Shown here: one piece after another, positions 1-64,000 of the stretch | How positions within the stretch are numbered: the stretch's first letter is position 1 | How the letters are laid out: the number at the start of each line of letters is the position of its first letter | NCBI RefSeq assembly: GCF_006543045.1 | Contig: NZ_RBZW01000044.1 | Span: forward strand, 1-64,000 | Direction of reading: 5' to 3' | DNA: 64,000 nucleotides | Source: Salinadaptatus halalkaliphilus | GTDB lineage: Archaea; Halobacteriota; Halobacteria; Halobacteriales; Natrialbaceae | Notes under the pieces: generated by a model | What the model was told of the DNA's origin: nothing | The model's input: the letters and a program-made list of their open reading frames with translations, nothing else | The model's database searches: none | Translations under genes and position numbers: made by a program

Positions 1-23
1 CTCCAGCAAACCCAGTCTCTTAG

Positions 24-224
24 CCAATAGCTTCCCAATTAGGTACAGTCTCCGCTGAGATGCTACTTCACTCCGCCACTAAACTAGAACAGATGGCTGC
101 AGAACAGGGTAGTAGCGATCCGCAGGTAGTCATGCGGAATTATCTTTCAGACTCACGATCTCGCCGCGTCCGCCGTGAATTCATGCGGGAACAGCTGGAT
201 GCAGCCTTCGGCGAGAGGAAATAA
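24..224 (+). pseudogene. C-terminal fragment of a haloarchaeal tyrosine integrase
   Basis: This frame is open from just after a stop at 21-23 to TAA at 222-224. It encodes about 66 residues ending in a basic helical tail, with SSDPQVVMRNYLS followed by RRVRREFMREQLDAAFG. From memory this matches the extreme C-terminus of haloarchaeal XerC/D-like recombinases. The catalytic Arg/His/Tyr region is not visible, so this is a truncated end, possibly continuing left of the window with a frameshift. Its N-terminal counterpart may be the fragment at 1412-1932. Family assignment is by motif recollection and is moderate. Confidence 0.45.
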
Positions 225-680
225 CGGGCCACGCAGTCAGATGACGAGTTGTTTTTCGCCGTTTGAGTACTGGTATGACGGTCGAACATCCTCGAGGATA
301 TTCTTGACGATGTCCCAGGAGATCGCCGTTTGCTGCAGCCTAGTCTCTGAAGAGATGCTAATCTGAGGCTGATACTCCATTCGTGCTTACCCGACAGCAT
401 CGGGGTATTGCAAAGTGGTCGTGATTATTGGAGTAATCATGACCACTATGGATACTGCTAATCATCCCGAATTTGCCCACAAGAGAGACTCAAAGCCTAT
501 AAATTGACTTTGTAAACTTCATATTGCTATACAAAATTGTGGCTCTTGAAGGTTGAAACTACAGCGGGTTTAGCGGCCCTGTAGTGCGGAGATACAGGCG
601 AATCAGTAAGTCGACACTGCTTCAGATCACCCCTCAATGACGAGAATCTCCTCTTTTCGAACTGCTTGATTCCAAGCGAT
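225..680. other. Non-coding stretch after the integrase tail
   Basis: No convincing gene is seen here; the short frames have random composition. It is more AT-rich than its surroundings, especially around 480-545. The only structure I can point to is the imperfect inverted repeat at 415-446. It looks like decayed mobile-element DNA. Confidence 0.5.
415..446. repeat. Imperfect inverted repeat (15-bp arms)
   Basis: GTGGTCGTGATTATT and the reverse complement of AGTAATCATGACCAC match at 13 of 15 positions, separated by two bases. It lies about 190 bp after the integrase tail. It could be a terminator hairpin or a recombinase-related site; nothing in the sequence decides between these. Confidence 0.4.
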
Positions 681-890
681 TCACCTACTCACGCCGTGCT
701 CGAGCACGAGTTCACCAACCCGTTCGGGTTCTTCGACTGCCAGCCGGAGTACAGCGTCGTGGAGTTCCCGTGTTTCTTCGTCAACGATATCATTCTCTGC
801 GAGGAAGGGTCCAATCGATGTCTTAAGCTTTTTCTCGAAGTCATCCCACGTATTTGCTCGAGGCTGAGTTATCGTCGGCCTCGAGGTCAT
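681..890 (-). CDS. Small acidic ParA-associated protein, truncated paralogue
   Basis: This is a 69-residue acidic helical protein. Its end, VEEPERVGELVLEHG, resembles the end of the larger protein at 4206-4709 (FEHPERVAELMEEEGFGAL), and in both places the gene directly follows a parA. The N-terminal acidic linker and the YPYFVRR segment of the larger protein are missing, so this may be a shortened ParA partner. Its start is 12 nt after the parA pseudogene stop. Role in DNA partition is inferred from context only. Since its parA is broken, it is probably non-functional. Confidence 0.5.
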   Translation of the reverse strand: MTSRPTITQPRANTWDDFEKKLKTSIGPFLAENDIVDEETRELHDAVLRLAVEEPERVGELVLEHGVSR

Positions 891-902
891 CGAACGGATT
901 AC

Positions 903-1440
903 TCATCGATCGATCCCTCCATTGGTGACGGTCGCTACAAGTTCCTCGTAGCACGCGATTTGGTCGTTCTCTAGATCGTAGTCCTGCAATGGCTGGTTTT
1001 CCTGGAGCGACTGTGAGAGCGCCGACCGATGCCGGATTCCTGGCTTCGGTGTCGCCAACTTGCCAGCATCGATCTGGTCGAACTCGTCAGCCGTTATCCG
1101 GACGAACTCAGGGACCGCCTCTTGGAGTGGCTGCCCAGGGTTGACCTCGTAATACTGTCGGACAGAAGTCAGTGACACGTCGGTCGCGAATTCGCGGCCG
1201 TCCTTACGGTGACGGCCGCAGTACTGCGACCGATCGTTGAATAGTTCTGTCCAACAGTATAACTAGCTGTATTCAGGTTCTTGTGTAGTTCTCGGTCTTC
1301 AGTCTGTGATCGATCCGGTCCGAAAGTTTGTTCGGTACGACGGCAAGCACGTCGACATCGATATACTCTCGAGCGGGTTCGATTAGCCGTTCTATTGTCC
1401 GTTTATAGCCGCCAATCGCACTCGAGCGTGCCGGGTTCGA
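903..1440 (-). pseudogene. parA/soj partition ATPase pseudogene, split by a 109-bp element
   Basis: Two pieces of one ParA-like ATPase are readable. The upstream piece (about 1265-1440) includes GYKRTIERLIEPAREY and DVLAVVPNKLSDRIDH and then shifts frame. The downstream piece (903 to about 1151) includes VPEFVRITADEFDQID and KPGIRHRSALSQSLQ, typical of the C-terminal third of haloarchaeal plasmid ParA. Between them sits a 109-bp element with terminal inverted repeats (1152-1260). The N-terminal Walker A half is missing and is replaced by an integrase fragment on the other strand. The ATG at 1178 lies inside the inserted element, so any product from it would be a meaningless chimera. Confidence 0.65.
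1152..1260. mobile_element. 109-bp MITE-like element, copy 1
   Basis: The element is bounded by 16-bp inverted repeats, ATACTGTCGGACAGAA at 1152-1167 and TTCTGTCCAACAGTAT at 1245-1260, with one mismatch. It contains a CGCGAATTCGCGGCCG core and no gene. A second copy of exactly the same length is at 6719-6827. It interrupts the parA pseudogene, which shows insertion. No clear target-site duplication is visible. No transposase with these ends is present, so it would have moved in trans. Confidence 0.65.
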
Positions 1441-1932
1441 TCTCGAGAACTGGCCCTCGTACGCAGCTATTACCGACGCTGGTTATTCGGGTATCGCCCA
1501 CACACTCCGCGAAAACCACGATATGACGCTTTCCGTATTTCTCGCGACGGTCGGCTCGCCGACCCCGATGCTGACGGGTCCTACCAGTGTGGTATCGACG
1601 ACGAATCGATCATCGACGAACTCGAGTCCTACCTCAAGACCCTCGAACGTCGTCGTGGCCTCGCGGCGTCGATGATTCGAACCAAGCAGTCACGGTTGGC
1701 AACCTACGCCCGCCGGTATCGCGACGTCGACGGCCGGGCTGATCTGGTCGAACGTGTCACCACCGCGTCCGACGAAAGCGACGAGATCCGCCGTACGCTG
1801 TCGGTGTTCGACTGGTCACGGTCGGAACCCGACAACCCATCGCTGTCGAACGACCAGGTACGGCGGCTCTACGACGCTGCCGGCCAGCCGGCCGATGCAC
1901 TCCTCGTACTCGCGCTGTGGCCTGGTGGATGA
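1412..1932 (+). pseudogene. N-terminal fragment of a haloarchaeal tyrosine integrase
   Basis: The frame beginning GFDLENWPSYAAITDAGYSG continues to a frameshift near 1558, then resumes in another frame through GIDDESIIDELESYLKTLERR and RLATYARRYRDVDGRADLVE. It ends with NDQVRRLYDAAGQPADALLV and a premature stop at 1930-1932. This order fits the N-terminal SAM-like DNA-binding domain and the start of the catalytic domain of haloarchaeal tyrosine recombinases, from memory. A segment seems deleted near 1812, where VFDWSRSEPDNP joins parts that are normally separated. No catalytic residues remain. The tail at 24-224 may come from the same or a sister gene. Confidence 0.5.
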
Positions 1933-1962
1933 TGACATACGCGACCGTAGACGGGTCCGCTT

Positions 1963-1976
1963 ACACCGAGCGGTGT
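1963..1976. promoter_or_regulatory. Palindrome upstream of dgcN, candidate operator
   Basis: ACACCG-AG-CGGTGT is a perfect 6-bp-arm palindrome about 75 nt before the dgcN start. It is nested within a wider inverted repeat, GGGTCCGC at 1953-1960 and GCGGACCC at 2006-2013, whose right arm abuts the TATA-like TATTTAA at 2017-2023. This geometry would suit a repressor or activator of the dgcN-dgcA pair. No regulator gene is adjacent. Confidence 0.4.
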
Positions 1977-2048
1977 CACAAAGTGTCTATTACCTGCCAA
2001 TTTCGGCGGACCCACGTATTTAAGACATACACTCGATTACCTCGAGAC

Positions 2049-3068
2049 ATGAACATCGCAATTCTCGCCCACGAGAAGTTTCCAGACCGGGCGAAGACGG
2101 CACTCGGTGTACTCCGGTACGGCGATTACGACGTTACTGCCGTTCTCGACCGGAACAACGACGGCTCTCGAGTCGGCAACTTCGTGTCGGACGTTCAGGA
2201 CGCACCGATCGTCGCCGGAATGGACGACCTCGAGACGGACGAGATCGATGCGCTCTTGATCGGAATCGCGCCGATCGGCGGTAAGTTCGACGAAAGTTGG
2301 CGCGACGATGTCAGGACGGCGCTCGAGGGCGGTTGTGATGTCATTGCGGGGCTACACTACTTCCTCGAAACCGACGACGAATTCGCTCGGCTGGCGGCCG
2401 AACACGACTGTGAATTGCGGGACGTACGAAAGCCGCCTGCCGATCTGACGGTCGCGGATGGCGTCGCCGGTGAGGTCGATGCCGAGATCATCCTCACCGT
2501 CGGCACGGACTGTTCGGTCGGGAAGATGACTACGACGATGGAACTCGCTCGAGACGCGCGAGACGCCGGTTACGACGCTGCTGTCATCCCGACGGGCCAG
2601 ACCGGCATCCTGATCGAAGGCTGGGGACACCCGATCGACCGGGTCGTCAGCGACTTCACCGCGGGCGCCGTCGAGGAGATGATCCTCGAAATCGGTGACG
2701 ACCACGACTACCTCTTCGTCGAAGGCCAGGGTAGTATCGTCCATCCCGCTTACTCGGCGGTGACCTGTGGCATCCTCCACGGCTCGATGGCCGACCAGCT
2801 CGTGCTCTGTCACACCGCCGGCAAGGAGGTAATCCACGGTTACGAGTCCTTCGAACTCCCCGCACTCCAGACCTACGTCGACCTCTACGAGGGGCTCTCC
2901 GAGCCCGTTTCGGCTGCAACCGTCACCGCTGGCGTCCTGAATACCTCCGGCCTCGAGGACGAGGCGGCCGCTCGAGAGGCCGTCTCCGCTTACGCCACCG
3001 AACTCGGCGTCCCCACAACGGACCCTATCAGGTTCGGTACTGACGACGTGCTCGAGTCGCTCCTCTAA
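2049..3068 (+). CDS. dgcN: DUF1611 family N-acetyltransferase, DgcN-like
   Basis: This is a 339-residue soluble protein. Residues 1-120 form a Rossmann-like N-terminal domain (MNIAILAHEKFPDRAKTALG). A P-loop-like motif follows near residues 155-170 (TVGTDCSVGKMTTTMELA), then IPTGQTGILIEGWG, as in DUF1611 proteins. In the D-glutamate pathway known from marine Proteobacteria and haloarchaea, DgcN N-acetylates D-glutamate and DgcA converts N-acetyl-D-glutamate to the L form. dgcA follows after 25 nt on the same strand, which supports the call. I chose the ATG at 2049 because it starts the conserved fold and lies about 30 nt after a TATA-like box. An in-frame upstream extension from 1917 runs through integrase debris. 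Confidence 0.75.
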   Translation: MNIAILAHEKFPDRAKTALGVLRYGDYDVTAVLDRNNDGSRVGNFVSDVQDAPIVAGMDDLETDEIDALLIGIAPIGGKFDESWRDDVRTALEGGCDVIAGLHYFLETDDEFARLAAEHDCELRDVRKPPADLTVADGVAGEVDAEIILTVGTDCSVGKMTTTMELARDARDAGYDAAVIPTGQTGILIEGWGHPIDRVVSDFTAGAVEEMILEIGDDHDYLFVEGQGSIVHPAYSAVTCGILHGSMADQLVLCHTAGKEVIHGYESFELPALQTYVDLYEGLSEPVSAATVTAGVLNTSGLEDEAAAREAVSAYATELGVPTTDPIRFGTDDVLESLL

Positions 3069-3093
3069 CTGCTCTCGACCAATTCCAAGACTC

Positions 3094-4137
3094 ATGACAC
3101 TCAATACCTCGTTCGAACGACACTCTCTCCCCCTCGAGTACCCGTTTACGATCGCTCGCGGGACCCGAACCAAGACCGATGTTATCACGGTCCAAATCGA
3201 AGACGACACCGGCACGGTCGGTATCGGCGGGGCCGGTCCGTCCGCACACTACGGCGAGACCGCCGCGACCGTCGAAGCCGTCCTTCCCGACCTCCTCAAA
3301 GTCGTCGAGGATGTCGGAGATCCACATCAACTCGCCCGCATCGAACGCCGACTCCGCGAGACCGTCGAGCGAAATCCCGCCGCACGGACTGCCGTGAGCA
3401 TCGCACTACACGACCTCGTCACCAAACGCCTCGAACTCCCACTGTATCGCTACTGGGGGCTCGATCCAACTGAGAGCCTCGAGACGTCCTACACGATCGG
3501 CCTCGACGACCCCGACACGATGGCCGAAAAAACCGAAACGGCTCTCGATCGCGGCTACAGTACGCTCAAGCTCAAGCTCGGCACCGATCGCGATATCGAA
3601 ATCGTCGAGACGATCCGGTCGGTCGCTCCGGACGTCGACCTCTTCGTCGACGCAAACGAAGCCTGGACGCCCCGGGAGGCCGTCTCGCGAATCGAGCGCC
3701 TCGCGGACTTCGAGCTTGCGTTCGTCGAACAGCCCGTTCCAGCGGACGATCCCGGTGGACTCAAATTCGTCGCCGACCGCTCGCCAATGCCGATCGCTGC
3801 CGACGAGTCCTGTATTACGGTCGCGGATATCCCGCAGATCGCCGATCGCTGTGATATCGCAAACATCAAACTCATGAAGTGTGGCGGGCTCCGGGAAGCA
3901 AAACGGATGATTCACGCCGCCCGTGCCCACGGTCTCGAGGTCATGCTTGGCTGTATGACCGAATCGAACGCCTCGATTGCGGCCGCTTGTCAGCTCACGC
4001 CGTTATTAGACTACGCAGATCTCGACGGCTCGTTATTACTCGCCGACGATCCCTACGCCGGCGTTCCCATGCCAGACGGGGTAATCGACCTCGAGACGGT
4101 CGATCGTGCCGGAACTGGGGCTGTTGCTGATCGGTGA
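3094..4137 (+). CDS. dgcA: Enolase-superfamily N-acetyl-D-glutamate racemase, DgcA-like
   Basis: This 347-residue protein belongs to the mandelate racemase/muconate lactonizing branch, dipeptide-epimerase-like. It shows the N-terminal capping domain (residues 1-125), the first catalytic lysine motif near 150 (STLKLKLGTD), metal ligands in VDANEAW and FVEQPVP and ADES, and the second lysine in NIKLMKCGG near 255. In the DgcN-DgcA pathway it would interconvert N-acetyl-D- and N-acetyl-L-glutamate. The same fold also covers L-Ala-D/L-Glu epimerases; the adjacent dgcN makes the DgcA reading preferable. The protein seems complete. Both genes sit within decayed mobile-element DNA, so the pair may have arrived as cargo. 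Confidence 0.72.
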   Translation: MTLNTSFERHSLPLEYPFTIARGTRTKTDVITVQIEDDTGTVGIGGAGPSAHYGETAATVEAVLPDLLKVVEDVGDPHQLARIERRLRETVERNPAARTAVSIALHDLVTKRLELPLYRYWGLDPTESLETSYTIGLDDPDTMAEKTETALDRGYSTLKLKLGTDRDIEIVETIRSVAPDVDLFVDANEAWTPREAVSRIERLADFELAFVEQPVPADDPGGLKFVADRSPMPIAADESCITVADIPQIADRCDIANIKLMKCGGLREAKRMIHAARAHGLEVMLGCMTESNASIAAACQLTPLLDYADLDGSLLLADDPYAGVPMPDGVIDLETVDRAGTGAVADR

Positions 4138-4205
4138 CCTATTGGACGATACCGACCCCGTTCGTGGGGTATCGTCCCGAAACACAGCGGTCTGCCGGTT
4201 CGTCG

Positions 4206-4709
4206 TCAGTCGAGTGCCCCAAACCCTTCCTCTTCCATTAGTTCAGCGACCCGCTCTGGATGTTCGAACGCCAGCAATAGCGCGAATTCGCGGGCGTCCG
4301 TCTTTGCGATCTCGTTCGTCTCGAGTGCCGCTGCAACGTCGTTTCGAAATGCGGCCTCTTGCTCGGCGACTCCGTCCCGAACGTGGATCTCGAGGCGCGT
4401 GTCTCGTTCGTCGCCGACGTTGTTCCGCCGGACGAAGTACGGATATTGATCACGATTCGGTGACGGGTTGCTCCCAGTGTCGGCCGGCTCTCGCGTTGGA
4501 TCCTGCTCGTCCGTCTCCCGCGTCGCACCGTTGGGTTCTGCTCGTTCTGTTGGGGTTGACGCCGTTGCAGCTGTGGCCGATTCTGTCTCGTCTGTGGACG
4601 TATTCGACGGGTCGTTTGGCGTCGATCCGTCCACTGTCTCGTCGGGGTCATCGTCCGTATCGCTCCCGCCGAAATCGAGGTCGCCGGAGCCGGATTTGAA
4701 GTTGCTCAT
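4206..4709 (-). CDS. ParA-associated acidic protein, probable partition partner
   Basis: This 167-residue protein starts at 4709 with MSNFKSGSGDLDFGGSD; its ATG overlaps the parA stop (ATGA), so translation is probably coupled. Residues 10-80 are a disordered Asp/Glu/Thr/Ser-rich linker. From about residue 90 a folded part begins with QYPYFVRRNNV and ends with AFEHPERVAELMEEEGFGAL. Proteins of this shape follow parA/soj genes on haloarchaeal plasmids, from memory, but their biochemistry is poorly defined. I infer a role as ParA partner or centromere binder, possibly acting on the 13-bp iterons upstream of parA. A shorter paralogue is at 681-890. Confidence 0.6.
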   Translation of the reverse strand: MSNFKSGSGDLDFGGSDTDDDPDETVDGSTPNDPSNTSTDETESATAATASTPTERAEPNGATRETDEQDPTREPADTGSNPSPNRDQYPYFVRRNNVGDERDTRLEIHVRDGVAEQEAAFRNDVAAALETNEIAKTDAREFALLLAFEHPERVAELMEEEGFGALD

Positions 4710-5701
4710 GTCGTTTTCACCGGCGCTTTCTCGCCGTCTCGAAGATCGATTACGTTGGTCCCGTCGTCTTGAATGTTCAACTCGAGAACCGGATGAACGT
4801 CGGCGTCGAAGGTGTCGGTTGCGATAAACTGGGCCAGTTCGTACAGGCGTCGTAGCGTCTCGATTTCCCTGTCGCGGACGCGTCGTTGGCCAGCTTCGCT
4901 CACCATCTCGCCGTCTCGTTCGAAGGTCTTCCAGCGCTCTTCGACGACCTTGAACGCCGATCCTCTTGCTTCCCACATCGCGTCCATGAGACTTTCACGG
5001 TTGCCGATAGCGACCGGCGTCGCGAACGCTTCCGTCTCTTCGAACTGTTGTTGATACTGCTGATGGGCGTTGGTCTGTCCGACCCCGGACGGGATGACAC
5101 ACGACAATCCGATCTCGATATCGAGTTGGCGTTCCATGTTCCCGACGAGATCTTCGAGTCCCTCGAGGCTCAGGTTGCCTTTTCCGGCCGGCTTGACGGG
5201 TGCGACGAGCGTTCGGAGTGCAAAAATGGCGTTGTAGAGGAGGTCCTCCGCCCGTGCGTTCGGGTCGATGAGGACCGCGTCGTACTTTTCGTGGAGCTCT
5301 GCTTTCTCCCAGAGTAACTCGTAGAGCAGTTCGAATCGGGGATACTCCTCGCGGCTCATGTTCTTCATCCCCGTCTCGTAGGAAATCTTCTGCTCCAAGT
5401 TCGAGGTAAAGTCCCCGAGCATATCGTGACTCGGGACGATATCCACGCCCTCCGCTGTCGTTTCGATCAACTCGTCGAACTCTCCCTCCGGCATATCGAG
5501 AATGTGCTTGACGAGGTTGTCCGCATCCGGATCACTTCGACGTTCTCCGGCGTCGAAGAGGCTGGTCAGATTCCCTTCCTGTGGGTCGAGATCCACGACG
5601 AGCGTTCGCTGTCCCATCCGCTCGAGCGCAACCGCGATATTAGCCGTCATCGTCGTTTTGTACGTCCCACCGGACTCCGAGTACACTACGGCCGTAATCA
5701 T
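4706..5701 (-). CDS. parA: ParA/Soj family partition ATPase
   Basis: This is a 331-residue deviant Walker ATPase. The N-terminus MITAVVYSESGGTYKTT carries the Walker A motif with the signature lysines (SGGTYKTT, residues 9-16), then VVDLDPQEGNLTSLF (A') and YDAVLIDPNARAEDL (Walker B). It should bind ATP and DNA and drive segregation of a replicon. I chose the ATG at 5701 because it places Walker A at the usual position; an upstream in-frame ATG at 5803 would read through the iteron repeats. The stop overlaps the partner gene. Immediately upstream are several 13-bp repeats (5722-5799), which may be its centromere or an autoregulatory site. Confidence 0.85.
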   Translation of the reverse strand: MITAVVYSESGGTYKTTMTANIAVALERMGQRTLVVDLDPQEGNLTSLFDAGERRSDPDADNLVKHILDMPEGEFDELIETTAEGVDIVPSHDMLGDFTSNLEQKISYETGMKNMSREEYPRFELLYELLWEKAELHEKYDAVLIDPNARAEDLLYNAIFALRTLVAPVKPAGKGNLSLEGLEDLVGNMERQLDIEIGLSCVIPSGVGQTNAHQQYQQQFEETEAFATPVAIGNRESLMDAMWEARGSAFKVVEERWKTFERDGEMVSEAGQRRVRDREIETLRRLYELAQFIATDTFDADVHPVLELNIQDDGTNVIDLRDGEKAPVKTT

Positions 5702-5721
5702 ATGAGGTGGAATTTCGTCTC

Positions 5722-5799
5722 TGATACCATAAATCTGTGTCAGACGTTTGTCCGTCTTTTCTGTAACATATATCTGTACCGAATGTCTGTAACAGATAT
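5722..5799. repeat. 13-bp iteron array A, just upstream of parA
   Basis: Units resembling CTGTAACAGATAT begin at 5735, 5748, 5761, 5774 and 5787, each exactly 13 bp apart, with a weaker unit at 5721/5722. All read in the same direction. The array ends about 20 nt from the parA start. Units matching the same consensus recur through 6700. The position suits a centromere, a ParA autoregulation site or an origin. Confidence 0.7.
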
Positions 5800-6437
5800 T
5801 CACGGAATGGCTCTCGAGTGATGATGCTATAGTAACACACCGATTGCACAGGGCTATGCAGTGCTCACGCCGTTCCTGTCTGCTCGCGGGTCATGCGCGA
5901 CCCAACAGGGTTTTGCGTTCGACACCGTTATCATACGGACCGTTGTAGTTCTTTATCGGTGATCACCGACCCCGTCCGGGTGATCACCGGTAAAACGCTA
6001 CAACAATCCGTATCAGAACCCTTCGCTTTCTGTTCGGAACGCCCGTCAAGGAGTCTGTTTTCTCCGGCTTCTGTCGATCGTAGGAACGCTGTACTGAAAT
6101 CACACACGTCTGTAACAGATGACTGTAGTTGACGTATGCGGGCCACTTGGTAGTGGCACCGGCCATGTTACTGCTACGACATCGTACCCGTGGCAAGTAG
6201 TCGAAATCTAGCTACACGATCGGTATAGACAATTGGTAATTCATCTCAATTATCTCGATCGGTCCTCGATAAGAAATTCCACCACCACGTTTGAACCGCC
6301 TTCGAAACAACTGACAGAGTATAGCAGCAGACACCCGCAACAGCCATATGTAATAAATGTCTGTAACAGCTGCCTGTGTTTATTCATATACTAGCTGTAC
6401 CACCCGTTTCGGTTGTCGTGGTTCGTTCCACAAACAC
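5800..6437. other. Non-coding region between iteron arrays
   Basis: No gene is supported here. The stretch holds one copy of the 85-bp palindromic repeat (5931-6015) and two short iteron pairs: units at 6110 and 6123 (CTGTAACAGATGA, then CTGTAGTTGACGT) and at 6361 and 6374 (CTGTAACAGCTGC, then CTGTGTTTATTCA), each pair 13 bp apart. It is AT-richer than the coding regions. It reads as part of a replication or partition locus. Confidence 0.55.
5931..6015 (-). repeat. 85-bp palindromic repeat, copy R1
   Basis: On the minus strand it begins TGATACGGATTGTTGTAGCG and ends with CAACGGTCCGTATGA. The outer arms are nearly identical, in the same orientation, to copy R5 at 55890-55974. The inner part around CCCCGTCCGGG is reversed relative to R5. 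The core GGTGATCACC is itself palindromic. This copy lies in non-coding DNA, not at a gene end. Confidence 0.8.
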
Positions 6438-6567
6438 CAGTTATGTATATATGTTATGGATGTCTGCCACATACTTCTGTTATAGACCTTTGTCATAGTC
6501 CTCTGTCATAGATCTCTGTTATGGTATTCTATCACGAATTCCTGTCTCGGAATACTGGCACAGAGAT
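6438..6567. repeat. 13-bp iteron array B, ten tandem units
   Basis: Ten consecutive 13-bp units start at 6438, 6451, 6464, 6477, 6490, 6503, 6516, 6529, 6542 and 6555. The consensus is close to CTGTYATRGATNT; examples are CTGTTATAGACCT, TTGTCATAGTCCT and CTGTCATAGATCT. The phase is kept without a single indel. Units are degenerate, unlike a recent microsatellite, which suggests conserved protein-binding sites. Plasmid iterons or parS-like centromeres have this appearance. No Rep or Orc1/Cdc6 gene is in the window. Confidence 0.75.
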
Positions 6568-6593
6568 ATGGTGATGATGCGCGGAACCGATAT

Positions 6594-6696
6594 CTGTACC
6601 GAATATCTCTTTTATTTGACGGCGCTTTCTGTCATGCGGTTTGTTCGGTATGGAGAATGTATACAGAAATCAATTACAGACGACTGTTACAGATAT
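6594..6696. repeat. 13-bp iteron array C, weaker units
   Basis: A unit CTGTACCGAATAT sits at 6594. A phased run follows at 6645, 6658, 6671 and 6684 (TCGGTATGGAGAA, TGTATACAGAAAT, CAATTACAGACGA, CTGTTACAGATAT), each 13 bp apart. These match the consensus of arrays A and B less well. The array ends 22 bp before MITE-like copy 2. Confidence 0.55.
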
Positions 6697-6718
6697 TTGG
6701 GATCGATGGTGGAGAGTC

Positions 6719-6827
6719 ACACTGTCGGACAGCAGTCTGTGAGCAACGGTCGCGAATTTGCGGCCGTTCCCGAGGTCGACAGCCACAGTAGCGTGGTGGA
6801 TCTTCAAAGAGTTCTGTCCGGCAGGAT
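6719..6827. mobile_element. 109-bp MITE-like element, copy 2
   Basis: Its ends are ACACTGTCGGACAGCA at 6719-6734 and TTCTGTCCGGCAGGAT at 6812-6827, and the middle keeps GGTCGCGAATTTGCGGCCGT. It has the same length as copy 1 (1152-1260) and the same internal layout, with clear divergence. It is inserted between iteron array C and a broken zinc-ribbon reading frame. Confidence 0.6.
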
Positions 6828-6832
6828 AGTAG

Positions 6833-7003
6833 CCACTGCAAGTCACTACACACTTGATCACACGACAGCTGTGCGATCAGTGTCTGGGTAGTTGCAGTTG
6901 TCAACGTATCGCTCAGAAAACGATTGGATCCGAACCGATTCGATACGAGTTCGAGTGTCCGCACTGTCACGAGCGAACCGTGGTCGATCGACTGATCCGA
7001 TGA
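6833..7003 (+). pseudogene. Remnant of a small zinc-ribbon protein
   Basis: The frame open from 6833 to TGA at 7001-7003 has no start codon but ends with a clear pattern: CQRIAQKTIGSEPIRYEFEC and then CPHCHERTVVDRLIR. A CDQC sits about 25 residues before, giving a possible CxxC...CxxC ribbon. MITE-like copy 2 lies directly upstream and may have removed the start. The function is unknown; it could be a decayed DNA-binding partner. Confidence 0.3.
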
Positions 7004-7044
7004 AGTCGCGGGGCTCGCCCCCCGATACTTCACACAGTGCTACA

Positions 7045-7446
7045 CTACTCGAGATATTCGATGAGTTCGATCCGGATGTCCCCCGGCGCGACGAAAAACC
7101 CGATTTTCTTGTCACCGTATCGGGCTGGTTCCATGACTACCTCGACATCGTCTGCGGTGATGGTGCCGAAGGCATCTTCGATATCGTCGACGATGTAGCC
7201 AAAGTGGAGAAAGCCCGTGGGAAGTTCGTCGACGAGTCCTGCGGCTTCATACGGTGCCTGGTCGAACAGATACACCAGTTTGTCGGCAACTTCGAGGACG
7301 ACTGCGTCGACAGCCATCTCACTGTCGCTCTCTTCGGCCCGCCGTCGTTCCACGACGTCAGCATCGAGGTGTGCCTGGTAAAACTCCGCAGCGCTGTCCG
7401 GGTCGTCTACCTTGAGTGCGACGTGGAAGAACGATTGAAGATCCAT
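7045..7446 (-). CDS. VOC (glyoxalase/bleomycin-resistance fold) protein
   Basis: This 133-residue protein begins MDLQSFFHVALKVDDPDSA and ends PGDIRIELIEYLE, the usual start and end of a two-module vicinal-oxygen-chelate fold. Candidate metal ligands are His8, a Glu near the middle (VVLEV) and the terminal Glu of IELIEY, with FLHFGYIVDDIEDAF opening the second module. Substrate cannot be told: lyase, epimerase and dioxygenase members look alike. It is monocistronic on the minus strand. A methylmalonyl-CoA epimerase role would fit the island but is not supported by specific residues. Confidence 0.7.
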   Translation of the reverse strand: MDLQSFFHVALKVDDPDSAAEFYQAHLDADVVERRRAEESDSEMAVDAVVLEVADKLVYLFDQAPYEAAGLVDELPTGFLHFGYIVDDIEDAFGTITADDVEVVMEPARYGDKKIGFFVAPGDIRIELIEYLE

Positions 7447-7669
7447 ACGAAACCATACCGAAACTGTCCAATGAAGGTTTGGGGATTTTGGCTCCGCTGA
7501 AACCCTCTTCTTTAGTCGGTGTCGACACGACCGTCCGCACGGACCGTCACACCGTACCCACAGTTAAGAAACGAGATACTCATGTAGCGGCCGTCGACAT
7601 CGCGTCCGGTCGGTCGAACTCACCACGTATTGTACAGCCCAGGAGATCGTCTCTACGGTAGTGCGAGCT

Positions 7670-7963
7670 TTACTCCGACGTTGCGAGTAGTTCGCCGACG
7701 TACTGGTCTTCCCACTCACGTCGAGCCTCGAGTTCGCGCCGGCCACGAGCCGTGACCGAGTAGTAGTTCGTCCGTCGATCTCGCTCACCTTTTTCGACGA
7801 GGCCTTTATCGACGATTTCGTCGAGGTTTGGGTAGAGACGACCGTGATGGATCTCTTTCTCGTAATAGTTCTCGAGTTCGTCTTTGATGGCGAGACCGTG
7901 TGGCTCCTCTTGTCCGGCAATCGTGTACAGCAGGTCCCGTTGGAACCCGGTAAGATCGTACAT
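7670..7963 (-). CDS. PadR-type winged-helix transcriptional regulator
   Basis: This 97-residue protein starts MYDLTGFQRDLLYTIAG and has the winged-helix segments EPHGLAIKDELENYYE, HGRLYPNLDEIVDKGLVEKG and the wing RRTNYYSVTARGRREL. This is the minimal haloarchaeal PadR layout without a long C-terminal dimer helix. It is divergent from the MFS transporter at 8093, with 129 bp between them. That arrangement suggests autoregulation and control of the transporter. The intergenic region has TTTATC and GGATAA flanking TATCAGT next to the PadR start, a possible half-site pair. The inducer is unknown. Confidence 0.75.
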   Translation of the reverse strand: MYDLTGFQRDLLYTIAGQEEPHGLAIKDELENYYEKEIHHGRLYPNLDEIVDKGLVEKGERDRRTNYYSVTARGRRELEARREWEDQYVGELLATSE

Positions 7964-8092
7964 AGTTGAATGTTTATCTATCAGTGGATAAGCGTTCCGA
8001 CACGATAGTCGTTACAGTTGGTACTGCAGGGACCCCGTGGACGGCAAACGGGAGTATCAAGACGGTGCTCTCTCAACTCCGTACTATCATAA

Positions 8093-9397
8093 ATGAGAGC
8101 GTTACTTGCGGAGTACGCCGAAATCGAGCGACCTCGGAATGTCGGCCTCATCAGCTTCTCTCATGGAATCAACGAGTTTTACGGGCTCGTCATTCCACCG
8201 ATCATTCCGCTGTTGGTGACGGATCTCGACATCACGTATGCAGCGGCGGGGCTGTTGTTGACGGTCTTCTACGCGATGTACTCCGTCTTCCAGTTACCGG
8301 CGGGGATGATCGCGGACCGAATCGGAAAGAAACGGCTCCTCGTATGGGGGCTGGTCGGGATGGCAATCGGATTGCTCGTCGCCAGTACGGCCCAGACCTA
8401 CGAGGTTCTCCTGATGGCAAAAGTGCTGATGGGAATCGCCGGCAGCACCTACCATCCGGCTGGAATGGCGATGATCAGCGACAGCGAAACGTCGGAAACG
8501 GAGGGAAAGGCGATGGGCGTGTTCGGACTCGGCGGGCAAATTGGCGTCGCGAGCGCGCCGGTTATCATCGGCGGAATCGCCGCCCTCGTCGACTGGCGAA
8601 CGGCGCTACTGGTCGCAGCTGGGGTCGGAATCGTCTTTACCGTCGTCTTCCAGTTCCTGTACCGTACCCCGCCGGCAACGATGTCAACAGAAGACCCGAC
8701 CGACGAAGCGATCGATGGGGGAACTGACACGACAGACGACGAGTCGATTCGAACGGATGGGGATGGAAGCATTGCATCGCGAATACAGAGGCAGATCCAG
8801 GGAATACTACGATTCGAACTCACTACGGGGATTGTACTGGTTTCTCTCGTGACGTTATTAGTTTCGTTACAAATTCGATCGATTCAGACGTTCGCCACTG
8901 GATTCGTCGCCGATGGCGTTGGCCAAACGACCTCGATGGCAAACGGCGTCTTTTTCGTGATGCTGTCCGCTAGCGCGGTGTCGTCGATCTGGGTCGGGAG
9001 TCTGGCCGACCGATTCGACCGGGGCCGGTTGGGCGTCCTCGCGGCGACCACGACGTCGCTGTTGTTGCTCTCGACGATGCTCGTCGTCGCGCTCGAGGCG
9101 ACACTCATCGACTGGATGGTAACTGGGCTGCTCGCCGTCGTGTTCGGACTTCTCGGTCTGGCGGTCTATGGCTGTACGCCGATCAAAAACGCGCTCATTT
9201 CGGAGTACGCAACGAGCGATGCCAGCGGCAGTATTTTCGGCGTTACGCAGACGGCGTCGTCGGCTGGCAGCGCGGCCGGCCCCGCAATCTTTGGCTATGT
9301 CGCGACCGAGTTCAGCATCGCTGTCGCGTTTCCCCTCATCGCGGTCGTTGGTGGAATTATCGCCGTCGGCTTCTACACGCTTTCTCGACAGCCCTGA
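8093..9397 (+). CDS. Major facilitator superfamily transporter
   Basis: This 434-residue membrane protein has about 12 predicted hydrophobic segments in two halves. The motif-A-like loop ADRIGKKRLLVWG follows helix 2 near residue 80, with an equivalent LADRFDRGRLGVL in the second half. The halves are joined by a long acidic cytoplasmic loop near residues 200-240. N-terminal FSHGINEFYGLVIPP suggests the sugar-phosphate/oxalate-formate-like branch, but the substrate is not determinable. It is divergent from a PadR gene. The stop TGA overlaps TGATACG, possibly a degenerate left end of the 85-bp repeat. Confidence 0.8.
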   Translation: MRALLAEYAEIERPRNVGLISFSHGINEFYGLVIPPIIPLLVTDLDITYAAAGLLLTVFYAMYSVFQLPAGMIADRIGKKRLLVWGLVGMAIGLLVASTAQTYEVLLMAKVLMGIAGSTYHPAGMAMISDSETSETEGKAMGVFGLGGQIGVASAPVIIGGIAALVDWRTALLVAAGVGIVFTVVFQFLYRTPPATMSTEDPTDEAIDGGTDTTDDESIRTDGDGSIASRIQRQIQGILRFELTTGIVLVSLVTLLVSLQIRSIQTFATGFVADGVGQTTSMANGVFFVMLSASAVSSIWVGSLADRFDRGRLGVLAATTTSLLLLSTMLVVALEATLIDWMVTGLLAVVFGLLGLAVYGCTPIKNALISEYATSDASGSIFGVTQTASSAGSAAGPAIFGYVATEFSIAVAFPLIAVVGGIIAVGFYTLSRQP

Positions 9398-9428
9398 TAC
9401 GAACTGCTGAAACTCCGTTTCGGTGCAG

Positions 9429-9467
9429 CCGTCGTTCCATGATCGGTCTGGCACTGACCGACGACGG
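9429..9467. terminator. Hairpin between convergent MFS and acyl-CoA dehydrogenase genes
   Basis: CCGTCGT at 9429-9435 pairs with ACGACGG at 9461-9467, and inside it GATCGGTC can pair with GACCGA. It lies 30 nt after the MFS stop in the gap between convergent genes. A terminator role is plausible from position only. Confidence 0.4.
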
Positions 9468-9620
9468 TCTCTCCCACTCGAGAACAGCGCCCGAACGATC
9501 GGTCGGCAGCGAGCGCAACGACGAACCGGTACCGCCGCGAACTACTATAATATAAAATATAATTTCGTATTCCACTCGATTTTTCGAGATTTTTGAGCGG
9601 TCGAGTGGCTGTACCCGCCG

Positions 9621-10799
9621 TTACGATTCGCCTGACGGGGACTTCGCCGACTCTGTCGCGAGTCTGGCCGAAATTAGTCGCTCGCGGTTCGACTCCGGTG
9701 AGCCGAGGAAGTTGCGCCAACTTTTGGCCTGTTTGAGGTAGATGTGACCGTCGTGGTCCCAGGTAAAGCCCATGCCGCCGTGGTTCCAGATATCGTCGCT
9801 AAAGACGCGGTGCAGGCGGTCAGCGGCGTAGACTTTCGTCGCGGCGGCTGCACGTGTTGCGTCCGGTTCGTCGTTGTCGAGCGCCCACGCGGCGTAGTAG
9901 ACCAGCGATCGAGCACTTTGCATATCGATCCACATATCAGCGATTCGGTGTTTGACTGCCTGAAAGCGACCGACGGGGTGGCCGTACTGTTCGCGCTCGG
10001 TCCCGTGCTCGACGGAGAGATCGACCGCTCGATCCGCTGCACCGGTCAACATGGCCGTCCCGGCGACGGTGAACCGATCGACCGCCGTTTGCAGCGCGCT
10101 GCCGCCGGCGTGTACCGGTCCGAGCAGTGCTTTGTCACCGACCTCGAGATCATCGACGGTGAGTTCGTACATCGGACGGGTCCAGTCGAGGCTGTCGAGT
10201 CGTTGCGTCTCGACGCCATCTTGATCGGTGTCGACGACGAACAGTGATATGCCGTCGTAGCCCTGCGAGTTTCGCGTTCGCGCCGCGAGGATAACCGCGT
10301 CGACGTCGTCACCGTAGGGTACAAGCGTTTTGGTGCCGTCCAATCGGAACGCTGACTCCGAGTCGCTCCCCGTCGGTTCGGCACGCATTTGGATCGCGTG
10401 GGGGAGCGATTCCGTTTCGTCGTCGTAGACGGCCACGCTCATGCGACAGTCGCCGTCCGCTATCGCCGGTAAGTAGGTCGACTGTTGGTCCTCGGTTCCG
10501 AGTTCGGTTAGCAGCGGGACGGCTATCGCTGCCGTTTCGGGAAGCGGTCCAGGAAGCGCGTAGCGACCTGTCACCTCGAGTAACGCGGTGAGATACACCA
10601 TCCCCTCACCGAAGCCGCCGTACTCGAGTGGAACGGTAATCGCCGTATAGTCGAGGTCGGCCAGTTCGTTCCACAGGTCGTCGACGACGTTTTCGCCCTC
10701 GAGTTGTCGCCTGGCGAGTTCGATGCCACCCTCGGATTCGATGAAGTCGCGTGCGGTCTCCTGTACTCGTTGTTGTTCGTCGGTTAGTCTCGCGTCCAT
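9621..10799 (-). CDS. Acyl-CoA dehydrogenase, second subunit of a pair
   Basis: This 392-residue protein starts at 10799 (MDARLTDEQQRVQETARDFI), one base after the upstream gene stop at 10801, so the two are co-translated. It has the three ACAD domains: N-terminal helices, middle beta domain (FRLDGTKTLVPYGDDVDAVI), and C-terminal helices (YGHPVGRFQAVKHRIADMWI, WNHGGMGFTWDHDGHIYLK). The C-terminal segment where MCAD-type enzymes carry Glu-Gly-Thr reads SWRNFLGSPESNRE, so a canonical base is not visible there. Adjacent unequal ACADs can form alpha2-beta2 enzymes, as in actinobacterial steroid degradation; that is my inference here. The substrate is unknown. Confidence 0.82.
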   Translation of the reverse strand: MDARLTDEQQRVQETARDFIESEGGIELARRQLEGENVVDDLWNELADLDYTAITVPLEYGGFGEGMVYLTALLEVTGRYALPGPLPETAAIAVPLLTELGTEDQQSTYLPAIADGDCRMSVAVYDDETESLPHAIQMRAEPTGSDSESAFRLDGTKTLVPYGDDVDAVILAARTRNSQGYDGISLFVVDTDQDGVETQRLDSLDWTRPMYELTVDDLEVGDKALLGPVHAGGSALQTAVDRFTVAGTAMLTGAADRAVDLSVEHGTEREQYGHPVGRFQAVKHRIADMWIDMQSARSLVYYAAWALDNDEPDATRAAAATKVYAADRLHRVFSDDIWNHGGMGFTWDHDGHIYLKQAKSWRNFLGSPESNRERLISARLATESAKSPSGES

Positions 10800-10800
10800 C

Positions 10801-12003
10801 TTACTCACCTCTGTGACTCGTTTTGCTCTTGATGTCCTTCGGGAGCCCGAGGACTTGCTCGCCGATGATGTTTCGCTGGATGTCGCCTGTGCCGGCGGCG
10901 ATCCAACTGCCGTAGGAACGGATGTAGCCGGAGGTTTCGTCGACCGCTTCGTGCTCGTTATCCCAGAGCGCTGCGGCCGGACCCTTGATGTCGACGGCAA
11001 AGTTGAGGAGGTCCTTCCGGAGTTCGTCGCTGACGACGAGATCCATCGACGCCTCGGGACCGGGCGTCCCTGTTTCCATCTGCGTGCTTACGTTACGATA
11101 ATGTGTCATTTTTGCAGCCTGGATCCGAGCATCGAGATCCGCTAGCTGCCGACGTACGTTGTCGTCTTCGATGAGCGGCGTACCGCCTCGCGTTTCTTCC
11201 TGACAGTATTCGAGGAGGTCCAGGTATTCCTGTTCGATCGAGTAGATCGAGGTCATGCCGTGTTCGAACGCCGACAGCGTCATGACGACGTCCCAACCCT
11301 CGTCGACCTCGCCGACGACCAGATCGTCGGTCGTCACCGCGTCGTCGAAGTAGACCTGATTGAAGGTGCGGTCGTCGTTGGCCTGGTGGATGGGCTCCGT
11401 ACTGATCCCGTCTTGGTCCATGTCGACGAGAAACGCCGTCAGCCCTTCGTGTTTGGTTCCGGAGGAGTCCGTGCGGGCGACGAGGAAACACCAGTCGGCG
11501 ATGTGGGCGTAACTGGTCCAGATCTTCTGACCGTTGATCACCCACTCGTCGCCGTCTTTCTCGGCTTTCGTCGTGAGACTCGCAACGTCGGACCCCGATT
11601 CGGGTTCGGAGTAGCCCTGACACCAGATCTCCTCAGCACTGAGGATATTCGGAACGAACCGCTCTTTTTGCTCCTCGGTGCCGACCTCGATCAGGGTTGG
11701 ACCGATGAGATTGACTCCGATAAGATTGATCTGCGGTGGTGCATTGACGCGGGCCATCTCCTCGCGGTAGATCGTCTGTTCGATCAACGAGGCGCCGCGG
11801 CCGCCGTACGCCTCGGGCCAGTGGATACCCGCCCAGTTGTCGGCTGCGAGCGTCTGTTGCCACTCTTTGAAGAACGCGTTTCGCTCTTCTCGGTCCGAGG
11901 GTATCTCCGGATTCTCGAGCCAGCCATCCGGGAGGTTCTCCTCGAGCCAGTCCCGAAGCTCGTGTCGAAACGATTCTTGCGCTTCTGTATAACTGAAATC
12001 CAT
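10801..12003 (-). CDS. Acyl-CoA dehydrogenase, first subunit of a pair
   Basis: This 400-residue protein begins MDFSYTEAQESFRHELRDWL. FAD and substrate motifs are clear: WCQGYSEPESGSDVASLTTK near residue 125 and EWVINGQKIWTSYAHIADW near 155, then the C-terminal WIAAGTGDIQRNIIGEQVLG. The usual Glu-Gly-Thr position reads Ala-Gly-Thr, so the base may lie elsewhere or be supplied by the partner. It is first in a two-gene unit with 9621-10799. Upstream is a perfect palindrome at 12034-12051, a candidate operator. Beta-oxidation of an unusual, perhaps branched or cyclic, acyl-CoA is inferred. Confidence 0.85.
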   Translation of the reverse strand: MDFSYTEAQESFRHELRDWLEENLPDGWLENPEIPSDREERNAFFKEWQQTLAADNWAGIHWPEAYGGRGASLIEQTIYREEMARVNAPPQINLIGVNLIGPTLIEVGTEEQKERFVPNILSAEEIWCQGYSEPESGSDVASLTTKAEKDGDEWVINGQKIWTSYAHIADWCFLVARTDSSGTKHEGLTAFLVDMDQDGISTEPIHQANDDRTFNQVYFDDAVTTDDLVVGEVDEGWDVVMTLSAFEHGMTSIYSIEQEYLDLLEYCQEETRGGTPLIEDDNVRRQLADLDARIQAAKMTHYRNVSTQMETGTPGPEASMDLVVSDELRKDLLNFAVDIKGPAAALWDNEHEAVDETSGYIRSYGSWIAAGTGDIQRNIIGEQVLGLPKDIKSKTSHRGE

Positions 12004-12033
12004 GGTGTCTGCGTGTCTGCCTCCAGGCTACTG

Positions 12034-12051
12034 TGACACTGTGAAGTGTCA
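12034..12051. promoter_or_regulatory. Palindromic candidate operator of the dehydrogenase pair
   Basis: TGACACT-GTGA-AGTGTCA has perfect 7-bp arms and a 4-bp spacer, 31 nt before the start at 12003. On the minus strand the AT-rich AATAAATACG at about 12061-12070 lies upstream and may be the TATA box. Position downstream of the box would suit a repressor site. Confidence 0.5.
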
Positions 12052-12178
12052 TAAGTGCAAGCGTATTTATTCATATAATTCGTGATGTATATTAACACAC
12101 GATGTGAGACAACGCGTGCACAGAAACACCCACGATCGATTCGTGGGCGATAGCGTATCGATCGGCTTCTGGGCCTAG

Positions 12179-13717
12179 TCAGTCATCGGTTCGAAGCTTG
12201 AACTTCTGGACTTTGCCGCTGGGATTTTTCGGCAGTTCGTCGACGAGATAGTACTCACGTGGCCGTTTGAAGTTCGCGAGCGCGTCGCTGTCGCGGGCGT
12301 ACCGTTCGAGTTCGTCGGCGTCGGTATCGCCGACGACGTAGGCGACGACGCGTTCGCCCCACTCGTCGTCATCCTCGCCGACGACCGCGGCCTCGGTGAC
12401 GGCCGGATGAGAAAAGAGCACGTCCTCGACCTCGGTCGGGTAGATGTTCTCGCCGCCTGAGATGATCATGTCGTCCTTTCGATCGACGACGTAGAGATAC
12501 CGATCGGCGTCGAGATAGCCGAGATCGCCCGTATAGTACCACGTCCGCTCGCCGTCGTCGCGAAGCGATGCGGCGGTTTCCTCGGGTCGGTTCCAGTACT
12601 CCGCCATCGTACACGGGCCGGTCAACAGGATTTCGCCGACCTCACCGCGCTCGAGTTCGGCCTCGGGTAGGCCGTCGGGTTCGACGATGCGGACGTCGTG
12701 ATTGAGCGCCGGCCGTCCCGCGCTTCCCTGTTTCGTCAGTTGTTCCTCGGGCGTCTGGAAGACACCACAGGGACCGATCTCGGTCATACCGTAGGCCTGA
12801 AGATAGTCCTCACAGAGTTCGTCCATACATCGCTCGAGTATCTCTGCCGGCATCGGCGAGGCGCCGTACATGCCGAGCCGAAGTGACGACGTATCGGCGT
12901 CCATCTCGGCGGCTGCTTGCGCGAGACCGTTCCAGGCCGTCGGCGCTGCGAAGACGACCGATACCTCGTGCGTTTCGATCGCCTCCAGGGCCGCCGGTGG
13001 GTCGAACTCGTGGTGGATGACGTTCGTCGCGCCGCGATGGACTCGCGGGAACAGGTTCGCGTGTAACTCCGCACAGTGATACATCGGCAGCATCGAGAGC
13101 CCGATGTCGTCGTCCGTGAGGTTTGCCTCCGCGATGCAGAGCAGATTGTGCTCGACCATACTTCGGTGTTCGTGGACGACGCCTTTCGGCCGACCCGTCG
13201 TCCCCGAGGTATAGATGAACGCGTATACGTCGTCCTCCTCGACGACCGTCTCGGGTGCAGCGGGATCACCGGCCTCGAGTAAGCCGTAGAAATCGGCCGC
13301 GTAGTCGGGTACGTCGTCGTCGATGTAGAGGTAGTGCTCGATGGGTTCGAGGTCGTCGTGGGCCTGTTCGACGGTGTCTTTCGTCGCATTCTCGAACAAG
13401 AGTGCCTGTGCGTCGGCGTCGGTGACGATGTAGGTGAGTTCCTCGCTCGAGAGTCGGAAATTGAGCGGGGTGAAGACGGCGCCGAGTTTCGCACAGGCAT
13501 AGACCGCGAGTGCCATCTCCGAGCCGTTGAACAGCAACGTCGCTACCCGATCGCCCTTCTCGACGCCGAGGTCGGCGAGGGCGTTTGCGAGCCGGTTGAC
13601 GCGTTCATCGAACTCGGCGTAGGTCCAGCGGTGGTCCTTTCGGGGGTAAACGATCGCCGCCGATTCGGGCTGGCGCCGAACCGTTTGTTCTAAGGTATCA
13701 CCTATCGTGGGATGCAT
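12179..13717 (-). CDS. Acyl-CoA synthetase (AMP-forming)
   Basis: This 512-residue ANL-family ligase activates a carboxylic acid to its CoA thioester with ATP. It shows the P-loop YTSGTTGRPKGVVHEH near residue 170, the A5 region YLQAYGMTEIGP near 310, the A7/A8 hinge YTGDLGYLDADRYLYVVDRK near 400, and the C-terminal catalytic lysine in PKNPSGKVQKFKL. I prefer the ATG at 13717; a GTG at 13723 is in frame. It lies upstream of the dehydrogenase pair on the same strand with a 175-bp gap, so it is probably a separate transcript in one pathway. Substrate chain length cannot be inferred. Confidence 0.88.
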   Translation of the reverse strand: MHPTIGDTLEQTVRRQPESAAIVYPRKDHRWTYAEFDERVNRLANALADLGVEKGDRVATLLFNGSEMALAVYACAKLGAVFTPLNFRLSSEELTYIVTDADAQALLFENATKDTVEQAHDDLEPIEHYLYIDDDVPDYAADFYGLLEAGDPAAPETVVEEDDVYAFIYTSGTTGRPKGVVHEHRSMVEHNLLCIAEANLTDDDIGLSMLPMYHCAELHANLFPRVHRGATNVIHHEFDPPAALEAIETHEVSVVFAAPTAWNGLAQAAAEMDADTSSLRLGMYGASPMPAEILERCMDELCEDYLQAYGMTEIGPCGVFQTPEEQLTKQGSAGRPALNHDVRIVEPDGLPEAELERGEVGEILLTGPCTMAEYWNRPEETAASLRDDGERTWYYTGDLGYLDADRYLYVVDRKDDMIISGGENIYPTEVEDVLFSHPAVTEAAVVGEDDDEWGERVVAYVVGDTDADELERYARDSDALANFKRPREYYLVDELPKNPSGKVQKFKLRTDD

Positions 13718-13791
13718 ACACACGATACTACCACAGAATTACTTAGCGTTTGTGTCGGATCGCACTCACCAGTAGTGGTGTTTCTCACCGC

Positions 13792-13853
13792 ACTGTCGGG
13801 TCCGGTGGCGGCGTTCGATTCGGCCCGACAGTCGACGCGTGAGAATGTACTAG
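13792..13853. repeat. Hairpin repeat family 2, copy a
   Basis: The left arm ACTGTCGGGTC (13792-13802) pairs with GGCCCGACAGT (13822-13832), with one T-to-G non-Watson-Crick pair. It is followed by the conserved flank CGACGCGTGAGAATGTACT. Related hairpins with different stem sequences are at 18355-18422 and 59964-60029. All three are intergenic. It lies between the ligase and rdfA starts. Confidence 0.55.
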
Positions 13854-13967
13854 TATTGATTGATAGCACCGCTTGCCCACAACCTGTCGACTCATCTCGA
13901 GCGTTCGGTGACACGGGCGAATCGCGGTATGCGGAAGTGTTACTACCAATGTCAGTAATCGTAGTTC

Positions 13968-13976
13968 TTATTTATC
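13968..13976 (+). promoter_or_regulatory. TATA box of rdfA
   Basis: TTATTTATC lies 21-29 nt before the rdfA ATG. This spacing fits an archaeal promoter producing a nearly leaderless transcript. Confidence 0.55.
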
Positions 13977-13996
13977 TTCGAACGGAACTGAGAGCG

Positions 13997-14581
13997 ATGA
14001 GTGAGTACGGCTGTAAAGTTTGTCGAGTACTAGATACGTACGGGATGGACCGGTACGAATCGGATCTCGTCTCCCAGTGGCAAGCCGACGGACCCCAACG
14101 CAAGGGGTACCGACAGTTGGCCGAATGGTTCAACGTGTTGTTGCTTCGGCGTGAGATGGATCGTGCGGGGCTCTCGACGCTTGGTGACGAAGCCGAATCG
14201 AAATACGAGCGCCTGACGGCCGATGGAACGGTTGCAGAAGAGGTTGCAAACAGCCTGGGGAACGACGGACTGCCAATCGAGCAACTTCGAGACGACTTCG
14301 TCTCCTACGGCGTTATTCGAACCCATCTCAAGGAGTGTCTCGGCGAGGAGGTCTCGTTTTCGGGTGGTGACTGGGAACAGGATACGATCGAGATCGTCCA
14401 AAACCACGCGGTGGACAAGATTGCAGAGGCAGTCAGCTCGCTTCAGAGCAAAGAGCAGTTGACTGCGGGAGGCGACCTCGAGATCGCTGTAACGGTCGAA
14501 CTCGAGTGTGACAATTGCCACACCCGCATTCCGATCGAACGGGCCATGCGTCGCGGCCACGTGTGTACCTGTACCGAGTGA
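13997..14581 (+). CDS. rdfA: Rod-determining factor RdfA-like protein
   Basis: This 194-residue protein starts MSEYGCKVCRVLDTYGMDRY, has the middle segment GYRQLAEWFNVLLLRREMDR, and ends with VELECDNCHTRIPIERAMRR and a final CTC, giving N- and C-terminal cysteine pairs typical of the family. RdfA is needed for the rod-to-disk shape programme in Haloferax volcanii. In that family it usually precedes an SMC-like gene, as here, with a 4-nt gap. I chose the ATG at 13997 because it starts at the conserved MSEYG and has a well-placed TATA box; a longer frame from 13712 has unrelated composition. It is unconnected to the catabolic genes around it. Confidence 0.8.
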   Translation: MSEYGCKVCRVLDTYGMDRYESDLVSQWQADGPQRKGYRQLAEWFNVLLLRREMDRAGLSTLGDEAESKYERLTADGTVAEEVANSLGNDGLPIEQLRDDFVSYGVIRTHLKECLGEEVSFSGGDWEQDTIEIVQNHAVDKIAEAVSSLQSKEQLTAGGDLEIAVTVELECDNCHTRIPIERAMRRGHVCTCTE

Positions 14582-14585
14582 TAGC

Positions 14586-16439
14586 ATGGAGGAAGGACCA
14601 CTCGAACTCAAACTAGAGAATGTCGGCGGTATCGAGGAACAATCGCTGACGATTACGGAGGAGACGACGTTTATACAGGGTCCAAATGCCGCAAACAAGA
14701 GTTCGTTTCTGAAGGGGTTGCTCTTCGTACTCGGTGCCCGATCGGTGCCGATTCGCAGCGGATCGACGGACGCACGGGTCGTGCTTTCGACGGACGACCG
14801 GCGAATCGAGCGGACGGCCCATCGTCGGAACGGGACCATCGAGCTATCGGACGACGCGTGGATCGACGACGCCGACGCCGTCGTGCTTCTCGAGCGGTTT
14901 GCAGCGCTGCTGGAGACGAATCCGCTCCGGACTGCTGTCGGACGCAACGACAGCGTCGAATCGCTGCTCAAGGAGCCGATGAACATCGAGCAACTCGAGG
15001 CGCGCCGCTCCGAAAAGATGCAACGCAAGCGGGAGTTGGCCGCCGAGCTCGAGTCGACCGACGACGTCGACGAGCGTCTGGCGGCTCGCGAACGCGACCT
15101 CGAGGCAAAACGCGAGCGCGTCGACTCGCTCGAAACCCGGCTCGAGGAACTCTACGACGAACAAGACGAGACGATTTCGACCGAGGACGACGAGCTCGAG
15201 GCGTTACGAGAACGACGCGCAGAATTACGCTCCGACGAGACCGAACAGACCAGCCAGATCGAGCAGCTCGAGTCCTCGATCGAACGTCTCGAATCGCAGT
15301 TAGCAGCGACGACCGAGTCGCTCGAGGACGCCCGTGACGCCGTCGACGGCACCGACATTGACGAACTCAAACGCGAACGGGAGCGCCGTCGCGCCGACCT
15401 CGAAGACGTAACGAAACGTCTCGAGGTGTTACAGACGGTGCTGACCGCAAACCGAGAGATGCGAGATTCGGAGCATACGGGAGCACTCGGCTACGATTCC
15501 GGACTCGTCGGCGACGAGTTAACGTGTTGGGCCTGTGGCGGTGAGGCGTCGATCGAAGATATCGACGAGACGATCGATGAACTCGCGGATCTCGTCGCCG
15601 ACGACAAACGACGAAAGCGAGAGCACGAACCGGAGATCGAAGCGTTGACAGACCGGATCGACGAGATCGAATCGACGACGGCGGAGATCAAACAGCTCGA
15701 AGCGGACAAACAAGAGATCAAGCAAACGCTGTCGAACCGGCAGGATTCGCTCACAGAACACCGATCCCGGTTACAAGCGGTTCGAGACGAGATCGACGAC
15801 CTCGACGAGGAAATCACAGCCGTCGAATCGGACCAGGCCACCGACCACGCCGACCTCGCCGACGAGATCGAGGAGACGCGAGTCGAGTTGCAGACCGTGC
15901 GCCGAGAGATCGAGCGTCTCGAGGATACCTGCAAGTCGCTGCGGGAGACGCGTACGGAACGTGAAGAGACGAAAGCGGAAATCGAGGCGCTCTCGGCGGA
16001 GATCCAGACGCTTACCGACCGGATCGAAAACCTCGAAAACGAGCTTCGGACCGTGTTCAACGACGCGATGGATGATCTCCTCGAGGTACTCGAGTTCGAA
16101 CGAATCGAGCGCGTCTGGCTCGACGGCGAGTTCGAGCTCGTCATCGCACGACAGATCGACGGCCAAACCCGGACGGAACATCTCGACCACCTGGCCGAAA
16201 GCGAACGGGAGATGATCGGTCTAGTTCTTGCACTGGCTGGATATATTACCTACGATGTAAGCGACGTAACACCAGTGCTCGTCCTCGATTCGCTCGGCGC
16301 GTTCGATTCGGAACGAACGCGGCGACTGGTCGATTACTTCGCGGACGAAACGGAGTATCTCGTAGCAACGGCCCATCCGGAAGCCGATGTCGATTCAGAG
16401 TTCGAGACTGTCGCGTTCGAGTCATCCACGACCGAGTAG
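14586..16439 (+). CDS. Archaea-specific SMC-related protein with zinc hook
   Basis: This 617-residue coiled-coil ATPase-like protein has an N-terminal P-loop-like motif, FIQGPNAANKSSFLKG (residues 33-48), long charged coiled coils of about residues 145-300 and 345-520, and a central zinc-hook-like TCWACGG near residues 313-318. The C-terminal head carries ESEREMIGLVLALAGYI and PVLVLDSLGAFDSE. The motif is atypical: NAANKSS replaces NGxGKS, and Walker B reads LVLDSLG with Ser where SMC/Rad50 have catalytic Glu, so ATP hydrolysis may be weak or absent. It is co-transcribed with rdfA (4-nt gap). A role in chromosome organization or shape control is inferred from the partner. Confidence 0.8.
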   Translation: MEEGPLELKLENVGGIEEQSLTITEETTFIQGPNAANKSSFLKGLLFVLGARSVPIRSGSTDARVVLSTDDRRIERTAHRRNGTIELSDDAWIDDADAVVLLERFAALLETNPLRTAVGRNDSVESLLKEPMNIEQLEARRSEKMQRKRELAAELESTDDVDERLAARERDLEAKRERVDSLETRLEELYDEQDETISTEDDELEALRERRAELRSDETEQTSQIEQLESSIERLESQLAATTESLEDARDAVDGTDIDELKRERERRRADLEDVTKRLEVLQTVLTANREMRDSEHTGALGYDSGLVGDELTCWACGGEASIEDIDETIDELADLVADDKRRKREHEPEIEALTDRIDEIESTTAEIKQLEADKQEIKQTLSNRQDSLTEHRSRLQAVRDEIDDLDEEITAVESDQATDHADLADEIEETRVELQTVRREIERLEDTCKSLRETRTEREETKAEIEALSAEIQTLTDRIENLENELRTVFNDAMDDLLEVLEFERIERVWLDGEFELVIARQIDGQTRTEHLDHLAESEREMIGLVLALAGYITYDVSDVTPVLVLDSLGAFDSERTRRLVDYFADETEYLVATAHPEADVDSEFETVAFESSTTE

Positions 16440-16485
16440 ATCGTCTCGACACCGGGTACAGCGTAATTACAAATTTGCAAGATAG

Positions 16486-16971
16486 TCAGTTCACTGGGAG
16501 GTAGTTACTAATATTGACCGCACGATCCGTTTCGATGAAGTGATCCATCTCCACGACGGTCTCGAGTCCCCGAACCTCGGCAAGCAATGCGTTGATTTCG
16601 GTGTTCGACGGCGCGGTCGCGATCGCGTAGACGTCGACGGTGCCGAAGCCGTACGCGACGAACCAGAAGTTCATCTCCGCTATCGCCTCGAACGCATCCC
16701 GTTTCGGTTGTGGTCCGTCTTCGGTGCGAACGGTGACGACGACGAGCTCCCAGCTGTTTTTCTCCGGTCGTGGGAGAAAGAAGCTGGTCATATTGTCGAA
16801 CAGGGTAGTCACTCGGCGGCGAACACCTTCGCTGCTCATTTGGATGTCGTTTTCGGCCAGTTCGTCGGCGATATCCGCGTACGGCTGTCGTGGGTTGTCC
16901 GCGAGAATCTCGAGGATTTGGCGATCGATTTCGTCGATGTTGAGCCGTCCGTCGTTACATTCGATCGACAT
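16486..16971 (-). CDS. Lrp/AsnC family transcriptional regulator
   Basis: This 161-residue protein has an N-terminal helix-turn-helix, LNIDEIDRQILEILADNPR and then SSEGVRRRVTTLFDNM (residues 10-62). The C-terminal part resembles an effector-binding RAM-like beta-alpha-beta domain (WELVVVTVRTEDGP, FVAYGFGTVDVYAIATAPSN). Such proteins form multimers that bind DNA near promoters and sense amino acids or related acids. It is convergent with the SMC-like gene (46-bp gap) and is one of only two clear regulators in the window. It precedes the enoyl-CoA hydratase at 17038, which is on the same strand but upstream of it. Its regulon is not determinable. Confidence 0.8.
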   Translation of the reverse strand: MSIECNDGRLNIDEIDRQILEILADNPRQPYADIADELAENDIQMSSEGVRRRVTTLFDNMTSFFLPRPEKNSWELVVVTVRTEDGPQPKRDAFEAIAEMNFWFVAYGFGTVDVYAIATAPSNTEINALLAEVRGLETVVEMDHFIETDRAVNISNYLPVN

Positions 16972-17037
16972 ACGTGAGTACAGAACGGTCGGCGATATAA
17001 ATCCAATCGGTTCCGCCGTCGGCCGTGGGATCGATCG

Positions 17038-17841
17038 CTACCGGCCTTCGAACTCCGGTTCGCGGTCCTCTAAGCGGGCACTGAACCCTTCGGTATAATC
17101 GTGTGTGTCGTCCAACTGTTCGCCAAGCGCCTGTTCGTACTCGAGGCCTTCGTCGAGGGGCATCTCGAGGGCGGCGTTGAGCGCCTTTCGTGCGTTTTCG
17201 ATCCCCAGCGGGGCGTTTGCCGCAAGATCGTCTGCAAGTGCTCGAGCGTGTTCGTCGACGTCCTCGGGGTCACAGACCTCGTTGACGAGCCCGATCTGTT
17301 TGGCTTCGGTGGGATCGATGAACTCGCCGCTCAAAACGAGCTCTTTCGCCTTTGCCAGGCCGATGAGACGTGGTAGACGTTGGGTCGCGCCGCCGTGGGG
17401 GAAGGTACCGAGCTTGACCTCGATGACGCCGTACTTGGCGTCGGTCGAAATAACGCGGAAGTCCGCCGGCAGTGAGAGTTCGAACGCGCCCGCGGGTGCT
17501 GCACGTTTGATCCCGACGACGGTCGGCACGCGCGCGTTGTCGATGGTTTCGATTACCTCACCGAGCTGGCTCGCGTCCCCTCCCTGGTCGTCGTCCGCTT
17601 GGGCCTGTTCGCCGCGCTCGAGCATCATGTCGAGGTCCATCCCTGCACAGAAGACTGGACCGTCACCGAGGAGTGTGATCGCGCGAACGGAATCGTCGGC
17701 GTTTACCGCCTCGATAGCCTGCTTGAGGTCCGACAGCAAGGCCTCGTTCATCGCGTTTCGTTTGTCCGGACGGTTCAACACGACATCAGCGCGGTGTCCA
17801 TCGATCGATACGAGTACGTTACCTGTGCCTATCTCTCGCAT
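17038..17841 (-). CDS. Enoyl-CoA hydratase/isomerase family protein
   Basis: This 267-residue crotonase-fold protein has LNRPDKRNAMNEALLSDLK (residues 18-36), the oxyanion loop PVFCAGMDLDMM near 65, and VKLGTFPHGGATQRLPRLIG near 150. The usual glycine-rich turn before the first catalytic Glu (LGGGxELA) reads APAGAFELSL, keeping Glu. The second position has VIEVKLGT, also with Glu. Both acids of a hydratase may therefore be present, but the loop is unusual. A hydrophilic insertion with EQAQADDDQGG lies near 80. Hydration of a 2-enoyl-CoA or double-bond isomerization are both possible. It appears monocistronic. Confidence 0.82.
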   Translation of the reverse strand: MREIGTGNVLVSIDGHRADVVLNRPDKRNAMNEALLSDLKQAIEAVNADDSVRAITLLGDGPVFCAGMDLDMMLERGEQAQADDDQGGDASQLGEVIETIDNARVPTVVGIKRAAPAGAFELSLPADFRVISTDAKYGVIEVKLGTFPHGGATQRLPRLIGLAKAKELVLSGEFIDPTEAKQIGLVNEVCDPEDVDEHARALADDLAANAPLGIENARKALNAALEMPLDEGLEYEQALGEQLDDTHDYTEGFSARLEDREPEFEGR

Positions 17842-18236
17842 ACAGACAACTCGTTCATGACCACCTTAATAATATCGACGCCACGCGGCTGGCCGAACTC
17901 ACTGTCGCCCCACGAGCGGCCAGCCGGTACTCGAACTCGTACTCGGGGGATCCTCCGGGGCCGCTCCTCGAGAGAACCACTGTCCATTTGGCTCGATTTA
18001 TTGAACGTTGTCCACACACTACAGAGCGTATGCCAACACAACACACACTCCAGGAAAGATAACACACGTAGGGCGTTAATATTGCCGTCGATTTCGACGA
18101 CCGATTGCCAGAGCAAATAATGTCACTCGGTCGTCACAGTTGCGGGACAGTTGTGCAACTCTCACCACCCCCAACGAATCAACGGTCCGCTGGAACGATG
18201 TCCCAGTGCGCCCGTGATCGGTTCTGCGAGCTCGCT

Positions 18237-18321
18237 TGATACGGTTTACTGTAAGTCGTTACCGCCGAAACCGCGACCCGTCTGCGGTTTCGCCGGTAAA
18301 TTGTTACAGCAATCCGTATGA
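18237..18321 (+). repeat. 85-bp palindromic repeat, copy R2
   Basis: It begins TGATACGGTTTACTGTAAGT and ends TTACAGCAATCCGTATGA. The inner palindrome CCGAAACCGC...GCGGTTTCGCCGG surrounds a GACCCGTCT loop. It differs from copy R3 (33814-33898) at only one of 85 positions, although they lie 15.6 kb apart. Here no gene ends at its left border. Confidence 0.85.
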
Positions 18322-18354
18322 GACGGACAATATACAACGATGTCCCACGCCGAC

Positions 18355-18422
18355 ACTGCAGAGTCCACTCCAGCGCTGCGGATCGATTCGACTCTGCAGT
18401 CGATACGTAGAACGCGACTATC
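18355..18422. repeat. Hairpin repeat family 2, copy b
   Basis: ACTGCAGAGTC (18355-18365) and GACTCTGCAGT (18390-18400) are perfect 11-bp inverted arms around a 24-base spacer ending in GATCGATTC. The 3' flank CGATACGTAGAACGCGACT aligns with copies a and c. The stem sequence differs from the other copies but pairing is kept. Confidence 0.6.
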
Positions 18423-18486
18423 TTTGGTGAGACACACCTGATTGCGCGACGAAAACACGGGTCGTCGAGTGGGGGTACAAACTCGC

Positions 18487-20031
18487 TTACTCGAGTTCGA
18501 TCTTCCGGACTTTACCACTCGCCGTTCGTGGGAGCTCGTCCATAAATTCGACCATGCGAGGGTGTTTGTACGCGGCGAGGTTGTCGAGTGCGAATTGCGT
18601 GATCTCCTCGGCCGTGACATCCTCGCCGACGGTCGTCGTCGGCGTCGGGACGACGAACGCTTTCGGTACTTCGTTGCGTCGCTCGTCCGGGATCCCGACG
18701 ACGGCGACGTCGGCGACGGCCTCGTGTTCTCGCAACAGGTCTTCGACTTCGCTCGGGTAGACGTTGTAGCCGGCGGTAACGATGACGTCTTTTGCCCGGT
18801 CGATGATCTCGTAGTAGTTGTCCTCGTCACAGCGGGCGATATCGCCCGTCCGGAAGTAGCCGTTCTCGTCGAAGGCGGCGTCGGTCTCCTCGGGGAGATT
18901 GTGGTAGCCTTTCATCACGTGTGGGCCACGAATCAGTAACTCACCCTCTTCGCCCGGCGGGAGTTCGTTCCCGTCGTCGTCGACGATCTTGCAGTCGGTC
19001 ATGCGAAACGGCTGCCCGATCGTCCCCAGTCGCGGCCCAAAGGTGGACTCGTTCCCGGCGTGGGTTGCGCCACTGGTTTCGGTGAGTCCGTACCCTTCGT
19101 GCATCTCGACGCCGGCGACCGCTTCGAACGTCTCCTGGACGGTTACTGACATCTTTGCCCCGCCTTCGCCAACGGTCTCGAGACTCGAAAGGTCGTGGTC
19201 GCCGAACGACTCGTCGTTGATCATGTCGACGAACATCGCGGTGACGCCGTTGAAGGAACTGATCTCGTGTTCTTCGATCGCCGCCATCGCGTCGGCCGGA
19301 TCCCACTGGGCCGGATCTCGCAGATAGATGCACCCGCCCTTGATCAGCGGTTGCCACGTACAGTGGTAGACGCCGGTCGTGTGATACAGCGGCAAACTCA
19401 CGAGGACACGTTCCTCGTCCGGGTCGTCGACGCCTGTTCCCAGCCCCGCGAACGCTTGCGTTCGCAGATTCTTGTGCGTCGAGAGGACACCTTTCGGCGC
19501 TCCCGTCGTTCCGCTCGTATAGAGCTGGGTTACCACGTCGTCGTCCTCGCGGTCGACACAGATCGGCTCGCCCTCGACATCCTCGAAGGAGATGTCGTCC
19601 GGGCGTCCCTCCCCCACGGTGATGACGAGGGGATCGACGCCGGTATTGTCGATCGTCTCCGCGACGACATCGCGAAGCTGTTCGTGGGTGATGATCGCTT
19701 TCGCGTCGGAATCCGTGAGTTGATGCTCGAGTTCCCGTGCGCGGTACTGTGGGTTCGCCGGGGAAACCGGTGTGCCAGCCCTGATACCGCCAAAGAACGC
19801 GATCAGAAACGCCGGACAGTTGGGAACGTACACCAACAGTCTGTCGTCCGGCTCGAGCCCGAGGTCGGCCAATCCACCGGCAAATCGTGCTGATCGATCT
19901 CGAAACTCGGCGTGGGTAAGCGTTCGGTCGCCCATCTTGATCGCTGGGTTGTCCCCGCGTTCGGCGGCTGTAACGTCGTACAACGCGCCGGCGTTGGCGC
20001 TTTCGACACTCCGAAAGTCAGTTCGTTCCAT
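18487..20031 (-). CDS. Acyl-CoA synthetase (AMP-forming)
   Basis: This 514-residue ANL ligase forms an acyl-CoA from a free acid. It has LYTSGTTGAPKGVLSTHKN near residue 170, HEGYGLTETSGATHAG near 310, FRTGDIARCDEDNYYEIIDR near 405, and the C-terminal lysine in PRTASGKVRKIEL. The N-terminus MERTDFRSVESANAGALYDV is complete. It is transcribed towards the 644-bp repeat-rich gap and upstream of nothing, so it is probably monocistronic. A TGTCTA-TCG-TAGACA palindrome overlaps its start codon, a candidate repressor site. Substrate unknown; it sits next to the ABC transporter operon. Confidence 0.88.
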   Translation of the reverse strand: MERTDFRSVESANAGALYDVTAAERGDNPAIKMGDRTLTHAEFRDRSARFAGGLADLGLEPDDRLLVYVPNCPAFLIAFFGGIRAGTPVSPANPQYRARELEHQLTDSDAKAIITHEQLRDVVAETIDNTGVDPLVITVGEGRPDDISFEDVEGEPICVDREDDDVVTQLYTSGTTGAPKGVLSTHKNLRTQAFAGLGTGVDDPDEERVLVSLPLYHTTGVYHCTWQPLIKGGCIYLRDPAQWDPADAMAAIEEHEISSFNGVTAMFVDMINDESFGDHDLSSLETVGEGGAKMSVTVQETFEAVAGVEMHEGYGLTETSGATHAGNESTFGPRLGTIGQPFRMTDCKIVDDDGNELPPGEEGELLIRGPHVMKGYHNLPEETDAAFDENGYFRTGDIARCDEDNYYEIIDRAKDVIVTAGYNVYPSEVEDLLREHEAVADVAVVGIPDERRNEVPKAFVVPTPTTTVGEDVTAEEITQFALDNLAAYKHPRMVEFMDELPRTASGKVRKIELE

Positions 20032-20045
20032 GTCTATCGTAGACA
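20031..20045. promoter_or_regulatory. Palindrome overlapping the ligase start
   Basis: TGTCTA-TCG-TAGACA has perfect 6-bp arms and abuts the start codon at 20029-20031. A related GTAGACAGTA string recurs 23 nt before the short-chain dehydrogenase at 42272 (around 42249). It could be an operator shared by those genes. Confidence 0.4.
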
Positions 20046-20121
20046 GTACACATGATTGTATGTGAAACTACCGTCTCTCGAACCACGAATACAGCACAAA
20101 AGATGCCCGATACTAGGTGCG

Positions 20122-20895
20122 TCAGCTGCCGATCCAGTCGCCGAGGATACTCACGATGACCATGATTACCACGAGCGTCGTCGCGAGCGCGCTAATCTCC
20201 GGACTGAGGCCGGTTTGAATCTGGTTGAAGATGATGATCGGCACCGTCGTCGTACTCGGCGTGACGAGGAACTGCGTCGCCGTGAACTCGCCAAAGGAGA
20301 TGACGAACGCGATCAGCATCCCCGCGATCATCGCCGGGGCGATGACCGGAATCGTCACGTTGAACGTCGTCTCCAACCGATTCGCGCCCATGATCATCGA
20401 CGCGTCCTCGAGCCGTTCGTCGAAGGTCAACAGCCTCGAGCGGACGATGAGAAAGACGAACGGCAGCGCCAGAATCGAGTGTGCCAGGATAATCTGCGGG
20501 TAGCCACGGGGGATCTGCAGGTAGCCACCGAACCGAAGGAACGCGACGCCGGTGATCACCGGCGAGATCATCAGGGGCAACAGCATGATCGTCGCGAGCG
20601 TCTCTTTCATCTTGAACTCGCTACGGACGAAGCCGAAGGCGGTGATCGTGCCGATGATGCCGGCGACGACGGCCGTCGCCGAGGCGACGATCGTACTCAC
20701 GACCATCGCGTCAAGGAGACGCTGATTCTGGAACAGCTCCGCGTACCACTCGAGCGAGACGCCGTCGGTCGGTAGCGTCGGCGCCGACTGAACGGTAAAC
20801 GAGGTCGCGATAACGATGACGATGGGGATCAGCAGTATCGCGTAGACAAGCAGTATGGCGGGAAAGAAAGCCAACCGACCGGAAAGTCGGCTCAT
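20122..20895 (-). CDS. ABC transporter permease (PotC-type)
   Basis: This 257-residue membrane protein has about six hydrophobic helices, beginning LAFFPAILLVYAILLIPIVI. The cytoplasmic EAA loop, which docks on the ATPase, reads ERLEDASMIMGANRLETTFN and then TIPVIAPAMIAG (near residues 165-195). It is the fourth gene of the operon SBP-ATPase-permease-permease and overlaps the previous gene by 4 nt. Family resemblance is to spermidine/putrescine, thiamine and iron importers; in this setting carboxylate uptake is possible. It is one of only two such permeases in the window, against eight binding proteins. Confidence 0.85.
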   Translation of the reverse strand: MSRLSGRLAFFPAILLVYAILLIPIVIVIATSFTVQSAPTLPTDGVSLEWYAELFQNQRLLDAMVVSTIVASATAVVAGIIGTITAFGFVRSEFKMKETLATIMLLPLMISPVITGVAFLRFGGYLQIPRGYPQIILAHSILALPFVFLIVRSRLLTFDERLEDASMIMGANRLETTFNVTIPVIAPAMIAGMLIAFVISFGEFTATQFLVTPSTTTVPIIIFNQIQTGLSPEISALATTLVVIMVIVSILGDWIGS

Positions 20896-21749
20896 AGGTC
20901 ACTGAGCACCTCCGAGATGTTCGCGTAGTGATTGAAGATGCCGATGAGTATCAGCAAGGCGACGGTGAACACGACCGACAGCGCTGCTGCCAGCGGAATG
21001 CTGTAGGAGAACGATTGTTCGATGATATTCGCCATCATGAAGTCACCGGGACCGCCGAGAATCGCCGGTGCGAGGAAGGATCCGGCAGCGAGGATATACA
21101 CGAACAACGCCCCGGCGATGATGCCGGACAGACTCAGCGGGAAAATCACCGTTCGAAGCGTCTTCAACGGCGTCGCGCCGAGGACCTGTGAGGCGTGGAT
21201 GTACTCCTCGTCGATCGACTGCAACGCGTTGTAGATCGGGAGCGTCGCGAACGGCAACAACGCGCTCGTGAGCCCGATAATGGTCCCAGTTGTCGAAAAG
21301 AGGATTCCGAAATCGGTTCCGAACAGCTGTTGGACTGGGCCGGTCGGAAGGAAGAACAGCGAGACCCCGAAGTACCGGATAATGATCGCGATCCAGAGCG
21401 GCAAGAGGACGAACGCGAGCATCAACGTCTTGTGCTCGGCCTTGAACGCGATGTAGTAGGAAATCCAGTAGCCGAGGATCAGACACACGACCGTGGTTAC
21501 GAAGGCGTAGGCCAGCGTTCGACCGAGCGTCCGCACGTACGTTCCACTCAGTGCCTGTCTGTAGTTATCGAGCAACGCACCGTCACCGAAGTTGAAACTC
21601 TCGAAGAGCAATACGATGACCGGAATAATGAAGAACAGCGACAACCAGCCGAGTCCGATCATTACCAACAGCTTCGGCATCGACCGGTCCCGAAGCATCG
21701 ACGGTGGCTTGACGTTCGGGAGCCTGACGTTCCCAATCCCGAACTTCAT
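20892..21749 (-). CDS. ABC transporter permease (PotB-type)
   Basis: This 285-residue membrane protein has about six helices after a short cytoplasmic N-terminus (MKFGIGNVRLPNVKPPSM). Its EAA loop reads EYIHASQVLGATPLKTLRTV and then IFPLSLSGIIAGA, near residues 190-220. It would form a heterodimeric channel with 20122-20895. Start and stop overlap those of its neighbours by 4 nt, indicating translational coupling within the operon. Substrate specificity lies with the binding protein and channel and cannot be deduced. Confidence 0.85.
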   Translation of the reverse strand: MKFGIGNVRLPNVKPPSMLRDRSMPKLLVMIGLGWLSLFFIIPVIVLLFESFNFGDGALLDNYRQALSGTYVRTLGRTLAYAFVTTVVCLILGYWISYYIAFKAEHKTLMLAFVLLPLWIAIIIRYFGVSLFFLPTGPVQQLFGTDFGILFSTTGTIIGLTSALLPFATLPIYNALQSIDEEYIHASQVLGATPLKTLRTVIFPLSLSGIIAGALFVYILAAGSFLAPAILGGPGDFMMANIIEQSFSYSIPLAAALSVVFTVALLILIGIFNHYANISEVLSDL

Positions 21750-22798
21750 AACACGATCACCTCGTCCGGATCGAACTGGACCGTGACATCGTCACCGACG
21801 GCTAGCTCCTGGGAGGTCCGGCTAAATGCGGTGACCGTCGTTCCGTCGTCCAGATCGACTTCGAGCTCCGCTCGGTGACCGAGATACTCTATGTGAGAAA
21901 TCGACCCGGTGAACACGTTGATGTTGCCGTTCGTCCGTGCAGCCTGGTGGACGTCTATCTCTTCGGGACGGACGTACACGGACACGTCGTCGGGGTCGAC
22001 CTGGCTCGAGTCGGTATCGTCGCCGACGTGAATCTCCGTCGACTCCGTTTGGACGACCGGCGAGCTCGTCTCGGCTAACTGTCCCTGGAACTTCGTCGAC
22101 TGGCCGAGGAACTCGGCGACGAATTCGGTCGCTGGCTCGTCGTAGAGCTCCGCCGGCGCACCAGCTTGTTCCTTTTTCCCTTCACTCATGACGATAACAT
22201 CGTCGGACATCGACAACGCTTCGGACTGATCGTGGGTCACGTGTAACGTCGTTACGTCGACCTCCTGTTGGATGGCTCTGATCTCGTTTCGCATGTCCTC
22301 GCGAAGCACGCGATCGAGCCCGGTCAGTGGTTCGTCCAACAGGAGGATATCCGGTTCGTAGACCAACGCCCGTGCGAACGAAATACGACGCTGTTGGCCG
22401 CCACTGAGTTCGTCGGGTTTGTGATCGGCGTGGTCCAACATCTGCACCATCTCGAGATACTTCTCGATCTGTGCCTCGTGATCGCCGTCGAAGCCCTGCA
22501 TCTTCAGTCCGTATCTGAGGTTTTCTTCGACGGTCATGTGCGGAAACAGCGCGGAGTGTTGGAAGACCAGCCCGATATTGCGTTCGTACGGCGGCACATC
22601 GGAGACGTCTTTACCACGAAGATGGACCGATCCCGAGGAGGCATCGATGAGACCTGCAATCGCGTGCAGCGTCGTACTTTTTCCACAGCCACTCGGCCCC
22701 AGCAGCGTTGCAAATTTCCCCTCTTCGATGCGAAACGATACGTCGTCGACGGCGAGCAAATCGCCGTAGTATTTTGTAAGATTTTTGACTTCCAACAT
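21746..22798 (-). CDS. ABC transporter ATPase (PotA-type)
   Basis: This 350-residue ATPase has Walker A GPSGCGKST near residue 35, the Q-loop VFQHSALFPHMTVEEN, signature LSGGQQRRISFARAL near 135, Walker B DILLLDEPLTGLD, and the H-loop LHVTHDQSEALS. Residues 240-350 form a TOBE-like regulatory domain (YVRPEEIDVH, ISHIEYLGHRAELEV). I set the start at 22798 (MLEVKNLTKYYGD) because Walker A then falls at the usual place; a longer frame to 22870 overlaps the binding protein end. It powers the two downstream permeases. As the only such ATPase here, it could serve several binding proteins. Confidence 0.9.
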   Translation of the reverse strand: MLEVKNLTKYYGDLLAVDDVSFRIEEGKFATLLGPSGCGKSTTLHAIAGLIDASSGSVHLRGKDVSDVPPYERNIGLVFQHSALFPHMTVEENLRYGLKMQGFDGDHEAQIEKYLEMVQMLDHADHKPDELSGGQQRRISFARALVYEPDILLLDEPLTGLDRVLREDMRNEIRAIQQEVDVTTLHVTHDQSEALSMSDDVIVMSEGKKEQAGAPAELYDEPATEFVAEFLGQSTKFQGQLAETSSPVVQTESTEIHVGDDTDSSQVDPDDVSVYVRPEEIDVHQAARTNGNINVFTGSISHIEYLGHRAELEVDLDDGTTVTAFSRTSQELAVGDDVTVQFDPDEVIVL

Positions 22799-22803
22799 GA
22801 TTT

Positions 22804-23883
22804 TTATGAAGCTTTGATTTCGTCGTGAGCCAGTTCGAGGTCGTCCTGAACCGGGAGTATCGCATCCCAATCGATCCAGGTGAGGTCGTCGGGATGTTCG
22901 GTGTAATCGGCTCGTTCAGTCATCTCTTCGGGCGGATCTTCGAACGGTATTGGGTACTGATGGCCGGTACTTAGTTGAATCGCGTTCTCCTCTTCATAGA
23001 GGAAGTTCAACAGATCGTGAACCTCCTCTCTCATATCCGTGCCCTCGACGATCGTGAACGCTGTCGACCACGTCACACACCCTTCGTCGGGGATAACGTA
23101 CTCCATCGGATATCCGTCCTCTCGAAGGTTTTCGATTCGGCCACCCCAGGCACACGCAGCGTACGCTTGCTCCTCTCGCATCCACTGCATGAGCTGGTCA
23201 CCGGCACCCCAGTATCCGAACGCGTTCTGATGCTGCTCTTCCATCTCGTCGATGACGTCATCGAGGAGATCGTCGTCTTGCGCTGCTTCTCCCGGATCAA
23301 GACCGAGATTTGCACACGAATTACCGAAGCGAGCAGGGGCACTGTCGAATAACGCCAGTTGCCCGTCAAGGTCATCGTCTTTGATATCGTCCCACGACGT
23401 AATCTCGTCGATCTCGTCCGTGTTGTACCCGATTCCCTGCGTCGAAATGTAGTAGAACGCGCCGTAATCACGGCCCTCGATAAACGGAGCATTCTGCCAG
23501 GGATCCGCAATATCGTCGTAGTTCGGTATCTGATCGAAATCGATCGGAGCAAACAGTTCTCCGTCGTGCTCTAACTCGTGAAGTGTAAACCCCCACGGAG
23601 CCGGGTTTGTGAGATCGAATTCGTCCGGGTTCTCCGCAATCAACGTGATCATCTCGGTGTCGTCGGCCACCTCCTGGTGTTCGATCTCGACGCCACTTTC
23701 TTCCGACCACTGTTCCATCACCTCTCGTTCTGTATCCTGTGTCGTCCCCCCGCGACTGATGTAACCAATCGATCCGTCGCCACCCCCACCCAGACAGCCG
23801 GCTACAGCGATGCCTGTGACGGTCGCCCCAGTCTGTAAAACGTGGCGACGTGACATGTGCTGGCCTTGGTTGACAGGCTTCAT
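22804..23883 (-). CDS. Solute-binding lipoprotein 1, in operon with the ABC translocator
   Basis: This 359-residue PotD-like binding protein has the twin-arginine lipoprotein signal SRRHVLQTGATVTGIAVAGC (residues 11-30), so it should be exported folded and lipid-anchored on the outer membrane face. The mature part has IGYISRGGTTQDTEREVMEQ and later WGGRIENLREDGYP and VIPDEGC, shared with six paralogues in the window. It is first in the operon, with the ATPase starting 5 nt after its stop. The upstream AT-rich stretch 23900-23960 holds its promoter. The ligand is unknown; the family covers polyamines, metals, thiamine and anions. Confidence 0.88.
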   Translation of the reverse strand: MKPVNQGQHMSRRHVLQTGATVTGIAVAGCLGGGGDGSIGYISRGGTTQDTEREVMEQWSEESGVEIEHQEVADDTEMITLIAENPDEFDLTNPAPWGFTLHELEHDGELFAPIDFDQIPNYDDIADPWQNAPFIEGRDYGAFYYISTQGIGYNTDEIDEITSWDDIKDDDLDGQLALFDSAPARFGNSCANLGLDPGEAAQDDDLLDDVIDEMEEQHQNAFGYWGAGDQLMQWMREEQAYAACAWGGRIENLREDGYPMEYVIPDEGCVTWSTAFTIVEGTDMREEVHDLLNFLYEEENAIQLSTGHQYPIPFEDPPEEMTERADYTEHPDDLTWIDWDAILPVQDDLELAHDEIKAS

Positions 23884-24155
23884 ACGTTTTCGTGAATCTT
23901 CTGCCGCATATTAATCATTTTGTACGGTATATTATATTTATTATCTGTCATATCTGCAGCACCAAATTGTTGCTCCGTCCAGAGTTTACAAATGCGGCCA
24001 TATCCACGGAAAGCACCGTCTTACAGACGCTTCTACTGACCGTCACAGTATCGAGAACGCAGCCGAACCGCGCAGTTCGATTACTGCACCGTCTCTGTTC
24101 GGACACAAATCGGTGAAAAACATTTTAACCGACCCATCCCATGGTATAGCAGGTC
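23884..24155. promoter_or_regulatory. Divergent promoter region of binding proteins 1 and 2
   Basis: This AT-rich gap separates two divergent paralogues. On the minus strand, GATTAATATGC starts 33 nt before the start of protein 1, beyond a further AT-rich tract (AATAAATATAATATACC). On the plus strand ATTTTAACC near 24121-24129 is the likely TATA box of protein 2. GATTAATAATGC also precedes protein 4 (35 nt) and GATAATTATGC precedes protein 3 (48 nt). Confidence 0.45.
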
Positions 24156-25238
24156 ATGACTAGTGGCGACTCACTACCTTGCAACTCACGACGGCGAGTA
24201 CTGCAAACGGGCGCTGCCATCGCTGGACTCTCAGTAGCAGGCTGTCTCGGCGGCGACGACGACGCGATTACGTTCCTCTCTCGAGGCGGATCGACCCAGG
24301 AAGCCGAACGAGAAATTATGGACGAATGGACCGAAGAGAGCGGTATTACCGTCGAACACCAGGAGGCGCCAAGCGATCAGGAGATGATTCAGTTGATCGC
24401 GGAGAATCCCGGCGCCATCGATTTCACCAACTTTTCTGCGTCAGGCCTCGGGTTGGCCCGCGGGGAACACGACGGTGAACTCCTGGCGGATATCGATTAT
24501 GGCGAGATCCCGAATTATCGCGAGCACGTCCAAGACGAGTGGCAATCGGCTCAACCGATCGACGGTCACGACGATGGCCTCGCGTACCACATCTCGACGC
24601 ATGGACTCGCGTACAATACCGAAATGGTCGACGAAGAGCCGACCTCGTGGGACGTTACGCTCGAGTCCGAGTACGACGAGCAAGTCGTCTTTTCGGATAT
24701 CTCCTACGCTCGATTCGGCGTCGGTGCCGCACACGCCGGGTTGGACGTCAACGAGGCGCTTGCGGACGAAGAGCTTCGTAACGACGTCTACGATCAGTTG
24801 CGCGAACAACACGCGAACGTCCCGACGTACTGGACCAGCGGCGACGAATTCATGCGGCTGCTCCAGGAGGAACAGTCCGCCCTGAGTACCGCCTGGGGCG
24901 GCCGTATCGAGCAACTCCAGGAAGATGGGTACCCCGTCGACTATACGATCCCCGAGGAAGGTGCGCCGTCGTTCTCGAGTTTCATGGTCGTCACCGAGGA
25001 AAGCGAGAACAAAGACGCGGTCTACGATTTCCTAAACTGGTACTATGAGCCCGAGCACGCGGTCCAACACTCGCTCAACTACAACTACCCGACGCCGCTC
25101 GAGGACCCGCCCGAGGAGCTCACGACTCTCCTCGAGTACGTCGAGTCGCCCGACGAGTTGCTGTGGATGGACTTCCAGCTCGTCTTCGAGCATCTGAGCG
25201 AAATCGAGCAAAACTGGGACGAAATCAAAACCGAGTAG
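24156..25238 (+). CDS. Solute-binding lipoprotein 2, orphan paralogue
   Basis: This 360-residue protein has the twin-arginine lipoprotein signal SRRRVLQTGAAIAGLSVAGC near residues 11-31, followed by ITFLSRGGSTQEAEREIMDE and later WGGRIEQLQEDGYPVDYTIP. It is paralogous to protein 1, to which it is divergent, but has no permease or ATPase of its own. It probably feeds the translocator at 20122-22798; this is inference. Differences in the mid-region (FTNFSASGLGLARGEHDGEL) suggest a different ligand. It is convergent with the enoyl-CoA hydratase at 25313. Confidence 0.85.
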   Translation: MTSGDSLPCNSRRRVLQTGAAIAGLSVAGCLGGDDDAITFLSRGGSTQEAEREIMDEWTEESGITVEHQEAPSDQEMIQLIAENPGAIDFTNFSASGLGLARGEHDGELLADIDYGEIPNYREHVQDEWQSAQPIDGHDDGLAYHISTHGLAYNTEMVDEEPTSWDVTLESEYDEQVVFSDISYARFGVGAAHAGLDVNEALADEELRNDVYDQLREQHANVPTYWTSGDEFMRLLQEEQSALSTAWGGRIEQLQEDGYPVDYTIPEEGAPSFSSFMVVTEESENKDAVYDFLNWYYEPEHAVQHSLNYNYPTPLEDPPEELTTLLEYVESPDELLWMDFQLVFEHLSEIEQNWDEIKTE

Positions 25239-25312
25239 TCTCGACTCACAGTCGGCAATAGCTCCGACATCGTAACCGGGAAGAAATATTCGGTGTAGGT
25301 GGTTGTAACCGA

Positions 25313-26104
25313 TCAGTAACCGACGAAATCGGGATCTCGTTTCTCCTTGAACGCTTGGACACCTTCGACGTAGTCCTCCGTCTGGGACGCCTTCGAGATC
25401 CGCTCGGTTTCGTGGGCGAGGTGTTCGGATAGCTGACGTGCGGAGGCTTCCTCGAGCTGGCGTGAAATCGAGCCAAGCGCCTTGGTCGGACCCGAGGCGA
25501 GGGAGGTTGCAAGCTCCTCGAGGCGATCGTCGAACGAATTTGCGTCTGCGACTTCGGTGACGAGGCCGATCTCCTCGGCCTCGGCGGGCGGGATCTTTTC
25601 GTTGAGCAACGCGATGCGTTTGGCCTCTTGGAGACCGACGAGATGCGGGAGGTAGTACGTCGCTGAGCCGTCGCCGGTCAGGCCGACGCCGGGGTAGCCA
25701 AACTGGAGGTAGGCGTCCTCGTGCATGAGCGTGATGTCGCCAAGCAGGGCGAGGGCGAATCCGGCGCCGACGGCCGGGCCGTCGATTCCCGTAACGACCG
25801 GGGTCTCGCCACGTTTCAACTGGTGGACGACATCGTTGAGGAACGACGCACCCCGTCGGAGCCGCGCCGCTGCACTCGAGTCCTCCTCGAAGGAAGTGAT
25901 GTTACCGCCGGCACAGAACACACCGTCGGAGCCACGCAACACGATACAGCGGACATCGTCGTCCTCGTTGAGTTCCGTCCCGAGCCACAGCAGTTCCTCG
26001 GTCATTCCGTCGTTCAGCGAGTTCATCGCCGACTCGCTCTCGATCGAGAGATACGCGATCCCGTCCTCGGTCTGTTCTACCGCGAAGTTATCAAATTCTT
26101 TCAT
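25313..26104 (-). CDS. Enoyl-CoA hydratase/isomerase family protein
   Basis: This 263-residue crotonase-fold protein has the oxyanion-hole loop DGVFCAGGNITSFEED near residues 60-75 and GPAVGAGFALALLGDITLMH near 105, then YPGVGLTGDGSATYYLPHLV. The first catalytic Glu position reads GFALAL and the second YPGVGLTGD, so neither hydratase Glu is obvious. PaaG-like isomerases and other crotonase activities should be considered. The protein ends FKEKRDPDFVGY, the standard C-terminal pattern. It follows the ACAD gene at 26189 on the same strand (84-bp gap), so they may share a transcript. Confidence 0.83.
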   Translation of the reverse strand: MKEFDNFAVEQTEDGIAYLSIESESAMNSLNDGMTEELLWLGTELNEDDDVRCIVLRGSDGVFCAGGNITSFEEDSSAAARLRRGASFLNDVVHQLKRGETPVVTGIDGPAVGAGFALALLGDITLMHEDAYLQFGYPGVGLTGDGSATYYLPHLVGLQEAKRIALLNEKIPPAEAEEIGLVTEVADANSFDDRLEELATSLASGPTKALGSISRQLEEASARQLSEHLAHETERISKASQTEDYVEGVQAFKEKRDPDFVGY

Positions 26105-26188
26105 AATTACGAATTGATGATCGGTGGCCGATGGTTTATGTGTTTGGCTCCGAGCGAACGACCGCCCGCAGCCGATCGTCGTCCTCGC

Positions 26189-27439
26189 TTACTCGTCGAG
26201 GGCGTCGATGCGTCGTTCCTCGTCGAACCGAAGGACGTTCTCGAGTTCGTCCTCTTCGAGGTCCTCGAACGCCCAGCGGGCGATCGATCGGCGGTGGACC
26301 TCGTCCGGCCCGTCGACGATGCGGAACGGACGGACGTTCTCGTAGAAGTGTGCCAACGGCAGGTCCTTCCCGATGCCGTTCCCACCGCAACACTGGATCG
26401 CGAGGTCGATGATCTCGTTGGTGACGTTCGCGGTGAAGTTCTTGGCCATCGCGACCTCGATGCGGGCGTCGCTGCGATCGAGTTCGCGGGCGGCGTGACG
26501 GGACATCGTCCGCGCGGCGTGCAACCGCGTTTCGGCATCGGCGATGCGGTGTCTGAGTGCCTGTTTTTCGGACAGCGTCGAGCCGAAGCCTTCGCGTTCA
26601 CTAACGTACGCTTTCGCGATCTCAAGCGAGCGCTGGGCCATCCCGGAGTAGCGCATGCAGTGGGTGAGTCGGCCGCCACCCAGTCGCATCTGTGCGACTC
26701 TGAACCCGCCGCCCTCCTCGCCGACCGTGTTCTCGACGGGAACGCGGACGTTCTCGTATTTCACCTCGGCGTGGCCGCCGGTCCGTTCGGTGATACCGTG
26801 GCCGCCGAGGTGGCCGACGTTACGGACGATGTTGACGCCGTCCGTGTCGGTCGGCACGAGGATGATCGACGTCCCTTCGTAGGGATGGGCCTCGAGGTCG
26901 GTGCGAGCCATCACCAGCAGGAAATCCGCGTCCTGACCGTCGGAGGTCCACCACTTGTGGCCGTTGATCACCCACTCGTCGCCGTCTTTCTGGGCGGTCG
27001 TCTGGAGCATCTTCGGGTCGGAGCCCCCACCCTGGAGCGGTTCGGTCATCGAGAACGCCGACGAAATCTCGCCCTGGACGAGCGGCCGCAGCCACTCCTC
27101 TTTCTGTGCTTCCGTGCCGACCATCTCGAGGGTGTGCATGTTCCCTTCGTGGGGCGCGTTCGCACGGATCGAGAGCGCGCCGATCAGCGACCGCCCGACC
27201 TGCTCGAACGATGGCAACATGTCCTGGAAGTCGAGCCCCTGCCCGCCGTACTTCTCGGGCATCTGCGGGGCGAAGAGGTCGCGCTCTTTGGCCATCTCCC
27301 AGAACTCCTCGATCTCGTCTTCGGTGATTTTCTCGCCGGTCCGAAGCGCCTCGCGTTCTCGAGGGATTACTTCCTCGTCCATGAACGATTCGACCCGTGT
27401 CGCTACTTCCTGTGCCGTCTCGGAGTCGTGGTACTCCAT
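26189..27439 (-). CDS. Acyl-CoA dehydrogenase, ACAD10/11-like
   Basis: This 416-residue flavoprotein has FSMTEPLQGGGSDPKMLQTT and EWVINGHKWWTSDGQDADFL in the middle domain, TERTGGHAEVKYENVRVPVE, and the C-terminal FRIVDGPDEVHRRSIARWAF. The DGPDEVH end and GHKWWTSD loop are typical of the ACAD10/11 branch rather than straight-chain dehydrogenases. In animals those enzymes carry a fused APH-type kinase and process 4-hydroxyacyl-CoAs through phosphorylated intermediates. Here separate APH-fold kinases lie at 31315 and 35581, so a two-protein version is possible. That function is inference. Confidence 0.85.
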   Translation of the reverse strand: MEYHDSETAQEVATRVESFMDEEVIPREREALRTGEKITEDEIEEFWEMAKERDLFAPQMPEKYGGQGLDFQDMLPSFEQVGRSLIGALSIRANAPHEGNMHTLEMVGTEAQKEEWLRPLVQGEISSAFSMTEPLQGGGSDPKMLQTTAQKDGDEWVINGHKWWTSDGQDADFLLVMARTDLEAHPYEGTSIILVPTDTDGVNIVRNVGHLGGHGITERTGGHAEVKYENVRVPVENTVGEEGGGFRVAQMRLGGGRLTHCMRYSGMAQRSLEIAKAYVSEREGFGSTLSEKQALRHRIADAETRLHAARTMSRHAARELDRSDARIEVAMAKNFTANVTNEIIDLAIQCCGGNGIGKDLPLAHFYENVRPFRIVDGPDEVHRRSIARWAFEDLEEDELENVLRFDEERRIDALDE

Positions 27440-27522
27440 ACCACGTCATCTATACACGGATTTGTAAATCTACCTAAGGAGGAACGATACCCAGGGCTCT
27501 ATCGAAAACTGCTCGCCGGCGA

Positions 27523-28542
27523 TCAGTCGTTCTTGAGGTCGTCGAGGACGTCGGCCCAGTAGTCGTTGCCGTCGAACGAGAGCTGGATGCGGTCGGCGAT
27601 ACCGCCGTACTTCTCGTCGATTTCGTCCGCGAGTTCCTCGGGTGGGGCTTCGATCGCGAACGCCTCGAGCATGTCGTCGGTAACCAGTTCGGTCATCTCA
27701 CCCCACTTGCCCTCCTTCGAGAGTTCGTGCAGTTCCATCCCGACGTCCTTCCAGCCGTGGAGCTCGAGGACGTCGTGATAGGTTCTGGTCGAGCCGTAGA
27801 AGGCAATGCGCTGTTTCGCTTCCTGGCGCATCTCGGCGCGTTGTTCCTCGGTTTCGCCCGTAATGAGGAACGGGCTGGCTGAGAGAGTTACCTCGTCGGG
27901 ATCGCGGTCGCCGATTTCGGCCCCTTCCTCGACCATCGGCCCGATGACCTCCTCGGTGTATTTTGGCGTGTTGAACGCGTGCATACAGAGGCCGTCGGCG
28001 ACGTCGCCGGCCATCTTGAGCATGTATTCGCTGACGCCGGCGACCCAGATGTCCGGCGGACCGCTCTCGAGGGGACCGGGGTTGAACTCCTCGGTCATGA
28101 GCGAGAACTGGAAGAACTCGCCGTCGAAGTCGAGTTCGTCCTCGTTGCCTTGGAAGACGTCGAAGATATGGTTGAGCGCGAGGACTTCCTCGCGAAGGCG
28201 CGAGCCCGGACTCTCCCACTCGAAGTCGACCGAGAAGCGTCGTTCGTTGTGCCCCTTGACCTGGGTGCCAAGCCCGAGGATCATGCGCCCGTCGGAAAAC
28301 CGCTGTAAGTCCCACGCCTGGTAGGCAAGCACCATCGGCGATCGGGTAAACGATGTCGCGATCCGAGTTCCGATTTCGATGTCATCCGTCCGCTCGGCGA
28401 CGAGCGGAAGGGGGAGGAACGGGTCTTCGTCCGTCTCCGGTGTGAAGACGCCGTCGAAGCCGAATTCCTCGGCCTGAGCCGCGAGTTCCGCCGATTCCGT
28501 CGACAATCCTTTCACTGCCGTATCGATTTTGAGGTCTGTCAC
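27523..28542 (-). CDS. Luciferase-like (LLM) flavin/F420-dependent oxidoreductase
   Basis: This 339-residue TIM-barrel protein starts at a GTG (28542), read as VTDLKIDTAVKGL. Motifs include AEEFGFDGVFTPETDEDPF, IATSFTRSPMVLAYQAWDLQ and GRMILGLGTQVKGHNERRFS (residues 85-110), as in F420- or FMN-dependent oxidoreductases. The start is chosen because the fold begins there; the frame continues upstream to 28734 with unrelated composition into the promoter of binding protein 3. It follows the divergent gap with that protein and lies upstream of the ACAD10/11-like gene on the same strand (84-bp gap). The reaction could be oxidation of an alcohol or acyl intermediate; specificity is unknown. Confidence 0.8.
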   Translation of the reverse strand: MTDLKIDTAVKGLSTESAELAAQAEEFGFDGVFTPETDEDPFLPLPLVAERTDDIEIGTRIATSFTRSPMVLAYQAWDLQRFSDGRMILGLGTQVKGHNERRFSVDFEWESPGSRLREEVLALNHIFDVFQGNEDELDFDGEFFQFSLMTEEFNPGPLESGPPDIWVAGVSEYMLKMAGDVADGLCMHAFNTPKYTEEVIGPMVEEGAEIGDRDPDEVTLSASPFLITGETEEQRAEMRQEAKQRIAFYGSTRTYHDVLELHGWKDVGMELHELSKEGKWGEMTELVTDDMLEAFAIEAPPEELADEIDEKYGGIADRIQLSFDGNDYWADVLDDLKND

Positions 28543-28764
28543 GTTCGAGTGCACTATTGGCAGGCAGGAAAATAATAGTACCGCTAAGAACTGCTCTGCC
28601 GGCGACACGGCAGTCGACGGACGAGTCGGTCCGTCGTACCGACAGCCGGTGCAACCGCGACTCGTTCTCCGATCGTACCGTCGACCACCACTGGTAATTC
28701 CCACGCCGACAGAATGGATAATTATGCAAATCATTTAATAAGGTTCTCCAGAGAACGTAGTACG

Positions 28765-29859
28765 ATGCCACGGAGTAACAAGAGTCAGGGTTCTCGAGGC
28801 GGACGAATAACTCGACGCCGGGTGCTACAGACAGGTGCTGTCGCGACCGGTGTGGCCGTCGCCGGCTGTATGGGGAGTGACGATGAGACGCTCAGCTTCA
28901 TCAGTCGTGGGGGGACGACTCAGGACGCAGAACGGGAGCTGTTCGAACAGTGGAGCGAAGAAAGCGGTGTCGAGGTCACCCACCAGGAGGTGGCCGACGA
29001 CACCGAGATGATGAACCTCATCTCGGAGAATCCCGGCGAATTCGACTTTACGAATCCGGCCCAGTTCGGATTGGCACTCTCGCGGATCGAATTCGAGGGG
29101 GAACTGTTTACGGATATCGACACGGGCGAGATTCCGAATTACGAGGAACACGTCCAGGACCAGTGGAAGAACGCGCCACCCATCGAAGGACAGGACGACG
29201 CGATATTTTATTACATGTCCTCCCAGGGAATCGGCTACAACCGTGAATACGTCGACGAAATTACGTCCTGGGACGACCTGAAAACTGACGAACTCGATGG
29301 CAACGTCGCGCTGTTCTCGTCGGCACCAACTCGATTCGGGAACGCGTGCGCGGCAGCCGAGGTCGGAGTTGCCGAGGCGCTCAACGACGAGGATATACTC
29401 GACGACGTCTTCGAGGAAATGGAAGAACAACACGAGTACGTGTTCAATTACTGGGACGCCGGCGACCAGTTCATGCAGTGGATGCGAGAGGATCAGGCCT
29501 ACGCCTGCTCGGCATGGGGCGGTCGCGTGCAGGTGATGAACCAGGAAGGGATGGACGCCCAGTACGTCATCCCCGATGAGGGCGCAGTCGCGCATACGAA
29601 CTACTTCGTCATAACCGAAGAGAGCGAGAACAAAGACCACGTCTACGACCTCTTGAACTGGCTCTACGAGCCCGAAAATGCCGTCGAGCTGAGTACCACT
29701 CACAACTACCCGATGGCCATGCAGGACCCATCCGAGGACCTCACTTCGCTGTTCGAATACGTCGAGAGCCCCGACGACCTCCTCTGGATCGACTGGGACG
29801 AGATGATCCCGAACCTAGATATGATCACGGAACGCGTCAACGAAGTGATGGCCGGCTAA
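28765..29859 (+). CDS. Solute-binding lipoprotein 3, orphan paralogue
   Basis: This 364-residue PotD-like protein has the signal TRRRVLQTGAVATGVAVAGC (about residues 18-37) followed by LSFISRGGTTQDAERELFEQ, and later WGGRVQVMNQEGMDAQYVIP and IDWDEMIPNLD near the end. The start at 28765 is chosen to place the twin arginines about 18 residues in; a frame from 28714 is longer without support. It has no own translocator and is divergent from the LLM gene. The upstream sequence contains GATAATTATGC and ATTTAATAAGG, likely promoter elements. It is followed after 129 bp by an acyl-CoA dehydrogenase on the same strand, a possible functional partner. Confidence 0.87.
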   Translation: MPRSNKSQGSRGGRITRRRVLQTGAVATGVAVAGCMGSDDETLSFISRGGTTQDAERELFEQWSEESGVEVTHQEVADDTEMMNLISENPGEFDFTNPAQFGLALSRIEFEGELFTDIDTGEIPNYEEHVQDQWKNAPPIEGQDDAIFYYMSSQGIGYNREYVDEITSWDDLKTDELDGNVALFSSAPTRFGNACAAAEVGVAEALNDEDILDDVFEEMEEQHEYVFNYWDAGDQFMQWMREDQAYACSAWGGRVQVMNQEGMDAQYVIPDEGAVAHTNYFVITEESENKDHVYDLLNWLYEPENAVELSTTHNYPMAMQDPSEDLTSLFEYVESPDDLLWIDWDEMIPNLDMITERVNEVMAG

Positions 29860-29988
29860 CGCCGCCACAGCTCCGAGTTTGCGACTCGAGCGTACGGCTT
29901 TCGGTCGACGCCGAGCTGTCAGTGGCCCAGCGGCCGTACACTGTCATCCGATACCATGATTTAAGTAGTAGTTCAATGGACAGTTCGT

Positions 29989-31191
29989 ATGGATTTCAGC
30001 GAACCAGCCGAAGCCACACAGCTCAAATCGGAACTATCGGCGTTCATCGAAACCGAAATACAGCCGCTCGAGGCGGAACACGAGCGGTTTCTCGGTCCGG
30101 ACGCCGAACGCCACATCTTCGACGACGAGTTCAGGCAGGTGCCGGAATATCTCGAGTTGAAAGCGACGATCCGTAAGCGCGCTGCGGAGGCCGACTTCTG
30201 GGGCATGAACATGCCGGAATCGGTCGGCGGACGGGGAATCGGAACGCTCACTGACGCGATTGTGGCCGAGTATCTGGCGAACCAGCCACCGGGATTGCAC
30301 ACGTATGCGGTCAGGGGTGCCGGCGGCGGTCCGACGCCGATTCTCCTCAATTGCGACGACCAGCAGCGCGATCGGTATCTCGAGCCGCTCATGGCCGGCG
30401 AAAAGACGACGTGTTTCGCCCTGACCGAACCCGACGCCGGCAGCGATCCACACTTCCTGGAGACGACGGCCGAAAAAGAGGGTGACGAGTGGGTGATCGA
30501 CGGCCGAAAGTCCTGGATCAGCAACGCACCGTACGCCGACTTTGCGATGGTCTTTGCCCGAACGAGCGGCGAGCCGGGCCAGATCGACGGTATCTCGTGT
30601 TTCCTCGTCGATACGGACACGCCGGGACTGTCCGTCGGCGACATCCACCGGCCGATGGGCCACGCCTGGGTTGCGCCGGCGGAACTCGAACTCGAGAACT
30701 GTCGCGTCGGCGACGACGCCCTTCTCGGGGCCGAAGGGAAGGGCTTCTTCCAGGCGATGGAGTGGATCGGCAACGCGCGGTTAGGCGTCGCGGCCGGCTG
30801 TGTCGGATCGGCCGAGTTCCTCCTCGAGAAGGCCGTCGACTACGCCGAAGAGCGCGAGACGTTCGGCAACCCGCTCGTCGAGCGCCAGGGTATCTCGTTC
30901 CCGCTCGCCGAGGTCGCGATGGACATCGAACGAACCCGACAGCTCTACCGGTATGCGGCCTGGAAAGTCGAGCAAGACCAGGACGCCCGCAAGGAGACGG
31001 CGATGGCAAAACTCGCCGCGGCAAAACTCGAGAATCGGGCGGCCGACGTCGCGATGCAGGTCCACGGCGCAACCGGCTATTCGCGCCGAGAGCCGATCGA
31101 GAAGCGCTACCGAACCAGCCGAGGGAAACGACTCACGGAAGGATCGGACGAGATGCAGAAACAAACGATCGTTCGCGAACTACGCGACTGA
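29989..31191 (+). CDS. Acyl-CoA dehydrogenase
   Basis: This 400-residue ACAD shows FALTEPDAGSDPHFLETTAE near residue 145 and EWVIDGRKSWISNAPYADFA near 170, and the C-terminal helices VAMQVHGATGYSRREPIEKR. The Glu-Gly-Ser in RLTEGSDEMQKQTIV matches the position of the MCAD catalytic Glu, so this one looks canonical. The N-terminus MDFSEPAEATQLKSELSAFI and ETEIQPLEAEHERF resemble the paralogue at 32569. It lies between binding protein 3 and the APH-fold kinase at 31315 (convergent). A hairpin and a divergent 85-bp repeat follow its stop. Substrate unknown. Confidence 0.88.
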   Translation: MDFSEPAEATQLKSELSAFIETEIQPLEAEHERFLGPDAERHIFDDEFRQVPEYLELKATIRKRAAEADFWGMNMPESVGGRGIGTLTDAIVAEYLANQPPGLHTYAVRGAGGGPTPILLNCDDQQRDRYLEPLMAGEKTTCFALTEPDAGSDPHFLETTAEKEGDEWVIDGRKSWISNAPYADFAMVFARTSGEPGQIDGISCFLVDTDTPGLSVGDIHRPMGHAWVAPAELELENCRVGDDALLGAEGKGFFQAMEWIGNARLGVAAGCVGSAEFLLEKAVDYAEERETFGNPLVERQGISFPLAEVAMDIERTRQLYRYAAWKVEQDQDARKETAMAKLAAAKLENRAADVAMQVHGATGYSRREPIEKRYRTSRGKRLTEGSDEMQKQTIVRELRD

Positions 31192-31222
31192 CGATCCACG
31201 CGAGTAGTTCGAGATCGAGTTG

Positions 31223-31239
31223 CCGTCTTCAGCAGACGG
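31223..31239. terminator. Hairpin after the acyl-CoA dehydrogenase
   Basis: CCGTCT (31223-31228) pairs with AGACGG (31234-31239) around TTCAG-like loop bases, 32 nt after the stop of the dehydrogenase. It is immediately followed by the second palindrome of repeat R4. A terminator between convergent genes is likely. Confidence 0.45.
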
Positions 31240-31317
31240 TTTCCCGTCCGTCAGTTCCGGTGCACCCGCGACCCGTGCGGTGGGTGCGCCGGGACATCGG
31301 TACAGCAATCCGTATCA
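31232..31317 (-). repeat. 85-bp palindromic repeat, divergent copy R4
   Basis: The right arm TACAGCAATCCGTATCA is intact, the core keeps GCGACCCGTGCGG, and the left arm has decayed to GCAGACGGTTTCCCG. One indel separates its frame from copies R2 and R3. On the minus strand the element starts TGATACGGATTGCTGTA, and that TGA is the stop codon of the kinase gene 31315-32430. The inner stem here is GCACCC/GGGTGC, unlike the other copies. Confidence 0.65.
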
Positions 31318-32430
31318 GTCCTCGCCCGCGATGATCCGCAGCGCCTGTCGAGCCAGTTCCGGCACCCGCTCTTCCATGAGCGGGTACCGGTCGTCGTCGG
31401 CGTTGCCCTCGAGGTGGCGACGGAAGAACATCTCGCCGATACCACCCAGCTTGTAGTAGGCGAGCGCGCGGTAAAAGCGATCGTTCGCGAAGGTATAGCC
31501 CGTCGCGTCCTCGTAGCGTTCGACGAGTTCGGACCGGGTGTGATAGCCGTCTTGGAGCAGGTACTCGGCGTCGCCAGCGGTGCCGACCTTGGTCGTGGCA
31601 TCGTCTTCGTCGGGCCAGTACGACAGCAGCCAGCCGAGATCGGTGAACGGATCGCCGATCGTCGACATCTCCCAGTCGAGGACGGCGACGATCTCCGGCG
31701 GCTGCTCGCGGGCGTCGCCCGCTCGCTCGTTCGGGGACCCGTCGCGTCCCCCGGCCGGGCCGAACATCACGTTATCGAGTTTGTAATCGCCGTGGACGAG
31801 CGTGTGTGGATACTCCTCGGGCACGTTCGCCTGCAGCCACTCGGTTAGCTCGTGGACTTCGGGAATCTCGCGCGCGTCGGTCGTCACCTCAAACGCCCAC
31901 TCGTACTGCTGTTCCCACCTGTCGACCTGGCGCTGTGTGAATCCGTCCGGGCGGCCGAACTCCTCGAGGCCGACGGCCTCGTAGTCCACGTTGTGAATCG
32001 CGCCGAGGGTGTCGACCATCTCGGCTCCTAACTGCGTGCGGTCTGCCGGCGTCTCGATCTGGTCGGGTTCGCCCTCGCGGATGACGATCCCGTCCAGTTT
32101 CTCCATGACGTAGAAATCCGAGCCGATGATGTCGTGGTCCTCGGTCGCGACGACCGTCGTCGGGACGGGAACCTCGGTATCCTGAAGCGCGTCGATGACG
32201 GTGTATTCGCGGATGACATCGTGTGCGGTATCGGCCGTTTCGCCGGGCGGCGGACGGCGGATAACGAGATCTTTGTCGTCCCACGTGACGAAGAGCGTCT
32301 CGTTGGAGTGGCCACCCGGGTGACGATCGACCCCGAAGTCGTCGGCCGGACCGAGGTGGTCGGCCAGAAACGCCTCGAGGGCGTCAAGATCGACGAGTCG
32401 ATCGAAGTAGTCGGTCTGTTCTTCTGACAT
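31315..32430 (-). CDS. APH-fold phosphotransferase family protein
   Basis: This 371-residue kinase-like protein has the Brenner loop LVHGDYKLDNVMFGPAGG near residue 205 and the metal-binding VLDWEMSTIGDPFTDLGWLL near 245. The N-terminal SNETLFVTWDDKDLVIRRPP is the nucleotide lobe with VIRRPP. These are the phosphotransferase hallmarks of ACAD10/11 kinase domains and LvaA-type kinases, rather than antibiotic resistance enzymes. Start is at 32430 (MSEEQTDYFDRLVDLDA); an earlier ATG at 32454 lacks support. It is convergent with one ACAD gene and divergent from another (32569). A 4-hydroxyacyl-CoA kinase role is inference. Its stop codon lies in repeat R4. Confidence 0.8.
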   Translation of the reverse strand: MSEEQTDYFDRLVDLDALEAFLADHLGPADDFGVDRHPGGHSNETLFVTWDDKDLVIRRPPPGETADTAHDVIREYTVIDALQDTEVPVPTTVVATEDHDIIGSDFYVMEKLDGIVIREGEPDQIETPADRTQLGAEMVDTLGAIHNVDYEAVGLEEFGRPDGFTQRQVDRWEQQYEWAFEVTTDAREIPEVHELTEWLQANVPEEYPHTLVHGDYKLDNVMFGPAGGRDGSPNERAGDAREQPPEIVAVLDWEMSTIGDPFTDLGWLLSYWPDEDDATTKVGTAGDAEYLLQDGYHTRSELVERYEDATGYTFANDRFYRALAYYKLGGIGEMFFRRHLEGNADDDRYPLMEERVPELARQALRIIAGED

Positions 32431-32568
32431 TCGTTGTGCCTCTATGCGTACCATTCGGATACACCCTTAAAATCTCTCTCGTATCGGCGGGACGCTCCGT
32501 CAGATCGGTGACCCTGATACTGGGAATCAAGGATAATTTTTTGGTACCGTACGAGAAACCGCATCAGC

Positions 32569-33816
32569 ATGGATATCAGTCCATCCGAACAGTTGCAATC
32601 ATACCTAGACGATCTCGACGAATTCATCGAGAACGAGATCAGGCCACTCGAAGAAGAACACATCGAGTACTTCGACGAACGTCGCGAACACGCCCGAACC
32701 GACTGGGACTCGGGCGGTGAGCCCGAAGAGGAGTGGGTAGAACTGCTCCAGGAGATGCGAGAGCGCGCCGACGAAGCGGGGTTCTACCGGTTCGCGCTTC
32801 CCGAAGAAGTCGGCGGTGACGAGGGATCGAACTTCGCGATGGCGGTGATCCGTGAGCACCTAGCGAACAAGGGAGTCGGGCTGCACAACGTCCTCCAGAA
32901 CGAAGCGTCCGTCGTCGGCAACACTGTCTTCCCACAGCTTCTGCTCCGGTTCGGCACCGACGAGCAACAGGAGATGATCGAAGACGTCATCACCGGTGAG
33001 ACCGGCGTCGCCTTCGGGCTTACCGAACCCGACCACGGCAGCGACGCGACGTGGATGGATACGACGGCCGAGAAAGACGGCGACGAGTGGGTTATCGACG
33101 GCGCCAAGCGCTGGAACAGTGGGATGCACGCCGCGGAGTACGATCTCGTGTTCGCCCGGACGAGCGGCGAGGACGGCGACGCCGACGGTATTACGGCGTT
33201 TCTGGTTCCGACGGATACCGAGGGTTTCGAGGTCGACTACTTCTGGTGGACGTTCAACATGCCGACCGACCACGCGGAGGTGTCGATCGACGGCGCTCGC
33301 GTCCCCGATTCGGCGATCCTCGGCGAGGAAGGGCAGGGGCTACACATCGCGCAGTTCTTCGTTCACGAGAACCGCATCCGGCAGGCCGCGGCGAGTCTCG
33401 GCGCCGCGCAGTTCTGTATCGACGAGGCCGTCGACTACGCGAACGAACGGGAGACGTGGGGCAAACCGCTCTCGACCAGACAAGCGATCCAGTTCCCGCT
33501 CGCGGAGCTACACACGGAAGCGGAGATGCTTCGCAATACGATCCGAAAGACCGCCCGGCTGTTAGACGACGAAGGCGAGATGGTAACCGAGTCGGACTCC
33601 TCGATCAGCCAGCTCGTCGCAATGTGTAACTACAAGGCAAACGACCTCGTCTGCCGGGCAGCCGACCGTGCGATGCAGGTCCACGGTGGCGTCGGCTACA
33701 GCCGGCGCAAGCCCTTCGAGCACATCTATCGCCACCACCGCCGGTATCGCATCACCGAAGGTTCCGAAGAGATCCAGAAACGCCGCGTCGCTGGTCACCT
33801 GTTCGACTTCATCTGA
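32569..33816 (+). CDS. Acyl-CoA dehydrogenase
   Basis: This 415-residue ACAD has AFGLTEPDHGSDATWMDTTA near residue 150 and EWVIDGAKRWNSGMHAAEYD, with the substrate-side FWWTFNMPTDHAEVSIDGAR. At the C-terminus MQVHGGVGYSRRKPFEHIYR precedes RITEGSEEIQKRR, with Glu in the catalytic MCAD position. It is divergent from the kinase 31315-32430 across a 138-bp gap with the TATA-like AATTTTTTGG near 32535. Its stop TGA is the first three bases of repeat R3. It resembles the ACAD at 29989, so the two may have arisen by duplication. Confidence 0.88.
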   Translation: MDISPSEQLQSYLDDLDEFIENEIRPLEEEHIEYFDERREHARTDWDSGGEPEEEWVELLQEMRERADEAGFYRFALPEEVGGDEGSNFAMAVIREHLANKGVGLHNVLQNEASVVGNTVFPQLLLRFGTDEQQEMIEDVITGETGVAFGLTEPDHGSDATWMDTTAEKDGDEWVIDGAKRWNSGMHAAEYDLVFARTSGEDGDADGITAFLVPTDTEGFEVDYFWWTFNMPTDHAEVSIDGARVPDSAILGEEGQGLHIAQFFVHENRIRQAAASLGAAQFCIDEAVDYANERETWGKPLSTRQAIQFPLAELHTEAEMLRNTIRKTARLLDDEGEMVTESDSSISQLVAMCNYKANDLVCRAADRAMQVHGGVGYSRRKPFEHIYRHHRRYRITEGSEEIQKRRVAGHLFDFI

Positions 33817-33898
33817 TACGGTTTACTGTAAGTCGTTACCGCCGAAACCGCGACCCGTCTGCGGTTTCGCCGGTAAATCGTTACAGCAATCCGTATGA
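33814..33898 (+). repeat. 85-bp palindromic repeat, copy R3
   Basis: The sequence runs from TGATACGGTTTACTGTAAGT to TTACAGCAATCCGTATGA and differs from R2 by a single base. The initial TGA at 33814-33816 is the stop codon of the upstream acyl-CoA dehydrogenase. Its strong central stem (CCGAAACCGC/GCGGTTTCGG) could act as a transcription terminator. Confidence 0.9.
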
Positions 33899-33964
33899 TA
33901 CGGTAGCTCGCTCGAGACCCGATCAAACACCGCCATCACCGGAATCCTGCCCGAATAAACGCAC

Positions 33965-35491
33965 CTAGGCGAGTTCGGATTTGAGTACTTTTCCGGTCGG
34001 GTTTCGCGGGAGTTCCGACCGGAACTCGACCGATCGAGGCTTCTTGTAGCCGGCGATCCGTTCGTCGACGTGAGAGACGATTTCGTCGGGCTCGAGGTCG
34101 GCCGCGTCGTCTTCGGGGACGACGACGGCTTTGACGCGCTCGCCCCAGGTGTCGTCGGGAACGCCGACGACGGCGACTTCGTTGACGGCCGGATGTTCGT
34201 GAATCACTTCTTCGACTTCGGCCGGGTGGACGTTCTCGCCGCCGGAGACGATCATATCGTCGGCGCGACCGACGAAGTAGACGAAGCCCTCGTCGTCTCG
34301 TTTGATGAGGTCGTCGGAGACGAACCAGCCGTCGTCGAACACCTCGTCGGTCTTCTCGGGCATGTTGTGATAGCCGTCGAACACCGTGGGTCCCTTGTAG
34401 GCCGCGCGGCCGACCTCGCCGCTGGGGAGTCGATTGCCGTCTTCGTCGACGACTTTCATCTGGAGTGACAGCGCCGGTCGGCCGACACTATCTGCCTTTT
34501 CGAGGGTTTGTTCCGGCGGGAGTCGAGTCGCTAACGCTTCGGTCTGGCCGAAGCTCTCGACGAGGTTGGTGTCGAACGTGTCCATGATTTCACGTTTGAG
34601 TTCCGCGCCCGACGGCGCAGCGCCGGTGCCGTAGCTCTCGAGCGCCGAGAGATCGTACTCTTCGACCCCCTCGACCGACAGGAGCATCCGACTCTGTGTC
34701 GGGACGAAGTACGAGGAGTTGATCGACTCCTCTTCGAGCAGTCCCAGGACGCGTTCGGGATCGAATCCGTCGGTGACGATCGTCGTGCCGCCAACCGAGA
34801 GGTTGGTGATGAAGGGGACGAACGCGCCGACGTGAAACAGCGGCGTGACGATCAGGTGGCGGTTGCCCGGCTCGAGATAGTCGCCTTCGTAGACGCCGTC
34901 GGCCGCGAGCGACAGCAAGTTGTCGTGGGTGAACCGACACCCTTTCGGCCGTCCGGTTGTCCCGCTCGTGTACATGAGCGCTGCCTGATCCTGGCGATCC
35001 GGAACGATGTCGACGGCATCGTCTGACACGCCCTCGAGGAACCGCTCGTACGATCGAGCGAACGCCGGAGGGTCTTCGCCCACGTAGAGGAACGTCTCGA
35101 CGGGGACGATGGGATCGTCGTGGATCTCGCTGATCGTGTCCGCGCCGAAAGCGTCGACTATCGCGACTTCAGGGCCGCTGTCGTCGAGGACGTAACTCAC
35201 CTCCTGGCCTTTGAACCGGTGGTTCACCGGGACCGGCCGCGCACCGATTACCATCGCGCCGACGAAACACTCGAGCGTTTCGACGTTGTTCTTCATATAC
35301 AGCGCGACCGTATCGCCGGCGTCGACGCCCAGATTCCTGAGCCCGTTCGCGACGCGGTTGACTCGGGATTCGAATTCGGCGTAGGTGGAGGCGGCGACAC
35401 GCTGCCCATCGGATCGGTGAACGGTCGCTTCTTGCTCCGGATGCTTCCGTGCGTTTCGCCGTGCCAGGTGACCGACAGTCAACCCACTCAT
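33965..35491 (-). CDS. Acyl-CoA synthetase (AMP-forming)
   Basis: This 508-residue ANL ligase has LMYTSGTTGRPKGCRFTHDN near residue 170, NLVESFGQTEALATRLPPEQ near 305, WFVSDDLIKRDDEGFVYFVG near 395 and the terminal PRNPTGKVLKSELA with its catalytic lysine. The N-terminal GLTVGHLARRNARKHPEQEA is standard. It is closely similar in layout to the ligase 48828-50432, which shares RNPTGKVLK and GCLLTHDN-type loops. It lies next to the kinase/helper pair 35581-37109 on the same strand, so it may activate the hydroxyacid those proteins act on. That is inference from position. Confidence 0.87.
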   Translation of the reverse strand: MSGLTVGHLARRNARKHPEQEATVHRSDGQRVAASTYAEFESRVNRVANGLRNLGVDAGDTVALYMKNNVETLECFVGAMVIGARPVPVNHRFKGQEVSYVLDDSGPEVAIVDAFGADTISEIHDDPIVPVETFLYVGEDPPAFARSYERFLEGVSDDAVDIVPDRQDQAALMYTSGTTGRPKGCRFTHDNLLSLAADGVYEGDYLEPGNRHLIVTPLFHVGAFVPFITNLSVGGTTIVTDGFDPERVLGLLEEESINSSYFVPTQSRMLLSVEGVEEYDLSALESYGTGAAPSGAELKREIMDTFDTNLVESFGQTEALATRLPPEQTLEKADSVGRPALSLQMKVVDEDGNRLPSGEVGRAAYKGPTVFDGYHNMPEKTDEVFDDGWFVSDDLIKRDDEGFVYFVGRADDMIVSGGENVHPAEVEEVIHEHPAVNEVAVVGVPDDTWGERVKAVVVPEDDAADLEPDEIVSHVDERIAGYKKPRSVEFRSELPRNPTGKVLKSELA

Positions 35492-35580
35492 ATGTTGGCA
35501 ATTGACATCCTTCGAGATAGGTGTTATGTTGCGTCCGGACCGGCGAGCGTGTCAGCAAACCAATAGCGACCGACTCGAGT

Positions 35581-36657
35581 CTACGTCCGGTCGGCTTCGA
35601 TTAGGTCGAGCATATCTTCGATCAGCCCGGGAACGATGTACTGGAACCAGGCGCTACGAACGTCGTCACTTTCTCCTGTGTGGTATCGGTAGGCGCCGCC
35701 GATACCGCCGTTCATCATCCGGAGGGCACCGAAGACCCGCCAGTATCGCAGGCGGTCGCGATCGACCGTTCGGCCGGTCCGCTTCTCGTACTCGTCGTAG
35801 AACCACTCCCGGTCGGCGACCGCGCCGACCAGGTTCGGTCGTTCGATCGGATCGACGAGCTTCCCGGCGAAGTACTTCAGCGACGAGTAGGCGACATCGA
35901 ACATCGGGTCACCGATCGTCGACATCTCCCAGTCGAGCACGGCCGAGACCGACTCCTCGTGTAGCAGCATGTTTCCGATGCGGAGGTCGCCGTGGACGAG
36001 CGTCGTTTCGGGTACCTCGGGCTTGTTCGTCTCGAGCCAGTCGATGATCTCGTTGACGGCCGGTTCGTCGACGATCGCCATCTCCTCGAAGCTGCGTCGT
36101 TGCAAGTCGAGCGTCTCGTCGACGTACGTCTGGGGATCTCTCGCCTCGAGGCAGGGGACGTCGTCGGCGTCGAGTTCGTGGATGTTCGCGATGACGTCGA
36201 CGAAGTGGTTTGGCAGGGGCTTGCCGTCGCGATCCCAGGAGTCGTACAAGGAGTTGCGGTCGCGAGGGTTCCAGGTAACCGGCGCCGTTCCCGGCCGGTG
36301 ACTGACCAGGAAAAACGGGCCGCCAAGCACCGACTGGTCGTCCTCGAACCAGTACGGGTCCGGGACGGGGACGTCGATATCGGCTTCGGACACCGACCGC
36401 ATGGTCTCGAACTCGGTCTGGATGTCGTTACGGATATCGAACGGCCGCTCTTCGTCCTGACCGGGATCGACGCGTGCGACGAGTCGTTCCGACCGCTCGT
36501 CTCCGTCCGCCATCCAGGTGGTCGTAAACGACATCGTCTGTCGGGACCACCCCTCCGTGTGGCGTTCGAGATCGGTCACCGTTACGTCGCCGTCGGCCAG
36601 TCGCCCCGAGAGATACGGCTCGAGTTCGCCCGTGATATCGTCGACCTCGAGGGTCAT
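35581..36657 (-). CDS. APH-fold phosphotransferase (LvaA-like)
   Basis: This 358-residue protein has the catalytic LVHGDLRIGNMLLHEESVSA near residue 220 and metal-binding VLDWEMSTIGDPMFDVAYSS near 240, with FFLVSHRPGTAPVTWN in the small lobe. In LvaA (Pseudomonas levulinate pathway) and ACAD10/11 such kinases phosphorylate 4-hydroxyacyl-CoA. Its ATG overlaps the stop of the small helical gene upstream by 4 nt (ATGA). Pseudomonas LvaA likewise needs a small partner, LvaB, which supports this assignment. Aminoglycoside resistance is unlikely given the setting. It differs from the other kinase in the window at about 31315 and is probably not redundant. Confidence 0.8.
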   Translation of the reverse strand: MTLEVDDITGELEPYLSGRLADGDVTVTDLERHTEGWSRQTMSFTTTWMADGDERSERLVARVDPGQDEERPFDIRNDIQTEFETMRSVSEADIDVPVPDPYWFEDDQSVLGGPFFLVSHRPGTAPVTWNPRDRNSLYDSWDRDGKPLPNHFVDVIANIHELDADDVPCLEARDPQTYVDETLDLQRRSFEEMAIVDEPAVNEIIDWLETNKPEVPETTLVHGDLRIGNMLLHEESVSAVLDWEMSTIGDPMFDVAYSSLKYFAGKLVDPIERPNLVGAVADREWFYDEYEKRTGRTVDRDRLRYWRVFGALRMMNGGIGGAYRYHTGESDDVRSAWFQYIVPGLIEDMLDLIEADRT

Positions 36658-37109
36658 GCTGTATCACGTCCGAGCATCTCGAGCTGTCCCTCGACGCGTA
36701 CTCGTAGAAAGTCATACAGCGGTTTCCGCGCCTCGTTTGCCGCGTCGCCCTCGAGTTCCGCGTTGATCGTGTCGAGAACGTCGTTGCACGTCGAGACGAG
36801 GACGGGTTCTAGGTCGTCTCCATCGGCCTCGGACGCGTGCTCGATCCGTTCCCGCGCGTCTGCGGCCGCGTCAGTGACGGCCGATTCCTCGCAATCGCGT
36901 TCGACGGCCTCGAGCGCCTCGAGCAACGCGGCTCGTTGTCGGCGTGTGACCGCGCGTTGCTGGCGCAGTTGGGTAGCCAGATACCGCATCGTACTCGACA
37001 TCGATCCCACCTGTCCCTCGACGAACTCGTCGTCGATTTCCGCTCTGACATCGTCCTGGAGGAACGATGCGAACTGCTCTATGACCTGGGCTGGTTCCAA
37101 ATGTGGCAT
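36654..37109 (-). CDS. Small helical helper protein, LvaB/DUF6285-like candidate
   Basis: This 151-residue, mostly alpha-helical acidic protein starts MPHLEPAQVIEQFASFLQDD at 37109 and contains MRYLATQLRQQRAVTRRQRA and EALEAVERDCEESAVTDAAA. It has no signal peptide, membrane helix or metal motif. It is translationally coupled to the APH-fold kinase downstream. Small proteins of about this size accompany kinases of this type in bacteria (LvaB in the levulinate operon), and a DUF6285 assignment is my recollection rather than a verified match. An alternative start at 37133 adds eight residues. Confidence 0.55.
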   Translation of the reverse strand: MPHLEPAQVIEQFASFLQDDVRAEIDDEFVEGQVGSMSSTMRYLATQLRQQRAVTRRQRAALLEALEAVERDCEESAVTDAAADARERIEHASEADGDDLEPVLVSTCNDVLDTINAELEGDAANEARKPLYDFLRVRVEGQLEMLGRDTA

Positions 37110-37292
37110 CCTTTCACAACAATCGATTAGCACGCAAAAAGGTGTTTCGCCCGGCGAACAGTGATCGGGTTCCGATCACGTTCGACTGGTGTGGTATACT
37201 GTTGAACAGAACTACGCGAAGCCGATCGTTCTGTCGCCGGAGAGACACTAATGAGAGGATTAATAATGCACAATAATGTGTGGGGAAAATAC

Positions 37293-38360
37293 ATGCGAGA
37301 TATTAACACACGCGGAACGACGCGCCGACACGTCTTACAGACGGGTGCCGTCGTTACGGGGATCGGTATCGCCGGGTGTACTGGAAGTGACGACGAGAGC
37401 CTCAGTTACATCAGCCGTGGTGGGATTACACAGGACGCAGAGCGCGAGATCATGGAACAGTGGTCCGAAGAGAGCGGGATCGACGTCACCCATCAGGAAG
37501 TCGCGGACGACACCGAAATGATCGAGCTCATCGCGGCGAACCCCGACGACTTCGACTTCACGAATCCGGTCTCGTGGGCGTTCGAACTCAACCGACTCGA
37601 GCACGACGAGGAGCTGTTCGCGGAGATCGATCTCGACCAGGTGCCGAACTACGACAACGTCGACGACGCCTGGCACTCGGCGCCGCTCGTCGAGGATAAT
37701 CCGTACGGAATTTTTTACTATATCTCTTCACAGGGAATAATTTACAATACCGATCATGCTGATCTTTCGTCGTGGGACGATATCAAAGACGAGGCCTACG
37801 ACGGCGAAGTAACGCTACAGGACAGTGCCGTCTCCCGATTTGGAAACTCGTGTGCGAGCCTCGGGTACGATATCACGGAAGCGGCAAACGACGACGAACT
37901 CTACGAGGATGCTATCGAAGAGATGGAGGAACAACACCAGAACGTGTTCACCTACTGGACTGCCGGCGACGAGTTCATGCGGTTGCTCCGGGAGGAACAG
38001 GCGACCGTCTCCGAAGGGTGGGGTGGGCGTGCGGAAAACCTCCAGGAAGACGGCCACCCGGTCGAATACGCTATTCCGGAGGAAGGGTGTATCACCTGGT
38101 CGACCGCGTTCGCCGTCGTGGAGGCAAGCGACATGAAAGAGGAGGTCTACGACCTCATCAACTTCATCTACGAGCGAGAGAACGCCGTCGAGTTGACCCT
38201 CGAGCACAAGTATCCGATCCCGCTCGAGGACCCGCCCGAGGAGATTTCCGACCGCGCCGAGTACACCGACCATCCCGACGACCTCGTCTGGATCGACTGG
38301 TCCGACATCGTCCCGCTCCAGCAGGATCTCGAGCAGCGCCACAACGAAATCCTGAGTTGA
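37293..38360 (+). CDS. Solute-binding lipoprotein 4, orphan paralogue
   Basis: This 355-residue PotD-like protein has the signal TRRHVLQTGAVVTGIGIAGC (residues 10-29) followed by LSYISRGGITQDAEREIMEQ, then WGGRAENLQEDGHPVEYAIP, and ends LVWIDWSDIVPLQQDLEQRH. I chose the ATG at 37293; in-frame ATGs at 37251 and 37266 would lengthen the signal. It is divergent from the kinase/helper pair and convergent with the SDR at 38445, which makes 4-hydroxyacids or a related substrate one guess for its ligand. No translocator is nearby. An upstream GATTAATAATGC resembles the promoter of protein 1. Confidence 0.87.
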   Translation: MRDINTRGTTRRHVLQTGAVVTGIGIAGCTGSDDESLSYISRGGITQDAEREIMEQWSEESGIDVTHQEVADDTEMIELIAANPDDFDFTNPVSWAFELNRLEHDEELFAEIDLDQVPNYDNVDDAWHSAPLVEDNPYGIFYYISSQGIIYNTDHADLSSWDDIKDEAYDGEVTLQDSAVSRFGNSCASLGYDITEAANDDELYEDAIEEMEEQHQNVFTYWTAGDEFMRLLREEQATVSEGWGGRAENLQEDGHPVEYAIPEEGCITWSTAFAVVEASDMKEEVYDLINFIYERENAVELTLEHKYPIPLEDPPEEISDRAEYTDHPDDLVWIDWSDIVPLQQDLEQRHNEILS

Positions 38361-38444
38361 CGGTCGAACGCAACAGTACTCTCCATCCGGAATAGCGCCG
38401 TCGTGAGGTGAGAAACGATGTCTTGTGCCGGTGGACGAGCGTCG

Positions 38445-39218
38445 TTACTCTCCGAGCTGTGGGACGCCCTTTATCGTAATCGTCTCACCGACGATATACG
38501 ATGACGCCGGACTGGCGAGGAACTGTGCGAGATCGGCGACCTCTTCGGGACGACCGATCGTCCGGTTGGCTCTCGTGCGATCGATCGCGTCGGCGTCGTC
38601 GTCGATTCCCATCTGCGTTCGAACGCCCTCCGTCGCGACGAGGCCCGGGGCGATACAGTTGACCCAAACGTCGTCTTCGGACCACTCGTCGGCGACCGAC
38701 GTGGTGTAGTTGATGACGCCCGCCTTGGCTGCCCCGTAGTGGCTCATGCTTCTGGAGCCTCGCTGGCCGGCGACGCTTGCGACGTTGATGATCTGGCCGC
38801 CGCCCGAGTCGCTCAGCTCTTCGTAGGCGACCTGCGAACAGTTGAACGTCCCGTGGAGATTGATATCGACGATCGTCTTCCAGCCGTTTTCGCTGATCTC
38901 GGCCGCTGGGGCCTGGAAACTCGCGCCGGCATTGTTGATGAGTATATCGAGCCCGCCGAACTCGTCGACGGTCGTGCTCACGAGTTCCTCGACGGCGGCC
39001 CGATCGGTGACGTCACACTCGAGTGCAAGCGCCTCGCCCGACGCGTCGCTGTCGTTGATCCCGTCGGCGACCGGTTCGACGTTTGCTAGCTCTCGCGATG
39101 TCACGACGACGTTCGCACCATCCTGGGCGAACCGTTCGACGATCGCTTTGCCGATGCCGCTGGAGGAGCCCGTCACGATGGCCGTCTTGCCGTCGACGCT
39201 AAACTGCGAGCGCGTCAT
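38445..39218 (-). CDS. Short-chain dehydrogenase/reductase
   Basis: This 257-residue SDR has the NAD(P)-binding TAIVTGSSSGIGKAIVERFA (residues 13-31), the ILINNAGASFQ motif near 90, and the catalytic Ser-Tyr-Lys set in INVASVAGQRGSRS and MSHYGAAKAGVINYT near 155. It is the full classical length. Position next to the kinase/helper cassette makes it a candidate LvaD-type or 3-hydroxyacyl-CoA dehydrogenase; no HAD-fold 3-hydroxyacyl-CoA dehydrogenase is in the window. Cofactor choice cannot be fixed: the residues after beta-2 read VVVTSREL. It is convergent with binding protein 4. Confidence 0.87.
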   Translation of the reverse strand: MTRSQFSVDGKTAIVTGSSSGIGKAIVERFAQDGANVVVTSRELANVEPVADGINDSDASGEALALECDVTDRAAVEELVSTTVDEFGGLDILINNAGASFQAPAAEISENGWKTIVDINLHGTFNCSQVAYEELSDSGGGQIINVASVAGQRGSRSMSHYGAAKAGVINYTTSVADEWSEDDVWVNCIAPGLVATEGVRTQMGIDDDADAIDRTRANRTIGRPEEVADLAQFLASPASSYIVGETITIKGVPQLGE

Positions 39219-39389
39219 CGTGATCCCTCCGTCGTGGCTGGGCGGTTCGTGTCTGACCGGTCCTGACTGGCGCGAATCGTGTGGTTCGGTACCATCGTAC
39301 TGACTTGTATGTCACCGCTAATAAAATCTCGCTCCGTCCACCGATTTGCCGGGTAATAGCGAGGAGACGCGACGAGTGAGGTGAGTCGA

Positions 39390-40382
39390 TCACGTCGGCG
39401 AATAGTATCGGATGCCGCCGTCGAGCGTCGAACTGACGCGACCGTCCGCCTCGAGATGGGCCAACATACCGACCGTCTCGACGAGCAGTCGCTCGATGTC
39501 GTGTTTTCGCCCGGTTCGCTCGGTCACCAACTGGAACGCCGTCGTTCCGCTTGGCGAGAGCGACTCGTGGATCGTCTCGAGTCGGGACTCGAGGTCGCGA
39601 ATCGATCGTGCGATCACGTCGTCGTAGTCGGTGTGTACTGGGCCGTGACCGGGATAGACGCGGTCGATCTCGGAGGACTCGAGGCGTCGAAGCGTCTCGA
39701 GGAACGTCGAGACCGACTCGCGGACGCCGTCGTCGAAGTTGACCAGCAGTGCCGGGGCGCGGAACGGTTCCATCGCCACGTCACCGGAAAACAGCGTTCG
39801 CTCGCCGTCGATCTCGGTGCGATAGCAGTACTGCGAAATGTGGTGGCCCGGCGCGTGGATCGGTTCGATATCGAGGGGACCGACGGCGACTGATTCTCCG
39901 TGGTCGATCCAGACGTCGACCGCATCAAGCGGAACCAGCTCGCGGACGGTCCGATGGAAGCCGACGAGGCGCTCGGTTGCGGTCTCGATCACGTCGTCGT
40001 CGACCCCGGCCTCGACGAGGTTCCGTCGGGTCGCCGTCGCGACCTCGTCTATCGTGCGCTGGTATCGGTTGGCGATCTGTCGGGGCGCATACACCGTCGG
40101 CGATCCACGCTCGAGCAGCGTTCGAAGCTGGCCGACGTGATCTCTATGGGCGTGGGTGAGCACGACGTGGTCGACATCTCGAGGGGCAGACTGAACGCCG
40201 GCGAAGCCGTCGACGAGTTCCGTGCTGGCATCGTCGCCAGGCGTCCCGGCGTCGACGAGTACCGATTCGTCGGCCTCGAGTAGATACGCCGCTGCGTGTC
40301 CCGGCGGCCACTCGACGGTAAACTCCAGTCGATGGACGCGTCGCTCGATCCCACTCGCAGCCGTTCGATCCACATCCGCCAT
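39390..40382 (-). CDS. Metallo-beta-lactamase fold hydrolase
   Basis: This 330-residue protein has the metal motif LTHAHRDHVGQLRTLLERG near residue 75, GHHISQYCYRTEIDGERTLF, and FSGDVAMEPFR near 200, the expected di-metal set of the family. The C-terminal third is helical with ESSEIDRVYPGHGPVH, a further ligand. Members hydrolyze thioesters, lactones or other esters. In this island CoA-thioester or lactone hydrolysis would fit, for example producing hydroxyacids from gamma-lactones; this is inference. It is downstream of the ligase 40432-42129 on the same strand with a 49-bp gap, so they are probably one operon. Confidence 0.82.
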   Translation of the reverse strand: MADVDRTAASGIERRVHRLEFTVEWPPGHAAAYLLEADESVLVDAGTPGDDASTELVDGFAGVQSAPRDVDHVVLTHAHRDHVGQLRTLLERGSPTVYAPRQIANRYQRTIDEVATATRRNLVEAGVDDDVIETATERLVGFHRTVRELVPLDAVDVWIDHGESVAVGPLDIEPIHAPGHHISQYCYRTEIDGERTLFSGDVAMEPFRAPALLVNFDDGVRESVSTFLETLRRLESSEIDRVYPGHGPVHTDYDDVIARSIRDLESRLETIHESLSPSGTTAFQLVTERTGRKHDIERLLVETVGMLAHLEADGRVSSTLDGGIRYYSPT

Positions 40383-40431
40383 GAACTGTCGTTTGCGAGC
40401 GGGGTATATAAGTACTCGTCGTCGAGGCCGA

Positions 40432-42129
40432 TCAGAACGGCTCCAGTCCCTCGCGCTTGCGGAGGTCGAGGCGTCGAACCTTGCCGGTCGTCGTCTTCGG
40501 CAGTTCGTCGACGAACTCGATCGCCCGGGGATACTGGTACTTCGCCAGGTTCGAGCGGACGTGCTCCTGTAACGTTTCTTTCATCGAGTCGGAGGCGTCG
40601 CTGTCGTCTCGGAGCACGACGAACGCCTTCGGGATCTCGCCTCTCGTTTCGTGGGGGACGCCGATGACGCCCGAGGACGCGACTGCCTCGTGCTCGGCGA
40701 GACTCTCTTCGATCTCCGTCGGCCCGATCTTGTAGCCGGAGCTGATGATGACGTCGTCGGTCCGACTTCGGAAGGAGAGATAGCCGTCCTCGGAGCGCAC
40801 GCCGAGGTCCTCGGTTCGGAGCCAGCCGTCCTGGACCTTCTCGGCGGTGGCCTCGGGTCGCTTCCAGTACTCCTGGAAACACATCGGATTGTCCTCGTAC
40901 TCGAGGGCGATTTCGCCGACCTCGCCCGGCTCGAGGGGCTCGCCAGTGTCAGGGTCCTGAATCCGAACGGTGTGGCCGGGCGCGACTTTGCCCATCTTGC
41001 CGAACTCGTGGTTGACGCCGAGTGCCGTACAGTCGGCGACGAACTGCAGCGCTTCGGTCTGGCCATACACCTCGTGGATGACGGCGTTTTCGAAGACATC
41101 TGTCAACTGCGTGGCGGTGTCCCGATCGAGAGCTTCGCCACCCTGGACGATGACCCGGACGCTCGAGAGATCGTACCGGTCCGCGCTGTCGGCCTGGATC
41201 AGCATTCGGAGCGCGGTCGCGGGGCCCCCGGTCGAGGTCACCTCGTATCGCTCGATCAATTCGAACTCCCGTTCCGGATCGAACTCGCCGTCGGCGTCGA
41301 TGACCGTCGGCGTGCCGAAGTACAGCGCCGGGAACAGACTGAGATACAGCGAGCCGATCCAGGACCACTCGACGACCGTGCGGTTGACCTCGTCCGCGCG
41401 AACCTCGAGATTGTATTGTCCCATCAACACCGCTGGCAGTGCGCCGAGCATGCTGCGATGGGCGTGGAGCACGCCCTTCGGATTCCCGGTGGTTCCGCTC
41501 GTGTAGATCATCATCGCTGGATCTTCCGCCGCCGTCGAGACGCTCTCGAACGTCGAGGACTGGCCCTCGAGAGCGTCCCAGAACGCGGTCTCGCTCTCCG
41601 TCGGTGACTCCTCGCCGACGACGAGGGTCGTCTCGAGCGCCTCGAGGTCGGCGGCGACGGGACGGAGCGCCTCGAGGCTGTCGTCGTGGGCGACGAACGC
41701 CGTCGTCTCGCTGTCCTCGAGGCGAAACTGCATCGCGTCCGGACCGAGGAGAGCGCTCAACGGGACCGAGACGGCGCCGAGTTTCCACGCTGCGACGTGG
41801 GTGACGAGCATCTCGACACGCTGGGTCCCGCTGACGGCGATGCGGTCGCCGCGTTCGATCCCGCGGTCTGTCAGGGCGTTCGCGAGCTGGTTGGCGTACG
41901 CGTCGAGTTGATCGAAGCTGTAGTGTGTGTCCCCACCATCGGCCTCGACGGCGAAGAGGGCAGTGCGATCCTCACCGGTGGCCCACCGTTCACAGAGGTA
42001 CGTCGCCATGTTGAACGCGTCCGGAATCTCCCACTCGAAGGACTCGCATAAGTCATCGTACCCGTCCCACGCCTCGCGGTAAAACCGGTAAGCGTCCAGT
42101 CGCGGCTCGATGTGGCTATCGTCGATCAT
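40432..42129 (-). CDS. Acyl-CoA synthetase, medium-chain (MACS) type
   Basis: This 565-residue ANL ligase resembles the MACS/benzoate-CoA ligase group. It has a longer N-terminus (EPRLDAYRFYREAWDGYDDL), IYTSGTTGNPKGVLHAHRS near residue 212, WIGSLYLSLFPALYFGTPTV, AVIHEVYGQTEALQFVADCT near 345, and GWLRTEDLGVRSEDGYLSFR near 435. The terminal lysine is in PKTTTGKVRRLDL. The family activates medium-chain, branched or aromatic acids, but the specific acid cannot be read. It appears to lead an operon with the MBL-fold hydrolase at 39390. A 142-bp gap separates it from the divergent SDR at 42272. Confidence 0.88.
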   Translation of the reverse strand: MIDDSHIEPRLDAYRFYREAWDGYDDLCESFEWEIPDAFNMATYLCERWATGEDRTALFAVEADGGDTHYSFDQLDAYANQLANALTDRGIERGDRIAVSGTQRVEMLVTHVAAWKLGAVSVPLSALLGPDAMQFRLEDSETTAFVAHDDSLEALRPVAADLEALETTLVVGEESPTESETAFWDALEGQSSTFESVSTAAEDPAMMIYTSGTTGNPKGVLHAHRSMLGALPAVLMGQYNLEVRADEVNRTVVEWSWIGSLYLSLFPALYFGTPTVIDADGEFDPEREFELIERYEVTSTGGPATALRMLIQADSADRYDLSSVRVIVQGGEALDRDTATQLTDVFENAVIHEVYGQTEALQFVADCTALGVNHEFGKMGKVAPGHTVRIQDPDTGEPLEPGEVGEIALEYEDNPMCFQEYWKRPEATAEKVQDGWLRTEDLGVRSEDGYLSFRSRTDDVIISSGYKIGPTEIEESLAEHEAVASSGVIGVPHETRGEIPKAFVVLRDDSDASDSMKETLQEHVRSNLAKYQYPRAIEFVDELPKTTTGKVRRLDLRKREGLEPF

Positions 42130-42271
42130 CCGTACGTTCGTAGAGGTCCAACCCCATGTTAAACATTCCCTTGGAACGTAGTTCGGGGAAATTGCTGCGG
42201 CGACGAGTCCGACAGTCGCCGCTTTCCTGAAGGGGAACTGTTATTATGGTAGACAGTAACTCACGAAACGC

Positions 42272-43057
42272 ATGGACTTAGGTATTGCCGATAGGACTGC
42301 AGTCGTTACTGGTGGCGGTGGACGTATTGGCGGTGAAGACTGTCGCAAACTCGCTGCAGAAGGCGTCAACGTCGTGCCGTTAGACGTCGACGTCGACGGC
42401 GCTCAGGAAGTAGCCGAGGAAATTAACGAAACTGCCGGCGGCGGCGACGCCTTGGCAGTGGAGTGTGACCTCACCGATCGAGCCGAGGTGAGCGAGTCGA
42501 TGGACGCGGTTCGAGACGAGTTCGGCGGCGTCGACATCCTCGTCAACAACGCCGCGATGGTCGATGCGAGAAACCGCATCGCCAACTTCGAGGACGACGT
42601 CTGGGACCGCGACGTCGAGATCAACCTCACGGGTACGTACAACATCAGCAAGGAAGTCTTCCCGAATATGTGTGAGCGTGGCTGGGGTCGCGTGATCAAC
42701 ATGTCCTCGATGGCCGGCTGGCAGGGCGGCTTCGGGCAGTTCTCCTATTCGGCGACGAAAGCAGCGATGATGGGCGTCGGCAAGACGATGGCCCTCGAGG
42801 GTGCCCAGGCGGGCGTCACCTCGAACATCATCGCGCCGAACATCGTCGTCGGGGAGTGGTCGGGCATGAGCCCCGACGAACTGCGGGAGAACGTCGACCC
42901 CTATTTCGCACGAATTGCCGAAGCGACGCCGATGCGTGCGCTGGGCAGCGAAGAGGATGTCGCCGACATGATCACCTACCTCAGTTCCGAACAGGCTTCC
43001 TACGTCACCGGCCAGGTAATCGGCGTAACCGGCGGCGTCGACCTCTTCTCGTTCTGA
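42272..43057 (+). CDS. Short-chain dehydrogenase/reductase
   Basis: This 261-residue SDR has a slightly altered glycine motif, VVTGGGGRIGGEDCRKLAAE (residues 10-30), NNAAMVDARNRI near 90, and the catalytic Ser-Tyr-Lys in SSMAGWQGGFGQFSYSATKA near 150. The sequence after beta-2, PLDVDVDGA, has an Asp favouring NAD over NADP, as in degradative dehydrogenases. It is followed by binding protein 5 (67-94 bp) on the same strand. The upstream ATTATGGTAGACAGTAAC shares GTAGACAGTA with the ligase palindrome at 20031-20045. A 3-hydroxyacyl-CoA oxidation step is possible. Confidence 0.87.
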   Translation: MDLGIADRTAVVTGGGGRIGGEDCRKLAAEGVNVVPLDVDVDGAQEVAEEINETAGGGDALAVECDLTDRAEVSESMDAVRDEFGGVDILVNNAAMVDARNRIANFEDDVWDRDVEINLTGTYNISKEVFPNMCERGWGRVINMSSMAGWQGGFGQFSYSATKAAMMGVGKTMALEGAQAGVTSNIIAPNIVVGEWSGMSPDELRENVDPYFARIAEATPMRALGSEEDVADMITYLSSEQASYVTGQVIGVTGGVDLFSF

Positions 43058-43150
43058 AGACTATCGTCGAATTTCGGTTTTATCTTCGCAACGCCAGTCA
43101 GTTACTCGAGCACAACTCCTATTATGGAGCGCTCTGATTGTATAGATGTT

Positions 43151-44212
43151 ATGGGTAAGCATACCACAGGTAGAGTTACACGTCGTCGGCTCCTTCAGTC
43201 CGGCGCCGTCGTAACCGGCGTCGCAATTGCTGGCTGTGTTGGCGGGGGCGAGGACACGATACAGTACATGGGCCGCGGCGGTGCGACCCAGGACGCGTTC
43301 AGAGACGTTCTGGAAGAGTGGGAGGAAGCAAACAGCGTCGACGTACAGCATATGGAAGTCGCGGACGACACGGAGATGCTCAGCGTTCTCGAGGGGAATC
43401 CGGGCGAGATCGACCTCTGTAACCCCTCGCCGAACGGGTTCGCCCAATTTCGCGATGCCGACGTTCTCGCTGATCTCGACTACGGCGAGATACCGAACTA
43501 CGACAACCTCGACGATCCGTGGCACGACGCGCCGTTTCTCGAGGATCACGAGGACGGCGTCTATCGATACATTTCGACGCAGGGGCTCGCGTACAACACT
43601 GAACTCGTCGACGAGTTCGATTCCTGGGACGAGATCGAACGGGAGGAGTACGACGGCCAGATTTCGCTGTTCGCGGGGCCGGACGCGCGCTTTGCCAACG
43701 CCGCGGCCGCCGCGGGCGAGGATATCAACGAGATTGGCGATGACGACGTCTTCGACGCGATCGTCGAGAAAGCCGAGGACCAACACGAGAACATTTTCCA
43801 GTACTGGGCATCGGGCGATCAACACATGCAATTCCTGCGCGAGGAGCAAGCGCTCATCTCCTCGGCATGGGGCGGTCGCGTCCTCTCCCTGCAGGCGGAT
43901 GGCCATCCGATCGAGTACTTCATTCCCGACGAAGGCGCCGTCACCCACAGTGAAGGGTACGCGATTCCCGCAGATAGCGAGAATCAGGACATCGCTCACG
44001 ACCTTCTCAACTGGCTCTACGAACGGGAGAACCTGATAGAGCTCTCGACGAATATCGATTATCCGATTCCGATCGAAGATCCACCGGACGGGATTACCGA
44101 GCTACCCGATTACACGGAACACCCGGACGATCTCACCTGGATCGACTGGGACGTCGTGTTACCACATCAAGAGGAGATCGCACAGGCGTTCGACGAAATC
44201 CGCAGCGGGTAA
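43151..44212 (+). CDS. Solute-binding lipoprotein 5, orphan paralogue
   Basis: This 353-residue PotD-like protein has the signal TRRRLLQSGAVVTGVAIAGC (residues 9-28), then IQYMGRGGATQDAFRDVLEE, which departs from the ISRGGTTQDAER of the other paralogues, and later WGGRVLSLQADGHPIEYFIP. It ends DDLTWIDWDVVLPHQEEIAQ. I prefer the ATG at 43151; one at 43124 is in frame. It directly follows the SDR at 42272. It is convergent with the CoA-transferase, and two strong hairpins lie in the gap. It is among the more divergent paralogues and may have a distinct ligand. Confidence 0.87.
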   Translation: MGKHTTGRVTRRRLLQSGAVVTGVAIAGCVGGGEDTIQYMGRGGATQDAFRDVLEEWEEANSVDVQHMEVADDTEMLSVLEGNPGEIDLCNPSPNGFAQFRDADVLADLDYGEIPNYDNLDDPWHDAPFLEDHEDGVYRYISTQGLAYNTELVDEFDSWDEIEREEYDGQISLFAGPDARFANAAAAAGEDINEIGDDDVFDAIVEKAEDQHENIFQYWASGDQHMQFLREEQALISSAWGGRVLSLQADGHPIEYFIPDEGAVTHSEGYAIPADSENQDIAHDLLNWLYERENLIELSTNIDYPIPIEDPPDGITELPDYTEHPDDLTWIDWDVVLPHQEEIAQAFDEIRSG

Positions 44213-44242
44213 TCCGTCCGCGACGATTCGTTCTCGCTCCGG

Positions 44243-44265
44243 CCGCCGCGCGCTACGCGCGGCGG
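44243..44265. terminator. Strong GC hairpin between convergent genes
   Basis: CCGCCGCGCG at 44243-44252 and CGCGCGGCGG at 44256-44265 are perfect 10-bp arms around CTA. It lies between binding protein 5 (ends 44212) and the CoA-transferase (ends 44288 on the other strand). A second perfect stem, CGATCCGGTG/CACCGGATCG, spans 44272-44298 and includes the CoA-transferase stop. Together they look like a bidirectional terminator. Confidence 0.6.
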
Positions 44266-44287
44266 TCTCGGCGATCCGGTGGCGTCG

Positions 44288-45463
44288 TCACCGGATCGCG
44301 TCCCCGTCCCGAAGCGCCTCGAGTTCCGCCTCGGTGTAGCCGACCGACGAGAGCAACGAGTCGGTGTGTTCGCCCTGAGCAGGGAGATCTTCGCCCGTAC
44401 TCGAAGGTGCTTCACTCGAGCGAGCGGGAAAGCCGATCCGGGCCGGCGCGTCGTCGGGTCGTTCGACCATGTCACGGGCGTTGAGCTGTGGATGGTCGAC
44501 CATCTCCGCGGGGCTGTAGACGCCGCCGAAGGCAGCATCGACATCGCCGAGTGCGTCTTCCCACTCCTCGCGGGTTCGCTCTTGGAACAGCCCCTCGAGT
44601 TCCTCGGTCACGGCCGCGAACGTCTCCGGATCGTGGTCCTCGTGGGCGTCGACGAGGTGGTCTTTGCCGACGGCCTCGCAGAACGCGCGCCAGAACTTCG
44701 GCTCGAGGGCGGCGAGGGTGATCCACTCGCCGTCGGCCGTCTCGTAGCTGTCGTACCAGGGGAAGGTACCCGACAGCGCGGTCTGGCCGGGCCGCGGTTC
44801 GGCGGGGTCGCCGGTGAGGGCTTGATAGGCCACCGACTGCGAGAACGAGGCGACGACGTCGCTCATCGCGACATCGATGTACTCGCCGCCGGTGTTGCCG
44901 AGTTCGCGCGACAGCAGCGCTTCGGTGATCGCGAACGCGGAGAACAGTCCCCCACCCATGTCGCCGATCGGGTAGCCGGGCATCTGTGGCTTGTCCTCGG
45001 GCGACTCCCGTGTCATGTCGAGTAAGCCGGCCAGGCCGATGTAGTTCAGGTCGTGGCCCGCGCGATCGGCCCACGGTCCCTCCTGACCGTACCCCGTTAG
45101 CGAACAGTAGATCAACTCGTCGTTGTACGACCGAAGCGTCTCGTAATCGATCCCGAGTCGATCGACGACGCCGGGCCTGAACTGTTCGAAGACGACGTCC
45201 GCCGATTCGACGAGCCGGTAGAAGGCCTCGGTCCCGTCGTCGGATTTGAGGTCGATCGAGACGCTCTTTTTCCCTCGATTGACCATTTCGAAGACGGCGC
45301 CGACGTCCCGCTCGGAGCGGGGTTGGCCGTGTCGAGCGTAATCACCGGCACCCGTGTCTTCGACTTTGATCACTTCCGCACCGGAGTCGGCGAGCAGTTG
45401 CGTCGCGTACGGGCCCGGAAGCAAGCGTGTAAGGTCGAGTATGCGTACTCCGTCGAGTTGCAT
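44288..45463 (-). CDS. CaiB/BaiF family CoA-transferase
   Basis: This 391-residue class III CoA-transferase has the N-terminal ILDLTRLLPGPYATQLLADS and EVIKVEDTGAGDYARHGQP, then SIDLKSDDGTEAFYRLVESA and CSLTGYGQEGPWADRAGHDL near residue 160, with the catalytic Asp probably in this last segment. It moves CoA between carboxylic acids without ATP, or it may act as a racemase of the alpha-methylacyl-CoA type; the length suits the latter too (AMACR). A branched-chain acyl-CoA epimerase would explain the many dehydrogenases. It is upstream of no gene on its strand and downstream of the enoyl-CoA hydratase at 45539 (75 bp gap). Confidence 0.85.
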   Translation of the reverse strand: MQLDGVRILDLTRLLPGPYATQLLADSGAEVIKVEDTGAGDYARHGQPRSERDVGAVFEMVNRGKKSVSIDLKSDDGTEAFYRLVESADVVFEQFRPGVVDRLGIDYETLRSYNDELIYCSLTGYGQEGPWADRAGHDLNYIGLAGLLDMTRESPEDKPQMPGYPIGDMGGGLFSAFAITEALLSRELGNTGGEYIDVAMSDVVASFSQSVAYQALTGDPAEPRPGQTALSGTFPWYDSYETADGEWITLAALEPKFWRAFCEAVGKDHLVDAHEDHDPETFAAVTEELEGLFQERTREEWEDALGDVDAAFGGVYSPAEMVDHPQLNARDMVERPDDAPARIGFPARSSEAPSSTGEDLPAQGEHTDSLLSSVGYTEAELEALRDGDAIR

Positions 45464-45538
45464 AGTGTAGCATACACGTTCCCGTACTTCAACATAGGGT
45501 TTGGGGACGATTCGACAATCCAGGTCAGTGGCGTTGGG

Positions 45539-46327
45539 TCAGCGGCCGTTGAACTCTGGCTCGTAGTCGTCTTCGGCGAACGCGCGAGCGCCTTCTTTGT
45601 GATCCTCAGTCGCTAGCAGCGGCTCGAACAGTTTGTTGTCGTAGGCGATTCCCTCCTCGAGCGTGGTCTGGGCAGCGGTCTGCGCGGAGTCTTTGATCGC
45701 CTGGATCGCGAGCGGTGGCTTCGACGCGATCGTCTCGGCGAACTCCTGGGTCGTCGCCTCGAGGTCGTCGGGAACGCGGTTGACGAGTCCGAGCTCGTCC
45801 GCGCGGGCGGCACTGATGTGATCGCCGGTCATAGCGATCTCGCTGGCCGCTGCAGGGTTGGACAGGTTCGAGATGTACTGGACGCCGCCGGCGCCCGGAA
45901 TAAGTCCCAGATCGACTTCGGGAAGACCGAGACGTGCATCCGCGTCCGCAAATCGGATGTCGCAGGCCATCGCCGTCTCGAGGCCGCCGCCGAGACAGTA
46001 GCCCTCGATCTTCGCGATGACCGGCACCGGGAACTGCGAGATGAACTCGAAGTGTGTTCGTGCGGCGCTGGCTCCAGCGGCGGAATCCTCGAACTCGGTG
46101 ATGTCGGCGCCGGCACAGAAGTTGCCTTCCGCACCCTCGAGGACAACCGCTCGAAGCGCGATCTCGTCGTCGTCGTTGTGGTCCTCGAGCAGCCGGAGGC
46201 TCTCGACGATGTCGTCGCGTAGTTGTCCGCTCAACGCGTTGAGCGCGTCGGGCCGGTTCAGCGTGATGCGTCCAACGCCGGTGTCTTCGTCGAACTCGAC
46301 TATCGTCGTGGCTAACGAGTCTTGCAT
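45539..46327 (-). CDS. Enoyl-CoA hydratase/isomerase family protein
   Basis: This 262-residue protein is the most canonical crotonase of the three here: LNRPDALNALSGQLRDDIVE, oxyanion loop GNFCAGADITEFED near residue 70, GYCLGGGLETAMACDIRFAD with the first Glu near 105, and LPEVDLGLIPGAGGVQYISN with the second Glu near 128. Hydration of trans-2-enoyl-CoA is likely. I chose the ATG at 46327 (MQDSLATTIVEFDE); a frame running to 46480 includes an unrelated leader. It is divergent from the LLM gene at 46444, and both may be controlled from the 116-bp gap with its direct repeats. Confidence 0.88.
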   Translation of the reverse strand: MQDSLATTIVEFDEDTGVGRITLNRPDALNALSGQLRDDIVESLRLLEDHNDDDEIALRAVVLEGAEGNFCAGADITEFEDSAAGASAARTHFEFISQFPVPVIAKIEGYCLGGGLETAMACDIRFADADARLGLPEVDLGLIPGAGGVQYISNLSNPAAASEIAMTGDHISAARADELGLVNRVPDDLEATTQEFAETIASKPPLAIQAIKDSAQTAAQTTLEEGIAYDNKLFEPLLATEDHKEGARAFAEDDYEPEFNGR

Positions 46328-46362
46328 ACAGAGCTTACGTCGTCGTGGCAATACATAACAAT

Positions 46363-46405
46363 GTCGGTGAGTGACACGGGAGACTGAATCGGCGAGTGAC
46401 GCGGG
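46363..46405. promoter_or_regulatory. Direct repeats upstream of the LLM gene
   Basis: GTCGGTGAGTGACACGGG (46363-46380) and ATCGGCGAGTGACGCGGG (46388-46405) agree at 15 of 18 positions and are 25 bp apart. They directly precede TTTTATGAG, the TATA box of the gene at 46444, with the ATG 28-33 nt further on. They could be activator sites for the divergent pair. Confidence 0.5.
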
Positions 46406-46443
46406 TATAGTTTTATGAGGAGCGTCTGCAACTGTACTGTCGT

Positions 46444-47442
46444 ATGACAGAACGAGACGTCTTTCTGCCAGTCGGCGCACAACCGACCCTGGATGCGCTC
46501 GTCGAACAGGCGATCACCGCGGAGGAACTCGGCTACGACCGGGCGTGGTTCCCGGAATCGTGGGGCCGAGACGCCGTGACGGCGATCACCACGGCCGCAG
46601 AACGAACCGACGAGATCGGGCTCGGGACGAGCATCGTCAACGTCTACTCGCGCTCGCCAGCGTTGCTTGGCCAGACCGCAGCGACGTTACAGGAAGCGAC
46701 CGACGGCCGATTCCGCCTCGGGGTCGGGCCGAGCGGACCGATCGTCATCGAGAACTGGCACGGCATGGAGTTCGGGAACCCACTTCGGCGAACGCGAGAA
46801 ACGATCGACATCGTCAAACAGGTCCTGGACGGCGAGCCCGTCCAGTACGACGGCGAGTACTTCGACCTCGACGGATTCAAACTGCGGTGTGGCGCGCCCG
46901 ACCCGGCGCCGCCGGTCGACGCTGCGGCGCTCGGTCCGAAGATGGTCGAACTGGTCGGTCGCTTCGCCGACGGCTGGCACGCCGTCAACTACACCAAAGA
47001 CGGCATCGCCGAGCGACTCGAGGACCTCGAACGCGGCGCCGAACTCGGCGACCGCGACATCGACGACCTTCGCGTCACCCTCTCGGTCAGCTGCTGTGCG
47101 CTCGAGGACGAACAGCGGGCCAACGACCTCGTCGCCCAACACATCGCCTTCTATATCGGCGGTATGGGAACCTACTACCGAGATAACCTCGTCCGCCAGG
47201 GCTACGACGATCTCGCGAACGAAATCTACGACGCCTGGCAGGAAGACGAACGCGAACACGCGATCGACCTCGTCAAATCGGAGCTTCGCGAACAGATGGG
47301 GGCTGCCGGCACACCCGAACAGGCTCGCACACAGGTCGAACAATACGAGGCCATCGATGCCGTCGACGCCGTGTATATCTCGTTCCCACGTGGCGCGACG
47401 ACGGACGAGATTCACGAGACGATGACCGCCCTCGCGCCCTAA
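46444..47442 (+). CDS. Luciferase-like (LLM) flavin/F420-dependent oxidoreductase
   Basis: This 332-residue TIM-barrel enzyme begins MTERDVFLPVGAQPTLDALV and shows AEELGYDRAWFPESWGRDAV, IGLGTSIVNVYSRSPALLGQ and GRFRLGVGPSGPIVIENWHG (residues 85-110), as in F420-dependent members such as methylene-tetrahydromethanopterin reductase-like oxidoreductases. The C-terminal third has GAAGTPEQARTQVEQYEAID, common to this family. It differs considerably from the other LLM protein at 27523. It is divergent from the enoyl-CoA hydratase and upstream of an ACAD (47581) on the same strand after 138 bp. Its substrate is unknown; F420 use is an inference from archaeal origin. Confidence 0.82.
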   Translation: MTERDVFLPVGAQPTLDALVEQAITAEELGYDRAWFPESWGRDAVTAITTAAERTDEIGLGTSIVNVYSRSPALLGQTAATLQEATDGRFRLGVGPSGPIVIENWHGMEFGNPLRRTRETIDIVKQVLDGEPVQYDGEYFDLDGFKLRCGAPDPAPPVDAAALGPKMVELVGRFADGWHAVNYTKDGIAERLEDLERGAELGDRDIDDLRVTLSVSCCALEDEQRANDLVAQHIAFYIGGMGTYYRDNLVRQGYDDLANEIYDAWQEDEREHAIDLVKSELREQMGAAGTPEQARTQVEQYEAIDAVDAVYISFPRGATTDEIHETMTALAP

Positions 47443-47475
47443 CGCCCTCGAGATCCCGAATCGCTCGCCTCGCTC

Positions 47476-47503
47476 CGGTACCGACGTACAGCAGTCCGTG
47501 TCA
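47476..47503. repeat. Right-arm remnant of the 85-bp repeat
   Basis: CGGTACCGACGTACAGCAGT followed by CCGTGTCA matches the right end of the 85-bp repeat (CGGTAAATCGTTACAGCAAT, then CCGTATGA) with several changes. The left part is absent or unrecognizable. It lies between the LLM and ACAD genes. Confidence 0.45.
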
Positions 47504-47580
47504 GGTAACCACGAGGCGACAACGAAATTACACGAACCAGTGATCTTTATATGGGTATTTCGACAACGTTGTAGCTGGTA

Positions 47581-48807
47581 ATGGCGCAATCAGTAGACGG
47601 TAATCCAGGCGTCTCTTTCGGCGTCGATCAGGAAACGGAGCTCATCTTACAGAGTATCGACGAGTTCATCGAACAAGAAGTGAAACCGATCGCCGACGAT
47701 CTTGGCGAGACGTTGACGAATCCACGACTCGGCCACGAACCGAACGGACGACTCACCGACGAGGTCCTCGAGGCCCAACAGGAGGTGCGGCGAAAGAGTG
47801 CGGAAGCGGGATTCTACGCGATGAACCTGCCCGAGGAGGCCGGCGGACAGGACGTCTCGATGATCACCTGGTATCGGGCCAACAAACACGTCGCAAAGTC
47901 CGACGTCCCACTGGCGACGAACGTCCTCGCCGGGCCCGAAGGGCCGAAGCCGCTCCTTGCACAGGCGGAGGGCGAACAGGTCGAAAAGTACCTCGAGCCG
48001 GCAGTACGCGGCGAGAAGTCGACGGCGTTCGGTCAGACCGAGCCAGCCGTCGGATCGGACTCGCCGAACATGGAGACCCACGCCGACAAAGACGGAGACG
48101 AGTGGGTGCTCAACGGCCAGAAACAGTGGATCACGAACGCCCCCTACGCGGACTTCATCCAGGTGTTTGCCCGAACGACGCCACAGGAGGACGCCGGCAG
48201 ACACGGCGGTATCACGTGTTTCATCGTCGAACCCGACGAGTACGAGATCGGGTCGCTGAACAACGCCGTCGGCGCGGAGGGTGTCCAGGCCGAAGTCCAC
48301 TTCGACGACGTTCGACTCTCCGAGGATCGCGTGCTCGGGACCGTCGACGCCGCCTTCTACGAGGCGATGTCGTTCCTGGGTCTCGGCCGGGTCGAGATCG
48401 GCGCGACGGCGGTCGGCCACGCCGAGTGGCTGCTCGACAAGGCGACGGAGTACGCCAACAGCCGGGACGCCTTCGGCAACAATATCGGCAAGTACCAAGG
48501 CGTCTCCCACAAGATCGCTCGCGGCCGGGCAAACGCGTTCGCCGCCGACACCGTCGGCCTCAAGTGCGCGTGGTTGCTCGATCAAGGCGACCAGGCGATC
48601 GCCGAGTCGTCGATTCTCAAGTGGTTCGCGACCAACACCGTCTGGGAGATCGCCGACGACGTCGTCCAGATTCACGGCGCGAACGGACTCGCCGAAGAGA
48701 ACCCCTACATGGACCACCTCCACGGGGCACGCATTCAACGGATCGTCGAAGGGACCGACGAAATCCAGCTCAACACGATCGCAAAACAGTACGGCGTTGA
48801 AACCTAA
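47581..48807 (+). CDS. Acyl-CoA dehydrogenase
   Basis: This 408-residue ACAD has AFGQTEPAVGSDSPNMETHA near residue 155 and EWVLNGQKQWITNAPYADFI near 178, then VGAEGVQAEVHFDDVRLSED and the C-terminal HGANGLAEENPYMDHLHGAR. RIVEGTDEIQLNTIAKQ puts Glu-Gly-Thr at the catalytic MCAD position. An N-terminal extension (GNPGVSFGVDQETELILQSI) precedes the first helix. It follows the LLM gene after 138 bp with a remnant of the 85-bp repeat between them, and is convergent with the ligase at 48828, separated by only 20 bp. Confidence 0.88.
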   Translation: MAQSVDGNPGVSFGVDQETELILQSIDEFIEQEVKPIADDLGETLTNPRLGHEPNGRLTDEVLEAQQEVRRKSAEAGFYAMNLPEEAGGQDVSMITWYRANKHVAKSDVPLATNVLAGPEGPKPLLAQAEGEQVEKYLEPAVRGEKSTAFGQTEPAVGSDSPNMETHADKDGDEWVLNGQKQWITNAPYADFIQVFARTTPQEDAGRHGGITCFIVEPDEYEIGSLNNAVGAEGVQAEVHFDDVRLSEDRVLGTVDAAFYEAMSFLGLGRVEIGATAVGHAEWLLDKATEYANSRDAFGNNIGKYQGVSHKIARGRANAFAADTVGLKCAWLLDQGDQAIAESSILKWFATNTVWEIADDVVQIHGANGLAEENPYMDHLHGARIQRIVEGTDEIQLNTIAKQYGVET

Positions 48808-48827
48808 GCTCGTCAGAACTATCGGAG

Positions 48828-50432
48828 CTATGACTCCCAGCCGACCATCTCGCCGGCTTCGTCCTCGAGGGGCTGTTTGAGGACTTTTCCGGTCGGATTC
48901 CGTGGCAACGACTCGAGGAAGACGAACTCCCGTGGTTTCTTGTAGTCCGCGAGTCGCTCACCGACGTACGTCTGTAACTCCTCGGCCGATGGCTCCTGTC
49001 CGTCCTGTGGGACGATCGCCGCCTTGATGCGTTCACCCCAGGTGTCGTCGGGTGCGCCGACGATCGCGACCTCGTCGACGGCCGGATGCTCGTGGAGGGT
49101 CTCCTCGATTTCGGCCGGGTAGACGTTCTCTCCGCCGGTGATGATCATGTTGTCGGCACGACCGATGAACTCGACGAACCCGTCTTCGTCCTGGCGGACC
49201 AGATCGCCCGAGATGAAGAAACCGTCCTCGTCGAAGACCTCGTCGGTCTTCTCGGGCATCCCGTAGTAGCCGTTGAACATCGTCGGGCCGCGATAGCAGA
49301 CCTGACCGATTTCGCCGGGTTCGACCTCCTCGTGGGTGTCCGGATCGATGACCTTGAACAACACGTTGATGACTGGCTTGCCGACGGTGTCGGCGTGGTC
49401 GAGCGCCTGGCTGGGCTGGAGCAGTGTCGTCACCGGCGACATCTCGGTTTGCCCGAAGGCTTCCTGTAGTTCGGCGTCGAACGCCGCCGAAATCGTCGCT
49501 TTGAGTTCTTTCCCGGACGGCGCAGCACCGATGCCGAACTCCTCGAACGCCGAGAGGTCGTACTCCTCGAAGTCCTCGACCGCGAGGAGGGCTCGAGCCA
49601 TCGTCGGGACGAAGAAACCGGCGGTTACCGCTTCGTCCTCGAGCACGCTCATGACCCGGTTCGGTTCGAACCCGTCCATCAGGACGGTCGTCGCGCCCGC
49701 GTAGTAGTTGTTGATGAACATCCCGAACGCGGAGATGTGAAACAGCGGTGTGACGATCATCCCCCGTCCGTCGACGTCGACGTCGCGTCCCTCGAAGGCC
49801 TTCTCGACGATCCCGTTGACCGACATCTGGATGACGTTGTCGTGGGTGAGCAGACAGCCCTTCGGATCGCCGGTCGTCCCCGACGTGTACATCAACATCG
49901 CCTCGTCAACCCGCGAGGAGACGATCTCGACGGCGCTCGTCGCGGACTGCTCGCGGAAATCGACGTAGTCGTCGGCGTACGCCGGTCGGTCCGTTCCGTA
50001 GAATAGCATCTCGTCCGGCGTCGTCGGTTCGTCGTGGATCTCGTCGACGATGTCCGCAGCTTGGTCATCGAACAAGAGGAGTTCTGCGTCGGAATCCTCG
50101 AGGACGTATCGAACCTCGTCGGCTTTGAATCGGTGGTTGACCGGCACCGGCAACGCGCCGATTCGCATGGCCCCGAGATACATCTCGAGGGTCGGAATCG
50201 AGTTGGTCGTGTAGACGGCGACTTTGTCGCCGCGGTCGATGCCACGCTTTCGTAACCCGTTGGCAACCTGATTGATCCGCTCGTCGAACGTGGCGTTCGT
50301 GATCGCCGTTCGACCCCCTTCGACGGGCGTCATGACGATCGCCTCCTTCTCGGGGAACTTGTATGCGTTCCGCTCGGCAAGCCAGCTAAGGGTTAGCCCT
50401 TGCATGGGATGTGCAAACACACGTTCCGACAT
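48828..50432 (-). CDS. Acyl-CoA synthetase (AMP-forming)
   Basis: This 534-residue ANL ligase has LMYTSGTTGDPKGCLLTHDN near residue 187, ELQEAFGQTEMSPVTTLLQP near 320 and FFISGDLVRQDEDGFVEFIG near 410, with the C-terminal lysine in PRNPTGKVLKQPLEDEAGE. It resembles the ligase at 33965 (same RNPTGKVLK and GQTE loops), probably paralogues. I placed the start at 50432 (MSERVFAHPMQGLTLSWLAE); a frame reaching 50597 has a non-acidic leader that does not fit. It is downstream of the DUF59 gene on the same strand (128 bp). Confidence 0.87.
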   Translation of the reverse strand: MSERVFAHPMQGLTLSWLAERNAYKFPEKEAIVMTPVEGGRTAITNATFDERINQVANGLRKRGIDRGDKVAVYTTNSIPTLEMYLGAMRIGALPVPVNHRFKADEVRYVLEDSDAELLLFDDQAADIVDEIHDEPTTPDEMLFYGTDRPAYADDYVDFREQSATSAVEIVSSRVDEAMLMYTSGTTGDPKGCLLTHDNVIQMSVNGIVEKAFEGRDVDVDGRGMIVTPLFHISAFGMFINNYYAGATTVLMDGFEPNRVMSVLEDEAVTAGFFVPTMARALLAVEDFEEYDLSAFEEFGIGAAPSGKELKATISAAFDAELQEAFGQTEMSPVTTLLQPSQALDHADTVGKPVINVLFKVIDPDTHEEVEPGEIGQVCYRGPTMFNGYYGMPEKTDEVFDEDGFFISGDLVRQDEDGFVEFIGRADNMIITGGENVYPAEIEETLHEHPAVDEVAIVGAPDDTWGERIKAAIVPQDGQEPSAEELQTYVGERLADYKKPREFVFLESLPRNPTGKVLKQPLEDEAGEMVGWES

Positions 50433-50559
50433 AGATATTTCGGTTAACACGATAGGGGCCCTCGAATGGCCGAGGAGTGGTTGCGACCCGCTCGCTCGTC
50501 GGGCCGCTGTACCGATATTCCGGCACGACAGGACGGTCGCGGTCGTGCCGGACGTGATA

Positions 50560-50937
50560 TCAGTCGTCGCTCGGGGTGCGTTCACCGCTAGCTTCACGTT
50601 CGCGATACCGATTCGCCCGGGACTGTTTTCGTTGTTCGCGCTTCCGACGTGCCTCCTCGGACATCATGTCCTGGTGCCACTCGACTCCCGAATCGGTCTC
50701 GAGCGTGACGGTATCGACGCCCTCGAGGGATCCGACGCGGTCTTCGACCTCGTCGATGAAGAACGGAATCTGCATGCAAAACGGCGTCGTCAGGTGCATC
50801 GAGACGGTGACGTGGCCGTCGTCGATATCGATCTCGTCGATCAACCCCATCGACACGATGCTGAGGTCGGTTCCGTTGGCCGCGCTACAGGGGTCGACGA
50901 TCTCGTCGAGTCGCTCGCGAACGCGGGCGTCGTCCAT
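50560..50937 (-). CDS. DUF59/MIP18 family protein (PaaD-like)
   Basis: This 125-residue protein has the MIP18/DUF59 layout: RVRERLDEIVDPCSAANGTD at the start, then LSIVSMGLIDEIDIDDGHVT, and MHLTTPFCMQIPFFIDEVED with a cysteine in the usual metal-associated place. Residues 95-125 form a charged, lysine/arginine-rich tail (EEARRKREQRKQSRANR). The family supports iron-sulfur cluster insertion and includes PaaD. Its ATG shares one base with the amidohydrolase stop (TGATG), so the two are translationally coupled. It might assemble a cluster on, or deliver metal to, a partner enzyme; the partner is not evident. Confidence 0.8.
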   Translation of the reverse strand: MDDARVRERLDEIVDPCSAANGTDLSIVSMGLIDEIDIDDGHVTVSMHLTTPFCMQIPFFIDEVEDRVGSLEGVDTVTLETDSGVEWHQDMMSEEARRKREQRKQSRANRYREREASGERTPSDD

Positions 50938-52034
50938 CAGGCCACCTCCTCGGTGGCGTCCGTCGTCGAGTAGGGGTCGGCGAGTCCGTCCTCGGCCCGG
51001 TGCGTGGCGAACTCGTCGTCGGCAATTTTCGACTGTGCGTCGTCGATATCCAGCCCGATGAGGTCGGCGTAGTTCTCGCCGAGTATCTTCCGTTTGTGCT
51101 CGTCGGTGATCTGTGGCAGTTCGCCCATCGCGCTCGTCTGCTTCCGTATATCGTCCGGAAACTCGAAGTCGCGAAACGCCTCGAGTTGCGGTTTCGGGTG
51201 GACCGACATCGCGCCCGAACTCCAGAACAGCCGATCCATGCCGTCCTCGCCGAGCAAACTGATCAGTTCGGCCAGTATTTCGGCGAACCGGCGCTCGTTG
51301 CCCAGCAGGATCGGCGGCACGCCCTCTAAGTTGACGTAAACGTTCGGGAACCGCGCGAGCTGCCAGGCGGTCTCCTCGGTGAACGCGAACCCGCCGTGGA
51401 CGATACTGAAGGTGAGGTCCGGAAAACTCTCGGCGGCAACATCGACGTCACGCGGGTGGTACGGCCCACGGGGTACCGGGCCGAACGGAATCGCTTTGTG
51501 GATGTCGATGAGGTCGATACCGAGGTCGATCGCTTTTTCGAACACCGGAAACGCCACGTCAGGATCGCCCATGCTCCACCCCTCGTGATGGTCCGCGCTC
51601 CAGTGAGAAGGATAAAGTTTGACCCCGATCGGATCAAACGCCTCGACTTGTTCTTCTAACGTTTCCTCCCACCCGTCTCGGAGCGGGTCGACGGCGGCGT
51701 ACGATCGGAACCGGTCAGGCCAACGGTCGACGACCGCGTCGGCCTTCTCGTTGGCGACCAGTCCGTCGTGAAACGCGTACATCGGGACGGGATGGAACGT
51801 CGACATATCCGTGTAGCTCTCCCGAAACAGCATGTTCGCAGTCTCCTCGACGCCCCAATCGCGAACGAACGCCTCGGGCTCGAGGCAGTACTCGTCGGGC
51901 ATGATGCCGTCGACGTTTCCGTAGAGCATCTCCGTGATCCCCTCGGCGTGTTGTTCGTTGCGGTAGTTCGAGGGTGCCATATTGTACGCGTGCGTAATGG
52001 CGTCGTAGACGAACGTCTCCTCGAGGTCGATCAT
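50937..52034 (-). CDS. Amidohydrolase_2 family metal-dependent hydrolase/decarboxylase
   Basis: This 365-residue TIM-barrel protein resembles ACMSD, gamma-resorcylate decarboxylase and related Amidohydrolase_2 members. It has a modified N-terminal metal region (FVYDAITHAYNMAPSNYRNE, with one His in place of the classical HxH), FDPIGVKLYPSHWSADHH near residue 130, FSIVHGGFAFTEETAWQLA near 215 and LFWSSGAMSVHPKPQLEAFR near 285. Decarboxylation of an aromatic or unsaturated acid, or hydrolysis of a cyclic compound, is possible. It is coupled to the DUF59 gene. It is divergent from binding protein 6, which might supply its substrate. Confidence 0.8.
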   Translation of the reverse strand: MIDLEETFVYDAITHAYNMAPSNYRNEQHAEGITEMLYGNVDGIMPDEYCLEPEAFVRDWGVEETANMLFRESYTDMSTFHPVPMYAFHDGLVANEKADAVVDRWPDRFRSYAAVDPLRDGWEETLEEQVEAFDPIGVKLYPSHWSADHHEGWSMGDPDVAFPVFEKAIDLGIDLIDIHKAIPFGPVPRGPYHPRDVDVAAESFPDLTFSIVHGGFAFTEETAWQLARFPNVYVNLEGVPPILLGNERRFAEILAELISLLGEDGMDRLFWSSGAMSVHPKPQLEAFRDFEFPDDIRKQTSAMGELPQITDEHKRKILGENYADLIGLDIDDAQSKIADDEFATHRAEDGLADPYSTTDATEEVA

Positions 52035-52234
52035 CGCGTCTCCCCTCGTACGTCGTGTGTTACTCCGCTAGTCGACGATCTACGGCCGGAACTGTCATTT
52101 GATACCATGCAACGCGACCCACCACTGCCGTCGACAAAAACCTATTGACTGGTTGTAACGACAATCGTCGTTGGGTTTTCACGGTTGTATGATAGGAACT
52201 CGTTGAGCGAAGGTCCCCACGAAATGTGGGTAGG

Positions 52235-52241
52235 TTTATAT
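52235..52241 (+). promoter_or_regulatory. TATA box of binding protein 6
   Basis: TTTATAT in GGTTTATATGTGG lies 27-33 nt before the ATG at 52268. The hairpin CCCCAC-GAAAT-GTGGG sits just upstream (52215-52230). Confidence 0.5.
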
Positions 52242-52267
52242 GTGGTGGGAGTCAGATACAGCCACGG

Positions 52268-53341
52268 ATGCGTACTGTTAGCAACACGCGAGCAGTCAGT
52301 CGTCGACGGCTGCTCCAGACCGGTGTCGTAGCCAGTGGTATCGCCATCACGGGATGTCTGGGTGGAACGGATCAAACGCTCGGATACATCAGCAGGGGTG
52401 GTATCACCCAGGAGGCAGAGCGAGACGTCATGGAACAGTGGTCCGAGGAAAGCGGCATCGAGGTCACCCACCAGGAGGCCGCGGACGATACCGAGATGCT
52501 CGAACTCATCGCGGAGAATCCCGAGGAGTTCGACTTTACGAACCTCGTCCCTGCAGCCTTCTCGCAGCATCGGGTGTTCCATGACGAAGAGTTGTTCGCC
52601 GAGATCGATTACGGCGAGATTCCGAACTACGACAACATCAAAGACTCCTGGCAGGACGCCCCGTTTCTCCAGGGCCACGACTACGGGACGTTTTATTACA
52701 ACAACTCCCAGGGGATCGCGTACAACACCGAACACGTCGAACCGACCACCTGGGAGGAGTTGAAAGACGAGGAGTACGAGGACGTCATTTCCTTACATGA
52801 CAACGCCGTGTCACGATTCGCCAACACCTGTGCGATGGCCGATATCGATCCCGCCGAGGCCGTACACGACGATGAATTGTTCGACGAGGTGTTCGAGGAA
52901 ATGGAGGAGTTCCATCCCAACGTCGTCACCTACTGGGCGGCCGGCGACGAGTGGATGCGGCTGCTCCGCGAGGAACAGACCTACGCCGTCGAAGGATGGG
53001 GTGGTCGGACCGAGAATCTACAGGACGACGGGCTCCCCATGGAGTACGTTATCCCCGACGAAGGCTGTCTCACCTACTCGACTGGCTTTGCCATCGTCGA
53101 GGAAAGCGACATGAAAGACGAGGTCTACGACCTGCTAAACTACTTCTACGAACGCGAGAACGCGGTCGAACTCACGCTTGGCCACGGCTATCCGGTCCAA
53201 CTCGAGGATCCACCCGAGGAGATCACCAACCGGCAGGACTACACCGATCATCCCGACGACGTGCTCTGGTTCGACTGGGATCAGATCTATCCGGAACTGG
53301 AGCGTATCGAGCAACGGTTCAACGAACTCAAAGCGCAGTAG
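52268..53341 (+). CDS. Solute-binding lipoprotein 6, orphan paralogue (tandem)
   Basis: This 357-residue PotD-like protein has the signal SRRRLLQTGVVASGIAITGC (residues 11-30) followed by LGYISRGGITQEAERDVMEQ, and later GHDYGTFYYNNSQGIAYNTE and WGGRTENLQDDGLPMEYVIP. It ends WFDWDQIYPELERIEQRFNE. A TATA box at 52235-52241 supports the ATG at 52268. It is followed by a close tandem paralogue (53489-54562), with which it shares long stretches including IPNYDNIKDxWQDAPFLQGH. This suggests a recent duplication. No translocator is nearby. Confidence 0.88.
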   Translation: MRTVSNTRAVSRRRLLQTGVVASGIAITGCLGGTDQTLGYISRGGITQEAERDVMEQWSEESGIEVTHQEAADDTEMLELIAENPEEFDFTNLVPAAFSQHRVFHDEELFAEIDYGEIPNYDNIKDSWQDAPFLQGHDYGTFYYNNSQGIAYNTEHVEPTTWEELKDEEYEDVISLHDNAVSRFANTCAMADIDPAEAVHDDELFDEVFEEMEEFHPNVVTYWAAGDEWMRLLREEQTYAVEGWGGRTENLQDDGLPMEYVIPDEGCLTYSTGFAIVEESDMKDEVYDLLNYFYERENAVELTLGHGYPVQLEDPPEEITNRQDYTDHPDDVLWFDWDQIYPELERIEQRFNELKAQ

Positions 53342-53456
53342 CTCGAGACGCTCGGTGTGAGCGCTCGCGGACGCGACTGGAATCGCGCGCTGCTGAAGGC
53401 ACCGATAGCTGATTGGGAGGGAGAGACTGTCCGTCCGCCGTGATCGTCGAACCTAG

Positions 53457-53465
53457 TTTTATATA
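53457..53465 (+). promoter_or_regulatory. TATA box of binding protein 7
   Basis: TTTTATATA lies 24-32 nt before the ATG at 53489, favouring that start over the upstream TTG at 53474. It shows that the tandem paralogue has its own promoter. Confidence 0.5.
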
Positions 53466-53488
53466 CTAACTCATTGTGTGACAATGTC

Positions 53489-54562
53489 ATGAGTGTTGGT
53501 GACAACCATCAGTCAGTAACGCGGCGGCAGGTGTTACACACCGGCGCCGTCGGCGGCGCTATCGCAGTAACCGGTTGCGTGGGTAGCGGCGACGACTCGA
53601 TCTCGTACATCAGTCGCGGTGGTGCCACCCACGACGCCGAACGCGAGGTAATGGCGGAGTGGTCGGACGAATCCGGTATCGATGTCACGCACCAAGAAGT
53701 CGCAGACGACACGGAAATGCTCGAGCTTATCGCGGAGAATCCCGACGAGTTCGACTTCACGAACCCGAATCAGGCGGCGTTCGCCCAGCACGGGCTGTTG
53801 TACGACGAAGAACTGTTCACCGAGATCGATTACGGCGAGATTCCGAACTACGACAATATCAAGGACGACTGGCAGGACGCGCCGTTCCTCCAGGGTCACG
53901 ATTACGGGACGTTCTACTACAATAACTCCCAGGGGATCGCGTACAACACCGAGCACGCGGACCCGACATCGTGGGAGGACATCAAGGACCCGGATCATGA
54001 AGATGTCCTCACCCTCCACGACAACGCGATCGCGAGGTTTGCGAACACGTGTGCCCAACTCGACCTCGACCCGGCCCAAGCAGTGAACGACGACGCGCTG
54101 TTCGAGGACGTATTCGACGAAATGGAGGCGTTACACGAGAACGTCTTCACGTACTGGGCGGCCGGCGACGAGTGGATGCGGTTGCTCCGGGAAGAGCAAG
54201 CGTACCTCGTGGAGGGATGGGGCGGTCGAACGGAGACGCTCATGCAGGACGACCATCCCGTCGGGTACGTCATCCCCGAAGAGGGGTGTCTCACCTACGC
54301 GACCGGTTTCGCCGTCGTCGAGGCAAGCGATATGAAAGACGAGGTGTACGATCTGCTCAACTTCCTCTACGAACGAGAAAACGCCGTCAGCCTGTCACTC
54401 GGGCATAGATACCCGGTCCAGCTCGAGGATCCGCCCGACGAGATTACCGGCCGCTACGATTACGTCGACGATCCCGACGAGGTCGTCTGGTTCGACTGGG
54501 ACGAGATCCTGCCGATACAGGACGAACTCGAGGAACGGTTTAACGAAGTTAAATCGCTGTGA
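53489..54562 (+). CDS. Solute-binding lipoprotein 7, orphan paralogue (tandem)
   Basis: This 357-residue protein has the signal TRRQVLHTGAVGGAIAVTGC (residues 11-30) followed by ISYISRGGATHDAEREVMAE. The middle shares GHDYGTFYYNNSQGIAYNTE with protein 6, and WGGRTETLMQDDHPVGYVIP follows. It ends WFDWDEILPIQDELEERFNE. It is the close tandem duplicate of protein 6. It has its own TATA box, so the two copies may be expressed separately. The ACAD at 54726 lies 163 bp downstream on the same strand. Ligand unknown. Confidence 0.88.
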   Translation: MSVGDNHQSVTRRQVLHTGAVGGAIAVTGCVGSGDDSISYISRGGATHDAEREVMAEWSDESGIDVTHQEVADDTEMLELIAENPDEFDFTNPNQAAFAQHGLLYDEELFTEIDYGEIPNYDNIKDDWQDAPFLQGHDYGTFYYNNSQGIAYNTEHADPTSWEDIKDPDHEDVLTLHDNAIARFANTCAQLDLDPAQAVNDDALFEDVFDEMEALHENVFTYWAAGDEWMRLLREEQAYLVEGWGGRTETLMQDDHPVGYVIPEEGCLTYATGFAVVEASDMKDEVYDLLNFLYERENAVSLSLGHRYPVQLEDPPDEITGRYDYVDDPDEVVWFDWDEILPIQDELEERFNEVKSL

Positions 54563-54725
54563 GTCGATCGTAGCGATCGGACGGCAAACACACGAGCGGA
54601 GCGGTTCATCGTTCGGAACTGCACCGCCGAACTAGCCATTGTCGACCATCGATCGGCGTTACATTCGCCCGTGCAGACGGAGTATTATCGGGTTGTTTTA
54701 TTACGGATCCTGACGAGTAACCAAC

Positions 54726-55892
54726 ATGCAGACGCCCGAGACGGACATCCACGAACTGATCCGCGATTCGGTACAGGACCTCGCTGCCGACTTCGATTCG
54801 AACTACTGGCGCGAGCACGTCGAAGAGAAACGCTTCCCCGAGGAGTACTGGGAGGCACTCGCCGATAACGGCTGGCTCGGCGTCGCCATCGACGAGGCCT
54901 ACGGCGGCGAGGGGATGGGCATGCACGAGATGGCCATCGTTATCGAAGAGTTGGCCCGCGGCGGCGGCCAGGGTGGCATCATCTTCATTCTGACGCCGGT
55001 CTTCGGCGGCATTAGCATCCAACGTCACGGCACGGACGAGCAGCAATCGACGTATCTACCCCAGATCGTCGACGGCGACATGAAGTTCTGTATGGGGCTG
55101 ACGGAGGCGAACGCGGGGACGAACACGCTCTCGATCGAGACGACGGCCGAGAGGGACGGCGACGAGTTCGTGATCCACGGCGAGAAGACGTTCATCAGCA
55201 GCGTCGAAACCGCGGACGAGATGTTGCTCGTCGCTCGAACGTCGCCGTTCGATCCGTCGAACCCAGTCCACGGCGGCACGCTCTTTTTGATCTCGGATCC
55301 GGCCGAACGCGACGCCGTCTCGCTGTCGACGCTCGATACCGCGGTGCCGTGGTTCGAACACCAGTATCAGGTCAGTATCGACGGCCTCCGCGTTCACGAG
55401 GACGACGTTCTCGGGGCGGTCGACCACGGGTTCAAACTCATGTTCGATACCCTCAACACCGAACGCATCGCTGGCGCGGCCAGCGCGCTCGGCGGCGGAC
55501 TGCGAGCAATCGACCTCGCCGTCGAGTACGCGAACGACCGAGACGTCTTCGGACAGCCGATCGGCTCTCACCAGTCGATCCAACACCCCCTCGCCGAGTC
55601 CTACGCCAAACTGCTGGCCGCTCGAGAAATTACCTACAGCGCGGCCTCGAAGTGGGACGCCGGCGCGGACTGCAGCATGGAGACCAACGCCGCAAAACTG
55701 CTGACGAGCGAGTTCAGTACCGAGGCGGCGTCTCGAGCGATCCAGACCCACGGCGGGAACGGCTTTACGAAAGAGTACGAGGTCTACCAGATCTGGCAGA
55801 ACTCCAGGCTGACACAGACCGTCCCGGTCTCGAACGAGATGGCGAAAAACCACATCGCGGAACATCACCTCGGACTCCCTCGCTCCTACTGA
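54726..55892 (+). CDS. Acyl-CoA dehydrogenase family protein, atypical active site
   Basis: This 388-residue ACAD has FCMGLTEANAGTNTLSIETT near residue 120 and EFVIHGEKTFISSVETADEM near 145, then QYQVSIDGLRVHEDDVLGAV. The C-terminal QTHGGNGFTKEYEVYQIWQN is followed by TQTVPVSNEMAKNHIAEHHL, where the usual Glu-Gly-Thr segment is replaced by Thr-Val-Pro-Val. The catalytic base is therefore elsewhere or lost. A start at 54726 (MQTPETDIHELIRDSVQDLA) suits the family length. Its stop TGA is the first three bases of 85-bp repeat R5. Confidence 0.85.
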   Translation: MQTPETDIHELIRDSVQDLAADFDSNYWREHVEEKRFPEEYWEALADNGWLGVAIDEAYGGEGMGMHEMAIVIEELARGGGQGGIIFILTPVFGGISIQRHGTDEQQSTYLPQIVDGDMKFCMGLTEANAGTNTLSIETTAERDGDEFVIHGEKTFISSVETADEMLLVARTSPFDPSNPVHGGTLFLISDPAERDAVSLSTLDTAVPWFEHQYQVSIDGLRVHEDDVLGAVDHGFKLMFDTLNTERIAGAASALGGGLRAIDLAVEYANDRDVFGQPIGSHQSIQHPLAESYAKLLAAREITYSAASKWDAGADCSMETNAAKLLTSEFSTEAASRAIQTHGGNGFTKEYEVYQIWQNSRLTQTVPVSNEMAKNHIAEHHLGLPRSY

Positions 55893-55974
55893 TACGGATT
55901 GTTGTAGCGTTTTACCAGTGATCACCGACCCCGTCCGGGTGATCGCCGGTAAAGAACTACAACGGTCCGTATGA
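55890..55974 (+). repeat. 85-bp palindromic repeat, copy R5
   Basis: It runs from TGATACGGATTGTTGTAGCG to CAACGGTCCGTATGA. The TGA at 55890-55892 is the stop codon of the upstream acyl-CoA dehydrogenase. The outer arms match R1 (minus strand, 5931-6015), but the inner GTGATCACCGACCCCGTCCG is in the opposite orientation. The last TGA (55972-55974) is also the first TGA of copy R6. Confidence 0.88.
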
Positions 55975-56056
55975 GACGGTCTGCTGTATCGTGTTATCGG
56001 CGCGACCGCAGACGAGTCACGATGGCAGCGATAAATCGGTACAGCAAACCGCCCGA
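55972..56056 (+). repeat. 85-bp palindromic repeat, divergent tandem copy R6
   Basis: TGAGACGGTCTGCTGTATCG begins the element and CGGTACAGCAAACCGCCCGA ends it, exactly 85 bp. It shares its first TGA with the end of R5, so the two are joined head to tail. The arms are degraded, but GCGACCGCAGACGAGTC and ATAAATCGGTACAGC keep the family layout. Confidence 0.55.
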
Positions 56057-56114
56057 ACCGCTACGGAGACAGCGAGACAACACCTTTATCACGTATTGTG
56101 TTATCTGTTATCGT

Positions 56115-57482
56115 ATGTCATTTGATGGCATTACTCGCCGGGAAACACTCGGAGGGATCGGTGCTGGAGGTGCGAGCGTCCTCGCCGGTTGTTTCGGCGG
56201 TGGGTCCGACGACGACGACGATGCACTTCACATACTCACCGACCTCTCGAGCGACGAGTGGCAAGAATACTGGGATAACGAACTCATCCCAGGCTACGAG
56301 GAGGAGTACGGCCTCCCCGTCGACCACGAGTACACCGGACTCGACGAGGTCGGCCGACAGCGACTGGCGACGCTGATGCAGGCGCAGGATCCGCCCGGCA
56401 TTTTCCACGCGAGCCTTCCCGAAATCGGCGATCTGGTCAATCAAGGACAGCTCGCCGAAGTCGGCGACGTGCTCGCCGACCTCGAGGATGAGTGGGGCGA
56501 GCCGGTGTTTCGCTACCTCCTCGAGCCGGTCGACGGGCAAATTCTGAGCATCCCGCACGGTCCCTACATCGGGTGCCTACAGTACCGCGAGGACCTCTAC
56601 GACGAGTTGGGACTCGAGGTTCCGGAAACGTGGGACGACCTCCTCGAGAACGCTCGTGCGATCGACGAGATGGACAACGAGGTACGCGGGTTCGGACTGC
56701 CAGCAGGTCCCGCAGGTAAGCCCGACGCCGACTTTTCGTGTTGGCTCGCAAACGCTGGCGGCGATCGATTCGAGTGGGGTGACGACGACGAGGTCGAGTT
56801 AGTGTACGAGGAAGACGACGTGCTGGCCGTCTTCGACTTACTCCAGGAGCTCGCCCAGTACTCGCCGGATCCGACGAGTCTGGATTACGGGACGACGATC
56901 GAGTACTGGGCCAGCGGTCGCATCGGCCAGTGTATCATGCTCAACGCGTGGGTCTGCTCGGCGGCATACGCCGCCGGTGCAGAAGAGGTCGCGCTCAACA
57001 CGAAACAGGAAGTCGTCCCCCGCCGGGATGGCGTCGATCCGGACGGTCGTGGCTTCGTCGTAATGACCGGTGCGGCGGTACTCGAGGGCGCGACCCACAC
57101 CGAAGGGGCCAAAGACTTCAACCGGTATATGTACGGGCCCGAACGCCACATCGAGGTTAGCCTGATGGAGCCCATGCGATTCCTGCCGCCGTACGAATCC
57201 ATCCTCGAGCACGAGGAGTACCGCAGTGCCGACATCTTCCAGGTCGACGACGGCTACTTCCTCGAGCGCAACGAGTATCTCCTCGAGGAGATCGCCCCGC
57301 AGGTATCGGATCCGGAGAGTCCGACGACGCCGGAGACGCTCGGCTTGCTGTCGTTCGACATCGATTCCCAGATGACCAATCGACTCATCGCCGAGGAGGA
57401 AGACCCCGAGGATGTCTACGAGTGGGGGATGAACGAACTCGAGCAGCGGTTTGACGATGTCAAAGCGAACTCGAACTACTGA
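56115..57482 (+). CDS. Solute-binding lipoprotein of the UgpB/family-1 type
   Basis: This 455-residue protein belongs to a different family from the seven paralogues. It has the signal TRRETLGGIGAGGASVLAGC (residues 8-27) followed by an acidic linker GGGSDDDDD. The mature part has LSSDEWQEYWDNELIPGYEE, YIGCLQYREDLYDELGLEVP and ETWDDLLENARAIDE, typical of extracellular binding proteins for sugars and other solutes. No permease of the matching UgpAE type is in the window. The chosen ATG at 56115 places the twin arginines correctly. It is followed after 77 bp by a ligase on the same strand, and carboxylate uptake could be its role. Confidence 0.82.
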   Translation: MSFDGITRRETLGGIGAGGASVLAGCFGGGSDDDDDALHILTDLSSDEWQEYWDNELIPGYEEEYGLPVDHEYTGLDEVGRQRLATLMQAQDPPGIFHASLPEIGDLVNQGQLAEVGDVLADLEDEWGEPVFRYLLEPVDGQILSIPHGPYIGCLQYREDLYDELGLEVPETWDDLLENARAIDEMDNEVRGFGLPAGPAGKPDADFSCWLANAGGDRFEWGDDDEVELVYEEDDVLAVFDLLQELAQYSPDPTSLDYGTTIEYWASGRIGQCIMLNAWVCSAAYAAGAEEVALNTKQEVVPRRDGVDPDGRGFVVMTGAAVLEGATHTEGAKDFNRYMYGPERHIEVSLMEPMRFLPPYESILEHEEYRSADIFQVDDGYFLERNEYLLEEIAPQVSDPESPTTPETLGLLSFDIDSQMTNRLIAEEEDPEDVYEWGMNELEQRFDDVKANSNY

Positions 57483-57559
57483 GAGAGTCCGTTCGAGACC
57501 GAGCGTTTTCATCGAATCGAACGAAAAACCTATATCACTAGACAGAGAGATGACAGCAC

Positions 57560-59182
57560 ATGACATACGGAAGCGCATACGAAGCAGTAGCTGACAAGCA
57601 CGACAAAGAGATTGCATGGGAAGAACACGCACACATCGGCGACAAAGAGTCGTTGAACGTCGCGACCGAAGCGCTCGGCCGCCACGCTGATTCCGACGAG
57701 ATCGGACTTCGAATCCGGGACTTCGAGAGCGGCGAAACGGAAACGTACACGTTCGCCGAACTCGACGCCGCCGCCAATCGGGTCGCGAACTATCTCGTCG
57801 AACACACTACCCGTGGTGCCCGCGTCGGGGCGAAGTTACCGACGCAGTTCGAACTGTACGCCGTCGTCTTCGGGACGATCAAGGCGGGTCGGATCTACAT
57901 GCCGCTGGCCCCCGTATTCGGCCCCGACGCGCTTAATTATCGGCTCGAGGACTCCCGGACATCGGTCCTGTTTACCACCGAGAGCGGCTGTGATATCGTC
58001 GACTCGGACCTCCCGGCGCTCGATCGAGTCGTCACGGTCGACGGCGGGTCTGTCGACGGCTCCGCGACCGTCGACGACTACGATGTCGTTAGAGACCACG
58101 ATGATTCCTTCGAAGCAGTCGAGACGCACCCGAACGATCCGTTCACGTTGACCTACACCTCCGGGACGACCGGGTCGCCGAAAGGCGTGCTGAGTCCACA
58201 CCGAGGCCCAATCGAACTCTACGCCTACACGGAGTACGTCGTCGACCTACGGCCCGACGACGTCTACCTGGTCGCGGCCTCCCCCTCGTGGTCCTACGGT
58301 CTCAACATGGGAACTATCATGTCCGGCGTTCGGGGGACGGCGATCGGCTGCTATCGCGGCCAGTTCAACCCGGTCACGTTCTTCGAGACGCTCGAAGCGT
58401 GGGATGTCGACAACGCGATGATTCCGCCGACGGCGCTTCGCCAATCTCGAGCCGCCGGCATCGATCTGAGCGAGTACGACATCGATCTGCGGGTGTTGAT
58501 TTCGGCGGGCGAGGCGCTCGATCAGGACACCGTCGACTGGTGTGAGGATGGACTGGGCGCGCCGCCACAGGACTCCTACGGGCTGACGGAGGGCGGCATG
58601 GTCGTCTGTAACTACGCGTTCGACGACTGGGAAGTCAAACCCGGCAGTATGGGGAAGGTCCTCCCCGGCGCCGAGGTCGCGTTGCTAGACGAGGAGGGGA
58701 ACGAGGTCGAACAGGGAGCGGTCGGCGAAATCGCCATCAAACGCGACGAATCCCCGACCGGTTCCTACTGGGGACGTCCCGAGAAGAGCCTCGAGACGTT
58801 CACTGGACTCTGGCTGCGAACCGGCGACCTGGCCAAACAGGACGAGGACGGCTACTACTGGTACGTCAGCCGCGCCGACAACGTCATCATCTCCTCGGGC
58901 TACCGCATCGGTCCCGAAGAAGTGGAGGAGACGCTGCTGAACCATCCAGCGGTCGAGGAGGCCGCAGTCGTCGGCAAGGATCACGACACCCGGGGCGAGA
59001 TCGTGGCGGCGTACGTGACGCTGGTCGAGGACTACGAGCCGTCGCCCGATCTCGAGGACGAACTCAGTAACTTCGCCCGGGAAGAGCTCTCGAAACACGA
59101 GTACCCCCGCGAGATCGAGTTCATCGAACAGCTCCCGAAGACGGCGAGCGGAAAGATCAAGCGCGCGGAACTCAGCGACTAA
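57560..59182 (+). CDS. Acyl-CoA synthetase (AMP-forming), MACS/benzoate type
   Basis: This 540-residue ligase has TYTSGTTGSPKGVLSPHRGP near residue 196, WSYGLNMGTIMSGVRGTAIG, QDSYGLTEGGMVVCNYAFDD near 335, WLRTGDLAKQDEDGYYWYVS near 420, and the terminal lysine in PKTASGKIKRAELSD. Its length and the SWSYGLNMG segment resemble benzoate-CoA and medium-chain ligases. The N-terminus MTYGSAYEAVADKHDKEIAW is complete. It is preceded by binding protein 8 and followed by the flavin reductase (77 bp), forming a likely three-gene unit that could take up, activate and oxidize an acid, perhaps aromatic. The aromatic assignment is a guess. Confidence 0.87.
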   Translation: MTYGSAYEAVADKHDKEIAWEEHAHIGDKESLNVATEALGRHADSDEIGLRIRDFESGETETYTFAELDAAANRVANYLVEHTTRGARVGAKLPTQFELYAVVFGTIKAGRIYMPLAPVFGPDALNYRLEDSRTSVLFTTESGCDIVDSDLPALDRVVTVDGGSVDGSATVDDYDVVRDHDDSFEAVETHPNDPFTLTYTSGTTGSPKGVLSPHRGPIELYAYTEYVVDLRPDDVYLVAASPSWSYGLNMGTIMSGVRGTAIGCYRGQFNPVTFFETLEAWDVDNAMIPPTALRQSRAAGIDLSEYDIDLRVLISAGEALDQDTVDWCEDGLGAPPQDSYGLTEGGMVVCNYAFDDWEVKPGSMGKVLPGAEVALLDEEGNEVEQGAVGEIAIKRDESPTGSYWGRPEKSLETFTGLWLRTGDLAKQDEDGYYWYVSRADNVIISSGYRIGPEEVEETLLNHPAVEEAAVVGKDHDTRGEIVAAYVTLVEDYEPSPDLEDELSNFAREELSKHEYPREIEFIEQLPKTASGKIKRAELSD

Positions 59183-59259
59183 CGGGCACACGGCGACTAA
59201 CGGGCCCACGAACCGAAATCGGTTTGGCACTCCTTCTCGAGCATCGAGACACGATCCCG

Positions 59260-59847
59260 ATGCACATCGACCCACGCGACGATTCTGCCTCGCTGTACCG
59301 AACCCTAACCGGCCTCGTCGTTCCCCGTCCGATCGGCTGGATCAGCACCCGCAGCGAGGACGGCGTCGACAACCTCGCACCCTACAGCTTCTTCAACGCC
59401 GTCAGCGTCGACCCGCCGATCCTCATGTTTTCCCCGGTCGACAGGCCGGACGGCTTGAGCGATACCACGGTCAACGTCCGGGAAACCGAGGCGTTCGTCG
59501 TCAACCTCGTCACCCACGAGTTCGCCGAGGCGATGAACCAAACGAGCGCCGAACTCCCATCGACCGAAAGCGAGTTCGACCACGCGGATCTCGAGCGGGC
59601 ACCCTCCGAGCGCGTCGACCCGCCGCGAGTCGCGGGGGTAGCCGCCGCCTTCGAGTGCGAACTGTACGACATCATCGACGTGGGCTCGAACTCGGTCGTC
59701 CTCGGCGAAGCCGTCTCGATTCACGTCCGTGACGACATCACGACAGACGGCAAAGTCGATACGAGTAAGCTCGAGATCGTCGGCCGACTCGCCGGCGGTG
59801 CCTACGACTGGACGACCGATCGCTTCGAGATGGAACGGCCGGACTGA
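59260..59847 (+). CDS. Flavin reductase family (FMN-binding split barrel) protein
   Basis: This 195-residue protein has the split-barrel start TLTGLVVPRPIGWISTRSED (residues 13-33) and LAPYSFFNAVSVDPPILMFS near 40, with TVNVRETEAFVVNLVTHEFA and ECELYDIIDVGSNSVVLGEA later. The family reduces FMN or FAD, often for a two-component oxygenase, but some members bind other cofactors. No oxygenase is adjacent. I chose ATG at 59260; an upstream TTG at 59224 would add 12 residues. It follows the ligase on the same strand and could feed one of the LLM enzymes with reduced flavin, which is inference. Confidence 0.82.
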   Translation: MHIDPRDDSASLYRTLTGLVVPRPIGWISTRSEDGVDNLAPYSFFNAVSVDPPILMFSPVDRPDGLSDTTVNVRETEAFVVNLVTHEFAEAMNQTSAELPSTESEFDHADLERAPSERVDPPRVAGVAAAFECELYDIIDVGSNSVVLGEAVSIHVRDDITTDGKVDTSKLEIVGRLAGGAYDWTTDRFEMERPD

Positions 59848-59963
59848 CCGGCCGTCGGTGTGTTCGTCGTCAGTATCGCCGGTTGCCGGCCGGAACCGTC
59901 CGCTATCGACCCGATGGTCTCGAAAACGGGAACGCGAGCGACTTAGTGGCGGTCCAAACCTGC

Positions 59964-60029
59964 ACTACTGGGTCGAATCCGGGTGTGGGAATCGATTCGA
60001 CCCGGCAGTCGACGGTTGGAACGATACTT
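59964..60029. repeat. Hairpin repeat family 2, copy c
   Basis: GGGTCGAATC (59970-59979) pairs perfectly with GATTCGACCC (59994-60003), and the outer ACT/AGT bases also pair. The 3' flank CGACGGTTGGAACGATACT aligns with those of copies a and b. It lies between the convergent flavin reductase and thiolase genes and overlaps the thiolase end slightly. A terminator function is possible. Confidence 0.55.
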
Positions 60030-61185
60030 AGCGTTCCAGGATGTTCACACAGGAAACCGCGCCCGTCGCGTTGCGGCCGATGCCGATGTTGTGTTGGAGA
60101 CCGACCTCGGCGTCGGGAACCTGTACGTCGCCGGCTTCGCCCCGGAGCTGTTCGAAGATTTCGGCGATCTGTGCGACGCCAGTGGCGCCGATCGGGTGGC
60201 CCTTCGAGAGGAGGCCGCCGGAGGGGTTGACCGGTTTCTCGCCGTCGAGGTGCGGTACCCCGTCGTCGATGAAGGTGCCACCCTCGCCCTGTTCGCAGAA
60301 GCCGAGATCCTCGTAGGTGATCAGCTCGGTGATCGAGAAGCAGTCGTGGACTTCGGCGACGTCGATATCGTCGGGCCCGTAGCCCGAGCGCTCGTAGGCC
60401 ATGCTCGAGGCCTGTCTCGAGGCCGGGAAGTTCGTCAGCGCCAGGTCGTCGCCCCGCATGAACGAGTCGGTCGAGAAGCCGTAGCCGGCGACTCGAACCG
60501 GCGCGTCGGTGAACTCGCGTGAGCGTTCGTCGTTGGTGACGAGCACCGCACACGCGCCGTCGGTAACGGGACAGCAGTCGTAGAGGTTCAGCGGGTACGA
60601 CACCGTCGCCGACTCCTTGACGTCGTCGACCGAGCACTCGAACTGCTGGTGGGCGTGGGGATACTTCGTCCCGTTCTCGTGGTTCTTGACGGAGACCTCC
60701 GCGATCTGCTCGCGAGTCGTCTCGTACTGGTCCATGTGACGCGTCGCCCGCATGCCGAAGAAGGCGGGCATCGTCACGCCGCGCCCGCGCCAGAGCCGTT
60801 CGAGGGCGGCGCCGCCGATGAGTCCCTCGGTCGAGTCGAGCATCTTCTCCGCACCGATGACGAGTGCAACCTCGACATCGCCGGCCTTGACCGCCTGGAC
60901 CGCGTTCCGGAACGCGTCGCTGCCGGTCGCACACGCGTTGACGATCTGAGTCGCCGGCTTCTCGAAGAGGCCAGTCGCGTGGGCGACGGACGCCCCGGAG
61001 GAACCCTCGTTGGCGATGTCGAGGGTGCCGTACCAGATCGCGTCGATATCCTTGGTCGGTTCGATGCCGTGATCGACGCTCTCGACGAGATCGAGATAGG
61101 CGCCCTCGAGGAGGTCGTCGAAGGCCCACTCGTACTTTTCGCCGAAATCGATGATACCCGAGCCGACGACGTGTGCGTCGGTCAT
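60028..61185 (-). CDS. Thiolase family protein (SCP-x/archaeal acetyl-CoA acetyltransferase type)
   Basis: This 385-residue thiolase has the active-site QIVNACATGSDAFRNAVQAV near residue 85 with the nucleophilic Cys, PSGGLLSKGHPIGATGVAQ near 325 with the catalytic His, and GRNATGAVSCVNILER at the end. It is the archaeal-type thiolase that associates with a DUF35 protein. It is third in an operon HMGCS-like, DUF35, thiolase, with 4-nt overlaps between start and stop codons. In archaea this trio forms an acetoacetyl-CoA thiolase/HMG-CoA synthase complex, but the HMGCS-like partner here is unusual, so a degradative thiolase role in this island is as likely. Confidence 0.88.
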   Translation of the reverse strand: MTDAHVVGSGIIDFGEKYEWAFDDLLEGAYLDLVESVDHGIEPTKDIDAIWYGTLDIANEGSSGASVAHATGLFEKPATQIVNACATGSDAFRNAVQAVKAGDVEVALVIGAEKMLDSTEGLIGGAALERLWRGRGVTMPAFFGMRATRHMDQYETTREQIAEVSVKNHENGTKYPHAHQQFECSVDDVKESATVSYPLNLYDCCPVTDGACAVLVTNDERSREFTDAPVRVAGYGFSTDSFMRGDDLALTNFPASRQASSMAYERSGYGPDDIDVAEVHDCFSITELITYEDLGFCEQGEGGTFIDDGVPHLDGEKPVNPSGGLLSKGHPIGATGVAQIAEIFEQLRGEAGDVQVPDAEVGLQHNIGIGRNATGAVSCVNILER

Positions 61186-61601
61186 CGTTTCACCTCGCGG
61201 GGAACCGAGAACTTGAAGGAATTGATCGGTCGCTCGCCGTCGTCGAACAGCTCCCGGAACCGAGCCTCGACCTCGGTCCCGACCGACAGTTCGTCGAGTT
61301 CCGTTTCGGTCAGCAACCCGTAGACACGAGCGGATTCGCCGGAGCCGTCCGCCTGTGGCAGGTCGACGATCGCCAGCGGCTGTGGCACTTCGATGTCGTC
61401 GGGGAGGTACTCCTGGACGACGAAGGTCTTGATCTCGCCCCGTTCGGCCAACTGTACCTCCTCGAACGTCGCCGGCGCGTCACCGCAGCGTTTGCACGTC
61501 TGCTTTTCGTCCGGGAACGACACGTAGCCACACGACTGACACTCGAAGGCCACCAGTCGCTGGTCCTGTTCTCTGGTTCGATGATATCGTGGTCCGCTCA
61601 T
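61182..61601 (-). CDS. DUF35 OB-fold and zinc-ribbon protein
   Basis: This 139-residue protein has the N-terminal zinc ribbon FECQSCGYVSFPDEKQTCKR followed by CGD (two CxxC pairs, residues 25-50) and an OB-fold (AERGEIKTFVVQEYLPDDIE and FRELFDDGERPINSFKFSVP). DUF35 proteins bind CoA and bridge thiolase and HMG-CoA synthase-like subunits; others act with MaoC hydratases. The stop and start codons overlap those of the two flanking genes by 4 nt. It is probably the scaffold subunit of the complex. Confidence 0.87.
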   Translation of the reverse strand: MSGPRYHRTREQDQRLVAFECQSCGYVSFPDEKQTCKRCGDAPATFEEVQLAERGEIKTFVVQEYLPDDIEVPQPLAIVDLPQADGSGESARVYGLLTETELDELSVGTEVEARFRELFDDGERPINSFKFSVPREVKR

Positions 61602-62593
61602 GCGTTTGGCACCCCCTCGTAATCGTATCGCTCGCGGTACTCGAGGTGTTTGGCGTAGGAGACGTACTCTTTAGCCTCGAGTTGTTCGGCGACGGTCAGT
61701 CCATCGAGATCGTCTGCAGCGTCGTCGACCGAGACGACGAAGGCGTCGGCACCGCCCTGTCCGTAGGCGACCGCGCCGATCGTTGCACCCGGATCGGCCG
61801 ATTCGATCGCGTGACACAGATCGAGCAGCAGCGTCGCCGTCCCAGCGTAACCGACCTGGTTGAACGTCGAGACGCGCTCGGCGTCGATCGGCTCGAGCGC
61901 CGTCCGGGCGAGCCGGAAGCCGGGTGCGCTGGCGACGCCGTACTCGAGTTCCCCGCCTGCGTCGGCCCGGTCGAACGCCGTCGACGCCGCCGGCGCGACG
62001 CCGTGTCGGCGCTCGAAGCGAGCGTCGCCGGCAGTGGCCGACTCGCCGTGTTCGCGGTGGCGCTCGAGAAAGCCCGTCGTCGCCTGGCCAACCGACTCGA
62101 GCGTGGCGACCGGGGTATCGCTGTCCGGTCGGAGAACGAGCGCGCCGGCACCGGTGCCCATCGTCGACTCGTCGTCGCCACCGGATTCGACCGGCATGAC
62201 GTCGACCGCCGCCACGACGGCCGGTTCGTCGGTTGCGCGAACGTACTCACGGGCCGTCGCCAGCGCGTCGGCCGCCGCACGGCCACTGGCCTGGAAGTCG
62301 CCGGTTCGAACGTCGGTCGACGTGCCGGCTCTGTACGCGAGCTGGGCGGCGATGCCGTGCTCGGCGAATTGGTCGCTGATACTCGCCGTAAACACCGCGG
62401 CGACGTCCTCGGCTGCCGTCGTCGATCGCCCGAGGGCGGTCGATACGGCCTCGCTCGCCATCGTTACGTGATTTTCGTCGCGAGCGGGAACCGCACTCTC
62501 GCCGCGGCCGCGGCCGCCGTGTTGGTCGGCAACGTCGCTGCGGTCGATGCGATACAACGGAACGTAGCCGCCAGCGCCGTCAATTACAACCAT
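61598..62593 (-). CDS. HMG-CoA synthase/KAS III-like protein, active Cys not apparent
   Basis: This 331-residue protein is first in the operon with DUF35 and thiolase. It resembles the HMG-CoA synthase side of the archaeal complex (MVVIDGAGGYVPLYRIDRSD, FNQVGYAGTATLLLDLCHAI). It is shorter than archaeal HMG-CoA synthases. The segment that should contain the nucleophile reads GDFQASGRAAADAL (residues 98-111), with no Cys. It may therefore be a structural or regulatory partner, or the alignment is wrong. Overlap of its stop with the DUF35 start is 4 nt. The upstream 569-bp gap holds its promoter, and the divergent thiolase starts at 63163. Confidence 0.7.
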   Translation of the reverse strand: MVVIDGAGGYVPLYRIDRSDVADQHGGRGRGESAVPARDENHVTMASEAVSTALGRSTTAAEDVAAVFTASISDQFAEHGIAAQLAYRAGTSTDVRTGDFQASGRAAADALATAREYVRATDEPAVVAAVDVMPVESGGDDESTMGTGAGALVLRPDSDTPVATLESVGQATTGFLERHREHGESATAGDARFERRHGVAPAASTAFDRADAGGELEYGVASAPGFRLARTALEPIDAERVSTFNQVGYAGTATLLLDLCHAIESADPGATIGAVAYGQGGADAFVVSVDDAADDLDGLTVAEQLEAKEYVSYAKHLEYRERYDYEGVPNA

Positions 62594-63162
62594 CGGGTCG
62601 ACACCTCTGTTGACAGATCATAGTACGCTCAACGAGAGGAATGTGGACAAGTGCCACAATAAGTGTACGGGTCTGCGAACGAGGGCCCCGTAGTCGTCTC
62701 CTCGCCATACTTCGAACGCCACTGGACAGGGCTCGAGTATCGGTCGTCGGCCACAACAGTGACACAGTTTTAGAATCCGTGAACGTTGATAATGAGTCAC
62801 ATGGTAATGTCTCACCAAAGCCGGCACCGACGCAATAAACACCCATAGTGTGTTATCATAACATTGGTTCGCGTGTTTGGGATTCGAAGAGAAAAGTAGT
62901 AGGTTGACTATATTGTATAAGGTATTCCAACGCGTAGCGGTGACGAATCCACGTCACCGAACCAATACGGACCGAAAACCGAACCAGCAGGGTGTCGGCA
63001 ATCGCCGAGAGACTTTCTTATGGCTATCGGCTCGAACTCACGACCACGCTGTCGATCCTCCGCTCGATGGACCAGTAACAGCATATCGTTTGCAGCGACC
63101 GTCCCTGGAGTGTCGGACGAGGGAAAGGTATTAACATCTCACCGAGAATGTGGGACATACAC
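62594..63162. other. Intergenic region between divergent operons
   Basis: No gene is convincing here; minus-strand frames around 62580-62846 have random composition. The right end holds the thiolase promoter, with TATTAAC at 63129-63135, 28-34 nt before its ATG. The middle part (62640-62850) is moderately GC-rich and contains no repeat I recognise. Confidence 0.5.
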
Positions 63163-64000
63163 ATGAAGAATGCTGTAATCGTAGACGCCGTCCGCACCCC
63201 GTTCGGCAAACGAGACGGATCGTTCCGAGACACCCATCCGCAGGATCTGGCCGCAGAGCCACTCGAGGCCCTTCGAGAACGAAACGGGTTCGAACCTGAG
63301 ACCGTCGAAGACGTTATCTATGGCTGTGTCTCGCCGGTCGACGAGCAGGGACTCAACGTGGGCCGTCTCGCACCGATGGTCGCCGGCTGGGGCGACATCG
63401 TTCCTGGCGTACAGCTCAACCGAATGTGTGGCTCCGGCCAACAGGCGACGAACTTCGCGGCGGCCAATATCATGGCCGATCAACACGACGTTCTCATCGC
63501 CGGCGGCGTCGAACATATGACCCGCGTCCCGATGGGATCGGACGGTGACAGTGACACCGTCCCCGATTCGTACTTCGAGTCCTTCGACGAACGAACCCAT
63601 CAAGGAGAAGGCGCGGAACGAATCGCCGAGGAGTACGGCTTTTCACGCGAGGCCGTCGACGAAATCGCCGTCGACTCCCAGCGTCGCTGGGGTGAGGCCT
63701 GGGAAGACGGCAGGTACGACGAGCAGGTCGTTCCCGTCGAAACCGAACTCGACGGCGAATCCGTCGTCGTCGAACAGGACGAGCACCCGCGTCCCGAGAC
63801 GGATCTCGAGACGCTGTCGAACCTACCACTGTCGTTCCGCGAAGAGGGCGACGGCGTCCACCACCCCGGTAACTCCTCGGGCATCGTCGACGGCTCGAGC
63901 GCCCTATTGCTCGCGAGCGAGGACGCGGCCGACAAACACGGCTGGGAGCCGATGGCTCGGATCGTCCAGACCGAAGTCGTCGGCGTCGACCCAGTTACGA
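63163..64000 (+). CDS. Thiolase family protein, cut by the window end
   Basis: The first 279 codons of a second thiolase are present, starting MKNAVIVDAVRTPFGKRDGS at 63163; the frame is open at 64000. The nucleophilic Cys is in QLNRMCGSGQQATNFAAANI near residue 90, then VLIAGGVEHMTRVPMG and EYGFSREAVDEIAVDSQRRW. This is the classical degradative or biosynthetic thiolase type (FadA/AtoB), unlike the SCP-x-type protein at 60028. The catalytic C-terminal His and Cys lie beyond the window. It is likely the chain-cleaving step for the beta-oxidation genes in this island. Confidence 0.88.
   Translation, partial: MKNAVIVDAVRTPFGKRDGSFRDTHPQDLAAEPLEALRERNGFEPETVEDVIYGCVSPVDEQGLNVGRLAPMVAGWGDIVPGVQLNRMCGSGQQATNFAAANIMADQHDVLIAGGVEHMTRVPMGSDGDSDTVPDSYFESFDERTHQGEGAERIAEEYGFSREAVDEIAVDSQRRWGEAWEDGRYDEQVVPVETELDGESVVVEQDEHPRPETDLETLSNLPLSFREEGDGVHHPGNSSGIVDGSSALLLASEDAADKHGWEPMARIVQTEVVGVDPVT

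Follow-up and report, generated by a model that had tools for sequence, protein, structure and literature searches.

Seven PotD-like receptors beside a single PotABC-type importer: a candidate shared-channel carboxylate uptake island in haloarchaea

What use might a cell have for many receptors of one family where only one channel lies beside them? The window (the whole stretch of DNA analysed, 64,000 nucleotides) encodes seven PotD-like Tat lipoproteins within 32 kb, alongside one PotABC. The answer favoured here, with a probability of roughly two in three, is that one PotABC importer would work with as many as seven interchangeable PotD-fold receptors, taking up several acids for a common CoA pathway. 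Gene content, synteny, phylogeny and residue patterns provide the direct observations. The receptor and translocator genes, with the ligase gene next to PotC, are as follows.

18487..20031, - strand: AMP-binding acyl-CoA ligase, immediately downstream of PotC
20122..20895, - strand: PotC-like permease
20892..21749, - strand: PotB-like permease
21746..22798, - strand: PotA-like ATPase (ABC_tran and TOBE_2), start set to match relatives, 350 aa
22804..23883, - strand: SBP1, PotD-like Tat lipoprotein, sole receptor in the PotABC operon
24156..25238, + strand: SBP2, PotD-like orphan receptor
28714..29859, + strand: SBP3, PotD-like orphan receptor; start may be 28765
37251..38360, + strand: SBP4, PotD-like orphan receptor; start may be 37293
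43124..44212, + strand: SBP5, PotD-like orphan receptor, downstream of the SDR gene at 42272
52226..53341, + strand: SBP6, PotD-like orphan receptor
53474..54562, + strand: SBP7, PotD-like orphan receptor, tandem paralogue of SBP6
55971..57482, + strand: SBPX, orphan receptor of another family (SBP_bac_1); true start probably internal

A first, sequence-only reading of the locus had described seven paralogous receptors with shared motifs, and this description stands. The open reading frames of all seven genes are open and located where that reading placed them, the starts chosen here at 28714, 37251, 43124, 52226 and 53474 being upstream of its 28765, 37293, 43151, 52268 and 53489, respectively. 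In a whole-genome search with the Pfam family SBP_bac_8 the seven score 65-90 bits against a cut-off of 27 and make up half of the genome's 14 members. They can be aligned end to end, with pairwise identities of 45-73%, and each has an RR pair and a [VI][AT]GC lipobox. WGGR is invariant in all seven and the remaining motifs nearly so, the exceptions being MGRGG for ISRGG in SBP5, TH for TQ in SBP7 and one variable site in IPDEG. With an AlphaFold model of SBP4 (pLDDT 88.6), the best Foldseek matches are PotD structures at E about 1e-23, including VcPotD1 and the E. coli PotD of the PotABC complex. SBPX, overlooked in the earlier reading, is an eighth orphan receptor, unrelated to the seven. 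Also as claimed earlier, SBP1 alone is followed by an ATPase and two permeases, which form a complete PotABC-type set of a PotA with TOBE_2 and a PotB/PotC permease pair.

Comparison with relatives is pertinent to whether the other receptors have channels of their own. The island is present in 6 of 125 Natrialbaceae genomes, the window genome included, with near gene-for-gene synteny in G144, G379, G120 and G354 and a reshuffled order in G401; island-type PotC (at least 77% identity) and island-type receptors occur in exactly the same six of the 125. PotC is 77-89% identical across these five relatives, in all of which the PotABC operon is without a receptor, the scattered receptors numbering four in G144, four plus one broken in G379, five each in G120 and G354, and two in G401. 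SBP1 is confined to the window genome among the six, PotABC being retained in the other five. The second-closest PotC reaches no more than 31% identity in G144 and 48% in G401, by which dedicated unlinked permeases for each receptor, named in the earlier reading as a finding that would speak against sharing, are ruled out there for four and two receptors. The co-occurrence in six genomes, the receptor-free operon in five and the lack of a close second translocator in G144 and G401 count, together with the interface dealt with below, for the shared translocator proposed earlier; a second PotABC in the window genome counts against it.

That second set, C71, is on another contig, with PotA, B and C 65-66% identical to those of the island and a receptor of its own, and related PotCs (62-66%) occur in G379, G120 and G354. 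It adjoins electron-transfer-flavoprotein-like genes. Some of the receptors might then work with another PotABC, chiefly C71, leaving the island translocator to serve SBP1 or a few, and the C71 receptor does branch inside the receptor radiation. Against this, G144 and G401 have island receptors and no C71-like set, PotABC is kept in the five islands that miss SBP1, and the C71 receptor has a different interface, with 0.31 identity to the island receptors in the interface columns as against 0.46 overall, a ratio of 0.67. On this balance the C71 alternative is unlikely, though SBP1 alone could suffice for PotABC in the window genome.

In the tree, each of the receptor groups 2, 3, 4, 5 and 6/7 makes a clade that spans genera, with support of 100/99 or 100/100, and the PotABCs of the islands likewise group together in a single clade (100/99). 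The idea that SBP1 was recently copied from SBP4 is rejected, as SBP1 is a separate, older branch.

Docking surfaces of such receptors are under constraint in any case. Interface columns were transferred by alignment from the structure of E. coli PotD in complex with PotABC (PMC11414716), a homology-based mapping at about 20% identity to that PotD, and pocket positions were likewise taken from alignment with it. Identity between groups is 0.71 in the interface columns and 0.50 overall, a value reached by 0.6% of random column sets, and the ratio of interface to overall identity for each window receptor against the other six is 1.18-1.51. Interface likeness is not confined to receptors that would share the channel, since the G354 C2 receptor, outside the island and with its own PotABC, has an island-like interface and a ratio of 1.53. 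The seven direct-contact pocket columns, a subset chosen post hoc, have identities of 0.26 between groups and 0.88 within them, whereas the full 12 pocket positions, at 0.47 against the 0.50 average, have no extra variability; variability is stronger at positions 84-85 and 255-258, which carry no weight because they were chosen after inspection. The earlier expectation of a conserved interface and a variable pocket agrees with the interface columns and with the seven contacts, and not with all 12 positions. Interface residues do differ less than direct-contact pocket residues, the reverse having been put forward as telling against sharing.

Several ligand-contact columns are fixed inside groups and different between them: for groups 1/2/3/4/5/67, PotD position 255 is W/F/H/W/H/Y and position 257 is T/S/N/T/E/T. 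This is relevant to the possibility that the receptors are redundant duplicates under birth-and-death evolution, with a common channel and the same ligand, so that their number would affect dosage and not range. Patchy retention (2 to 7 receptors per island), the SBP6/7 tandem pair and the broken copy in G379 fit such redundancy; the stability of the orthologous groups, at 67-89% identity across genera, and the group-specific pocket columns do not, and redundancy is considered distinctly unlikely.

For the cargo, residues inherited or lost are informative. PotD D168, E171 and D257, the acidic ligand contacts (1POT), are replaced in most island receptors, only SBP5 having E at 257; PotC D108, D198 and scoop-loop K223 are P, G and Q in the island PotC; and SBP1 scores 62 bits with the NCBIfam PotD model, whose cut-off is 582. 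Polyamine uptake, the annotated function, is rejected, since receptors and permeases alike are without the ligand-contact acids. Two neighbouring positions of the PotD-like receptors have an invariant Arg, and in five of the six islands (that of the window and the four other syntenic ones) PotC is directly followed by an acyl-CoA ligase gene. The arginines and the adjoining ligase suggest carboxylates as cargo, and the acids proposed earlier are, from the lost polyamine residues and the linkage to CoA ligases, plausible. Some thirty genes of fatty-acid-type breakdown surround the receptors; those identified are listed here.

25313..26104, - strand: enoyl-CoA hydratase/isomerase
26189..27439, - strand: ACAD11/LvaC-type acyl-CoA dehydrogenase (ACDH26189), DGPDEVH motif
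27523..28584, - strand: F420-dependent LLM oxidoreductase, TIGR03617 family
29989..31191, + strand: acyl-CoA dehydrogenase (ACDH29989)
31315..32454, - strand: APH-type kinase (APH31315)
32569..33816, + strand: acyl-CoA dehydrogenase, TEGS at the catalytic site instead of the ACAD11 Asp
33965..35491, - strand: acyl-CoA ligase
35581..36657, - strand: APH-type kinase (APH35581), resembling the ACAD11 kinase domain
36654..37133, - strand: small protein (hyp36654) of no known family, overlapping the kinase start
38445..39218, - strand: SDR dehydrogenase
39390..40382, - strand: metallo-beta-lactamase-fold hydrolase
40432..42129, - strand: acyl-CoA ligase
42272..43057, + strand: SDR dehydrogenase
44288..45463, - strand: class III CoA-transferase (CaiB type)
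45539..46480, - strand: enoyl-CoA hydratase
46444..47442, + strand: LLM oxidoreductase
47581..48807, + strand: acyl-CoA dehydrogenase
48828..50597, - strand: acyl-CoA ligase
50937..52034, - strand: amidohydrolase 2
54726..55892, + strand: acyl-CoA dehydrogenase
57560..59182, + strand: acyl-CoA ligase
60028..62593, - strand: thiolase (60028), OB-fold/Zn-ribbon partner (61182) and condensing-enzyme-like protein (61598), the right end of the island, conserved among islands

Pairing of each receptor with neighbouring degradative enzymes, as earlier supposed, lacks support, because receptors and adjoining enzymes have been gained and lost independently: in the presence table, G144 and G401 have lost SBP2 and kept its neighbours, and G120 and G354 have lost ACDH29989 and kept SBP3. 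A hint about the acids comes from ACDH26189, which matches ACAD11 at E 7e-70 and, aligned to ACAD11 8v3u through VDGPDEVH and RLGGGRLTHCMR, has the catalytic Asp and the R/H/R helix residues of ACAD10/11 and LvaC (residues taken from PMC12440821). The catalytic motifs of APH-type kinases, HGDxxxxN and DWE, are present in APH31315 as well as in APH35581, the latter matching ACAD11 across its kinase domain at E 2e-14. This dehydrogenase and the two kinases suggest 4-hydroxy acids. Dehydrogenases of the ACAD11 type are also common without the island, as 77 of 111 good genomes of the family encode one that scores E 1e-150 or lower. Identity of hyp36654 with the kinase partner LvaB was considered and found no support, the protein matching no family.

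How might the parts act together? Lipoprotein receptors tethered at the membrane's outer face would bind small carboxylic acids, related to one another but different for each receptor, and would all dock at one shared PotB-PotC surface, which would let a single ATP-driven channel take in several acids; ligases would turn these into CoA esters, which common acyl-CoA dehydrogenases, hydratases, SDRs and thiolases would pass into beta-oxidation, with the APH kinase and ACAD11/LvaC-type step handling 4-hydroxyacyl-CoAs. In this scheme we infer, from sequence and homology, the docking of all receptors on the island PotBC, the acid nature of the ligands, their differences among receptors and the inclusion of 4-hydroxy acids. 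The fullest version, in which a PotABC-type channel minus a dedicated receptor is served by an acid-specific interchangeable PotD-fold set, 4-hydroxy and related acids enter a pooled CoA pathway, and receptors turn over faster than channel or enzymes, is tentative, with a probability a little under even.

A role in sensing is a different type of explanation, with ligand-bound lipoproteins signalling to membrane transducers and the catabolic genes as output. Halobacterium BasB and CosB are receptor lipoproteins of this sort. Orphan solute receptors also act in sensing elsewhere, the Bordetella Bct system being a precedent (cited in PMC5994714), and the island receptors are lipoproteins whose individual genes have AT-rich elements upstream, as judged by eye. 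The genes identified in the island include neither a transducer nor a histidine kinase, the six genomes with island receptors are precisely those with island PotABC, and the transport interface shows conservation, all of which make sensing very improbable. The nearest regulator-like gene, by eye, is for an Lrp/AsnC-like protein at 16486.

If the shared channel is correct, the six islands are a natural experiment in widening the substrate range of an ABC importer, with a constant channel and 2 to 7 receptors, and in this set the positions used for docking can be told apart from those that contact the ligand. The analysis also suggests that part of the haloarchaeal PotD-like family annotated for polyamine transport carries carboxylic acids, and it provides a pointer to an archaeal 4-hydroxy acid route.

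Among known systems, the E. coli spermidine importer PotABCD (PMC11414716) has the same fold, gene set and domain make-up as the island, which differs in lacking the polyamine-contact acids of PotD and PotC, in its conserved arginines, in having many receptors per translocator and in its linkage to acyl-CoA genes. Single-copy haloarchaeal PotDABC relatives share the receptor and translocator families but have one receptor per PotABC, usually adjacent; at least 14 of the 15 single-copy receptors retrieved are encoded together with PotABC homologues within 18 kb, most of them directly next to these. For catabolism the parallel is the lva operon/ACAD10/ACAD11 pathway (PMC12440821), with an APH-type kinase, an Asp dehydrogenase (DGPDEVH), a CoA ligase and an SDR in one locus; the island differs in that these functions are on separate genes, each with several paralogues, in that an ABC importer is present and in that no LvaB homologue is recognised. 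The Bug/TTT systems of Bordetella and Rhodoplanes, for which sharing has been proposed (PMC5994714), similarly have expanded orphan solute receptors and few membrane partners, but involve the TctC family and a secondary TTT transporter in place of an ABC importer with PotD-like receptors, the island receptors being of the SBP_bac_8/PotD and not the TctC family. In the Ami-AliA/AliB system of S. pneumoniae several homologous lipoprotein receptors serve one oligopeptide permease (PMC11139975), and because of this the earlier premise that the known layout is one receptor per transporter needs correction. The island likewise has several homologous receptors and one translocator, kept across species; Ami-AliA/AliB differs in its peptide-family receptors, three in number, its bacterial host and its lack of a catabolic island. 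With shared translocators already known from Ami-AliA/AliB and Bug, the new type of archaeal island claimed at first was an overstatement, and the locus is therefore better seen as a new variant of a principle known in bacteria, whose archaeal form looks new.

The whole-genome search places half of the SBP_bac_8 proteins of this 4.52 Mb genome (7/14) inside this 32-kb stretch. Pairwise identity among these seven, the PotD-like receptors SBP1 to SBP7, is 45-73% in alignments that cover the entire proteins, and all carry RR and a lipobox, which bears out the sequence-only reading of seven real genes for homologous lipoproteins, and for a modelled structure of SBP4 (pLDDT 88.6) the best structural matches are PotD structures. 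That permeases and an ATPase accompany the first receptor only is likewise confirmed: PotA, PotB and PotC, then an acyl-CoA ligase, lie downstream of SBP1, and SBP2 to SBP7 have no adjoining permease. Round the receptors are acyl-CoA dehydrogenases, CoA ligases, hydratases, SDRs, LLM oxidoreductases, two APH-type kinases, and class III CoA-transferase, amidohydrolase and thiolase genes, with two further features:

36654-37133, hyp36654, a small acidic protein overlapping the start of an APH kinase and matching no known family
55971-57482, SBPX, an eighth orphan receptor, of another family (SBP_bac_1)

The former is 70-84% conserved in four syntenic islands, and in a reshuffled one (relative G401) is lost together with the kinase.

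Among 125 genomes of the family Natrialbaceae, close receptor relatives occur in 6, and island-type PotC in the same six and no others. Gene order is that of the window in four relatives (G144, G379, G120, G354); the fifth, G401, has many of the genes in changed order. PotABC is kept in all five (identity to the window in the syntenic islands 88-89% for PotC, 81-82% for PotB and 78-80% for PotA; 75-77% for PotABC of G401), and SBP1 is missing in all five, its operon there being without any replacement receptor. Receptors number 4 in G144, 4 plus one broken in G379, 5 each in G120 and G354, and 2 in G401. (In the G379 draft genome SBP7, at C86:55727-56897, and the dehydrogenase gene ACDH29989, at 33645-34564, are each split, through decay or sequencing error.) The alternative to sharing, a private unlinked permease for each receptor, was looked for: the next-best PotC homologue is only 31% identical in G144 and 48% in G401, so that these two have no close homologue to play that part, and sharing is supported there. 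In other haloarchaea, by contrast, the single-copy receptor relatives share their stretch with PotABC homologues, mostly directly adjacent ones (L075 being left out of the adjacency result, and PotB missed or merged by gene calling in a few loci).

In the E. coli complex PotD Y56, T58 and D212-E222 face PotB/PotC, and the mutant E220A/G221A/E222A binds weakly (PMC11414716). Receptor columns matching this interface have a between-group identity of 0.71 vs 0.50 for all columns, a level that comes up in 0.6% of column sets drawn at random and in 1.4% of controls built from contiguous blocks, and seven direct ligand-contact columns, a post hoc subset, give 0.26 between and 0.88 within groups, the column counts not being independent samples given the receptors' shared descent. 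The proposed contrast of constant interface and variable pocket holds for that subset, but not for the full list of 12 pocket positions, which is no more variable than average since the family as a whole shares W229, Y293 and others. Of two receptors with their own PotABC, that on contig C71 of the window genome has a diverged interface (0.31 vs 0.46 overall) but that on C2 of G354 does not (0.71 vs 0.47), so interface conservation supports a shared translocator, short of proof. A separate oddity is SBP3 of G144 (L047 17404-18501), with the interface stretch DEFMRLLREDQ, like SBP4, other SBP3 orthologues having DQFMQWMRE.Q; gene conversion or adaptation is possible.

In the receptor tree groups 2, 3, 4, 5 and 6/7 each extend across genera, with support at or close to the maximum, so that either receptor divergence is older than these genera or the island was transferred between them as one unit. 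SBP1 forms a separate branch, ruling it out as a recent copy. The C71 and G354 C2 receptors fall within the radiation, while the island PotABCs group together in one clade whose neighbour is the C71 set. The receptor tree is thus the richer of the two, which would be expected had several receptor lineages adopted one translocator.

The idea that each receptor is tied to neighbouring enzymes fared badly. By a presence table of six genomes, too few for a statistical test, the two do not travel together: G144 and G401 lack SBP2 and keep ECH25313, ACDH26189 and LLM27523, and G120 and G354 keep SBP3 without ACDH29989, G401 being the reverse. The sole co-loss fitting such pairing is that of SBP4 with APH35581, hyp36654 and ACS40432 in G401. 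Most island enzymes are also better conserved than the receptors. One pooled pathway fed by several receptors fits better than separate modules.

As to cargo, D168, E171 and D257 of PotD (1POT), the acid residues holding polyamine amines, have their equivalents replaced in the island receptors, except for a Glu at 257 in SBP5. Arg is invariant at the V172 and S232 positions and occupies the W34 position in all; PotC D108, D198 and K223 have become P, G and Q; and in five islands an acyl-CoA ligase is directly downstream of PotC. Together these argue for carboxylates. Overall score (E 7e-70) puts the dehydrogenase ACDH26189 with the ACAD11/LvaC kind, only one bacterial dehydrogenase, with the same motif, reaching 1e-60 besides ACAD11 entries, and it carries the DGPDEVH and RLGGGRLTHCMR residues of that kind (PMC12440821). 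With kinase motifs present in both APH proteins, this puts 4-hydroxy acids first among the candidate substrates, for part of the cargo at least. The dehydrogenase is not island-specific, relatives (57-88%) being widespread in family genomes without the island.

SBPX has a 55% paralogue at C42:44587-45966 of the window genome, ~1.2 kb from two BPD_transp_1 permease matches (C42:41901-43390). The window genome, G379, G120 and G354 each have SBPX as well as a 54-55% paralogue, and G144 has neither (best match 36%); from this co-occurrence SBPX may work with the C42 translocator. A related acyl-CoA cluster in genome G005 (C1:1646000-1653100; L085/L086) has an SBPX-like receptor (36%) adjoining PotA-like and PotC-like (29%) ABC genes, so that ABC importers from a different family accompany such clusters too. 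By eye, the closest paralogous PotDABC (C71; L063 2760-11395) adjoins genes resembling those for electron-transfer flavoprotein and its oxidoreductase, fixABC-like, an arrangement shared by L065. Also by eye, single-copy receptor relatives in L066-L068 stand beside genes that resemble those for aminotransferases and aldehyde dehydrogenases, a setting that would be in keeping with GABA or another such amino acid as ligand.

The claim of a new type in archaea is too strong. A literature search of open-licence papers found no haloarchaeal island of such kind, but the multi-receptor principle is already known: several receptors on one permease are established for Ami-AliA/AliB (PMC11139975) and several per permease proposed for Bug/TTT expansions (PMC5994714). 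The island, its central readings being drawn from sequence, differs from both in protein family, domain of life, receptor number and linkage to CoA catabolism.
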